Below the pieces are notes generated by a model. It was not told where the DNA came from. It did no database searches and saw only the letters and a list, made by a program, of their open reading frames with translations. The position numbers and the translations under genes are program-made. Shown one piece after another: positions 1-64,000 of a DNA stretch of 64,000 nt. The stretch's first letter is position 1; each line of letters starts with the position of its first letter. The stretch is from Utricularia gibba (lineage: Eukaryota; Streptophyta; Magnoliopsida; Lamiales; Lentibulariaceae): positions 3,658,001 through 3,722,000 of the forward strand of contig CM007991.1 in assembly GCA_002189035.1 (NCBI GenBank), written 5' to 3'.

Positions 1-60
1 GCTCGCAGAGCAGTTGTCGAACCTTGAAATTTCATTCATCAAATGCCCAATCAGGGGACT

Positions 61-173
61 GATGATTGGACTGGATGCCATAGTCTCACTTAGTCCTCCC
101 TAATCTGAACCGATGCAAGAACATTCAAACCGGTCAATCACTTAAGACATTTCAACAAATCATTCAAATTTTT
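61..173. repeat. direct repeat, copy 1
   Basis: About 113 bases that recur in the same orientation at 895-1011, differing by scattered substitutions and a few one-base indels (roughly nine in ten bases match by eye). Both copies share the run GCATAGTC/CCATAGTC, then CACTTAGTCCTCCCTAA, and an ending with ACAAATCATT. The 720 bases between them are AT-rich and show no gene. It may be a small segmental duplication or the end of a degraded mobile element. I see no terminal inverted repeats. Confidence 0.8.
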
Positions 174-894
174 GGCCCTATAAATTGGCATCAAACCCAA
201 ATTGGGAAGGATAATCAATGGTGAAATAAACATCAATGAGAATGTTGAGTTTTCAATGGAGGTGGAAGGTTTCGACCCAAAGAACTTCAATGAATTTTAC
301 ATCCATTGCGAATGGGATAGAAATAATGTTTATATAAAAAGAATTGATGAAGTACTAAATTGGGATATGTGATGTGGAGTCGAAATAAGTTGAAAAAAAG
401 GTTTTGGGTGGGTTCTAATAGTTTGTAATAGACGACAAACCAATATGAGCCAAAATTGGGCAATAGTAACCATATTTGACAAAGTATTAAGAGTAACTAC
501 GTTATAGAAATATCAAAGTAATCAGTGGTTATTTATCAACAAAACTACGTATATGATAGTTAGAAGTAGAAAGTGGATGACACCTAATATTGAGGCAACT
601 CCTATAAATAGGAAAATGATTGAGTAAAAATTGATTTAATTCTTAATATACTTTTTGTAATGTTTCTTATCTCCTTTTATTTTTTTGTCCTCTAACAATT
701 TTTACGTAAAAATACTTATCTCTTTTTATTTTTTCATCCCAACATTAATACAAAAATCGACAAAAATTCCAAATCGGATACTAACAAACTAACTTTACAA
801 CCCTAAAATTGATCAATTTCAATAGAACTGATATTCGACAGCAACAATAACTTATCTAATATTGCATGAGCCTTTTGATAGTGATGCTGTGAGT

Positions 895-1011
895 GATGAT
901 TGGACAGGATGGCATAGTCTTCACTTAGTCCTCCCTAAAATGTGAACCGCTGCTTGAACATTCAAGCCGGTTAATCACTTGAAGACATTTCTACAAATCA
1001 TTAAATTTTTT
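895..1011. repeat. direct repeat, copy 2
   Basis: Second copy of the repeat at 61-173. It lies just upstream of the apparent promoter and 5' leader of the BRCT gene. No open frame or tRNA-like structure is visible in either copy, so its nature is unknown. Confidence 0.8.
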
Positions 1012-1474
1012 TGTTAGAAACATCCTCACGTGGGTCTGCTGTCATCCATTGGATCGGATTTCTAATGGGCCCAATGGGCTTCGGAATGGATAAAATGCCA
1101 TTTTCCCTCCAAAATGTACGAAAAGCTGCGTTTAGTACCCGGTACGTGAAGTCCGTTGCAATTTCCTTGAAATACATCTCTGGAAGCGTCGTCTCCGAGG
1201 AAGGCGATTCGCATTAATCTCGCTTCTGTATTTTCTGCTGCTGCGAAGCTCTTAGGTACTTAATCCTTTTCATTTGATTATCTCTTTCACATGATTTCTA
1301 TGATTTAATTTTACTTTTCATGCTTCCGTCTTCTGGATTCCCTGGCTTTCCCTTGTTATGGCGGTGTATATTTTTTTCTGGTCTGCTGGTGATGTTGCTG
1401 ATGTTGATGATCAGTGATCGTATATTTGATTACTGCTCGTTTAATCTGCGTGCAGAATATATTGTTTGTGGCTA

Positions 1475-4211
1475 ATGATGGACGTGCACTATTACTGTGC
1501 TCCAGTGGATGAGATGACCAATTTTCAAAGCTCCATTATGGAATCCTATTTTCCCATTGTTGATTTGAGCTGCGAATTTATTGACGATTGCGGGTATGTC
1601 GAAGATTCTGAAGAGCAGATGAAGGAAGTTGTGCTTGATAGTGATGATGATGCTAGAGAAGAGCACCAGGGCACCGCTTCGGAGCCTGGGAAACGCGGCC
1701 ATCTCACTGGGTCTTTTTCTGGAAGAGCAGTGGTGACATTGCCAAGACGCCGCTGGCTTCCATCCGGTACGTACTTTGGGTATGATTTATGTTGAACGCG
1801 TTAGCTTCCATTTACCTCCTTCCTGTCTACATATTAGGATGCTTTGTGACCGTGTTTTTATCTTGAAGCAGCTTACACCGTTAAGCGGGGTAAAGGAATG
1901 GCTAGTGGGTTATCTACTACTAGGTTTCTGGACCATGATATTGTCATGAGCAATACAGAATCCAAGCCACCTCCTCAAAAACAATTTCACACTGATGCCA
2001 AGGAATTCCAGCAGACAGATCAAGATTGTGTTTCTAAGCCTGGTACAAAGGCGGATAGAAATAATGACTTTGAGTTTGAGGGTGATGTGTGTAATGACAT
2101 GGAGTTTCCCGAGTCCTCAGCTTCACAAGGCACGGCGTTGGAGTTCGTGAATTATTTCATATCAGCTGGTGATTTTGAACTGGATCATGATGAGGAAAAC
2201 AGGAAAACTGAGAAAATGAGATCACCTCCGTCTTTGAGGTCACGGGGAACTCAGAGTTTAGCAAAGAGAATCGGTTCGACATTTGATGCCAACATGTCCA
2301 TGGCTTTTGAATGGTCTGAAAAAGAAATCGAGCATCATGATCAGAATGCGATGAGCGTACATTCAAGGGGAAAGTTAGGAACGGATGATGGAGGTCCTGG
2401 ATCTTTGTCTGTTCATCGGAGGGATGACAAAGTTTCCATGCAAAAGGAGTTAAAGGAAACACTTCCTGGAAACGCAGTGTGCCATGATGTTGTCGATGGA
2501 AATTTATGGATGGCATGCGACCCTGAGGAAAGAGATTTGGATCTTACAAATTTACTAGCCTATGATTCCGTAGAGATGGATGAAAATATTGATGTGGATT
2601 TACCAGAAGAAACTTTGATTAAAGGTGATGCCTCTGGTTTTGAACGTGATTCGTTTGGATTAGAAATTGGTCTGGGTACTCAAATTGCTGTTGAAGCCAT
2701 GGAAGCTTTAAAACATGCAACTTCTTCCATGTCCAGTACAAGCTTTTCTTTTCTGGGTTCTGATAACTTGGCAAGTAATCGTAGCAGTGGGCGGCACTTC
2801 GTTGGTTGGGGTAGCAAGGGGAAGCGATCAAATCGTTTGATCGCCTCAGCAAAAAATTCTGAAAATGCCCATCTTGTTTATAGTAGAAAGTTGAAAAAGA
2901 CCACACACAGTGATCTTGGAGTTGTTTGCTCAAAGTTGAACTCAGATCCGTTGTTGGAAGTGGGTAGAGACAAAGCACAGCGGACTGTAAATTCATATGA
3001 ATATGAATCTGTAAAGATGAAGGCCTGTATTAATCCTAAAACTTCGAGGGAGAACAGGGTGAAACGATCTCCTCTCAGAAATGAGATTTTGGTGTACACT
3101 AGGAAACGTAAAACGCCAGTGAAGGGAGAACAAACAAGCTATACTCCTAATATGCGTGAGGATCAATTCTCCCAAATGGCAGAGGACAGAGAGAAGAAGA
3201 GGTTCCAGGTTAGAAGGACCGAATGTGTTCCCTTGCACAGAACTCCCATGATGAAAGAACTTTCGAGATTGGGCTATCAAGATATCCCTGATTTCTCGCC
3301 AAGGAAACGGACAAGTAGGAGAAAGGTTTGCATTTTATTCAGTCAACACATCGGAGCCAGTTTGATCAAGCGGCAGAAAAAGGTACAACATAAATTGATG
3401 CCTGCATTGCGATCCATTTCCTTACAAGCCTTTTTTGCAGATTGTATCACGACTTGGCTTATCCATCGCGTCATGCTGCAAAGATGCAACTCATTTTGTT
3501 GCTGATAAATTCGTCAGAACAATGAATATGTTAGAAGCTATTGCTCTAGGGAAGCCTGTTGTGACACACTTATGGCTTGATGGGTGCGATCAGGCTGGCT
3601 GCCTTATTGAGGAAAAAAGCTACATCCTACGCGATGAGAAGAAGGAGAAAGAAATCGGATTCAGGTTGCCTGCTTCCATCACCCGTGCCCAAAAACATCC
3701 ACTTCTAAAGGTAATTCTATAACCAAATGAAGTTGCACCGATCTTCATTTACCCTCCTTCTGGTCTTCATTTCTGATGATCACAAGGGCATGGCGGTCTT
3801 GATCACTCCTAATGCAAAGCCCAGCATAGACATGATACGCGTTTTGGTATCAGCAACTCAGGGGCAGGTACTCCGAACACAAACTTATTCTTTTCTATTT
3901 GGATACCGGGTTCAAGGTTATAATGACCACAATTTTCATAATTTTGCCTGAGTCATTCCTCTTTTCCAGGCCATCCAAAGTTTAGAGGGTAACGTAATTC
4001 CAGAATCTGTCCTGGTCATTTCCTCTCAGGAAGATCATGCCATATGCCTTGGGCTTCTAGAGAAAGGTACAACGCAAGCACAAACTCACATTCTCATTCA
4101 ATAACCCATAACTAATTGGGCTACACTGAATGTGCAGGAGCAGCAGCCATATACAGCTCAGAGCTCTTATTCAATGGGATTCTGACACAGAAGCTGGAAT
4201 ACCAGAGGTAA
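1475..4211 (+). CDS. BRCT-domain nuclear protein, plant PTIP/MDC1-like
   Basis: Six coding exons: 1475-1766, 1872-3382, 3441-3710, 3787-3867, 3970-4066 and 4138-4211. All phases close and the product is about 774 residues. The first two thirds are acidic and low in complexity with no recognised domain. The C-terminus (about residue 582 on) holds a BRCT pair: the segment VCILFSQ, then DATHFVADKFVRT, the helix containing NMLEAI, and the tryptophan of VVTHLWLDGC. A second, weaker BRCT repeat contains VLITPNAKP and EDHAICLGL and ends at TAA 4211. BRCT pairs bind phosphoserine peptides in DNA-damage signalling, and plant relatives are annotated as BRCT DNA-repair proteins. The role here is inferred from family only. 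The exon 2 donor was chosen at 3383 because it joins KRQKK to IVSRLG in phase; an earlier GT at 3326 would drop a conserved strand. An adjacent ATG at 1478 is an alternative start. Confidence 0.85.
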
Positions 4212-4649
4212 CGTCGGCTCACTGACTCCACCATTCCTTCCATCACTAGCTCGTTACTTGTGATAGCTGAGATTCAGGCAGGCTAAACCACCCGACTTTT
4301 GTCCCATCAGGTACCGCATTTTTCCAAGAGCTTGACTTGACAGCCATGGAGTCCCTGGTATGAACTCCATCCAATCCCCTGTGTAGTAACTGCATCAAAA
4401 ATCAACTCCTGTTTCATCTCCATCTTCAACAGCAAAGGGAACGGAAGCTCAGAAGAGTCTTCCTGATTGGACGTGGGTGGTCCATGTCCGGCATGGCATG
4501 GCGCAGTGGTGGAATTATGAACAATCATTTTAGGAGGCCGTGCATTGGGCCGAGGACCACTCAGATTAAAAGCCGAAGAGGCCCATTCCCCAGCTGTGAC
4601 TTGTGAGTGGAAACCAAGCCTCCAGATCATTTAACCCCGTTTCTTTCAT

Positions 4650-5640
4650 CCCTTCAATGCCCCTCAATTTCCACAAAGTGTTCATCACCTTGTCTTATTA
4701 AAACCAGGGTTTGACCCATCGAGTGGGCCGGTATCAAGTCGGCTAACCCTTGGATTTACTCCCTACGAGTGCGATAGTTAGCTGCCAATTAAGTCCCATC
4801 CTAGTCCTCATCAACTGTTTAAAAAATTACTATTCGAATTATTTAGGATAAAAAATAAATTATGATTTAGTCATGATTCCATTATAATTGAATTCAAGTT
4901 TACAATTTGGTTTTTTGAAAAAAAATGTTTTGTTTTTTTTTATAAAAATGTCATAATTCATATTTTACTTATATGATATTATCTATTTTGGATATTCATT
5001 TTTTTCCAATTGTACGTCATTTTCTTTTAAAAAAAAGCCTCCAAGAATACTATGAGTGTTTTTTTATTTCAAAGTCTAAGTTAATTTATAATACATATTA
5101 AATTATTTATGGCCTAAACCGGTTACATTTAATTACTCTATTGTGGCTTGATGCGGGATTAGAGATGTTCATAGATTGGGTTAGATCTAATACTAACAAG
5201 AACTAAAACCGAACTCGATTAAATATTCGATTAATCGATTCTTACTTGAATCATCAATTTTGATTCTTAATCGATTTTTATTCGATTTCAAATAAGAATT
5301 GATTATAAATTTTGTATTTATATTTTATATTTTAAATATTAATCATTTCAAATCTATTTTATTTTATTTTATTTGTATATAAATGGTAAATTTATATTGT
5401 TAACTTGAAATAATATATATTTATTCATAAGAATATAATTATTATAAAAGATATTTATATACGAATAGAAAATAATGTATTCTATTTCAAATAAATGATT
5501 TATAAAAATTCAAATCTAAATCCGTGTCATTTATAATTAATTTTTTTTATAACTTTTTATCTATAACCATTTATTATCATTTTCAATTTATCCATTAAAC
5601 GGATTTGGTTCTAGTCGTTTGGATAATATCGGTTTCATGT
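4650..5640. other. AT-rich spacer without recognised genes
   Basis: Very AT-rich sequence downstream of the BRCT gene, with poly-T runs. From 5160 there is a stretch full of TCGATT and AATCGATT words. It starts TAGAGATGTTCA, which resembles a hAT terminus, but I found no matching inverted end and no target duplication. No open frame with coding character was seen. Confidence 0.6.
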
Positions 5641-5739
5641 TCAAGCACCATTGCTGCCGGTGAAAACAAAAATGGATCAATTTGAACATTTTTTTTTCTT
5701 TGGTGTAAAGAGTAGGCATGATCCCTATTCGCAGATTAT

Positions 5740-6190
5740 CTGGGACTGTGGCGTTACCCACCGGAAGTTGACTAGACGGCCAGGCGAATGGGGCGGTGGA
5801 GCAGAGGCGCCCCAAAGAGGGGCCTCGCGATCAAGATCCGTCACATTGACGAGACAAATCAAAGGCTCTCCTCTCCCTGCAACGCACCGGGATTAGGGCT
5901 TCTCATTTCTCTCAAACCCCACACCCAATCTCGTCGTCCTCTGAGATCCCAGTCCACACCTTGTCGTTTTCCTCCTTTGCTTATTCTAATCTGTGTGATT
6001 AGGGTTTCTGAGATCAGGAAGGGGGAGCGGATCCTGAGAGAGACTGATGTGCTTGAAAAGACAGTCCAAGACCTTGATGGAGCGCTGGGCTGGGCTGGCC
6101 TTGGCCTGCCCCATCGCCAGACTAAAAGATACGGGGCCCACGTCTATTATTTCGGGCCCCACTCTTCCCCCCCCAGTCAACAAATACTGT
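5740..6190. other. orphan GC-richer island, promoter/leader-like
   Basis: About 450 bases of balanced composition inside AT-rich spacer. It contains CT-rich leader-like sequence and TTAGGG/AGGGTTT words typical of plant 5' leaders (5893-5900, 6000-6007). No downstream gene follows on the plus strand for almost 1 kb. Short frames on both strands match nothing I recognise. It could be the promoter and first exon of a lost gene, or a noncoding transcript. Confidence 0.35.
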
Positions 6191-6933
6191 AAAATTAGGT
6201 CGCCGACTTAATCTACAAAACCCCCTTTTTTTTACTGTAAAAATATTTCTAAAATTCGTTTTTATTAACAAAATTATTTCTTACTAATAAAAGTATTTGT
6301 AAAATATTTCTTGTATCAATAGAAGGGACTTAGTATACATATTTTATATTATTCTATTTTGAAGAAAAGATCTTATACAATAATTGCTTAGTCATTCTAA
6401 TCTCTTTCTCTCTCCATCGTGGATAATTTGGTTAAGGTGGGTCTGCCAGCCTTTGGTTTACATTTTTATTGAATAAAAAAAGAGAATAAATGATTGAAAA
6501 TTAGGTTCATAATTAGATATAATTAAACGAATTCCAGGGGTTGGTAATTTATTTGCACCTCGATCCTCAAAAGTATGAATTTGCAAAGATGGCCCTCGTT
6601 TCCGCCCACTCACTTTTTCATTTATTTCCATTGTGGTCCCTTGTGAAGCTTATCTACTTAGATCCAGCCGTGCATTTCGAATCATTAGATTCCGTCCATT
6701 TCCTTTCCATTATTTATTTTATTTTAAATTTCGATAAAATTACGAATTTTTTTTTTCGAAAGAAAATATGTTTGTAATTTTAAAAATAAGGGAATTAAAA
6801 TAATAGAGGATGGTCACATTCTGGAAAGTATCGCTCGCCACCACGAGGAGGTCATGGTCGCATGCAGTTTGTTTTTCTGCGGTCGCGGAATGGCCCCCCG
6901 CCGATTAATCCAACGGCTGGAAGGGCCGTGGGA

Positions 6934-7018
6934 CACGTGGGGGCATCCCCTTGGTCTCTCTCCAAACACCAGTTAAATTCTGTCCTCACCCATGACGCCG
7001 GTATTTAGGATTATAAAA
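6934..7018 (+). promoter_or_regulatory. TIR1 core promoter: G-box and TATA box
   Basis: A palindromic CACGTG (6934-6939, in context ACACGTGG) lies about 75 bases upstream of a TATA-like TATAAAAT (7012-7019). The TATA is about 125 bases before the TIR1 ATG, which allows a leader of roughly 95 bases. G-boxes bind bZIP or bHLH factors. Use of this site is inferred from position alone. Confidence 0.5.
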
Positions 7019-7140
7019 TCCCTTGGAAAAAAAAAGGGGAAAATCAATCCTCACTGTCTGCGCTCATCTTGTCCAAAAGGGAGGAGGAGGAGCTACGCCT
7101 CTCAGATCCGGAGCTTGGGATCTCCTGCGCTACTGCTCCA

Positions 7141-9477
7141 ATGGTGTCCTCGTTCCCGGAGGAGGTTCTCGAGCACGTCTTCAGCTTCTTGAGTTGCGAC
7201 AAGGACCGGAATGCTGTTTCTCTGGTGTGTAAGTCGTGGTATGAGACTGAGCGTTGGTGTCGCCGGCGGGTTTTTGTTGGTAACTGCTACGCGGTGTCGC
7301 CGGAGATCCTGATCCGGAGGTTTCCGGAAGTTAGGGCGGTGGAAATGAAGGGGAAGCCGCATTTTGCTGATTTTAATCTTGTGCCGGAGGGATGGGGTGC
7401 TTATGTGTACCCCTGGATAGTTGCGATGTCGGAGGCGTATCCCTTGCTTGAGGAGATCAAGCTTAAACGGATGGTGGTTAGCGACGAGTGCTTAGATCTA
7501 ATCTCCAAGGCGTTTAAAAATTTTAAGGCTTTGGTGCTCACTTCTTGCGATGGTTTCTCAACGGATGGTCTTGCTTCCTTAGCCGCTAACTGCAGGTGTA
7601 AATTTGTAGACTGGACTACCTTATTTTGCTACTTTTTCTGGGTTTCTGGCTGAAATATTTTGGATTCGGGATGAATGGTGGATTTGGTCTTCATGTTACT
7701 AGAAAAGTTCAAATCTTTCAAGTATACAAAATCCCCTTTACAGTCTTTTTATGCGTTCTGTGGAATATCTTGCTGGCCGCTGTTTTAAGCTTGTGCTTTA
7801 TCCGCTCGCTAGTTTTACTGTAAAAGAGTTTACTTTTCTGGGAAGAACGCCGGGTTTTTTCTTTTAAATTCTGTGACTTTCGGATGGATAAACGGACTGC
7901 TCTTGCCGTTTACATGCTCCTTTGTTAGCGTCCCTTGAATTTGGATGCTTTTAAGTCGTCTCCCCTGTGTATCAGAAAATTTTGTGATTCCATGCTCATG
8001 TGTTATATAATTAGTAGCGTCTTCTCGTTAATTGTCATTTCTGAAGTTTCTTGTCTTCCTCAAGTAGCTGTATTCCAAGTGCTGACTGACATTGGTGGTT
8101 GCAGGCATCTCAGAGTCCTTGATTTGAGGGAGAGTGAGGTGGAAGATCTCAGTGTTCATTGGATAAGTCATTTCCCTGATTTCTATACTTCACTCGTATC
8201 ACTCAACATTTCCTGTTTAGTTTCTGAGGTGAGCCCATCTGCCTTGGAGCGCCTTGTTGTGAGATCTCCAAACCTGAGGACACTGCTGTTGAATCGTACG
8301 GTGCCACTTGAAAGGCTCCCAAATTTGCTTCGCCATTCCCCACATCTGGTTGAATTAGGAGTTGGCTCGTATTCGTCTGAAATTCGCAATGATACTTTTT
8401 CAAGCTTGTCTTCCGCTTTCTCATCATGCAAGCAGCTTAAAGGGTTATCAGGGTTTTTGGAAGTGGTTCCCGCTTACCTTCCTGCACTTTATTCTGTATG
8501 CCCTGGAATCACTTCTTTGAACTTGAGCTATGCTACAATACAGAGTCCCGATCTGATCAAACTTATCAGTCAATGTCCTCATTTACAGAAGCTGTTGGTA
8601 TGATTCTTAGGCCCTGACTCATTACATAACACTGATTGTAGAATTTTACAAGGTTCTTTCCTTTTCTCAGGTAATGGATCACATTGAAGACGCAGGCCTG
8701 GAAGCCCTTGCCGTATCTTGTAAAAACCTGCAAGAACTTCGAGTTTTTCCATCAGAACCTTTTCTGGCTGATCCCAACGTGTCCTTGACAGAAAAGGGGC
8801 TGGTCTCAGTCTCTCATGGCTGCACCAAACTTCAATCTGTTCTCTATTTCTGCCGCCAGATGTCTAATGATGCACTAGTGGCTATTTCGAGGAATCGCCC
8901 CAACATGATCCGTTTCCGGCTGTGCATCCTACAACCTCGGGCACCTGATTATCTAACCAGTGAGCCTCTGGATGCTGGTTTTGGGGCCATTGTCCAGAAC
9001 TGTAAAGAGCTGCGGCGTCTCTCTCTCTCAGGCCTTCTGACTGATCGATGCTTCAAATACATCGGCACTCATGCCAAAAAGCTGGAGATGCTCTCGATAG
9101 CATTTGCTGGGAATAGTGACTTGGGCCTCCACCATGTGCTCTCTGGTTGTGATAGCCTCAGGAAGTTGGAGATCAGGGATTGCCCTTTCGGTGACAAAGC
9201 TCTCCTGGCCAATGCCGCGAAGCTTGAGACAATGCGATCCCTTTGGATGTCCAATTGCCCCATCAGCTTCGGAGCATGCAAGCTCCTTGGTCAGAAGATG
9301 CCCCGGCTTAACGTGGAAGTTATTGACGAGAGAGGGCCACCGAATTCCCAGCCTGATGACTGCCATGTCGAGAAACTATACGTTTACCGCACAGTCGCCG
9401 GCCGGAGGGCAGACTTCCCCGGCTATGTCTGGAATGCTAGCGAGCACTCCCCCCCATTGAGCTCCTCCGGCGGCTGA
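7141..9477 (+). CDS. TIR1: TIR1-type auxin receptor F-box/LRR protein
   Basis: Three coding exons, 7141-7595, 8105-8597 and 8671-9477, give 584 residues, close to the 594 of Arabidopsis TIR1 with the same three-exon plan. The F-box starts at [10 protein letters not shown] (residues 5-14). The inositol-phosphate/auxin-pocket segment [11 protein letters not shown] is at 70-80. Eighteen leucine-rich repeats follow. Arg397/Arg399 in IRFRLC and Ser434/Ser436 in [10 protein letters not shown] match the TIR1 residues that hold auxin and the Aux/IAA degron (R401/R403, S438/S440). TIR1 is the substrate receptor of a nuclear SCF ubiquitin ligase and, with auxin as glue, marks Aux/IAA repressors for degradation. 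The [10 protein letters not shown] and VEVIDERG segments place it with TIR1/AFB1 rather than AFB2/3 or AFB4/5. The open frame extends 24 codons upstream of 7141 but without an ATG, so 7141 is the start. A miR393 site lies in exon 3. Confidence 0.95.
9226..9247 (+). promoter_or_regulatory. miR393 target site in TIR1 mRNA
   Basis: The 19-base core ACAATGCGATCCCTTTGGA inside TIR1 exon 3 is fully complementary to the 5' 19 bases of the conserved plant microRNA miR393; only the last three target bases at the 5' edge differ. miR393 guides cleavage of TIR1/AFB mRNAs and can trigger secondary siRNAs, which damps auxin sensitivity. The site is seen in the sequence; regulation is inferred from conservation in other angiosperms. 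Confidence 0.93.
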
Positions 9478-11480
9478 TCAACATCTATATAGATATCTAC
9501 CCTTCATCCCCGTCCAGGCAGGCGCCCACATAACCTTCCGCCATTATAGCTTCAGTTGAAGGTGGTTCCTGCGCCGCTGAATCTGTAACACGCCGCGGCT
9601 CTCAAGCTCAACCAATCTGTTGCTGCAGTCCTTTAGCTTCAAATAAACCCTAAACCAGCTCTTTGTCTCCTTACATTCGTGGGACTAATCAATGTTCTCA
9701 CCGTTTGCGGACCGGTTGTTGACATTCAGTGTTTCCCATTTACTGTGTAATCTTGATGAGCGCCTTGCCTAGCCGGAGAAGAGAGAGAGAGAAGGGAGAT
9801 TGGGGCCCATCCACAAGGGGGTTAAAGGCTTGTAAAGCAAAAGCAAAGGCTGGGCTCTCTGGCTGCCTCTGCGTCTGCGCAGCTGGTGCCATTCATTCAT
9901 TATAAAAATCTCCATTGGATTCGCTTTGATTTCGTCCCATAATCTGCATGCACGTAGTGTCTGTTATCCCGGCACCTCCGGTTTCTTTGTTAGGGAACGG
10001 AAGGAAGGCAAAGAAGATCCCTTCCCTTCAATCCTCCCAGTCGGTGAAGAAGAAATGCAGCACGCAGATGGGTTGTATGGCGGAGGGAAAGAGGAGAGGA
10101 GGCGGGCATTCATTCCTCTTGGGTGTCTGGGCTCTGACAAGCGATGCTGCTGCCACTCTGCTTTTGGTGATGACACAGCAGCCAGCAGCAAACACGAAAA
10201 CCAGTGCCGGAGTCCAGTTGGAGCTTAGCGGAGCGAGGTGTAAAGACAGCAGCAGCAGCAGCTCACCTCAGCCTACCCTAACCCTACCCTACCCTACCCT
10301 ACCCTCCCCAACGGGTTCGGTCTTCCTGTTTCCGTTTCCTCCGGACATGCAACCAACCCTTTATTCTATCCTTCGGACAATACACATTAGTTTCACCACG
10401 TGATAACCGCTTTTCGGACGCCAAATTAAATCATAATTAAATTAGATTTTTTTTCTTACTTCCGATTTTCAATCGAAATCGCAATGTCAAAATTGGATTA
10501 AATTGGAACAAATCGTACGTTTCGTGGATTCACGTTTCAATAATACTTATTATTTGTTAATGTATAAAAAACATTTGTTTATCTTACAAATTTTAGGTTA
10601 TAAATTTATAGAAATACAATAATTAATATTGAAAATATTTATTATTTATTATGTTCATTTATTTTTCATCAACTCTGACATTCATTATCCTTCAAATTGG
10701 TAGATGGAGTTTGATTGTTTTTGTTAGATTTTAGTAAAATTCTTTAAATATCTATATCCTTCAAAAGTATCGACATTCATATTTATATTTGTAATTATAT
10801 CGAAATGAAATTAACATTCATTGTAGAAACTAGAAATTAAAATTTCTATCATGCCTTTATATCGATTATGAATGATTTTTAAATAATGAGAATTAAAACA
10901 CTATTTACATAGACAATTTGTAAGGATAGAAGTCTAGTGATGATATTACACATTCATTATAGATGTAAAAATAAATGTACTTAAATAGAAGTCACCTTCT
11001 AATCTTACATGTTGACTTTTCTTCGTAATGAAATAATGTAAAACTGTGCATGTTGGATGCTCAAAGTGAATAATATAATGTAATAAGAGGATGGGGAGTT
11101 ACACTATTTATACCATTTAAATAAATAATAGAGATTATTCGTGCAATTTTTTGATTTATAATGCTTGTAAACAGTTCTTATTGGGTCAACATTAGTTAGC
11201 GGGGCCTCTTATTGGGCCCCTGAAATACTCGAGGGGGCCCAATGAATGAAACTTGGGTTCTGCCCATTCTTTCCTTGTTTTTTTTAAAAAATTATTAAAA
11301 AATAACAAATACTGGGGTTTTTTTTTTAATTGTAATAGAAAGTTAGCTGCAGTGTTGCGAATGCGAGATCTACGGTTCCCAATTTCTCTCTGTAACCCTA
11401 ATTTTGGTCCGCTGTTTTCGCCTAGAGACAGATTTCGTGGTTCGTTCATTTACCAATTTCCGTCTCCCGCTGCGAGAATG
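9478..11480. other. TIR1 3' region and AT-rich spacer
   Basis: TIR1 3' UTR sequence runs to roughly 9760. A purine-rich GAGAGA tract follows (9780-9797), then a mid-GC stretch to 10400 with short overlapping frames that match no family, then AT-rich sequence to about 11200. No gene is supported here. Confidence 0.6.
10244..10309. repeat. CAG run and ACCCT pentanucleotide microsatellite
   Basis: A short (CAG)n/(AGC)n run at about 10246-10262 is followed by several tandem ACCCT units at 10271-10309. The unit is one base short of the plant telomere repeat CCCTAAA shape (only one AACCCT unit occurs), so I read it as a simple repeat and not an interstitial telomere block. Confidence 0.75.
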
Positions 11481-11509
11481 CTTTGGCCGGGGATTTGGAA
11501 TTGAGAAGC

Positions 11510-14500
11510 ATGGAGTCTATTACGGAGGATCAACTGATGGAACTCGCGGTGGTGCCGTCCGCGACGTCCTATGGGGAGTTATTGGAGGCACAACGGGAGC
11601 TTCTGCTGAATCAGATGGAAAAACTACAGGAGTTAGTCGCGGTTCAGTGTAAACTGACGGGCGTCAATCCGCTTTCACAAGAGATGGTATCGGTTTTCGT
11701 TGACCTCGGGATGTGTAATTGGATTGGCCATTGATTTTGGAAAAATTAACGAGTTTGATTTAAATTTATGCAGGCTGCTGGGCGCTATCCATCAAGATTG
11801 GTGAGTTTCCTTCACTCTTTCTGTTTTATACGATTTGCTGTAATCTTAGGGTGAATACCGAGTGAATTCCTATCAATTCGTTTGCTGTACGGCTAGACGT
11901 CAACTAAATGTGCAATTCGTCATTTTAGGGAAGAGACCAAGAGATTTGATGAACCCCAAGGCTATAAAATACATGCAATATGTGTTCTCCATCAAGGATT
12001 CAATCAGCAAGCGAGAGACAAGAGAGATTAGTGCTCGTTTTGGAGTCACATCTACTCAGGTTCATTGTTCCGTTTCCAGCTCACCGTGTCGCTCATCTTT
12101 CCGCCATTGTTTTTTTTTAATTATTTCATAAAATTTATGCTTCTTGGTTTAATTGTGACAGGATCTTGGAATTCATCTTCTAAAGATTTACTTATACCAT
12201 ACTGCTTATCAGTTGTCTCGTGCCCTTTATTTCTAGGTTCGGGACTTTTTCACCGGACAAAGATCAAGAGTTAGGAAATTAGCAAGATTATCTGGAGAGA
12301 GGAGTAATAAATGTGATTTGCTGCCTTCTACCTCGGGTTATGATGAAGCCATGGAACAGCCGATCCCTTTAAATACCATCATTCCTTCTACGGTCGAGGA
12401 AGGGGCTTCTAACTCTAAGGGCAATGACATTCTATCGGAAGTGGAGAAATCAGACTTGCATTTCACCAAAAATATTTTTAGTTCTATGAGAAAAGAAGAA
12501 TCGTATGGTGAGCAGGTTAAATTGCTTAGATGGATTCTGCGTATAAAAAACCCTTCGGTTCTGGATTGGTAAGTACAATTTTGTGAATGGAACAAGAGCG
12601 ATCCTTTTCCCAGTTTGATATAATGCTGGTGCTGTTGCAGGTTTTTAATTGAAGGGGGTCTGTTGATATTGGCTACTTGGGTGGGTGAGGCTGCCAAAGA
12701 AGAGCAAACGAGCTATTTGAAGGTCATCATGAAGGTGCCACTTTCTGATATTCTGATTCTCTTCTGTGCTTTATATTGAGAAACGATGGCTGTTCCTAAA
12801 GATGTTGCCATTTTAGGTGCTACACTACTTGCCGCTTCGTAATGCACTGCCTGCGCATGTGTCTGCTGTATTACAAAGCATCAATAAATTACGGTTTTAT
12901 CGGTTATCGGGTGAGTTCTACTTGCAATTATTGCCTCCAACTATTCTGTAGTATTTCCTGTTGATTGTGACTACTTGAAATTGATTTTAGTTTCCTTTAT
13001 ATTTAGCTGACTCTTTTCTAATTTGAAGATCAGATATTTCACACAGGGCGAGGGTGCTTTTATCCCATTGGAGCAAGATATTTGGTAAGAGTCTATCTTC
13101 AAAGAAGAACAATGGACCAAAGTCAGCAAGTGATCTGCAGGATGAGATGTTGCTGAAGCAAAGGCAAGTTCCTTGTCAGCAGATATACGTGCAACTGTAC
13201 CCTTTTCATTTTCTTACTTGGTTTTATTTCCTACAGCATTCGTGAGGTCATGGATGGTGAATCATGGGATTTTAAAGATGAGAACGCGGTAAGTTCATGT
13301 TGGGTTGTTTTATACCTACCAGTATCTGCGAATGCTCATGTTATGGGTAAAAACGCAGGCATTATCTATGGGATTGCTGTGTGATAATCCTGATAAACTC
13401 AGGTTTGTAGCTTCTTTTCCTATTTTTCCACTTGTCTGTTGTAGTTTTTTCGTTAATTTCGTGGATCATGGTGGAGTCTTTCTCTTCAGGAAATCACTAC
13501 CTGCTCAACCTCTGAAGTTGCTCGCTGCACCGGCAGATGAAACTGACAAAAAAAGGGGGGTGTTGCCATCTTGTATCCTTTTTCTTAGTTCAGTATTGGG
13601 ATTATTTTGTGGATTCTCCTAGGTGAGGAATTATTACCAGCTCAAATATTTGGTGCTCCTTAACGTGTTTCAGATACACGTGAGCGCAGGAAGGTTCAGA
13701 TATTAGAACAGCCAGGTCAAAAAGCAACTTCGAGGAATGCCCATTCCTCAAAAACCGCTCTTGCTCCTCAAAGTCGCCCACTTTCAGCTGACGACATACA
13801 GAAAGCAAAGATGCGAGCTCAATTTATGCAGAGTAAATATGGGAAGGCAGCATCTTCTGCTGAAAAGAAGACAGAGAATCAAAATGGGAGCAGCGTATCT
13901 GTCGGTTTACCTTCATCAGTTCCTAAGTCACTTGAGGGCAATCAAATTGAGGAGGAAAAGAAGATTGGGAGTGATGAATCAATTAGTGTTTCTAATCTAC
14001 AGGAAGTCCAGCCACCAAAAGTTGATGTGCCTCCACCAAAAACCCGGAAGAAAGAAAAGATCTTATGGCGGATGCCTCTAGGTATTTTTTCTTTGTATCT
14101 TAGCTTTAGTCATGGTGATATTTTTCAGTATGTACTCTCTATCCTTAGTCTACGTAGAGTAACTTGATCTGATAAACTCACTTGGTGCAATAATGTCTAA
14201 ATACCAGTTTGGTTATTGGCGTTGGTATAATGTCTCTATCTTTATCGAATGCAGAAATCAAAGTTTCTGAGGACTGGCATGTTGCCACTGGAGAGAGTAG
14301 TAAAGAAGTTGAGGTCCAGAATAACAGAACTAGACGTGAAAGAGAAGTAATTTACAGGTCGCTACAAGAAATTCCTTCTAACCCGAGAGAACCTTGGGAC
14401 CGTGAAATGGACCATGATGATTCACTAACCCCCCAAATTCCAATTGAGCAATTACCGGACATCGAGCCTGAAGAAACACCATCTGTATTACCAAACGAAA

Positions 14501-15779
14501 GAGAGGATTATACGGCTTCTGTTGCATCAACTTCATCTGCCGTTGCCGCAGCACCTGATCCTGAACTGCTTACTGCGTTGTTATTAAACCCTGATTTGGT
14601 TTTCGCACTGACTTCTGGGAAAGTTGGTGCTGTATCCAGTGAGGACATTGTCAAGCTCCTAGATGTGATCAAATCAAGCGGACAGAATTTGACAAGTAAC
14701 GCAGCGGCTCTACCAAGGAATACATGCAAAGTTGAGGTATCGCTGCCATCTCCCACACCGTCCAGCTCCACTGCACCGGTGCGTAATTTTTCCAAATTTA
14801 ACTTCATCATTGCCATTGAACCCACAATCTATTTAGCACATTTCAAGAGGATGATTACTCATAGTGTTGCATTCCACTTTCTGCCATTGCAACATCCACA
14901 ACCGAACAGGGATTTGGCCATTGGATGATAGAAACGTATAAAGTCATTCAAAAATGTAAAAAAGATGCCCCTAAGTTGTGCTTCTCATTTCTTCAACTAT
15001 TGTCTGCACCATGATTCCTTCCTTAGTCATCATCGTTATTATCTTATGTTGTGTTTGTATATCAAAAACCAAGAGCACCATTATGTTGCTTACTGTAGCT
15101 TTCCTTTTACGCGCAGAATGGTCTGAAGCCAGAGTTGCCTAGTAATCCATTTTCACGCCAGCACAATTCATCAATTTCTACTGGATATCTAGCAACTGGA
15201 GCAGCTCCCCTGCAAGGAAGGTCCTATGCACCGGCTCCGGTTGGCGCCGCCTCGCGAAGGGCTGAGCCGGAATACGGGTATGGTCAGCTGCAGCAGCAGC
15301 AGCAGTGGGATCTAACCCACCACCATATAAGTTCTGGTCTCAATTCCTCCAATACACATCACTTGACGACTACTGTGGCCAGCTCTCACTGGGCTGCACC
15401 CTCTGTCGACGTTAGGCTCTCAGCACCTCCTGCAAGAGCTCATCACATTCAGCTACAAACTCCAAATCTTGTGCAGTCATCTTATTTACCAGAGCATCTG
15501 GTTCCATCAAAACATCAGTTTCAAAATAACCAAACGTTGAATAACTATAGGATTCAGCCTGGTGGAGGAGTGGTGCAGGGCAACTGGAGCCCGGAAAGCC
15601 ATCGGCAACATGAATATCTCCCGGGGCAGTACTACAACCAGGCAGGTTCCAGCTTGTTGCAGGGACAAAGGCCTGAAAGGGCTAGCAATGCGCAGGCTGC
15701 GCAACAACAACACCCTTTTGGTTATCGAGATCCCAGCCTTAGTGGAGCTGCAACAAGACGGTGGCCGGATCGAAGGTAG
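11510..15779 (+). CDS. LD: LUMINIDEPENDENS homeodomain protein (autonomous flowering pathway)
   Basis: Thirteen coding exons: 11510-11686, 11774-11800, 11929-12059, 12237-12568, 12641-12734, 12817-12910, 13034-13163, 13237-13288, 13359-13402, 13490-13572, 13674-14081, 14255-14778, 15117-15779. About 919 residues if one missing base in exon 2 is allowed. Diagnostic segments are CKLTGVNPLSQEM, the divergent homeodomain (KRPRDLMNPKAIKYMQ to VRDFFTGQRSRVRK), the TFIIS N-terminal-like region (VLHYLPLRNALPA), the SADDIQKAKMRAQFMQSKYGK segment, EPWDREMDHDDSLTP, and a Gln-rich tail. LD promotes flowering by lowering FLC-type repressor expression and is nuclear. Oddities: exon 2 (GGG at 11780-11782) is one base short of the frame that reads ALSIKIGKRPRD; a later donor at 11715 would restore frame by adding about ten residues. 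The intron after exon 7 starts with GC (13164). Confidence 0.93.
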
Positions 15780-16180
15780 CAGCATCGAGTCGACACAGAG
15801 GGGTAGAAGGATTTGTTGGCTGCGTTCATGAATTTGTGATTAGAAAGGTGGTGATCACTGGGAAATCTGCAAGGCTTATATACTCGAACCCGCTCCTTTG
15901 TTCTACAGCGGTTCCAGCAGAGAGACAGACAGACACTTTGTGTTGTGAAGTGGTGGAGTTGATCGAGTTTCTTGTATTAATCAATTTCATGGATTTATTT
16001 ATATTAACAACAACACAGTGATGTAGCAGTGGACGCAGAGTTGCAACATGCAGTTTGATGTTTTGAAATGCTCGTGATTGAATGCAGTATGGGCCATGGG
16101 GTCTAGTTTTCCATTCTCATGTTGCAATGTGAGCACCAACCCTCACCAGAAACTGAATAAAAATGCAAAAGAGAGAGAAA
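15780..16180 (+). other. LD 3' UTR and short spacer to tRNA
   Basis: Mixed-composition sequence with no conserved open frame, probably the LUMINIDEPENDENS 3' UTR. TTTT on the minus strand at about 16162-16170 can serve as the RNA polymerase III terminator of the adjacent tRNA gene. Confidence 0.5.
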
Positions 16181-16254
16181 TGGCGTCGCCCGGACTCGAA
16201 CCGGAGACCTTCAGTGTGTTAGACTGACGTGATAACCAACTACACCACGACACC
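16181..16254 (-). tRNA. tRNA-Val (anticodon AAC)
   Basis: Read on the minus strand, this 74-base stretch folds as a complete cloverleaf. The 7-bp acceptor stem pairs GGTGTCG with CGACGCC, with one G-T pair, and a discriminator A follows. The D-loop region contains TAGTTGGTTA. The anticodon stem-loop is CAGTCTAACACACTG with anticodon AAC. The T arm carries GGTTCGAGTCC, which also matches the internal B box. There is no intron. It decodes valine GUU and, through inosine, GUC. A T-run follows on the minus strand as expected for Pol III termination. Confidence 0.95.
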
Positions 16255-16589
16255 AAGTTTGTTCATGCATTTTGCGCCATGATCATAACAACACACAATA
16301 CACTATAAATTAATTCTTGACAAATACTTTGTAATTATGAGAAACCATTCTAAAGAGTGGACCTAAAAAAAGAAAACATATGCTATTGACGGCAACAATG
16401 ACTTTCATTTTGGATAAGGCTACCGCTTTGAAGTTTGAAGTTAGAAGGAAGCAGAGAAGGCAAAATCGGTGATCGGTTTCTCAAAACCACGTGCAGCATC
16501 CGGTTTCTCGCCTCGTCTCCGTACTTGGCGTTATAACTACCAGTGGGCACAGTTGGGTAGCTCTGTCTCGAGAGTTCAGAGTTTCAGCG

Positions 16590-17480
16590 ATGGAGAAACC
16601 AGCGATTGTGGTGGGTGTCGATGAAAGTGAGCACAGTTTCTACGCTTTGGAGTGGACGCTGAGCCACTTGCTAGTGCCCTATCCGCCCCAAAATTGTCCG
16701 TTCAAGCTCGTTGTTGTGTACGCTAAGCCTGCGGCCATCACCGCCGTCGGTCTCGCGGGGCCAGGTATGAGTATACTGATGTGGGCTGTTTGGGTTTGAT
16801 GAATTGGTGTGAAGTGACACGGTTGTGGTCTCTGTTGATGGGAATTTTCACGTTGAATTGCTATTGGGTCGGATCGCGAATAATGGTTTGTGGGAGCGAG
16901 TGATTTTTGGTGTATTGTGATTTGAAGGTACCGCGGCTTTGCTCCCAATGATAGACCAGGACTTGAAGCTGGTAGCTACGAGGGTGCTGGAGACGGCTAA
17001 AGGAATTTGCGAAGCCAAAACGGTACTTTTCAAAGCAGAGATCACTTACAGTCTTTATATTCCAAGCAAACACTGCCTCCTGCTTCACACAGAATCAAAC
17101 GTGTTGCAGGTGACTGATGTGATCCTTGAGTTTACTGAAGGCGATGCCCGTAATGTTCTCTGTGAGGCCGTGGAGAAGCACAACGCCTCCATTCTGATCG
17201 TGGGCAGCCATGGCTATGGAGCAATCAAGAGGTAACGTGTTTCTTTCAGTGCAAGCTCCTGCACAGAAACAAAAAACTGAAACTTGCGAGTTGTGATGGT
17301 TTGGTCTTCCCCATTACCATGTGCAATGGAGCCTTGATGACATTTCTCTTGTGCTTCGAGAGCCCGGGAAGCCTAACATTAGATGTGTGCTACGTATGTT
17401 GCAGGACTTTTCTGGGAAGTGTGAGTGACTACTGCGCACACCATGCGCATTGCTCTGTGATGATTGTGAAGAAGCAGTAA
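16590..17480 (+). CDS. universal stress protein A-like (USP) domain protein
   Basis: Four coding exons, 16590-16764, 16928-17022, 17110-17231 and 17405-17480, give 155 residues, the usual size of a single-domain plant USP. The N-terminus IVVGVDESEHSFYALEWTL is the first strand and helix of the Rossmann-like USP fold. The C-terminal half carries the ATP-binding pattern G-x2-G-x9-G-S: GSHGYG, then a splice junction, then LGS. The last strand is CSVMIVKK. Such proteins bind ATP and respond to hypoxia, drought or other stresses; the exact role is unknown. It is probably cytosolic since no targeting signal is seen. It is convergent with the Brix gene, with about 267 bases between stop codons. Confidence 0.93.
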
Positions 17481-17747
17481 TCATCAATATTGCATCTTCC
17501 TACCGCAACTGAGCATCGTTTGAGGAGTCCAAATTCAATTCATGATCATCTGCATGTAACTGCTGTTCCATTATAAAGTTCAGTGTGCTTTGGTTACTAA
17601 GAGTATCCCAAAAAAAAAGGAATCATATTTTATGAGGACAAAAAAGGATGTCTGAAGGGAGATATATAGCTCAAAATTATCGTTAACAAAAATGAAACCC
17701 ACCACTGGGATGCATTTGGGAGTTTAGGGTACGTTACATAGAAGCTA

Positions 17748-19289
17748 CTACTCTTCATCCCCAGCATCGTCTTCTTCCTCCTCATCCTCATCCTCATCTG
17801 CATCTTCATCTTCATCTTCATCTTCATCTTCTTCCTCCTCATCTTCATCATCGTCTTCATTGTGGTCATCAGCGCCACTCTTTTCCCCATTGTCTTCGGG
17901 CCTGTTGCCGGATTCACTGTAAATGACTCCACCAGAACATAATCCTTCCTCCACCTTCATAAGCTGCAGTGTCATCCTTGGACCGATCTCTTGAAGTCTG
18001 ACGGCACTCTTAGAGGATGCACGGTTAATTCTACCAAGATCTGCAGGTAGATCAACCATTGCTGCTTCATCATCAGCTTCGCTTTCTGATCCATAACCAG
18101 CCCTTACGAACACAAGAAGAAGGAATCAAATCAATCGTCTTCACGGAAAATAATCTCTATATCGGTGGTATAGACTGAAATGACATCTTACTTTGTCACA
18201 AAATCACTGACATCCTGAAGGTTTCTCAAATCAGGGACCTTATGATTCTGTACAATCTTTCTTATCCGACGAGACACCCCAACTGGCTGTAATCTGATGG
18301 AGTAGTGCCTGAAATCAATAAGTTTGGTGTCCTTGTTGTAGTTCAGTAGAACAATCCTTTGGCATGTCGAAACCTTGACCTGCAGCACAACTTATGGTGA
18401 GCTAAAAACTTTTGCATGCATATATGAGAAACAGGAAATATTATGAGAATGTCCCCAACCGTGTTGACGTCAATGGCAGGAAAAATGTTTTGAAACATTA
18501 TGGTGGTAAGCTTCAAATGTTGTTCACCAGTTCCAAATCCAGAGAGCACAATCTGCACACATGAAGAATTGAGCATAAGGACAATGCAAACTTCTATAAC
18601 AACCCCAAAAGGGATCAAGAGAAGCCCTAAAAGCATCAACATTTATGCGGGATCAAACTACCAACGGTGGACTTTTGAAAAGATCCTTGTGACATCTAGG
18701 TCGCAGCTGAGACTGAGCAACATCAGCTGCCAATGAATACTGGTTAATCTTGAACGTAAGAGTTGGGCCTTGGGGTGTCCTGCAAACTCTCAAGTATGGA
18801 GCCGCGTCGGTTTTCGATAAAATGAGAAAATGTGTAACACCCATTGGACCGGCAACATTCAGGAAGTCCTTGAGATTGTTGCGTTTTTTTTCCTAACAGT
18901 ACACACAAAATGCATAAGAACATCATCGTTGGGAAAGCAGCTTATACTGTAAAAAAATCCTTCATTCAAACAAAATGTGCTCAATTACAGAATTAAGTAA
19001 ATACCGAAGGCGCACACCTTCAGATTCAAGGCAGTGAATGGAAGCATCACTTTCCTCAAATCCATTTGAAATTGTCGCAGAACCCCTGGCAACTTCCCCT
19101 GGAAAACACGAAACTTTTTGGGATTTTATCTCCAGTTACATGGTCAACGGACGGCTGCTTCTTGATTTTCGATTTCACAAACGGCTTCCTCTTCTTCTGA
19201 AACAAGACCAAAAATTCATCAACATACATTGATCATGAAATAATGGAAAACCAAATCTAAACTAGGCTCACATTCCGAAACCTAGCCAT
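17748..19289 (-). CDS. PPAN: Peter Pan/SSF1-type Brix-domain ribosome biogenesis protein
   Basis: Six coding exons on the minus strand: 19289-19272 (MARFRN only), 19196-19018, 18892-18662, 18552-18460, 18379-18192 and 18102-17748. The product is about 354 residues. The Brix fold covers most of the protein: FRKV-like basic start, GPMGVTHFL, LRPRCHKDLF, VLSGFGTGEQHLKL, CQRIVLLNY, DFRHYSIRLQP and GVSRR. An extreme acidic tail of Asp/Glu follows from about residue 300. Peter Pan/Ssf1 proteins act in the nucleolus in 27S pre-rRNA processing for the 60S subunit. Exon 2 has an apparent one-base deficit: the CCCC at 19096-19099 would need five C to read SRGKLPG in frame. With that base every exon closes in phase; without it the frame stops before the end of exon 2. 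Confidence 0.93.
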
Positions 19290-19371
19290 CGAGAAAACTG
19301 CGTGCCCACCCCGACGAGCACCCCGGAATCCTTCGTTGTCTCTCGAAATCAAAATACAGAGTTTTGGCACC

Positions 19372-19470
19372 TAGGGTTTCCGTAAAAAATCGAAAACCCC
19401 AAATACAACAAATACAATTAACATTCTCCTCCCCCTAATGTGGGCCTCGCCCAGATTGAAAACTAGCCCA
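19372..19470 (-). promoter_or_regulatory. PPAN promoter: telo-box and site II motifs
   Basis: On the minus strand upstream of the Brix gene there is an AAACCCTA telo-box (19372-19379) followed by AGCCCA/TGGGCC site II-type words (19441-19446, 19465-19470). This pair is characteristic of plant genes for ribosome production and growth, where TCP factors bind site II. It fits the gene. Function is inferred. Confidence 0.6.
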
Positions 19471-19669
19471 TTATATTCTCGATCACCTAAAGCAGCCCAA
19501 ATAATTCATTTTTTTTAATTTCCACCAAAAATTGAAAAAAAAAATTCATGAGACGATTAAATGACAGTTTGATATTTATTTATAAAAACATTAAAAATAT
19601 TTCTTAAAAAAATAAACAATTTATTCGCATTTTGAATTACAATCAAGCAGCTCAAATCATAAACCTTAG

Positions 19670-20145
19670 TTTGATAGTGTTTGGTAATTAGTTTAATAGT
19701 AGTTTTAAAATATGTTTTATTTAATATGTACTATTGTAATAAGTTTTATTGAAAACGGAAGGAATTATATGTTTTATATTAAACCATATATTTATTACTA
19801 ATTTGACTTTTAAGCGATTACAATTAATAATTCTATATATAAATGGAACATACATGAAAATGAAATACATAATAAATATAAATAATAATAAAAAATATTA
19901 AAATTAATTGATTAATAATATTCTATCATTCATTATATAATTGTTTATTTTATTTTAAATATCCATTTAGAATTATTTATTTGGATTGTGATTTATTTAA
20001 AATCACAATCCAAATATCTTTTTATTATAAAATATAACACGTCCAAATCCACCTGTCAAGTATATAATAAACTTAAAACCATATAATATATTTTATTTTC
20101 AATCATATTATTAAAATCTTAAATCACCTACCAAACACGACCCTA
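19670..20145. mobile_element. possible degraded MITE with short inverted ends
   Basis: GTGTTTGGTA at 19677-19686 has its exact reverse complement TACCAAACAC at 20129-20138. The intervening 460 bases are AT-rich and non-coding. GTGTTTGG words are common in Tourist/PIF-Harbinger and related plant MITE ends. I could not see a clean three-base or eight-base target duplication, so the call is tentative. Confidence 0.35.
19979..20015. repeat. perfect 16-bp inverted repeat (hairpin)
   Basis: ATTTGGATTGTGATTT at 19979-19994 is followed after a 5-base spacer by its exact reverse complement at 20000-20015. It lies off-centre inside the possible MITE at 19670-20145. No T-run terminator or coding context goes with it. 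Confidence 0.85.
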
Positions 20146-21117
20146 GTCTTATATTAAAAACGTGGTTATCTTATTGGAGCCTAAAATCGTCATGCGATTT
20201 TGTTGCTTGTTTTGTATTTCTGAATTGGCGTGGGATGCAATCAATTTCAACGTCTTTGGTGTAGTAGCGTCCAGAACACAACACCATCAACCAAAAAAGT
20301 TGGTAAACCAAATTAAATTGTGTAACACCACAACAAGAACCCTAAAAGAGCAATCCACCTCCTTTGGTACTTTTAAGCAATGTTTCAAAATTTAGACCAA
20401 AATTTTTCGAGCCTTAGGATTTCGGATTTTTTCCTCGAAATGAAATATTTCGGAAATTTGCTCGAAATTACACCTTTTGAATTAAATCTAAAAACCAATT
20501 TTTTTTGGAATTCAAACAAAATTAACAAGATAGCATGATTTTTAGAATTCTCAAAAATTTTCATTAGTTAAATTAATGACAAAATTAGTCCTTATTATTT
20601 GGCACAAAGTGTGCCTTTCGTCTTTATTTGTAAAATTTAACTATAAAGTTTCACGTATTTTTTTATATTTAATCCTCTAAATTTGGTATGTCGAACATAA
20701 GTTAGTTTCGGAATTCCAAAATTTTATATACTAAACATTTTTTATAGCTAGAATATACTGGATCCTCAATATTTAAAAATAGTACATGTTTAATTTCTAT
20801 TATTTTAATATTTGATGAAATTTATTTTTAAATTAAATTGATATTATAAGTTGTTTGTTAGGGACGAGGAGGCTTGCAAATTAATTAACAGTTGAAATTT
20901 TTATTACAAATAAACAGCAGGGGTACATTAGTAAATGGTCGGCCGAGGCCATCCTTCTTAAAACTGGGGCGGGGACAGACCGAGGAATTGGAGGAGTCAT
21001 TAGGCAGCTTTAGAAACGCCACGCGCCGCCGCCCACAGGCCGGAGACGGGACGCATTACGCGTGGTTATTGGCTGATTTTTTTTCCTAGATACGACGCGG
21101 CGGGCTTGCTTTTGTAA

Positions 21118-23356
21118 ATGGGTTACTCTGCGAAGCCGGTAAAGTTGTGGCTCAATATAGTTCGTCCGATTCGGTACATGCTCCGCGAGCAACGCTTGGT
21201 TTTCCTTTTCGTTGGTATTGCGATAACGACGCTCGTATTTTCCGCCGTGCCTCATTCCGATCACCGAGGGCTGCTTCCTCCCGGTTCCGTTTCCGCCGAT
21301 TTCGATCCCATTCGCCAGAATCGCCACCTCGCGACTGGTTTCGAAATCAACTGGAAAAGTGGAAAAATTCCTCTCGGACTGAAGCCCAAGGTACAGCGTA
21401 TTGTCGTAACCGGCGGCGCCGGATTCGTTGGCAGTCACTTGGTTGATCGTTTGATTAGCAGAGGAGACAGTGTCATCGTGTTGGATAATTTCTTCACCGG
21501 GAGAAAAGAGAATCTGGCGCAACATTTTGGGAACCCTAGGTTTGAGCTTATTCGACACGACGTCGTTGAGCCCATTCTTTTGGAAGTCGACCAGATCTAT
21601 CATCTGGCATGCCCTGCATCTCCTGTTCATTACAAGCACAACCCTGTCAAAACGATCATATCCTTTTTCCGATTAAAGCTTCGTTCTTTCTCTGTCTACC
21701 ATTTCTATGTTGTTTTAGATCCTTAATTTTTGCTGGTACAAGACGAATGTTGTAGGGACACTGAACATGCTTGGTCTCTCCAAGAGAGTCGGTGCTCGGT
21801 TTTTGCTAACGAGCACCAGCGAGGTATACGGTGACCCATTGCAGCATCCACAAGTTGAGACCTACTGGGGCAACGTCAACCCAATTGGTAAAAATTTCAA
21901 TTCCAAATCTTCATTCGTAGGTCAAATTCTGCTGCTCTTTAGGCTTGTATTTGATTTTTTCTTTCAGTCAAACTTTTCACGGATCCCTTTGTCCCTACCA
22001 GCTAACTTTTCCTATACACCGACCGGTACCGTGGTTCATTTAATTCATGGGTCATGCCGTACCGGTGATCCGATCTGAGTAGCGATGCACGCTGCCATTG
22101 TTCAACTTTAACCTAGCCTTGGAATCTAATTTAGGTCCCCCATGTTCCTAAAGCATTCATAAAGCACCGAAATTTAGTGTTTTGAGAACTGGGGTTGGTG
22201 CCTATTTTAACTGTGGTGACTAAAAATGAGATCTTGTGGCTAGGGGTGGGGATTTAAGGGTTGTGGAACGCAATCACCTCCCCGTGTTGTGTTTTGTAGA
22301 AATCAATGTTGTCGTCTTGAACTTTTATCTTCATGGGGCTGAAACAGGGGTGCGCAGCTGCTACGATGAGGGAAAGAGGACAGCCGAAACATTGACTATG
22401 GACTATCACCGAGGTGCCGGTGTCGAGGTAAAATATCTCTTTCTCTCCTCTCCCTCTCACTTTCCAATGAAAAAAGGGACGTTTTTTGTTCCTTTTCCTC
22501 GTTTAGGGCACTGTCCACTCTTTAATTTTTGATGAATTGGACCACCGAATGCAACAGCCAGCCCCAAAAATAATATCTGTAGTTGAACTTGCTGTGTCCA
22601 ATATCTGCTACTTATTAGGGGAAATAAGTGGCAGCGGTCCCAAACAGGCTGGTGAACTAAATTCCAGCATACGCTGTGCAGTGAACTTGTCGGATGGAGA
22701 TCTCCATGTTTTAGCATGTCTAAGTCCCCAAATGTGGTTTTTTTACAGGTGAGGATTGCAAGGATCTTCAACACGTATGGACCCCGTATGTGTATCGATG
22801 ACGGCCGCGTTGTCAGCAATTTCGTTGCCCAGGTAAAGCATATGCCACAGAAGCCATCAGAAAAGTAGTTATTTCTTCATCCCTGAAACACTACTCACGA
22901 ATCACAGGCTCTGAGGAAGGAGCCATTGACGGTTTATGGCGATGGGAAGCAGACGAGAAGCTTTCAGTATGTTTCTGATCTGGTAAGCATTGCCTTCTTC
23001 GCATTGAGCTGTGTATTGTACATGTTGATGAGTTTCTGGTTTCTGTGAATGAATAGGTTGATGGGTTGCTTCGGTTGATGGAAGGGGAGCACGTGGGGCC
23101 TTTCAATCTTGGTAACCCTGGAGAATTCACCATGCTGGAGCTTGCACAGGTTGTCCAGGAGACGATAGATCCGAATGCAAAGATCGAGTTTCGGCCGAAT
23201 ACCGAAGATGATCCGCATAAGAGAAAGCCAGATATCACGAAGGCGAAGGAACAGCTTGGGTGGGAGCCCAAAGTGCCGCTGCGCGAGGGCCTTCCGATGA
23301 TGGTCGCCGATTTCCGGCAGCGAATCTTCGGTGACCAGAAGGAGAACCTTTCTTAG
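21118..23356 (+). CDS. UXS: UDP-glucuronic acid decarboxylase (UDP-xylose synthase), membrane type
   Basis: Six coding exons, 21118-21657, 21740-21887, 22348-22427, 22749-22832, 22908-22982 and 23057-23356, give 408 residues. A short cytosolic N-terminus with [11 protein letters not shown] precedes one membrane segment (residues about 27-44), as in type II Golgi UXS2/4-like enzymes. The short-chain dehydrogenase fold starts with the NAD-binding GGAGFVG (99-105). The catalytic Tyr-x3-Lys is YDEGK (Tyr235, Lys239). [17 protein letters not shown] and the C-terminal LGWEPKVPL are family signatures. It converts UDP-glucuronic acid to UDP-xylose, the donor for xylan, xyloglucan and glycoproteins. 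The first intron (21658-21739) begins ATATCCTT and ends AC, a U12-type AT-AC intron; without it VKTI would not join KTNVVGT. Confidence 0.95.
21658..21739 (+). other. U12-type AT-AC intron in UXS
   Basis: The 82-base intron opens with ATATCCTTTT, matching the U12 donor consensus, and closes with AC at 21738-21739. ATCCTTAAT (21719-21727) fits the U12 branch site and its A lies 13 bases from the end. Removing it joins codon ATC to AAG exactly as conserved in the protein family. No GT donor gives this join. Confidence 0.92.
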
Positions 23357-23738
23357 TTTACCCTGTTAAGAGTTGGAAGCGAGGACCTGCCTTCTGTACT
23401 GTTTTTATGTTATTCCCTGGTTACTTTTGATCCATATGAGCAACTTTTTTGATGAAAACATGGAAGCAGTTGGTAGATTGATGCTGGCAAGGGTTGAAAC
23501 CATGAAAATTGAACCACATAAGAAGACACCTAAATGTTGTCACATAACTGCATGTACTCTGGAAGTTCATGGTGGAGTCTGCAAAACATGCTGCTTCCCA
23601 CACACAACCGCATTACAGAAATCTAATCAGCTTTGGATCGTCTGCAGCAAGTAAAGATGAGGAGCATAACGATACAGGTTCAGGAATGTGATCGGCAGAA
23701 GTTACTAGGACCAACAAAATGTAGCATCTCCATACCTG
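23357..23738. other. tail-to-tail spacer between UXS and SmD2
   Basis: 382 bases that must hold both 3' UTRs of two convergent genes. The short frames on either strand have no family resemblance. Poly(A) signals are not distinct enough to call. Confidence 0.5.
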
Positions 23739-24685
23739 TTACTTGGGGTTTCTGAGGACAATTATAACAGAATCTCCACGAAGGAACATCTTGCTGATGA
23801 ACCGATCCTTGTTCACTGGAAGGGATTTCTTCTTGCCCTTCCCGGTTTTGGGAACCTTACACAAAACAATAGACAAGATGTGTGTCAAACAGGGATAAAG
23901 CTAAAATGATTAAACAATGAAATGGAGAAGAATGACAATGAAAGTAAGCTCACCTCCGTCCACATCTCCCGCACATTTTCCAGCACCATGTTGCAGTGAC
24001 GATCGAAGGCTCTCACATGGCCCAAAAGCTTTTTGTTATTTCGGCAATTGATTAGCACCTAGGCAATTTATTTTCCATCAAATATGTAACTAAACTTGAA
24101 TGCAGACATCTACATACACAACCAAGATGGAACTGGAAAATTAACAACTATTGCACCTGCGTGTTATTCTTGACACTCATCATCAGAACAGAAAGAGGGC
24201 CCGTGTTGAACTCCTCCTCCTCATTCTTCGCCTACGAAAGAGGTATAAAAGGACAAAAATTTATCAACGGAATTCGTTGTACATCCTCACAACAACTCAA
24301 ATTCAGACTAGTTTTAAGTTGGGAGAAGCGAAAAAAAGAAATGAACAGAATTTGATTCCTAACCACTGCGTGGCTTGCTAATTCCACAACGGAACTGGAT
24401 TTTATCACAAGCAAATCCAAATATTCAGTATTCAGGCTAGCAAGAGATACAAAAACAGCGATGAATAAAAGAGAGGAAATGCGTACAGGTGTCTCCTCCG
24501 TAGCCCGACTGCAAGAAGAACACAACAAGAGAAAATATCAATACCCCCAAACAAAAATGTCGATAAAAAACAGAGAAATTCATCAGGTAGCAGTTCATAC
24601 TAGACAAAGGCACAAAACTATCCGAACTCGTTTTGCCTGAAAACGAAAGTCAAGACAGCAGCACTGCTCCAGTGTCTCACCTCAT
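23739..24685 (-). CDS. SMD2: spliceosomal core protein Sm-D2
   Basis: Five coding exons on the minus strand: 24685-24681 (ATGAG only), 24508-24487 (22 bases), 24231-24157, 24058-23954 and 23855-23739. They give 107 residues, the standard SmD2 size. The Sm1 motif is in [27 protein letters not shown] and [14 protein letters not shown]. The Sm2 motif is at the C-terminus, [15 protein letters not shown], followed by the stop. SmD2 is part of the heptameric ring on U1, U2, U4 and U5 snRNAs, assembled in the cytoplasm and working in the nucleus. The start codon is separated from the rest: ATGAG joins TCGG across the first intron to read MSRATEETP. These tiny first exons are easily missed by gene finders. 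Confidence 0.95.
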
Positions 24686-24976
24686 TCTCAATCCTCAAAA
24701 TTCAACCGCGATTCCAGACAAGTGTCCCTACTAGTGACAGCGGATGAGGGCTTGCGAAAACCCTGAGTCCAAAATCGTAGAATCAAGAGAGAAAACTCTC
24801 CGATCTCCGTACCGCCGACGCAAACCTAGGGCGCGCTGGTTCGCTACAAGCAACTACCTTTCTACTTTCACAATTTAAATAATAAATTTTATTTTCGTAT
24901 TAGTAAAATGAATATAAATTAAATAATGGAGCATCATTAAAAAACACACGGCATATTATCCATAAATTCTAATACT

Positions 24977-26521
24977 CTACAACCGATGATGCCTGTTAAA
25001 CAATCTCCGGCCACAAAAATGCCGATCTCCGCCTTGTATCTCACGTCTCTTCGCCGTATTCCGAACGACCACCGTGTCGGAAATCGGAGTTGTACAGTTT
25101 GCGCGAGCGTCCAACCACGCTATAATGTCCGAGAACACAAGCTCTACATTGCTATCGGGTTCCCCTGAAGTCAACCCATGCCACATCCCAGGATACAGCT
25201 TCATCGTCTTGTCCATGCTGCCGGCTTTCTCGTATAGTGCCCGGCTCACCTCCGGGTCCGTCACCGTGTCGGACTCGCCGTGGAGAACGAAGAACGGCAT
25301 CGTCACCTGATGAATCAGACAACAGAAGATCTGAGCGCTCGAGGAACATGCCGGGCTAGTTCAGTTAAAGGATGCAGAGCAATGCCTCATGCAGACTCTG
25401 CTCAAGTTCGATGCTTGTGCGAAGCAGTTCCAGCGCAGTTTTTAAACGGGGCTTGCCCTGATATATCAGCCCATTGCTGCGTATCTGCACCGGAAATCAG
25501 AGGGCATTCATGAACAAAGTAAAAGCTTCTGTGTCTGATACGCAGGGGAGAGTGAGCTCGCTCACCTCTTCTCTTTTCCCGAGGTCTTTAAAGGCTGAGT
25601 CTATTACATCACTTGCAGGAACTATCTTCCATGTTGGTATCATGTTTTCGACCAGAGTAAGCAGGCTGATTACCATTGGATTCGGCTTCATCTTCTCCGA
25701 TATCTGCAGGCCCGAAAGGCGACAGATCAGAAGCGGCTGAAAAACGTGATGAAGATGATTTCAACCTTGCACATTGGGGCAACAAGCACCACTCCATCCC
25801 AGAACTTGGGGTCTTTCTTGTGTATCAGTAAGGCAACTGCCCCTCCCATTGATTCTCCATACAGGAATCTCTTCTTCCCTCTGAACTCTCCTTGTTCTGC
25901 AAGAGAAACTGATTCGCGGCACATTGGAAGGTGGAAGAGGGGATTGATTGTTGTACTCACCGGAGATGAACTTGAAGTGGTTACTGCAATCTGAGACAAT
26001 GTCTTCAAACTGCTTGATGTAACAGCGGGGTCCCATGGATCGACCATGGCCTTCGTAATCTAATCCGAAAACGGAAAATCCATGAGACGCCAGCTTGATT
26101 CCCACCCCTGGAATTACAGACAGATTCCAATGTTTTGATCAGAAAAAGAATCGATCTTGCTTGCGGTAATGATCCAGAAAAAAGAAAGTGTTCAAATCAG
26201 TCACCCTTCATGAAATTACTGCATTCCATTCCATATCCTGAAAACACCATTAAATTCGCATCAGGGGAAATGCTGTAGCAGACCAAAAGAAACCCATGTA
26301 CAACAGAAAACAGAGACCGTGACAGAGGAATACGAGAGCCTTGGGAGGAGAAACAGGAACCCATCGGCAACTAAACAGCTCTACTCCACGGCTGTTCTTC
26401 ACGTACTCCTGAAACGAAATCACGCATATCAACAAAAAATCCGCAAACCCAACATCGGTAAAAAAAAAAAAAAGAAGAAGAAGAAAGGAAAAAACCCCAC
26501 TTCATGATAATCAAACTCCAT
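24977..26521 (-). CDS. alpha/beta hydrolase, monoacylglycerol lipase / caffeoylshikimate esterase-like
   Basis: Eight coding exons on the minus strand: 26521-26501, 26408-26318, 26237-26205, 26107-25961, 25896-25766, 25703-25566, 25484-25386 and 25306-24977. The product is 329 residues. The fold signatures are HGYGMECSNF (oxyanion region), FGLDYEGHGRS, the nucleophile elbow GESMGG, the acid in HGESDTVTDPE and the catalytic His in GMWHGL. It belongs to the plant MAGL-like group close to Arabidopsis At3g62860. Plausible substrates are monoacylglycerols or lysophospholipids; caffeoylshikimate is less likely because the sequence is not of the CSE type. The C-terminus extends about 35 residues past the hydrolase core and is basic and unconserved. 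The seventh intron starts GC (25385-25384), since read-through stops after a few codons. It is head-to-head with MED28. Confidence 0.9.
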
Positions 26522-27293
26522 AATATGATGGTTCCTGTTATGTGAATACGAGAACAGGAAGGAACTCCTCAAAATTCGCAAGTTCTGAATCTGGTCAAAG
26601 GGAGAGGCGGCGGCGATGGCGGGTAAGAAAACAAAAAGGCAGCATTATCTGTTTGCGTCCATCTCGGCGGCTACTTGATCGTTATCACGCCACCTCGAGA
26701 AAGAGAAGAAACATTTTAAGAGGAAATCGTGGCCGAAGCGTGTGATTCTTGGGCTTCAAAACCAGACGGTAGCGTGTCTGCCTGTCTCTCCCGCCTGAAA
26801 CTTTCTTCCTATCCATTTTCATCTGCATGCTCTGTATAGTAATTTCGAAGATAAAGTTGTTGGGCTGGATTGACAGGTAATTGATGGGCCAGAAAGCCCA
26901 TCTTTCCTGAACCGCTACGGTTCAATGAGCCGGTCCAAGTGGGAAAAAAGCGTTGGCAGTTGTACGGTTCACTCTTCTTCCCTTTTTCCCCTCCGCCTCT
27001 GCTGTCTTTACCTCTTCCAACGTCCATGAAAAATGGTGGTTTAGGGTTTTATTTCACGGTAAGATCCAGAAATTTCAGATGGCTTGAAAGCCATTTGTGC
27101 TATCAATTCTCTACGTTGACAGTTATAGGGTAGAATCTGTCGTCAAATCCTCAATTTCTTGGTTTCTCGGTGGCGGAGACCAGGGGATTCGCTCCCTCCA
27201 TCCTGAATCGGTGTTAATAGAGCCCTTTGTGCTGTCATTTATCTGCGTCGTTTTCTCGCAGGCATTCTTAGGTGTGGACATTGAAGGGTATCG
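26522..27293. promoter_or_regulatory. divergent promoter region, MAGL-like / MED28
   Basis: 772 bases separate the two start codons. Site II-type words TGGGCC and AGCCCA sit together at 26885-26900, suggesting shared or MED28-directed control by TCP-type factors. From about 26990 the sequence looks like a CT-rich leader for MED28, perhaps with a leader intron ending at the CAG near 27261. No other gene is seen. Confidence 0.5.
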
Positions 27294-28062
27294 ATGGCTG
27301 ATAGACAGCTAGCTGAGCCACCTATGGCCGCCGCCGCCCCCGACGATCAACAAGCACAGTCTCCACGTGCTTTGAAGGGGGATATGATTTCATACGTGAT
27401 GGCGTTGGAAGCCGCCCTGTTGCCTTGCTTGCCTGCCAGAGAACTTCAGGCCATCGACCGCTCACCACATCCTTCTCATCAGAGTGAGCACTAACTGCGT
27501 TAACAATTTCACACGCTGGAAAAATCCAGTGAAGTCATTGCCTGATTCAGTACCTATATTCACATCATTCGGTGCGGGGGATGATCGTAGCTGTCAATGT
27601 TTACCTAATTTGCGCTGTTGTTTGTTCATGAGCAAACTTTTTCGTATGTCGTGAAGTGTTCGTGGACACTTGGGATTGATCTCTTTGCCACTCAACAATT
27701 GAAAATTCACATTTTTTTTGGTAAAATGTTGCAGTTGATGTTGAGAGGCATGCGAGGGACTTCATGGAGGCAGCTAAAAAGCTGCAACTGTATTTCATCG
27801 GGTTTCAGCGTGAGGAGCAACCTAACAGGGCGGAAATGCTGAGAAGGGTCCTTAGATTAAGTCCATTTTCAAGATTTCCGTGTTTCACTCTATCATGGTT
27901 CTTAGATCATGAATTGTGCTTCTGCAGGAGATATCGAAGATGGAAGAGGAATTGCAGACCAAGACCGAACTGATCAAGAATCAACAGAAACAAATCGAAG
28001 AATGGAAGGCAGAGCTGCAAGAGCAGCTAAACAAACACAATGCTGAGCTAGATAGAGTGTAG
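27294..28062 (+). CDS. MED28: Mediator complex subunit 28
   Basis: Three coding exons, 27294-27483, 27735-27847 and 27928-28062, give 145 residues, as in other plant MED28 proteins. After a variable N-terminus come the highly conserved ALEAALLPCLPARELQAIDR and HPSHQ, then across the first junction IDVERHARDFMEAAKKLQLYF. The C-terminal part is a coiled coil rich in Glu, Lys and Gln. MED28 belongs to the head module of Mediator, which links gene-specific activators to RNA polymerase II in the nucleus. ATG 27294 is the first in frame after the leader and gives the expected length. It is divergent with the MAGL-like gene and convergent with DUF538. Confidence 0.95.
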
Positions 28063-28439
28063 ACATCAAGTTGCAGTCACTAGTTTGAAGTAGCACTCTG
28101 TATACATTCTATGTTCGATTCTTGCCCTCCGGAGGCATTCAAATGCTGGTTGGTGTTTCGTTACAATGACTTCAAATCTGGTTGTTGGATGTTGCTAGTA
28201 GATTATTTCTTGTTCGCAGGAGATGCTCAAACTCAGTGGTTTATTACACTACTACAACCGGTGTGGCAACTCTGAAAGTTCCCAAGATGGACCCTTGCTC
28301 GCCGGAAGCACTCGGAGGCGGCGGGTTATTAAATTACATAGCAACTACAGGATACAAACGGATTCGCAGAATCGGAAAATTTCGTGGGCATGTCCTGGAG
28401 CAAAAGCTTGATATGGTGCTCCGGCGAATCCAGTCTTGC
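28063..28439. other. tail-to-tail spacer between MED28 and DUF538
   Basis: 377 bases with 3' UTR-like sequence for two convergent genes. Plus-strand frames running into the DUF538 gene are antisense shadows. No further gene is supported. Confidence 0.5.
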
Positions 28440-28937
28440 TCAAGCAGACAAAATACCTTGAGTACGCAGATTCCAGCTCCTGGCGCCTCCCTTCAAATTC
28501 ACACAGTTAAATCCGCAACCACACTGCGGACTTTCTTCGAAGCTATCCACCGGAAAGTCAGCCGACAGAATTCCAACAGAGAATTCGAGCTCATCTTCAA
28601 CCTTACTCACCCGAACGATATTCAACCAGAAGAACAGAACTTTAACCTGGATTCCGCTCAGATTCGTGATCCGATTACGTGAAATCGTTCCGGTGATGGT
28701 CGACCGGTACTTGAGTTCGTACCCCTGTATGGTGAAGCTGCAGGTCTTGTTCAAGTAGACAGAGAATTTCCCGGTAGCAGAGTCGATTTCGTACTTGCCG
28801 ACGCCCAAGGGCAGTAGACCATCTGGGAAACCGTACGACTCAAGTACTTCGTACACGGTGAGGCCCTCGTCCGCAGCAGTCGGAGAGGCCGCAACGGCGC
28901 CGGCGACGCAAAGGATGAGAAACAGAAACCTCGCCAT
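28440..28937 (-). CDS. DUF538 secreted protein
   Basis: An intronless frame of 165 residues. The first 17 or so residues (MARFLFLILCVAGAVAA) form a signal peptide. The DUF538 core follows with YEVLESYGFPDGLLPLGV, then TCSFTIQGYELKY, ITGTISRNRI and the Trp-centred VLFFWLNI. It ends in a Cys-rich segment FEESPQCGCGFNC. DUF538 proteins are found across land plants, often in stress or senescence responses, with a fold related to bactericidal/permeability-increasing lipid-binding proteins; a biochemical role is not settled. The product is probably secreted or vacuolar. Confidence 0.93.
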   Translation of the reverse strand: MARFLFLILCVAGAVAASPTAADEGLTVYEVLESYGFPDGLLPLGVGKYEIDSATGKFSVYLNKTCSFTIQGYELKYRSTITGTISRNRITNLSGIQVKVLFFWLNIVRVSKVEDELEFSVGILSADFPVDSFEESPQCGCGFNCVNLKGGARSWNLRTQGILSA

Positions 28938-29640
28938 TGGGTAGCTTCAAAATTCAATGCGACGGTAAAGAAAGTTCTTTATGGATGAGCTACAGCGCAG
29001 TGGTTGGTTGGTGGACTCCCCCCCTTTCTCCAACGGTTAGGTTTCCTCGTGCTCTAATTAATTAATCATTTTCTTTCGTTTTTTCTTAATTCTGATTTAT
29101 TTTTTATAAATGAATATATATCTTATAATTAAAATTAAAAATATATAAACTACATAGGATGTATCTGATAATTGTTTGGAGTTTTAGTTGTATGATTTAA
29201 AATAAAATATAATTTATGTATTTAAATTAAAATATTTTATATTGATATGATATATATAAATATTTTTTATTGTTATCAATAAAAATATGTAGAGTATTTA
29301 AAATTGTTTTAAACTAAATTTAAATTATACTATCAAATATTCATATTAAAAAGTATATCCTTAAAATTATCTATAAAACACAAACATATTTATTGTAAAT
29401 TGTATTTAGAATAAATTAAAATTTATTTGATTAAAAAAATTTACCTAAAATGAGAATTTTAAAAAATATGATATAATCTACCAATTAAATTATTTTATAA
29501 ATCTATTCCACGTAGTTGCCAAACAAGTCAAAGGGTTCTTTGAAAAGGCAACAATTAGGCAGGAGGTGCTGGTTGTTTTTTCTAGGGCTTTCTTTACTCA
29601 TTAAAATGGCATTGCAGAATGCGGAGTCTCCCAAAAGGAG
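28938..29640. other. AT-rich spacer, divergent DUF538/epoxide hydrolase promoters
   Basis: Strongly AT-rich from 29050 to 29510. Both flanking genes are transcribed outward from it, so both promoters lie here. No TATA box stands out among the many AT runs and no gene is seen. Confidence 0.5.
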
Positions 29641-30769
29641 ATGCCATCCATGGAGAAGCAATTCCAACACAGCATGATCGCCACCAACGGCATCAACCTC
29701 CACGTGGCGGAGATCGGCGAAGGTCCCGTTATCCTCTTCCTCCACGGCTTCCCGGAGCTGTGGTATACGTGGCGCCACCAGATGGTGTCCCTTTCGAAGC
29801 GGGGATACCGCGCTGTCGCCCCCGACCTCCGCGGCTACGGTGACTCCGACGCGCCGCCGTCTGCCTCCAGCTACACTGCGTTCCATATCGTCGGGGATCT
29901 GATCGGGCTTCTCGACGCTCTGGGCTTGGATAAAGTGTTCTTGGTTGGGCACGACTGGGGAGCGAAAATTGCCTGGCACTTTTGTCTTCTACGCCCGGAT
30001 AAGATTAAGGCGTTGGTCAACACCAGCGTTGAGTACTCCCCCAGGCATCCCAAGTACAAGCCTGTGGAATCGCTGCGCCGTACTCTCGGCGACAATTTCT
30101 ACATCTGCAAATTTCAGGTTCTTTTCCCCTGTTTTCGGATTTCTTACCTTGGTAGCGGATTTGGGTGTCTGAAAGGATAGCTGATTGTCAGGAACCCGGA
30201 GTGGCTGAGAGAGAATTCGCCGCCATGGGCAGTGCGACGGTGCTCAAGAAACTCCTGTCATCGAGAAGCCCACGCGCGCCACGACATCCCGAGGGGGCCG
30301 GATTCGGACCTCCGCCGAAGGAACCCATCGTGTTGCCGCCGTGGCTGTCCGAAGACGACATTGAATACTGTGCCCGCAAATTCGACAAGACGGGATTCAC
30401 CGGCGGCCTCAACTACTACAGAGCTCTTGATTTGTAAGCCCGGAGCCTTGATTCTAATGAGTCCGATTAGCCTGAAACAGAACCAAACATTGCTAATTGC
30501 TTCGTGTGCACTGTGAATGTAGAACCTGGGAGCTGATGGCACCATGGAAAGATGTGGAGATAAAAGTTCCGGTGAAGTTCATCGTGGGCGATCTGGATCT
30601 CACTTACCATTTTCCGGGAGTCAAGGAATTCATACACGGGGGAAGATTCAAGAAGCACGTCCCCTTTCTACATGAGGTAGTAGTAATGGAAGGAGTAGCT
30701 CACTTCCTCAACGAAGAGAAACCAGAGGAGATCAGTCAGCATATCTATGATTTCATCCAAAAGTTCTGA
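29641..30769 (+). CDS. soluble epoxide hydrolase
   Basis: Three coding exons, 29641-30117, 30192-30433 and 30523-30769, give 321 residues, typical for plant soluble epoxide hydrolases that lack the N-terminal phosphatase domain. HGFP (residues 35-38) is the oxyanion motif and Asp105 in VGHDWGA the nucleophile. The lid region holds the conserved TGFTGGLNYYRALDL with the epoxide-polarising tyrosines. VGDLDLTY supplies the acid and EGVAHF the base His. These enzymes open fatty-acid epoxides to diols in cutin synthesis and defence lipid metabolism. It is probably cytosolic or peroxisomal; the last residues IQKF are not a strong peroxisome signal. An in-frame ATG at 29650 is an alternative start. 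Confidence 0.95.
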
Positions 30770-31671
30770 TCTTGCTGCTGAAGGTTCAGTAAACCAGCTA
30801 CCCCTGATCATAAAAAGTCTTCACCTTCACCCCATTTTCGAATTCATACATCCTGCTGAGTGTCTGAAACACTTCACCAGCAATAAATTACCCCTTTAAG
30901 CATAAATGAAAATTTTCCAACTCGGTAAGCCTTGAGAACCTACGCCCATTAGCATGAAATAAGTTTAATTTAATTGGATTTAAATAAATTTGATATAAAG
31001 AAATCAAAATTTTCGATATTATTTAATTCTTGAGATTAAAAAAGTGATTAATTGATTTTAAGTAAAATAAGAAGGAGATTGGGTTTTAAACCAATTTTAA
31101 CATAGGATTAAGAAAACTCGTATAATTCTGAAATTATTAAAACTATTAATTAAATATATTATAATTTATAATCTTAATTTTAATCTCATGTTTATTAAAT
31201 CATAATTGAAATATTTTGAATTAGGAATTTAATATTAAATTAGATAAATCATAATTTAATTGTAATTAACCTTTTATTTACAATTTTTAAGTTTTTAAAA
31301 CATCAATAAAACTTTTTTCTAATTATTCTCATAAAGCAAATGTAAGTAATTAATTAAATAATACTTCTAAATATATATATAAATATAAATAATTAAATAA
31401 ATTATCATATCAAAAGTAATTAAAAATGAATTTACTAGTTTTATTTTAATTTTAATTACATGTTTTAAAATAAAACAAAATTTATTAGTTTATAAAGCAA
31501 ATGATTTCTGAAGATGGAAAACGGATTCCTGGAATCTAATTCAATAAATTCGCATTAGATGGGCCCTTTATTAGGCCCATGGGCCACTCTTGTACGCCAC
31601 CCCAGGAGATAAATAAGTGCTCTGGAGGCTGTAGCTGTACAATCAGTCTTTGAGAGTTCAGCATCTGCGAA
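30770..31671. other. AT-rich spacer upstream of pectin methylesterase
   Basis: The epoxide hydrolase 3' UTR is followed by about 600 bases of AT-rich sequence with no gene. Near 31560-31590 there are GGGCCC/GGCCCA words. The pectin methylesterase leader probably starts near 31630. Confidence 0.5.
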
Positions 31672-34600
31672 ATGTCTAGTCTTCTTCTTCCTTCCTTGCT
31701 GCTTCTTTTTCTGCTAGCCACACTTTTTTCTTTGCTCTTCCACCCCAAGTTTCCCCATAATTCTCCGATTGCCCCCAAAAGCATTCACTTTTACGAGCAC
31801 CTACAGCTGGCGGAAACCGCGTGCGATGGTACACTGTACACCGACCTCTGCGTCTCCACCGTCTCCGCTCTGCCGGAACTGCGGCAGAAGACGTTGCCGG
31901 AGGTCATTGCCGCCACCGTCAACGCCACTATGAAGGAGGTTAAATCTGCCTCCTCCAACTGCAGTGGTCTCCGGCGGAAGCTGAACAGGAAGCTCCAGCC
32001 GATGGAGCTGCGAGCGCTGGACGACTGTCTGGAGCTGTTCTCCGACACGGTGGAGGAACTGGAGAAAATACTCTCGGATCTGACAGCCGACGCCTCCCCG
32101 GCCAGATACTACGACGATCTGCAGACGCTCCTCAGCGGCGCGATGACGAATCAGTACACTTGCCTCGACGGTTTCGTGTACACGAGCAACACCACGCGCC
32201 GGTTAATCGAAGGCCGCCTGAGGAGGATCTCCCGCCACACGAGCAACGCACTCGCGATGGTACGGAAGCTGAAGAAAAGAAGCAAAAAAGATCCAGAGAA
32301 AATGCACACCGGCGGTTTCCCTCACTGGATGAAGAAGAGCGACCGGCGAATCCTGCAGTCCACGAATCAGACGGTTTACGATCTGGTAGTTGCCAAGGAC
32401 GGGAGTGGAAATTTCTCGAGCATTAATGACGCGCTCAACGCCGCGCCGAATAACAGCAACACGCGTTTCGTGATTTACATCAAAACGGGCGCGTACTACG
32501 AGTACGTCGAGGTCCCTAGAACCAAACCGATGATGATGTTCCTCGGCGACGGAATCGGGAAAACTCTCATCAAGGGCAATCGCAGCGTCGTCGACGGCTG
32601 GACCACCTTCCGTTCCGCCACCGTCGGTAAGTCCGCCCCCCTCTCTCACTCAATAAAATTACCATGCTTAATTTTACCTAGATTAAAATTAAAAGGTAAA
32701 TTAATTTTAATAAAGTGAGATAATATCCCGTCTATTTTTTATTGTTATATATTTATGTCGTGAATTCCTCGTGGAGTTCGACCTGGTTCATTCCATGTGT
32801 CCGTAACTTATGCACTGGGGTGCAATTTATTGATATTTTAAAAAAGATATTTTAAAAAATTGATTATTTATAACCATAAATGCCTGAGCGGTTCACTAGA
32901 CCACTATTTCTGTTCCTTTTTCCCTTTATTACTATAAGGGGAAAAAATAGAACATGAAAAGCAAAACCCGGTCGACCAAGTACTCTTGGGACACGTTTCT
33001 CTGCTTGCTTTCTGCTTTCAATTATTGTGCACTTTGACATTATTGCTTTTGAATGTGAAGTAAAATGAGTTGGGAAATTTTCAATTTTTATAAATCATAA
33101 TAAAAATAGTTTTTTTTTAATGAATTGGGCATGGGAAGTGGCTGAGCGAGACATCTGGGTGCCTCGATGGTGACAGGTGTTGACATCCACTTTGGTCATA
33201 AATTTAATATTAATGTTGGTGTAATATCACACATAGGTGATATATTTATCATAATTTGATGTGTGAAATGAATAATATTGCATGTGAATCATTAGAATTG
33301 ATCTATTTGTTGGTGATAAATCGCATGTTCTATATTTTTAATTTCTGCTTCCGTTTCAAGCTACATAGAATAAAATTAATTTTAATCTTATGAGAATATA
33401 GTTAATCTTAAAATTAATTTTTTTGAATGCTAGTATATAAAATTTGCTAAAATAATATACATGTATATTAAAGTTTAATGTTCTAATGTAAATATATTTT
33501 TATATTATATAAATATTTAATATCATAATTTTTTGTAATAATTTTTTACTTATAATAATAACATAGATTTAATAATTCAGTAAGTCAATTATAAAATTTG
33601 AATTTACCTTAGAAATTAGTAAACTATTTGTATTGATTATAATATTTTTCAAATACGAGTAGCTGATGTTTATGTGTTTGTAATTCATAATTAATATCAT
33701 TTTCAAGATTGTTTTTCAATTTTTTTAAGTTCATAATTTATAGTATTTTAACATTAGTTAGTTTTTTATTGTGTAAATTATGAATTTCTAAATATTAAAA
33801 TTGAAATAGATTTCCAGAATCTATCAGCTTAGGCTAGATGGAGAATGATGAAAGCTGGAGGAATGATAGGATTAGGCAGGTGGAGGCACCGCCTACTCCC
33901 ATTATTGGCGGGTGGTTGACCTTTGAAACTATGCGCATTTGCTGTATTGAGGCCGATAATTCGGAACAACTTGTTGCATGTTGCTTCGATTTCGTCGCAT
34001 GGCAAGTTTTCAGTTTCTGTGTTGATGGTTGATGTTGATGCATTGCAGCCATCGTGGGGAATGGCTTCATCGGTAAAGGAATCACCTTTGAGAACTACGC
34101 CGGCCCAACGAAGCACCAGGCCGTCGCCGTCCGCAGCAGCGGCGATTTCTCAGCCTTCTACCGGTGCAGCTTTGTTGGGTACCAGGACACGCTCTACACC
34201 CACTCCCTCCGGCAATTCTACCGCGAGTGCGACGTCTACGGCACCGTGGATTTCATCTTTGGGAACGCGGCAGTCGTGTTCCAGGGCAGCAAACTCTACG
34301 CCCGCCGCCCCCTGGACAACCAGCAGAACATCTTCACTGCCCAGGGACGCGACGATCCGAATCAGAACACTGGAATCTCCATCCTCAATTGCAAAGTCGC
34401 CGCCGCCGCCGATCTCCTCCCCGTCGTGTCCCAATTCCGGTCCTACTTGGGCCGGCCGTGGAAGGAATATTCCAGAACCGTCTTCATTTTGTCTAAGGTG
34501 GAAGAAGTCGTGGATCCCAAAGGGTGGCTGGAATGGGACGGCGATTTTGCCCTATCCACGCTGTACTACGGCGAGTACATGAACCACGGACCCGGTTCGA

Positions 34601-34749
34601 ATACGAGCTCCCGGGTCACATGGCCGGGTTTCCGGATAATCAATAGCTCCACGGAAGCGAATCAGTTCGCCGTCGAGAATTTTATTGACGGGAAACTGTG
34701 GCTGCCGCAGACGGGGTTCCCGTTTTACCTGAACTTGACGGCGACCTGA
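31672..34749 (+). CDS. pectin methylesterase with PMEI pro-domain (type I)
   Basis: Two exons, 31672-32626 and 34049-34749, around a 1.4-kb AT-rich intron, give 551 residues. A hydrophobic signal/anchor occupies residues 5-24. The PMEI-like pro-region follows (about 50-200) with its four-helix pattern and conserved cysteines (for example [12 protein letters not shown] and LDDCLELF). A basic RRIL motif just before the mature enzyme is the usual subtilase processing site. The CE8 beta-helix carries Gln342 in QAVAVR, QDTLY with Asp365, [10 protein letters not shown] with Asp386, and [10 protein letters not shown] with Arg454 and Trp456. All catalytic residues are present. It removes methyl esters from wall homogalacturonan, changing calcium cross-linking and making pectin open to pectinases. 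It is likely secreted through the Golgi. Confidence 0.95.
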
Positions 34750-35037
34750 CCGACGAAGCAGCTTCACCGCCGTTCTTTTGTTCTTAATAATTTAAACTGG
34801 GTTTGGCCCATTTCTTCTCCGAGCCCATTCCTCTTTCAAATTCGACCGTTGGCCACGCCTTGTGTACTAACCTCTTTCACCATGTGAGGTCCCAGTAATG
34901 TGATTCTCTTTCACCCGTTGAGGGAAGTTTCTGCTTCACCTACGAGCTTCCCCACCATTTATTCTAAGGAGAATGTCGTTTCCGGATGCGAATGACGCAC
35001 CTTATTATAAAGGTAGCAGCTTTACCAGTTTTCCGTC
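34750..35037. other. spacer between pectin methylesterase and GH9 gene
   Basis: 3' UTR of the pectin methylesterase and promoter of the endoglucanase. Nothing else is distinguishable. Confidence 0.4.
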
Positions 35038-35044
35038 TATAAAT
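35038..35044 (+). promoter_or_regulatory. TATA box of GH9 gene
   Basis: TATAAAT at 35038-35044, 104 bases before the signal-peptide ATG at 35148. The ATG at 35043 overlaps this TATA box and would add 35 residues before the signal peptide, so it is very unlikely to be translated. Confidence 0.65.
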
Positions 35045-35147
35045 GCCCCTTGCTCCAGCGCTTTCTCCTGAACTACCCAATTGGTCTGAACTCGAGTCTG
35101 TGACTTTCCCTTCCTTCTCTGTTGTTTACACTTTTGTCAACGGGCAA

Positions 35148-37224
35148 ATGCCTCTTCCTTCTCTGTTGTTTCTGGGTTTCCTGCTGTTTTCACACTGCAC
35201 TGCCTATTTCACTCCGGAGGGCAATGCGGCGTTTACCAGCCGCCGTCGCCCCAGGGCACCCGCTCATGATTACAGAGATGCTTTGTCCAAATCTATACTG
35301 TTTTTTGAGGGACAGAGGTCCGGGAGGCTGCCGGCTAACAAGAGGATCACATGGAGAGAAGATTCTGGGCTTTCCGATGGCTCTACGATGCATGTAAGCT
35401 TCCGCAAGCCGTTTCATTTAATAACCTGTTACTTTGAGCTCGGAAAAAGAAGAGTTTTTGAAGGTCGGATTTGTCAATGTAGGTGGATTTGGTTGGCGGC
35501 TACTATGACGCCGGAGACAATGTGAAATTTGGGTTCCCAATGGCGTTCACAACCACCATGCTTTCATGGAGCGTTATTGAATTTGGTGGGTTGATGAAAG
35601 GAGAGCTGCAGAATGCTAAACAGGCTATAAAGTGGGCTACTGATTATCTCCTCAAGGCCACAGCCTTCCCGGACACCATTTTTGTGCAGGTGGTTCCTCT
35701 TACTTTGACAATCACTTGGAGATGAACAGCATCACTGTATACAGGTTTTTGAGCTCAATTTGCTTGTAGGTGGGAGATGCGGGGAGAGATCACGCGTGTT
35801 GGGAAAGGCCTGAAGACATGGATACTCCAAGAACTGTGTTCAAGATCGATAGAAGCACTCCGGGGACAGAGGTGGCGGCTGAAACTGCTGCCGCTCTGGC
35901 CGCAGCTTCTTTAGTGTTTCGAACTTCAGACCGTGGTTACTCCAATCTTCTTGTCCGAAGAGCCATCAGGGTATGTGTAGACCATTAGAATCTCTCTGCT
36001 AAGTTCAAAAAAACTGAGCTTTCAGTTTTCCAGGTGTTCCAGTTCGCTGATAAGTACAGAGGGTCTTACAGCAATCGTCTGAAGGCTTATGTCTGTCCCT
36101 ATTACTGCGATTACTCCGGCTACCAGGTGAAGCTCTTCTTTCCAGTTTCTTTCAAGTGAATGATTCACAGTAAATGATGTTGATCTTGCTGTTTCATGAT
36201 CAAAGGATGAGCTTTTATGGGGAGCCGCTTGGTTGCATAAAGCCACCAGAAATCCCATTTTTCTTAAATACATACAAGCAAATGGAAACATTCTTGGAGC
36301 TAGTGAAACTGATAACACATTTGGTTGGGACAATAAGCATGTTGGTGCCAGGATTCTTCTCTCAAAAGTACTTACTTCATCTTCACTTTCCATCATTATC
36401 TCTATCCTCATCTTCATTGTCCTAAAAAGAAGATGCATTCTTCCTTTTCAGGCATTTCTTGTCCAAAATCTTCAGCCTCTTCGTGATTACAAGAGCCACG
36501 CAGACAACTACATCTGCTCTGTGATTCCAGGGACACCTTTTTCCAATGCGCACTACACTCCAGGTAATCATCACAACCCGAATTCTACCACTTATCCATT
36601 CACTACAAAGAACATGCGAGTGCTATCATTCTCGTTCTTCTCTGTCTAGGAGGGCTTCTGTACAAGATGAGTGATGGAAATTTACAGTATGTTACATCCA
36701 CTGCGTTCCTTATAGTAACCTACTCCAAATACTTATCTTCTTCGCACAAGGTGGTGAACTGCGGTGGCACAATCATCACTCCCAGAAAGCTCAAAGGGTT
36801 TGCCAAGAGACAGGTTCTCTTCTCCTCTCCACTGCCTTAGTTTAACAAAACTACCAACTTTCATCTCAGAAGTTCTGTGCCTTTTTTCCAGGTTGATTAC
36901 ATCTTAGGAGATAACCCAATGAAAATGTCGTACATGGTTGGGTACGGATCAAGGTATCCCCTGAGAATTCACCACAGGGGATCATCACTCCCTTCTGTGA
37001 AAGCCCACCCTTGGAAGCTCAAATGCTCCTATGGCTTCAGCTTCATGCATTCGCCTTCTCCCAACCCAAATATCCTCGTCGGCGCTGTCGTCGGTGGACC
37101 GGACAAAAACGACCGCTTCCCCGACAGGCGGTCGGATTACTTTCACTCCGAACCGGCCACCTACATCAACGCCCCACTGGTCGGAACCCTGGCATATCTA
37201 GCACACTCCTCCGGGCAGCTCTGA
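35148..37224 (+). CDS. GH9 endo-beta-1,4-glucanase, class B (secreted)
   Basis: Eight coding exons, 35148-35393, 35483-35689, 35770-35970, 36034-36126, 36206-36367, 36452-36563, 36650-36813 and 36892-37224, give 505 residues. A signal peptide ([19 protein letters not shown]) leads directly into the GH9 domain, with no membrane anchor and no C-terminal carbohydrate module, which is class B architecture. The catalytic aspartates are in [13 protein letters not shown]. The His signature is in [13 protein letters not shown], and the [19 protein letters not shown] signature contains the catalytic Asp and Glu. It resembles Arabidopsis endoglucanase 17. It would trim amorphous cellulose or xyloglucan in the apoplast. 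All phases close and no lesion is seen. Confidence 0.95.
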
Positions 37225-37880
37225 GGAGACAGCATCATCGGAAAAAAAGCAACAACCTTTAACAAGAAGCATGATTCTGGTTGATGTGTAGGGACTTGAT
37301 CGCATTGTTTAGGGAGTATATTACAGTATCTGATCGGCAAACCGAATTGTACGGGCGAATCTTCCTGCTTCCTTACTGCTCAATACCATTATTTGTTCTG
37401 ACAGACGCCCAAGCACCCAATCACAAGATTCTTACACAGCATTTGAAATTGAATCTTAAATTTCAAATATTTGTAATAATTATTATCTACAATATTTTAA
37501 TTTATATTGTACTCAAATTTGGAAAAGATGGATTTATTTATTATAATTGAATATATATACCAAAATACTGATTATTAAAGATAGATAATATTATATAGCA
37601 AATAAATATTGATAATATAAAGGTTTGTCTTTCACCATCTTATGATAAATAAAATTAATAATATTATTTTTCATTGAAAATATTATTAGTAGGTGTTATT
37701 TAATATAAAGTAACATTTTAGGTTATACCAAACAAAATTTAAGAGGAATAATTTGGATGCATGTGCATGTGCATTTCTTGACCGTTGGGAGCTTGGAGTG
37801 TAGGATGGATGAGTAAAAGCGTTTTGTCCATCACGTGATTATGCGGACTGGCGACTATTTATATTGGTGAACCGAGTTGC
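37225..37880. other. AT-rich spacer downstream of GH9 gene
   Basis: 3' UTR followed by AT-rich DNA. It contains an imperfect palindrome ATTTGAAATT...AATTTCAAAT near 37441-37470. No gene is supported. Confidence 0.5.
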
Positions 37881-37884
37881 TACG

Positions 37885-38040
37885 TGGGCCGACGTAGTAT
37901 TGGGCTTGGCCCGATAAATGCTATATATATAACTCGATGGGTGAAGTGAGGCCCAAATATATGCTCGAAAGGTGGAAACCGCGATGTATTTAAGAACTCG
38001 GCCCATTAAAAGGTTGCTGGTTATATCCATACCCTAAACC
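37885..38040 (+). promoter_or_regulatory. eL19 promoter: site II elements and telo-box
   Basis: TGGGCC (37885-37890), TGGGCT (37901-37906), GGCCCA (38000-38005) and CCCTAAACC (38032-38040) lie within 190 bases of the eL19 ATG. This combination of site II words and a telo-box is typical of plant ribosomal protein promoters. Function is inferred from the motifs. Confidence 0.7.
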
Positions 38041-38075
38041 TAATAGCCGCACAGAGTCGACGGGCGACGGGGGAA

Positions 38076-39547
<1,472 letters not shown>

Positions 39548-40863
39548 ACGAAATACGTTGATTGTTGGTGTTGACCTTCAGCATTTTGTTACTGTATTTC
39601 AGTTTTTCATTCTACTGTTTTTGCGTTTGAAAATGTTGACTCAACTGCTGAATTCCAGATTTCATTACCCTAGTCCTTTACTGTTGGTGTTTTTAACCCG
39701 ATTCGTTGTCATCTGGGTCGAACCACAACGTTGTCTAATCCAAATACCTGATTGGGCTGATGTCTCCCAGTGAGTTTCTGTTTTGCTGATGTTAAGAACC
39801 TTGCTGCTCTATCTTCCTTCTTTTTGTCTGAAACACAGGGATCGCGGCGAGCTGCCATATCTCAAATCCCTCCTTTCTCGGATACCAGTTGACTCCAAAC
39901 ATGGAAGGTAACCGTTTCTACAGCTCCTTGAATCAGGCGGACAGTCTCTGCAACTCGTAGAAGGGTGTAACCCAGATGACAATGATGTCGAAGAATTCAT
40001 GGGCCAGAGAGGGCTCCCACTACGGGTCCCCAGGGTCCGCAAGGCCCATAGCCCTCCCTTCCCACCTAGGATTCCATCCCCACCCTTTTGGAAGTTCCTC
40101 CATCTCCGGTCCATATGTGATCCCTTCGTCTCCGGTCGGCCGCTGCTGCCCGGTATTAGTAGTACGGTGAAGAAACCTCCCATTCTATCATGTTTTTCTT
40201 TTAAAAAAATGTCATTCATGAGCTCAGGAACGGCATGTACCCATGTCTCCTGAACTGCACTCCGTCTCCTCCCAAGGAGAAGATCTGACATTTTGTTGCG
40301 TCGGCTCCGGCAGGAGCACGGGTTCGGGGAGTACGATCTGGCAGACTGGGGGCGGCCAGCCTAGCCTTTTTTCACATACGAATCATTGAAGAATGGGGCC
40401 CATCTTCGCACAAAGCACATTGGTCGTTGCCCCTCCTAAAAGATTCTTCCTACACCTTTGTCTCCATTCTCGGGTTGTTTTATGGCTTAATTCTCCCTTC
40501 ATACGCAAAACCCATTTGTGTTATCACCTTTCCTCTTTGTTTTCTGGGTGTCGGCAAGCGTTGATGCGCTAATTGCGGGAAGGTTTTCGCTGTGTTTAAT
40601 GAGGGAATTAAGACTGTGCTGTCTAGGCTCTAGTAGGTTGAAGAAGCTGGTGTTTTGCTCATTCGCTTGGGTCTCTTTCACTCGCCACTTTCTTTTGAGT
40701 GTGTATGTCTTTCTTGCAAGTTAAATCTTGGCATTGATTACCAGTGTTTCATCGCTATTGCTGAATCACGCCTCTTTTTTGCTCTTTTTCTTTCTCTTTT
40801 AAGTTAGGTGTGCCGGCACAGAGATTTCCTCACTTCTCTGAATGAGAGCTTGAATAGGGAAGA
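39548..40863. other. eL19 3' region, unassigned mid-GC stretch, GH28 leader
   Basis: About 1.3 kb without a supported gene. 39830-40420 has balanced base composition and a 160-codon minus-strand frame (39809-40291) with no family I know; the frame is not bounded by convincing splice sites. It may be a gene fragment or long 3' sequence. The region from about 40480 looks like promoter and leader of the GH28 gene. Confidence 0.4.
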
Positions 40864-42903
40864 ATGAAGGGGCTAGTAAGTACGTTATTCCTTTTTGTGA
40901 ATGGCACCCTCTTTTTGTGTTGATGAAACAAGAAAAATTCAATTTTGATTCACAATTCTAACGTTCGGCTGAATTGGTGATTTCAGCTTCTGGGTATGAA
41001 TCTTTTTGCTCCACATTTCTGCAGATGGAGTATATTAGTTCAGTCCTGATGTTGTTTTCTCTGTGATCTGTATGCATTGTCTGCAAATGGGAATAGATTC
41101 TGTCTTTAGATCTGTGTTTCCCAGTTTCTGAAACCAAAATAGTGATTTCTGCGAAGGCTGATTGCTATCTCTCCTTCCTTGCAAAGCATGAATCCTATGG
41201 CCGGCTCCGTCTTGTCCTAATGGTTTACTCTTTTGCTATGCAAATTAGGCACTTCTGCTGTTGCTCCTTGTCTCAAGCGATGCAGCAGCAGACTACAAGG
41301 GAGTGTGCAATTCGAACTGGCCATTGATACCGCGACCTCACAGTGTATCCGTAACCGAATTCGGCGCAATTGGAGATGGGAAAACACTCAACACTTTAGC
41401 ATTTCAGAATGCCATCTTCTATCTGAAATCATTTGCAGACAAGGGAGGAGCTCAGCTCTATGTCCCCCCAGGCCAATGGCTCACCGGCTGCATCACCCTT
41501 ACAAGCCATCTCACTCTCTTCCTGGAAAAAGATGCTGTTATTCTTGGTTCTCAGGTTCAGAACCAGTTTTTTATAAACCCTTACTACCTATCTGTTATCC
41601 CTTCTGGAGTGCTACTAGCTTACACCCGATTTTGCAGGACTATGAACACTGGGAAATTGTCGACCCCTTGCCGTCGTATGGACGAGGCGTCGACATGCCC
41701 GGCCGGAGATATCTTAGCTTGATCAGTGGACAGAATTTAACAGATGTTGTTATCACAGGTAGTAAAGGTTGAATCTTGATGATTTCTTCAATGCTCATGT
41801 CATCTGATCACATTTGCATTGCCTCTTCTGGTAAGGAAACAATGGGAAGATCGATGGGCAGGGGTCTGTTTGGTGGGAAAAAACAGATAACCGTTCTTTG
41901 AACTACAGTCGGCCGCATCTTGTCGAATTGATCTCTTCAGACAGCATCGTTATATCGAACTTGACCTTTGTAAATTCACCATCCTGGAGCATTCACCCTG
42001 TTTATTGCAGGTAGTAGCTTGTATTTCCCTGTTTGGACATGATCTGTCTGTGTGAAAGGGTGAAGCCTGAACTGTTTTTTGAGCTTTTTCCAGCAACTTG
42101 CTGGTGCAGAACATTTCTGTGCACTCTCCACCGGATTCTCCGAACACCTGCGGCATTGTTCCAGGTGCGGTTTAAGCCTTAGATTTATCTGCAATCTTTC
42201 CGGCTGAATGCTTATCGTATTGGTTCCAGATTCATCAGGGAATGTTTGCATTGAGAACAGCAACATCAGCACAGGGCATGATGCCATAGCAATTAAAAGT
42301 GGTTGGGACGAATATGGAATATCATATGGGAAACCAACCAGTGGTGTTCATATCAGACGGATTCGCCTGCAGTCGTATTCCGGCTCCGGTTTCGCCATCG
42401 GCAGCGAGATGTCCGGTGGGATCTCCGGTATCCTTGCGGAGCAGCTCTATATCCACAACTCCTCCGTTGCAATCTACCTCAAAACAGCTAGGGGCAGAGG
42501 AGGTTACATCAGAGACATCTTCATATCAGACTCCTTGATCCAGAAGGTGCAGGTTGGGATCAAGTTCTCCGGCGACTGTTCTTCTCATCCCGACGACGCA
42601 TTCGATCCCGCCGCCCTGCCCTCCGTCACCAACATCACGATGGAAGACATCCTTGGTACAGATATTACATCCGCCGGTGTCTTCTCCGGCATCCCGGAAT
42701 CACCCTTCACTTCCATATGCCTTTCCAACGTCTCCTTCGCCCTGAACTCAGACTCCTCCCCCATCTCTTCCTGGACATGCGACAACGTCGCTGGTTCATC
42801 CATCAACGTGCTCCCTCGAGCTTGCCCCGCCCTCCAGTCCTCATTTCCTTCCGGATGCTCCATTCTGTCATCCCTGTCCAGGAACTCCATAGAAGAAGCA
42901 TGA
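40864..42903 (+). CDS. GH28 polygalacturonase-like protein (secreted)
   Basis: Six coding exons, 40864-40875, 41249-41554, 41638-41758, 41836-42010, 42094-42164 and 42230-42903, give 452 residues. The first exon encodes only MKGL, which joins ALLLLLLVSSDAAA to form the signal peptide. The parallel beta-helix shows VTEFGAIGDGKTLNT, NGKIDGQGSVWW, SPSWSIHPVYC, SGWDEYGISYG and GSEMSGG. This is the plant clade annotated as probable polygalacturonase. The usual GH28 Asp-Asp pair reads GHDAIAI here, so the first of the two aspartates is His; related plant proteins appear to share this, so it may mark a subclade with altered chemistry. It is likely apoplastic and acts on pectin or a related polysaccharide. 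Confidence 0.9.
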
Positions 42904-44191
42904 GCACCGCCGCCATCTCCCGGCATATACATCTCCACTCCAGACTTCCCAGGGCGTGACATACAGTACACTAGAACAGGGGCATCAAGAGAAGGCCGAA
43001 GGTGAGTCTAAGAAGAAAGTTTTGACTGTCTTTTCCATTTCCTTTGTTTTTTTTGTCTTTTTTTTTGTGGGAAATGAATATGGGCCTGGTCCAACTCATT
43101 TTGGGCCTTGCATGAACCAATCCAAACGCATCCGTTGTTTGGTACAAAAACCGGAGACGGCCCACGGGAAAAAAAGTAAACTCTAGTGGCGCCCTGACAG
43201 TGAAATGGCCGACCACGATAAGCCCCACGCTTTTGGTATAAAACCCTAATATTAATCTTTTTTAAAAAAAAATACTTCTTACATATATAATTTATTGATA
43301 TGAATTTAAAAAAATAAGTAAAAAAACTCTTAGACAAATAAAGATGGCCCTATTGATGACCTTGATGGTCGTTAATATTTTTAGGTGTCCTAAACTAAAA
43401 GTTTTTTACATAAAAAACATTTGTATACTGAATATACAATCTACAAATATTCTATATGAAAATAAATACAGTAGCACCAATTTTAAGTCGATTTATAAAG
43501 AATAATCGATTTTTAATTGCTTATACCTAAGAGTGTAATAATATTTTCAAATATGTAAAAAAAATTTATGGTGCACATTACTATCATAGAAAAATACATA
43601 AATCCCTATTCTAATTTTATTTTTAAAATTTATGTATTTTTAATTTAAATACGAATAAAACTAAAATTTATGAATTCGTATACTCATATCACTATATTCC
43701 CCAATCCATAAACCCGTACTTGGGCATCATAGGGATTCTACGGATAAATCCATGTACCAAACGTACTCTAAGGGTGATCAATATTATGGTACACACTATT
43801 TCTAAATCACCCATCAAAGATATGTCATCATATGTTAATGTGGTTTGAGGTGCATTTGGATAGGGTGGGCCGGTAGGGGCATGCGGATTGCCCCACGGTC
43901 CACCTACCGAGCGGTTGACCTTCAGGTGGGCTGGGGGGTCATTCGCCTACGGTTTTCCTCGATCCTGTGGTGTGTACTTCCGAAACTACCCCTGCGCGAT
44001 CAAAGAATATTCCAACGGCGTCACGGAGAACTTTCTCTCTCACTTCGAACTCCCAATTTCGCGAGTCTTGAATTTCTTCAATCGTCTGCGATCTTCGGTC
44101 TACCGAACTCCGGAATTGGAATCTGTTTGCGGATAGCTGTGTGTTTTTTGGGTGAGTGCGGTGTGGGGGATACGCGAGGGGGCTTGTGGAG
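42904..44191. other. AT-rich spacer and leader of DUF789 gene
   Basis: GH28 3' UTR, then AT-rich sequence 43230-43840 with no gene, then a GC-richer leader (43840-44191) for the DUF789 gene. The short minus-strand frames here have no recognisable domain. Confidence 0.5.
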
Positions 44192-46107
44192 ATGGCGACT
44201 AAGGGAGGGTATGCGGCGGCGATGTCGAGGCAGGCCGGTGATAGGCTCTATAGGCCGCCGCAGAGGCGCCAGCAGCAAGAGCTGTTGGAGAGGCAGCAGA
44301 AGCAGCACCAATCGTGCAGGAAGGAGGCGGTACACCAAGAATTCTTATTGCCGGAGACCGTAAATGGTGTGGATTTCTCATCGAAACCGGCGGCATTGCC
44401 TGTAGCGAGTTCGTTGGCTCATGTTGCGCCTGGGGTTGTTACGAACTTGGATCGCTTGATGGAAGCTGTAACTCCTTTCGTGGAGGCGAGGATTTCGTCG
44501 GAGGTATATTTGCTGGGACTGTTTCTTTGTTACGTCATCTGTATAAACCCTGAAGTTCCGAAATTTTTGCTAGAAAATCGCCTTAAATGGTGGGGAAATA
44601 GATTTTCCGTTTGTGGAGAAATATATTTTCAATTAATCTGTGTGTCATCAACAAAAGCATTAGTTTATTAGGAGATCTCTGATGCTCTGTATGATCTCTC
44701 CTTAAAATGAGCATAATGGAAATGCTGTTTAATGTTCACAAATCTAATGATTCTCTGAATCTGTTCCGGTATCTCGAGAAATTACTGAATCATTCACCTA
44801 GCTGCTTTCATAATGAATTTGGAGTCTTTGGCAGGTTTCCTCGAGGCGACAAAGAAACCGTGATCTAAATTCAGTTCCCTTCTATTACTTGGAGGACCTT
44901 TGGGAATCCTATAGCGAGTGGAGTGTTTATGGAGCTGGGGTATCATTGATGTTCAATGGAAGTGAAGTTATTGAACAATTTTATGTTCCATCCTTGTCTG
45001 GCATACAGTTATACATCGGCAAATCCTCCTCAACTTCACGATCCAAGTGCGTTTTAACCAACACCAGTCGTTCTACTTGCATTAACCTCTTGTATTGGGT
45101 GTCTTTGTAGAGTGGTCTATCATGATTCCTACCTTGAATTGTTCGTTATTCTCTGATCTGTCTCAAGTACGCTAATTTGTTTCAGGGGACCGGAGGAGGA
45201 TGATATTGACTCAAACAGGTTGACAAGCATTTCTGGCAGCGGTGACCCTGAAAGAGAGACAAGTGTGAATATGAACACGCAACGGCTTAATAGGCTATCA
45301 TTACAAAGTGACTCTGTGACAAATTCCTCTTCCAGTTCTGATGCAGATGGTTCCCCAAGGGTACCATTGTTTCAGTATCTAGAACATGAGCAACCATATA
45401 ACCGCAGACCACTTTCTGAGAAGGTGTGTTGTGCAAAGGGGCTGTTCCTGATGCATTATTACTCACTTTTCATGTTATCTAAGTTAATGATTGTAATTAT
45501 TAATGTTCTCTACAGATATCACTACTTGCATCTCAATCTCCTGAGCTAAGCAAGCTCAGGAGCTCTGATCTACATCCATCAAGTTGGATGTGTGTGGCAT
45601 GGTATGTCATAGAGCCTAAATATTTACATTGATCATCTGGTGCATTCTCCTTGACGCACCCCTATCCTCTTTAATCATTTCTTGCAGGTATCCAATATAC
45701 CGGATTCCCATAGGCTCAACGCTCCAAGATCTCGATTCATCCTTTTTGACATTTCACTTGTTGTCTACACAACCTCGAAGTATGTCGCTTTTTTACATTC
45801 ATTGGTTTACCTTCATTTGAGCCTCTGTGCTAGATCTTGTTATATTTTCGTTACAGCTAACAAGTCAGCTCTCTTCCGTGGCCCGAACTCTAGAAAAGGA
45901 ATCGAAGATCCAACTCCAAGGATTTCACTGCCAGTGTTCGCCCTTGCTTCATACAAGATGAAGGGCTCCATAGTAAGCCCCAGTAAACCCAATGAATGTG
46001 AGCAAGAGGAGCATCTCTTGCAAGCTGCAGATCAATGGCTTGCAGATATGCAGGTCAAGTTACCCGACTACCAGTTCTTTCGGGGCCACTACTCGCCACG
46101 AAGATGA
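44192..46107 (+). CDS. DUF789 protein
   Basis: Six coding exons, 44192-44503, 44835-45046, 45186-45423, 45516-45601, 45688-45779 and 45857-46107, give 396 residues with all phases closing. A Gln/Arg-rich N-terminus (about residues 15-50) precedes the DUF789 core. Hallmarks are [32 protein letters not shown], a Ser-rich acidic loop ([10 protein letters not shown]-like), [17 protein letters not shown] and [14 protein letters not shown]. It ends with [18 protein letters not shown]. This family is plant-wide and of unknown biochemical function. I see no signal peptide or membrane segment, so it is probably cytosolic or nuclear. Confidence 0.93.
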
Positions 46108-46450
46108 CGAGGTATCTACTTTTGTCTACCAAAGTTTGTGATTGTGATTAAACTCCTAAAGAACAAAAGCGCTGATCCTTCAAAATGGAGCGGCTGCTGA
46201 TGTATCTCTAAAAACCATAGATGTTGTTGCAAATTAGTTTACCATGTGAATCTTTCATGGAAATTAGTATGTGCATTAGAGATGATGATCTGTGACACTT
46301 GAAATGAATTTCAATGGGATGAGAACGGCCTTCAAAACAAACACAGAAGTATTGCTTAGCATATCCATTCCTTTATGAGACCAGTGTTGTACAACTACTA
46401 CTGCACCTGCACTTAGCCACAATGAGAAAGCATAAAAAACCTGTCTTTGC
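46108..46450. other. tail-to-tail spacer between DUF789 and Di19
   Basis: 343 bases shared by the 3' UTRs of two convergent genes. A 62-codon minus-strand frame at 46276-46464 overlaps the Di19 stop and is not supported as a gene. Confidence 0.5.
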
Positions 46451-47811
46451 TCAAAAGTCATCAAGAATCGTTGACATCAACATTCCTTGCAAAAACTCAG
46501 TCCGGCTACTTTTCTGGTGGTTCATGTCTGAGAAAGATGGCTCTATCCTGCAACAACAAGCATCGGTCCCAACACACTGAGCCTAAGAATGCAGTCGCTT
46601 ATGAATAGCTAAAAATGAGCAATCAAAACTTGATTAGAAGAGCTGCCTACCTTTCTGAGGAATCATCTTTGTGTCTGGTTACTGATAAACTGGCCTCAGA
46701 CATGGAAGCATGTTTGATGGGTTCCTGGGCCACGCGTTTAGGCGGGGTGTTGACAAATGATAAAAGCATCGTATCAACTGCCTTACCACGAGATATGCCC
46801 ACACTGAGGGCCTCCTTAATCACGAGTAAATGTTTATCCTGCAACTCCTTTCTCAAAAGAAATATTGCTGAACGGGAGCGAGCACTATGATGCTTCTTGG
46901 TGCACAGAGTGTGCTATATACCAGGTGAAGAAAAACAAAGGAACAACGAGAAATGCAAATCATTGATAAAAAACTTTAAGATCCTAAACTTGATTAGAAG
47001 GATATCTTCAAAATGCTCTCATGGTGTGTGATGACATGAGAAGCCATGTTCCCACCTATCTTCACGGCACAAACCGGACAAATCTGCAAATGTGATACAC
47101 TATCCTCAGCACACCCAACCACAAACAAGATCTCCTTTCGTTTCCAGAATCAAACCAGAAAGAATGAACATATCTCTTCACAATAACCAAACAGAGAGCC
47201 TCAAATTATCAATACCTGAATGAAACTAGTTCACATAAAACACTTGAAAACCTTTGTTTCTGAACTATTGTACTACTTTATTCTTTGAGTTCTCAATACA
47301 CAGTAAGGCAGCTACACCCTCTAATAAGCTTGTTACGGGAATTTAATTGCAAATACCCAGAGAATGATGCGCAACTCGATCACCTAGCTTTTCAGAAAGG
47401 AATGGTGCAGCATGAATAAACAGAGCGGATAAGATATTTGGAATTACCCCGGGCTTAACCTCCATCCGGTGATCGGCGTCAATGTGACAACACAAACCCA
47501 GCACATCGAAGTCCTCGAAGCAAAACGGGCAAGCCAAGTCTTCAGCTCTTCGGTCTTTCACCAAACCGTTGACTTCTTCCCCCTCATACTCCTCCTCCGT
47601 TTCATCTTCCTCATCCATATACTCATCTATCGACAAAAGCAGCACAAATTCGACCAGCCCAGCAGCAAACACCCAAATTAATAATAATAAAACTCAAAAA
47701 AGAAACCGAAAAACGAAAAAACAGACTGAATTCACTCACACACCCACCAGTACTATGCATGGAGTAGGACGACAAAGCGAGTTCCAAGTCATCAATAAAC
47801 CGATCAGCCAT
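46451..47811 (-). CDS. Di19-family zinc-finger protein (dehydration-induced 19)
   Basis: Five coding exons on the minus strand: 47811-47748, 47626-47448, 47083-47006, 46910-46651 and 46547-46451. They give 225 residues. After an acidic N-terminal region come the two zinc-finger-like motifs: LACPFCFEDFDVLGLCCHIDADH and ICPVCAVKIGGNMASHVITHH. The C-terminal Di19 region includes LLRKELQDKHL and ends KSSRTEFLQGMLMSTILDDF. Di19 proteins are nuclear, bind DNA or partner proteins, and are regulated by calcium-dependent kinases in drought and salt responses. The third intron (47005-46911) starts ATATCCTT and ends AC: there is no usable GT before a stop codon, and the ACT-starting exon gives the 17-residue spacing to LLRKEL seen in relatives. 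ATG 47811 is the first real ATG; the frame is open upstream. Confidence 0.93.
46911..47005 (-). other. probable U12-type AT-AC intron in Di19
   Basis: On the minus strand the intron begins ATATCCTTCT directly after codon AAG and ends GCAC. TTCTTCACC, about 15 bases from the end, is a fair U12 branch site. Continuing past the donor gives a stop within four codons. An AG three codons further downstream (AT-AG) would also keep frame but shortens a conserved spacing by five residues. Confidence 0.8.
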
Positions 47812-49577
47812 CACGAAATCGAAACCAGGCTTCACAGTGGAGGTGGCGAGGAGACCAGAAGCCAATCAATTAACCCAAAAAGTGAGAAATCCGGAGTTTC
47901 AATTAGGGTTTCAAAATACTTTCCATTTTCCTCCCTTTTTCCTCGACATGCGATTGACAGGTGAAAGAACGTGCGTCCGGATTGTAAAGTCAGTAGTCGG
48001 CCACAGCGGAAAAGTGGAGCAAGACGCAAATGGCGTACGCGTGGAAAACAATGGAACAAGAGCTACTACATCTCCGGCCCCCGGGTCGGATCTATCCGCC
48101 AGTGACCCGACTGATCGATTGAAGAATCCCGTTGTCTCCCCATCCACCACCACAATTTGCCGCGAAATGTTTTTTTATCCTTCGCGGGGACACGTGTCAC
48201 GTTCTCGAAGGTAATTTATAAGCCGCGTGGGACGGGTGATATCGAGTTTTCACCCTCTTGATTCCAATTAATTTATTTTGAAAAATTAGGAAAGGTTATA
48301 AATGTAATTCTACCTTTTTCTTTCAAATTTCGATTTATAAAATTATGCAATTTCTAATTCCATTAACTTCTCTATGATTTGTTTTTTTAGACATTTTTGT
48401 GTAGAAATAAGTCAATATTTTGTTCGATTTTTCGCAAGTTTCATTTGTTGGGACTTGATAATATATAGACTTGAATTTTGGAAAAATGCTTTTCAACAAG
48501 CATTCTAATAAAAATTATTTGTGTTTTTTGGAGAACAATTATATATTATTCATTGTGATTTAACTTCTCTATATACGTCATTATACAAAGAAGTTGAATA
48601 ATTAAGTTGGTATAAATAGATAATAATCTATTGTATATTTCAAAAATTTGTATATAATAAGTTTTTTTCTTAAATTTTTTAATTATAGTTATATATGTAG
48701 CATTTTTATTTAAGAAACATTACTGGTAAAAAAAAAGAATACATAAATCTACGAATTGGACGGGGCCCGCTTTAGTGGGGACATTTGGAATTCAATTTGG
48801 GGCCTAGTTACTGACAAGCGAGACTTGAATCCTGGATCCGACCCGGTATCCCAAACAATTTGTATAAAAAAAAATCCGAATAAATACTTGGATGTATGGA
48901 TGGTGATGATGTCAAGGGATCATGCGCAGCAACAGCGCATGGAGAACGCCCATAATATGTACAGATTTACACCATGTCATGCCATGCCATGCCATGTTCA
49001 TGTCCATCATGCTGTCCAAAAGCTGATTCCCCTTCCTTATATCACCCGAAAAAAATGTACATGATTCTCGCTGACTTCCTTCTCTTCGCGTGAGGTGAAT
49101 CAGAAGGTGGATTTCTGGGCGACCATTTAAGCCCTAAGTTCATCGTCAGTCTCCCTGAGCAGTAAAGAGCTTGGAATTAACTTTCTCCTCTGCTGCTACC
49201 GCTGCTGCTGCTTCCATCGGTTTCAGAAATGAAAATGCAATGCCTTGCAGTGTTACTACTCATCGGCGCGGCGAATCTCCGGCATGGTTAATCTTTTTAC
49301 ACTTGGTTCTCTGGGTTTCTTTTTAGGATAAAAGGGTTTTCCCAGCAGCTGCATGAAATCATGCCATGTTCTGTGGTGTGGTCTTGGTTTTGTGAAAAGG
49401 ATGAATGCATACTACTGGTAAGGTAGTTTGTTTGTGGCATATTATAGCATAAAGCATGAAAATAATTACTGTCTGGTGCCAGTGTAAAGCAGAGATGACA
49501 AAGGTAAAACCACACATATGATTACATTACAGCTTCATGGGGGTCTCTCACTATAAATACTGCAGCCATGGATGGAT
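47812..49577. other. Di19 leader/promoter and AT-rich spacer
   Basis: The Di19 leader and promoter lie to about 48230, followed by AT-rich DNA to 49050. A stretch at 49075-49260 resembles a CT-rich leader followed by a 20-codon frame starting near 49229 with a hydrophobic N-terminus; no continuing exon was found. The rest is probably the NAC gene 3' region. Confidence 0.45.
48972..49002. repeat. CCATG pentanucleotide microsatellite
   Basis: Four to five tandem copies of a CATGC/CCATG unit within intergenic sequence, rich in the palindrome CATG. No function is apparent. Confidence 0.7.
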
Positions 49578-50760
49578 TCATGTGATCTCTATATTTTCAG
49601 TAGAATTGTTTACAGGAAGAATGGAAGCTGATCCATCGTCTCCCACCTTAGTGTCTTGCCTTTTCTTCCCAGATTGGAAGCCTTCGTTTTTGCCAAATGT
49701 CTCTTCTTGACTCAGTTGGGAAGCCACAAATCTGTCAAAAACCCTCCAATCCGTCACGTGGTTGTCACTGATTTCACCATTTTCTGAAAACACCAAGCTC
49801 TCCAGTCCCTCACATTCTTCTTCTCCCTGGTGCAGGGCGCTTCCTTGGCTGATATTCATGGGGAAGAATGAGCTGCAGCCGGCGTCGAGATTGGGGTTCT
49901 CAACGAAGTTGGTTGTTGGCGGGTGGATGTCTAGCGTAGAGGGGAAGTACCCATGATGGAAAGACACCTCCTTTTTGGTGTAAGCTAGAGTATGACTGTA
50001 TAGGAAGGGGTAAGACTGCTGCTCCTTTTGATTTAAAGCTTCCATCTCCGGTAAGGCGGCGCCGTCGTCGTACCATAACGGAGAATATCGATCGCCTGAT
50101 CTTTGCATCGCGACTGGCTTTTTCTTGAAAACCCTACAAACGACCCACCCTTCTTCCTGCATTTCCAAACAACGCCGAGACTCGTCATTACACACGAAGT
50201 CATGTGTAGCATTTCTGGGCTGTTTACGACGTGGGATCGATACTCCGTACCTGCGGCGGTGCATTTTCATCGGATTCCAGGCGATATTCGTGCATGATCC
50301 AATCTGATTTGAGTCCATTCGGGGCTCTTCCTCGATAAAACACCAACGTCTTCCGCATCCCGATCAGCTCCGTCTTCGAATAAATCGACTTATCGCGGCC
50401 GGTCGCCTTCCAGAACCCGGCGGCGGTGGCTCTGTTGGTCCGCGTTCCGGTCGGATACTTCTTATCCTTATGACTAAAGAAGTACCATTCACTCTGCTCC
50501 TCAGCTCCAATTCTACACAGCTCTTTTACAACAACAAAACCAGTACAAATCTAAACCCCACCTCACAGAAAACTAACAAGCAAAAAATCATGACACGTAC
50601 CTTGAAGATCCCAGGGCTCGATTTTGTACAGATCAACGTCTTTAATCACATCCAAATCGATGCTTCCAGAACCCACCTTTCTCCGCAGATAGTAATCCAC
50701 AAGCTCCTCATCCGTCGGATGAAACCGAAACCCCGGCGGCACTTTAGAAACCCCGCTCAT
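49578..50760 (-). CDS. NAC transcription factor, VND/secondary-wall clade
   Basis: Three coding exons on the minus strand, 50760-50601, 50522-50251 and 50156-49578, give 336 residues. All five NAC subdomains are intact: [19 protein letters not shown] (A), [17 protein letters not shown] (B), [20 protein letters not shown] and [14 protein letters not shown] (C), [18 protein letters not shown] and [10 protein letters not shown] (D), and [13 protein letters not shown] (E). The phrases [17 protein letters not shown] and [14 protein letters not shown] match the VASCULAR-RELATED NAC-DOMAIN group. The C-terminal half is an acidic, Ser/Asn-rich activation region containing [13 protein letters not shown], a motif of this clade. 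VND factors switch on xylem vessel secondary-wall and cell-death genes through SNBE sites. Two introns at the conserved NAC positions. Confidence 0.94.
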
Positions 50761-51700
50761 ATTCACTGTAACCCAAAAGATATCCCTTCCTTTCAGTTCA
50801 CTAACAGAAAACAAAAATAGACAAGAAAGATAGAACACGGAAACCCTGTCGGGGACATCACCAACGAAGCGTTAAGACTCTCCACGTCCTGTCTCGTTGC
50901 TGTCGGGGTTTGCGTTTGCCGAGGAGAAGGTTTCAGGGAAACCCTAAAACCGAGAAAGCTCGTGAGTTGGAGGAGCAACCAAAACGAAAAGGAAAAGGAG
51001 TTTCGAGTGGGAGGCCTAATGATGAAAAGGTCGGTTTTAGTAGAGGGATTTCATTGGGTGTCCTGCGCTGATGTAGATAAAGGCGACGATGAGAATTGCG
51101 CGCAAAGCTTCCGTTTGGGTCCGGTGTGGCGCAGAGGTCGCCGTGGGGCGGTCACTTGCAGCACTGTGGCGCAGATACCTCCTTCCAGTCCCATACATCT
51201 GGTTTATAAGGTAGGCGCCGGGAGGCTTTCGTCGTAGAGAATACGCTTCGATCATCCATTACCGTCTATCATCATTGGGCTGCCGGGCGCTTTCCACGTG
51301 GAATATTCTCGGCCGTTGGATGCGGGTTGCGGAACCCATACTCCGCGGGCTTATACCTAATAATACAACGTATTCTTTTTTTTTTCATTAATATATTGCA
51401 GGTTGTAAGAATCATTATTTTAAAATGTGAGATTTAATGCAATTCCATACGAATTATGATTTTAGGGTTACATTCACAAATATTATTAAGTAATTATTTT
51501 TTATTATTATTATATTTTTAAAGGATTAAATCCAATTTAACTAATTGTAAAAAAAAAGTTAATGAGTTATTGTGAATATTGAATGAATTATTGGTTTTGA
51601 AACTCGTATTTATCGTACTGTGAAATTAATTATTAAATATTTAAATTCAATAATAATTTTATTGGTTATCAATTTTTGTAAATATTAATTATAACATACT
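50761..51700. other. NAC upstream region and AT-rich spacer
   Basis: Probable NAC promoter and leader. On the minus strand TATAAA reads at 51203-51208, about 445 bases before the ATG. From 51370 to 51700 the DNA is AT-rich. No additional gene is supported. Confidence 0.45.
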
Positions 51701-52046
51701 AGTTTCTGGTGAGTTCGGGCGGCGGACACGCACGTTAACTCCTCATACCAGGGAGGACGCGTTTGTCCTCGTCGGCGGGTTCCATGCTCGTCTTCTCCAT
51801 CGCTTGGCAGGATCTTTTCCAGCCGATCACCAGGTTATTAATCGGTCGAATCCAGTCGAGGTGGAGATCCGGCGATTGGTAGCCCGTACCGCGCTGCTCG
51901 CTTCGTAGCACAGTTCTCTGGTTCGCGATGAATTGGTTTGCGGTTTCGGCGTTTGTTATGGCGTTTTAAGCCGATTAGCTTGTTTTATTGCGGTCAAGGG
52001 CGGATTTTCGGGTTTGCGGCCGGAGGAGGCCGACAGTGGTTGTAAT

Positions 52047-52293
52047 ATGCCGTTCTTTTGCATGGCGACTTTTGATCGCGAGTTGACGACGAAGAGAAAA
52101 AGAAATCGTGAAGAAACCAGATTTATGCATCGAGCAAAACTTGCGGCGGTGAAATTGCACCTGGAAGTTACTGCGGCACCCGGTACAAATTTCATGGGCC
52201 TCAAGAACCAAGATCATTATTATGGAAAGGACGGCGAAGATGGCGACTTAGACTTGCTGAATTCATCCTCCAGAAACTCAAGTAGTTTCTTGT

Positions 52294-52301
<8 letters not shown>
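52047..52301 (+). CDS. hypothetical small protein, convergent with PGM
   Basis: An 84-codon frame starting at ATG 52047 after a GC-richer leader-like stretch (51710-52040) that contains a 13-codon upstream frame at 51928. The predicted protein is basic in its first half (TTKRKRNREETRF) and ends in a Ser/Asn-rich segment. I recognise no domain. Its last eight bases overlap the end of the phosphoglucomutase coding sequence on the other strand. It could be a real small gene, or only part of the phosphoglucomutase 3' region. Confidence 0.25.
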
Positions 52302-56026
<3,725 letters not shown>

Positions 56027-56128
56027 TTTCTTCAAGGAAGTGAAGAAGAAGAGGGCGTGATCTAGAGAAACCCAGATCAAAATATCAGGCGCCGTTAGCT
56101 GCTGCTGATGATGATCCATCATATCCGA

Positions 56129-56136
56129 GTATTTAT
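56129..56136 (-). promoter_or_regulatory. TATA box of plastidic phosphoglucomutase gene
   Basis: TATAAATA on the minus strand, about 103 bases before the ATG at 56026. It places transcription start near 56100, downstream of the alternative ATG at 56122. Confidence 0.6.
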
Positions 56137-56139
56137 AAG

Positions 56140-56883
56140 GTTTCTTTTTTTTTTTGCAATATTGTTTCGAATACCGGTTCGGAATTCAAGTGTGTGAAAA
56201 ACTACACTAATTGATTTCTAAAATAAAGAGTTCCATATATATGTAAAAAATTTGGTTATATTCAATGTCTATTTTGTATCTTAATAATTGAGAGAAAAAG
56301 AAGATATTATCATGTTTATAAATGAATTTAAATTGGAGCCACACAAATACGAGTTCAATAACGGGTCAACGAGCCGTGGGTAAGACGTTGACTGGACTCG
56401 AACGTGCATGGACTTGTCCTAGGTTTACTCATTTTAGAAGGGATAAATTTGTTAAAATATCTACTTGAGTACAAGTGGATCCAAAATATGTTGAATCAAT
56501 ATAAAAAATTACGGGATCAGCATATTAAACTCGTTCCAAGTGCTTAGTTGACTCGAATCATTACACAATTTATATATATTAATATAAATTGAGTTTAATT
56601 TATAAATCATGTATCCATTTGATTGGATTATTTAATTTATTTAATAAAAACATATATATTTTTTATTTTTAGTTTATGTTTCAAATTTAACCCGAATCCA
56701 TCAAGTCTACTTATACCCATGTATTATGAATTCGTCCGGTACATGTTTTTTATAATTATGGAGATGAATATCCAAGTCTACTGTATGTATAACTACCTCT
56801 AACTATGACTATTTAATTTTTTATTTCTAATTAAAAAATATCACCTCAACAAGTCGACTTGTTTAGACTGGACTCGGACTCAT
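56140..56883. other. AT-rich spacer upstream of PGM
   Basis: AT-rich intergenic DNA with no gene. It contains scattered degenerate words such as GACTTG and GACTCGA that suggest old repeat sequence, but no clear element boundaries. Confidence 0.5.
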
Positions 56884-56891
56884 ATAACAAT

Positions 56892-57266
56892 TAGAATTCG
56901 GCCGGTTCCAAAACCGCCGGTTCTTGTTCGGTTTTATTGTTGAACCAGAATCAATGGTTTCTGATTCTCCGATTCTTTTTCTTTTTTATTCCGGTTCTGG
57001 TTCTGGAACCATTAGAACTATAAGGAATTGAAATCATTAGAATATATTAGAAACTATTATTTTATAATTGTATTTGATATATTTATATTATTTTTCCATG
57101 AAACTAATGATTATGATTGTTCAATTATTCAAACAGAACCAGAACCACTCTTCGGTTCCAAGTTGAAACCGGAACCTGTGTGGTATATTGGTTCCGGTTC
57201 CAAACCGGAACTGAACCAATGGTTTCGGTTTAAACCACGATTAGATTCTGAACCGGTCGAACTCTA
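56892..57266. mobile_element. hAT-type MITE, 375 bp, with 8-bp target duplication
   Basis: The left end TAGAATTCGGCCGGTTC and the inverted right end TAGAGTTCGACCGGTTC match at 15 of 17 bases and start with the TAGAR typical of hAT elements. Both sides carry the identical 8-bp direct repeat ATAACAAT (56884-56891 and 57267-57274), the hAT target-site length. The interior is full of GGTTCCGGTTC/GAACCGG subterminal repeats on both strands. No transposase frame exists, so it is non-autonomous. The perfect target repeat suggests a fairly recent insertion. It lies about 230 bases upstream of the NLR start codon and may affect its promoter. Confidence 0.92.
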
Positions 57267-57497
57267 ATAACAATGATCCGAGTTGAAACCTGCCTCACAA
57301 GTGTCTGCTACCACAATGCTGTTATTGGATTACAGCTTCAAATTACACAACATATTCAAAATATTTTCATATAAAAACATGTATTTTCCATCTATATTTT
57401 TTTTATAAAACATTTTTAATACATCAATTCCTCCAGAACACACCCCACCTTTATTCTGTATCGAACGGAACATTTCTTGTGCTGCAGCAAAAGCAAG

Positions 57498-60400
57498 ATG
57501 TCTGATCTGGGAGGGATCTTTGGATCTCCTTCTCTCCCGCTGTTGCTTCTGCAGTTGAAATCAGCCGTGCCTACCAGGCACAAGAGAGTCGAAGTTCAAT
57601 TTGCGAGGTTATCTCAAAGCTTGACTGAAGTAATCGGAGTTCTCGAAGATGTAGAGGAGCAACATGTAGCCGATAAATCAGTGACATTATGGCTGGAGGA
57701 AGTCAGAGATGCGGCCTATGACTTGGATGATATTTTGGATGAAATTAAAGCCCGTGATCTGATTCGGAGATCCCAATGCAAGAGGCAGGTGATATCACAA
57801 CTTTGTAGTTGTTGTAGTCCTCAACTCGTCATTTTTAACCATTATATGGTGTCAAAGATAGATGAGATCACAGGTAGATTGCAAGATATAGAAAAGCAGA
57901 TGATTGATTTGAGATTGAGTGACAAGAGCAGAGGTCCAGGGAACAGAAGCCCAATTCCAGTTACAAGGATACTAAAATCTGGGGTTTCTCCACATAACCA
58001 TGTATTTGGAAGAGAGAAGGAAAAAGATGCGATAATCAAAATGTTATCTGCGGATAGCGATGATTTGTTGGTCATCTCTGTTGTTGGAATGGGGGGTATT
58101 GGCAAAACGACTCTTGCTAATTCAGTTTGCTATGACCCAGAAGTTGAAAAATATTTTGATGTGATTGTTTTTGTGTATGTTTCTAAAGATTTCGATAAGA
58201 TTGTGCTGACCAAAAAGATTTGTGAAGGTGTAATGCTCATAGATTCTGATTCCATGATGTTCCATGCTCTACAAAAGCGTCTAGAGGAGGAACTGCAAGC
58301 CATGAAGTTTCTCATTGTCTTGGATGATATCTGGAATGAAGAGTACGATGAGTGGATTGATCTAATAAGTCCTCTTCGTGGTCTACCAGGAAGCAGGATC
58401 ATAGTAACTACTCGTAGCGAGGCTGTTGCAAAAATGGTTGGCTCCTGTGATGTGCCTTCTCTGTATTTGAGTTTGCTGACTAATGAGGACAGCTTATCAC
58501 TGATGGAACAACATGCTAACATATGTTTTGACGACTGTCCAGAATTTAGAGATGTTGGGATGAAGTTGATAGAAAGGTGTGAAGGCTTGCCCTTGGCAGT
58601 TAAGGCACTTGGCGGGGCTTTACACTCGAAAGCCAGGAAGGAAGAGTGGGAGGAGGTGCTGTGTAACAAGATATGGGATTTACGTGGAAGTGGCATTCTT
58701 CCGGTTTTATGGTTAAGCTATTTTGATCTTCCACCCCATCTGAAGAGAATTGTTGCTTATTGCTCAATACTTCCCAAAGGCTATGAATTTGAAAAAGATC
58801 AGCTTGTGCTTCTATGGATGGGAGATGGATTGCTGGAGCAACACCCGGATAGTCAAACTAAAGAAGAATGGGGTGATAAATGCTTCACTGATCTATTGTT
58901 CAGAACATTTTTTCAGTCTTGCGGCAAAACCAAGTCAAGTTTTGTGATGCATGACATTTTGAATGACTTGGCTCAGTATGTTGCTCAGGAGACTTGCTAT
59001 CATCTCGGAAACAAACCCTCTCAAGCTCAGAAACCAGAGAAGATACGCCATTGTTCTTTTCTTCATCAGCGATATCAAGTTTTCAATAAGCTTGAGGGTA
59101 TTCAACAAGCAAGGGGCTTGAGAACCTTATTGTCTGCACCAGTCTGCTCTTCTTGGTCGATTTCCTCCTACATGTCATCCAAGATTGTATCTGAGTTACT
59201 GCCTAAGCTGCCGAACTTAAGAGTTTTGTCTCTCTGCAACTCAAATATTGAGGAGCTTCCAAGTTCAGTTTGTGAGTTGATACATTTACGTTATCTCAAT
59301 CTCTCTCAAACTCATATCGCCAAATTGCCTGATTCGTTGGATAAACTTGTTCTCTTAGAAACATTATCCGTCAGTGAATGTGGGAATTTGGAGAGGTTGC
59401 CAGAATCTTTGGGAAATTTGCCTTTCCTACGTCATCTTGACAACTCGGAGACTTACAAGGTTGAGTATATTCCTTCTGCAGTAGGAAAGATGAAATGCCT
59501 ACAGACATTGCCACTAGTGACTCTGAGCAAACACAAGGGGTTAAGAGTGAAAGAGTTACGATCTCTGGAGCATTTAGTTGGTGCACTAACCATACGGGGC
59601 TTGGAGAATATTACAGCCAGAGACAGTGTGGAGGGATGTCTAAAGTCAAAAAGCAAGCTTCACAGTTTACATCTTGAGTGGAAAAGGCAGACTGACCCTG
59701 CTGGTGTTGGAATTCCTGAGGAGGAAGATGTCCTCGAAGGCTTGCAACCTCATGAAAACTTGAGAAGGCTGGAATTAAGTGGCTTTGGTGGATCAAAGTT
59801 CCCGCATTGGATTGGTGATGATTCATATCGAGCACTCTCTGATGTAACTCTACGGTGTTGGAATTGCACATTTTTACCTCCTCTTGGGCAACTTCCAAAC
59901 CTTGTGAAGCTGCACATACAAATTGATAATGTCAGTCGCATTGGGCAAGAGTTCTATGGAAATGGTACGACAATTCCATTTCCTAAGCTTGAAAGCTTGA
60001 CATTTTGTGAAATGCCAAACTTGAGGGAATGGGGTTGTCTACCTTGGAGTGAGAATGATGACTGCCAGCTCTTTTCTCGTCTTCAAGCTCTTGAAATTTC
60101 TTTCTGTGAAAAACTAGAAGATGTTCCACCATTGCCATTTCGCTCGCTCCGAAGTTTGATACTTTGGTCATGCAGTGATGTTCTGTTGCAGAGATTCCAT
60201 GGCCTTGGCTCACTAACTTACCTCGAAGCGAGAAGCATACCTGGGCTGCATCATTTGCCTCTCGAGCTTGTGCAATCCTTTTCATCACTGGAAAAACTAC
60301 ATATCTGGGCATGCGACGAGCTGGAAACATTATGGCCAGAGGATACTACACTTGAACATCTTAACCGTATGAAGACCATAAGAATACAAGAATGTCCAAG

Positions 60401-61477
60401 GCTACAGTGCTTGGGATATGGAATGGAGCAACTCCCTAGAACCCTTCGACGTCTGGAGGTGCATGACTGCCCCAGCCTTGTTTCCCTTTCAAATGATCCG
60501 TGCAACCTCAGCTCTTGCACACGGTTGGCTTTCATCCAATGTGGAAAGCTGGTGAGCTTACTGGAGAATGGTATGCCTCAAGGCCTCAGATCTCTCAAGT
60601 TAGATTTTTGCGATGCCTTGAAGTCTTTGTCGATGATCAACACCCCTCGTCTACAAGACTTGTCAATCATCAACTGCGGCTTGCAATCTCTGGGAACAGA
60701 GAATTTTCCGAGTTCCCTGAAAAGACTGGAATTATACAACTGCAGGGAGCTTGATCCTGTTCCAGATAGCAGTTTCATGTCGTTGGAAATTCTCCATCTG
60801 TGTGCTCGGGATGGCTCAGGGTATCCCTTCATCCAGCGTGTCCAGGATTTCGACACCTAGTGGAATTGAATCTGATTTACTGCGATACTGTAAAGCATAT
60901 ACAGGAATTGCCCCGTACTCTCAGATCACTTCGAATTGATGCCTGTGCCGCCCTCGAGTCTCTTCTTCCTGGTCATGTTCCATCCATAGGGTCACTGCAG
61001 ATGAAGGATTGCTCTCGACTCGACAATTTTCCAAGCTTCAGTTTCCCTTCAAGCTTATCAAGCCTCCAAGTGGTGAAATGTGAGAAGCTGAAACCGCTCA
61101 AGCAGTGGGGGCTTCGTTCACTCCCCAATCTGATAGAGCTCCATATTAAAGGAGGATTTCCAGACCTCCAGAAACTGAGCGATGATGATGATCCTTGTCT
61201 CTTCCCCCCTTCCCTGATTCGATTACGCATCGACGATTTCCCACTCCTGGATTCACTTAGCGAGGTTTTAGAAAATCTGAACTTACTCCAGTTCCTCGCT
61301 ATATGGCAATGTCAAAATCTCGGCATTCTGCCGAGCGAACGCCTGCTCCAGAATCTTCACCATCTGCAGTTGGGGTATTGCTCAATTCTCAAGGAAAAGT
61401 ACCTCAAAGTCGGAGATGATTACCTGAGGAGCAAACTTTCGATTCCCCTTGTGGAGTATTACTGGGAGTTTCTCTGA
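57498..61477 (+). CDS. CC-NBS-LRR disease resistance protein (frameshifted near 60820)
   Basis: An intronless CNL of about 1,325 residues if read across one frame change. The coiled-coil region contains VTLWLEEVRDAAYDLDDILDE, an EDVID-like segment. The NB-ARC domain has the P-loop GMGGIGKTT (197-205, Lys203), kinase-2 LIVLDDIW (Asp276/277), the RNBS-B RIIVTTRS, GLPLA (363-367) and MHD (484-486). About twenty irregular LRRs follow, with GMPQGLRSL-type repeats as in RPPL1/R13L-like proteins. The first frame stops at 60858-60860. The same LRR series continues in the next frame (from about 60800) to TGA 61475-61477. A single missing base, best placed at GGG 60820-60822, explains it. It is an intracellular immune receptor by family; its ligand is unknown. 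ATG 57498 is the first in frame. Confidence 0.93.
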
Positions 61478-61903
61478 GCTCCAATGGCTGCATCGGTTTC
61501 TGCAGGTAGCTATTTGGGCCGTGGGTATGGCCCATCTCTATAGTGGCCCACATCCTCGATTGCCCAATTAGGGCCTGAAATGTGGTGGGGTTCTTTTTGT
61601 TTCTTTTATTATTATTATTGAAAAAAAAAACATTTTTCCAATAAAAAAAAGGAATACATCCATTTTACAAGAAAAATCTCCTTATCACACCAGCACTATG
61701 GCCTACAGCATCATCATTCATCATTCATCCATGTCTTATTTGGCTACAAGGGAGAGACACAGGCAGAAAGATACACACCAAGCCAACACACAGACAACCA
61801 GATTTCCATGCTCTGTGCAATTTTTAAAAGCAATTGTGATGCTGGACTTGATCAAGTTTGAATTTTTTTATGAAGAAAACCAGCACAAAATCAATGGACA
61901 CGG
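61478..61903. other. tail-to-tail spacer between NLR and BAG genes
   Basis: 3' UTR sequences of two convergent genes, with a GGGCC-rich patch at 61515-61575 and poly-A/T runs at 61610-61650. No gene is seen. Confidence 0.5.
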
Positions 61904-63081
61904 CTAAAGTAGATTCCATGTAAAACCAGGCTGTAGATGATGATCCACAGGTGGAGTTGCGGATGTAGATGAGGAGGGTGCATCTATCAGTGGAGCCACT
62001 GTGTTATCAAAGGTTTCCCATGCTGTAGTGACTACTGTAGGTGCTCCTGGTGCTGCTGCTGGTGCTGGTTGCTTGTTTTCCTGATTCAGAAAAGAAAATG
62101 TAACGCTCTTTTCATTTTGCTTCTTCTCAGGCCTGGTGTTCTGATGAAAAGGCTCATTGCTGGATGAGGATGGTGAAGAGTTTTTGAGCTTCAGAAGATC
62201 AATTTTCTCAACCAAGGCCTGCACTCTTTTCACCTTCAAAGTAGAAAGACAGATGTGATCTAGGAAACTAGAGAATCCATGGTACAATGTTAACAGCAAT
62301 GTCATCATCAAACTACTCACTTGCTGTGACTTAGCATCACAATCAGCAGGGACATTATCAAGTTGAAGTAACTGATTCATGAGTGAATCATTCAGTTTTA
62401 TAAGATCACTGTGCACTACTTTCTCTCCTCTAGAAACCACAGTTTCAAATATTGAGACCTGATGAAATCCAACGGATAGAAGTTAGTTCAATGCGATGAA
62501 AGTTGCAGATGAATGAAAGAGAGATTAGGAATTGGTATCACCTTTTTGGCTAGTTTATCGATCTGTAATGATATGTGGGAGATGATGACTGAAACTTTTT
62601 CAATCTGGGATTTCTTCTTCATCTCTAAGTAGCGCTTTTCTTTGCTGATAGGATCCTCTAACAGCACAAGTTTCGACTTATCCTTGACTCCGGATGTATC
62701 AAGAAATGCTTTAGAATCCCTTTCTCTGTTCTTGAAATACAGTTTCTGATCCTGCTGGTGCAGCCCTGTTACCCCAGATAACAGTTTCTTCAATTCCCCT
62801 GAGACCCAATTCGCACAATGAGACAAAAAGATTCTCAATTCAATTCAAACTGGAAGCCGAAATTGGGAATTACCAAAACTGGCTTCGCAGCTGATGTGAA
62901 TTTCATGGTTTACGTCACCATACTTAACGCGAACCCGTATTTTACGCGGCGGCAACCGTGAATCGTCCTCGTCGGCGCGTTTTTGCACCACCATTCCGCC
63001 GGGCCGGAGCTCCCACTTCTTCCCTCCACCTTCACCATCCAACGGCAGCGGCAAGCCGGCGTTGGTCTCCATCCGCATCAT
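61904..63081 (-). CDS. BAG-family co-chaperone with ubiquitin-like domain
   Basis: Four coding exons on the minus strand, 63081-62874, 62798-62542, 62458-62321 and 62233-61904, give 310 residues. WELRPGGMVVQKR leads into the ubiquitin-like domain (KIRVRVKYGDVNHEIHIS to LKKLLSGVTGL). KDKSKLVLLEDP then precedes the BAG domain, KSQIEKVSVIISHIS to KRVQALVEKIDLL, the Hsp70-binding three-helix bundle. The C-terminal 80 residues are Ser/Pro/Ala-rich and variable. It resembles Arabidopsis BAG1-BAG4, nucleotide-exchange factors for cytosolic Hsp70 in stress and cell-death control. Three ATGs occur in the first four codons; 63081 is the first. Confidence 0.95.
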
Positions 63082-64000
63082 TTTGAATCGCAAAAACGCG
63101 GCGGCGGAAACTGGGATCGCGGTAAAGGAAAAAGCGAACCCCCGGGGAACAATCGAAAAAAAAATGTGAGGAAAATTGCACCCACAAAGACAAAGAAAAC
63201 CCAACTATTAATGAAGACAACAGATAACTGCTACGCCAGCTGTTGTTTCTCTTTCTCTCGCTCTTGTGGCTGAAACGAATCTACAACAAATCCTCCGTAT
63301 CACCTTTACCTCGTCGTAGTTATTGCGACTGTAATTTCCTCTCCTTTTTTTCAAAACAACTCCTGGCGATGATCCAAACCCAAACGCGCCTGAGGAGCAA
63401 GTCTTATAGAAAAAAGGTAGAATCTTGAAGCGACAGAAGACAGAGAGAGAAACCGTCGGCGGCAGCCGGCAGAGTGGACGAATCACGAATCTCATTCTCA
63501 ATCCATCGCCATCTTCATTCTCGCCCACCCTCCAAGTGTGCAAACCTTTTTTCCCTCAAAAAAAACATTAATTTTCCAATAATCAGAGAAATTAATTTAA
63601 TAATTAAAATTGAGGAAATAAAAAAAATGTTAGGTTCGGAGCTGGTACATAATTGAGGTTCGGTACACTGCTTTTAAGAAATAATTATACTTATTTATTT
63701 TTTATGTTTTCAAAAAAATATTTTAAAAACAATTGTAGTATCAAATTAATGAACTTTTATTTCAAAAAATAATTTCTTATTTTTTAATAAGCCTAGAATA
63801 TTAATATTTAATAATAATAAGCTCGGGTCTACCCCAACGTGTCCGGTGAGGTGTCGGTGCTGTGAGGTTTGAACGAACCGGCTTTCATTTTAATAACCCG
63901 GTTCGGTCCATTCATGAAATGGGTCATGTCGAACAGCACTGTTTTGAAATCATTGAAGTTTGATTATTTAAATAATACTTTTTTATTTTTTCAAATTAAT
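63082..64000. other. BAG leader/promoter and AT-rich window end
   Basis: Leader and promoter of the BAG gene to about 63560, with purine/pyrimidine-rich tracts. The final 400 bases are AT-rich and contain AACCGG/CCGGTTC words near 63875-63905 similar to those inside the MITE at 56892, but I could not define element ends before the window stops. Confidence 0.45.

Follow-up and report, generated by a model that had tools for sequence, protein, structure and literature searches.

The window, by which we mean the whole 64,000-nucleotide stretch of DNA analysed here (C3:3658001-3722000 of assembly GCA_002189035.1), carries among its genes a LUMINIDEPENDENS-like homeodomain gene (LD), a PPAN/SSF1 gene with a Brix domain, a gene for a plastid-type phosphoglucomutase (PGM) and an NLR gene, each of which is interrupted by a change of reading frame. 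Table 1 gives the four sites together with breaks in other conserved genes of the same assembly, and we argue below that all of them are best understood as a property of the assembly.

Four interrupted reading frames

For three of the genes our analysis bears out the one-base shortfall claimed in an earlier note, at a GGG run in LD and at CCCC runs in PPAN and PGM: one added base joins the frames at each. Without correction, the LD translation meets stops soon after QEMAAG and the end of exon 2. Inserting one N at the run yields ...NPLSQEMAAGXLSIKIGKRPRDLMNPKAIKYMQ... and keeps the frame open through exon 6, the exons beyond having been read by eye only, and a homeodomain is recognised in the corrected product. 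In PPAN exon 2, KSFVFSRG and KLPGVLRQFQMDLRKVMLPF lie in different frames of the same exon and are joined by one base at the CCCC run; human SSF1 can be aligned to the resulting Brix protein with no gap at the junction. Similarly in PGM, IFVDKLG and a 25-residue segment are offset from each other by one base at the run, and the joined protein aligns gap-free at the junction to phosphoglucomutases of known structure.

The NLR gene is less sharply defined. Two open frames, at 57420-60860 and 60770-61477, overlap, with LRR signal in both, so that one base must be missing somewhere within the overlap. The claimed loss of one base thus stands, while its placement at GGG 60820 does not: three G/C runs of at least three bases share the interval, which makes any exact site a guess.

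Table 1. Sites at which a conserved reading frame is broken, in the window (positions from its first nucleotide) and elsewhere in the assembly.
Gene	Part or locus	Position	Strand	Run at the break
LD (LUMINIDEPENDENS-like, homeodomain)	exon 2	11774-11800	+	GGG 11780-11782, one base short for the conserved frame
PPAN/SSF1 (Brix)	exon 2	19018-19196	-	CCCC (+ strand) 19096-19099, one base short
PGM, plastid-type	exon ending KLGASP		-	CCCC (+ strand) 54103-54106, one base short
NLR	frame-change interval	60770-60860	+	candidates GGG 60808, GGG 60819-60821, CCC 60825
HSP70	L006			GGG
HSP70	L021			GGG
HSP70	L007			CCC among tied candidate positions
HSP70	L013			two breaks: GGGGG, and a CC/G site
HSP90	L062			CCCC
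HSP90	L063			two breaks: CCC and TTTT
Actin	L069			CCCCCC

The breaks in LD, PPAN and PGM are also isolated, as had been proposed: there is one lesion in each gene, with conserved and open sequence on either side. On reading most of the remaining genes of the 64-kb window we found no additional frame breaks. A suspected fifth break near 25,900, in the MAGL lipase gene on the minus strand at 24.98-26.4 kb, proved to be a 64-base GT-AG intron, and a suspected break in a BRCT gene at 3.4 kb was likewise a short intron.

Two further features near LD may be recorded. The LD intron at 13573-13675 resembles the U12 type: its 5' site, at 13573, reads GTATCCTTT, and CTCCTTAACG, just upstream of the acceptor, is branch-like. 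Between LD and a USP gene there is a gene for tRNA-Val (AAC) on the minus strand, at 16180-16255.

Frame breaks in other conserved genes

We looked for the same kind of lesion elsewhere in the assembly (100,091,633 bases in 516 contigs) through searches for HSP70, HSP90, actin and UGT genes. A break was called where two model-adjacent pieces of a gene lie in different frames and either abut or share a few bases, leaving no room for an intron, and it was placed by frameshift-aware alignment to intact paralogs. Frame-broken HSP70, HSP90, actin and UGT genes were found, several genes being affected, and the breaks are spread over contigs C1, C255, C414, C451 and C496 among others. All nine high-identity breaks outside the window are losses of one base, with no gains. 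As a control, random bases were deleted from intact paralogs and passed through the identical pipeline (n = 360); a G/C run of at least three bases is among the best-scoring positions for seven of the nine breaks and for only 12 of the 360 simulated losses (3.3%). The binomial probability for six of eight breaks at G/C runs is 3.6e-8.

Because their references are more distant, the breaks at L010/L011, at L064 and in the UGT genes were placed less precisely. The first of these is a single HSP70 break common to contigs C241 and C304. In the UGT genes the net change is again a loss, every insertion seen there being either paired with a nearby deletion or located where an alignment ends. An overlap met in the tubulin search was rejected as a break of the assembly type, since the locus, an alpha-tubulin fragment (L065, C1:5059500-5060050), is a true pseudogene.

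How common are such breaks? We count six for about 19 HSP70 genes and four for about 10 HSP90 genes. Using estimated coding lengths, this amounts to 6 in about 36 kb and 4 in about 16 kb respectively, as against 4 in about 28 kb in the window. On these figures the window does not stand out. In about 269 kb the spectrum of G/C run lengths lacks a clear deficit, which is a point against undercalling; the spectrum is not diagnostic.

DNA assembled twice

The lesion can also be viewed in DNA which the assembly contains in two copies. Contig C376 (29.6 kb) is a duplicate of part of contig C413 (L077/L078), probably representing an alternative haplotype that is identical to C413 over the compared stretch. 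Across 9,860 aligned bases the two differ by no substitution and by five one-base gaps, all of them in C or G runs (C5/4, C4/3, G4/3, C3/2 and C7/6), C413 being shorter in every case. A further 4,641 bases, towards the end of C376, again contain no substitution and hold eight one-base gaps, six in G/C runs and two in A runs, and here it is always C376 that is shorter. Together the two stretches come to about 14.5 kb with no substitutions and 13 one-base gaps, of which 11 fall in G/C runs. If heterozygosity lay behind these differences, substitutions should accompany the changes of run length. On its other side C376 departs from C413, with four substitutions, a 39-base indel and a 4.65-kb indel over about 5.2 kb, and since C376 is in this way a partly divergent haplotype, some of the run differences could be allelic.

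In an inverted duplicate of EF2 on C304, the 3,048 bases compared show a single C5/C4 gap and no substitution. In the EF1A cluster (L071/L072, C1:2665500-2678600) there are several near-identical copies, one of which departs from the rest at a GG/GGG run and at a two-base gap.

The earlier note had explained the breaks in the window by undercalling of homopolymers in a long-read consensus. The recurrence of the lesion in conserved genes of other contigs and in twice-assembled DNA upholds this as a systematic effect, with the qualification that the effect is not confined to G and C: one T4 run in an HSP90 gene has lost a base, and two of the differences between contigs lie in A runs.

Origin of the breaks and related assemblies

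Judged from these sequences, the four breaks in the window are almost certainly errors of the assembly consensus, in which G/C runs would have been undercalled systematically in a long-read consensus that received no effective short-read polishing. The consensus caller would settle one base too low at short G or C runs and, with accurate short-read polishing absent, the missing base would never be restored. What we found is what undercalling should produce, namely changes of one base, at G/C runs far above chance, by loss and not gain, and genome-wide. Most likely, then, LD, PPAN, PGM and the NLR gene are intact in the living plant.

Could the genes instead be true pseudogenes, carrying genuine loss-of-function mutations of this individual or lineage? 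NLR genes are frequently broken in real genomes, and the NLR break, taken alone, could be a genuine mutation. That the assembly does hold a genuine pseudogene is clear from the alpha-tubulin fragment, with its stop codons and lost residues. However, in contrast to that fragment, the additional lesions or relaxed constraint to be expected of a pseudogene are absent from LD, PPAN and PGM, which have a single lesion apiece and are otherwise conserved, and the identical single-base lesion is carried by HSP70, HSP90 and actin genes. Copy number points the same way. When the assembly is searched with pieces of exons, LD and PPAN are each found at a single locus, that in the window, and the plastid PGM in one copy; two PGM-like loci elsewhere, at 58-70% identity, are taken to be cytosolic forms. 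With no second copy of LD or PPAN and a single plastid PGM, decay of spare duplicates is unlikely, and we regard true pseudogenes as a very unlikely explanation of the four breaks. It is extremely improbable, too, that short G/C runs in the plant genome truly shed single bases unusually often, as they might if a repair function had been lost, and that the plant tolerates this.

The remaining readings would leave the sequence correct and repair the frame later. Programmed ribosomal frameshifting or transcript slippage might rescue it, short runs being the kind of site where slippage can happen, but the genes are unrelated, their sites have no motif in common beyond the G/C run, and such a mechanism does not explain why copies of the same DNA differ in run length alone; we give it next to no credence. 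Missed introns or alternative splice sites have in their favour that introns of about 60 bases do exist here, the apparent break in the MAGL gene having been one. In LD, PPAN and PGM, on the other hand, the frames meet within one conserved exon that leaves an intron no room, and PPAN and PGM align without gaps through the junction to solved structures, so that the chance of an error in the gene models is practically negligible.

Explained by undercalling, the set of breaks belongs to a known class of artefact and is not a real biological feature. This matters for any use of the assembly in which gene loss, pseudogenes or relaxed selection are scored, which would yield many false losses; should this be the U. 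gibba reference, any gene loss claimed for that small genome needs a short-read check first. A literature search turned up no specific report of frameshifts in U. gibba.

As to the platform, we infer PacBio-type long reads, with U. gibba as the probable species, because in size and contiguity the assembly is like the published U. gibba PacBio HGAP assembly, which has 581 contigs and a contig N50 of 3.4 Mb (PMC5793159). A bacterial genome assembled from PacBio P6-C4 reads with HGAP and Quiver offers a close parallel: it kept 205 indels until Illumina polishing, nearly all in G/C homopolymers (PMC4832174), and as here the errors are of one base, lie mostly in G/C runs and are able to break frames. 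Unlike in the bacterium, the runs affected here are short, mostly of 3 to 6 bases, and the density is seemingly higher, with 13 gaps in about 14.5 kb (where two copies are compared, partly at a contig end) against 205 in 7.17 Mb (PMC4832174). PacBio assemblies of Plasmodium made with HGAP and Quiver likewise had indels that lay predominantly in homopolymers, and showed apparent frameshifts in duplicated genes, although in that case 98% of the homopolymer errors fell in tracts longer than 14 bases (PMC5964635), whereas the runs in the present assembly are short and mostly of G or C.
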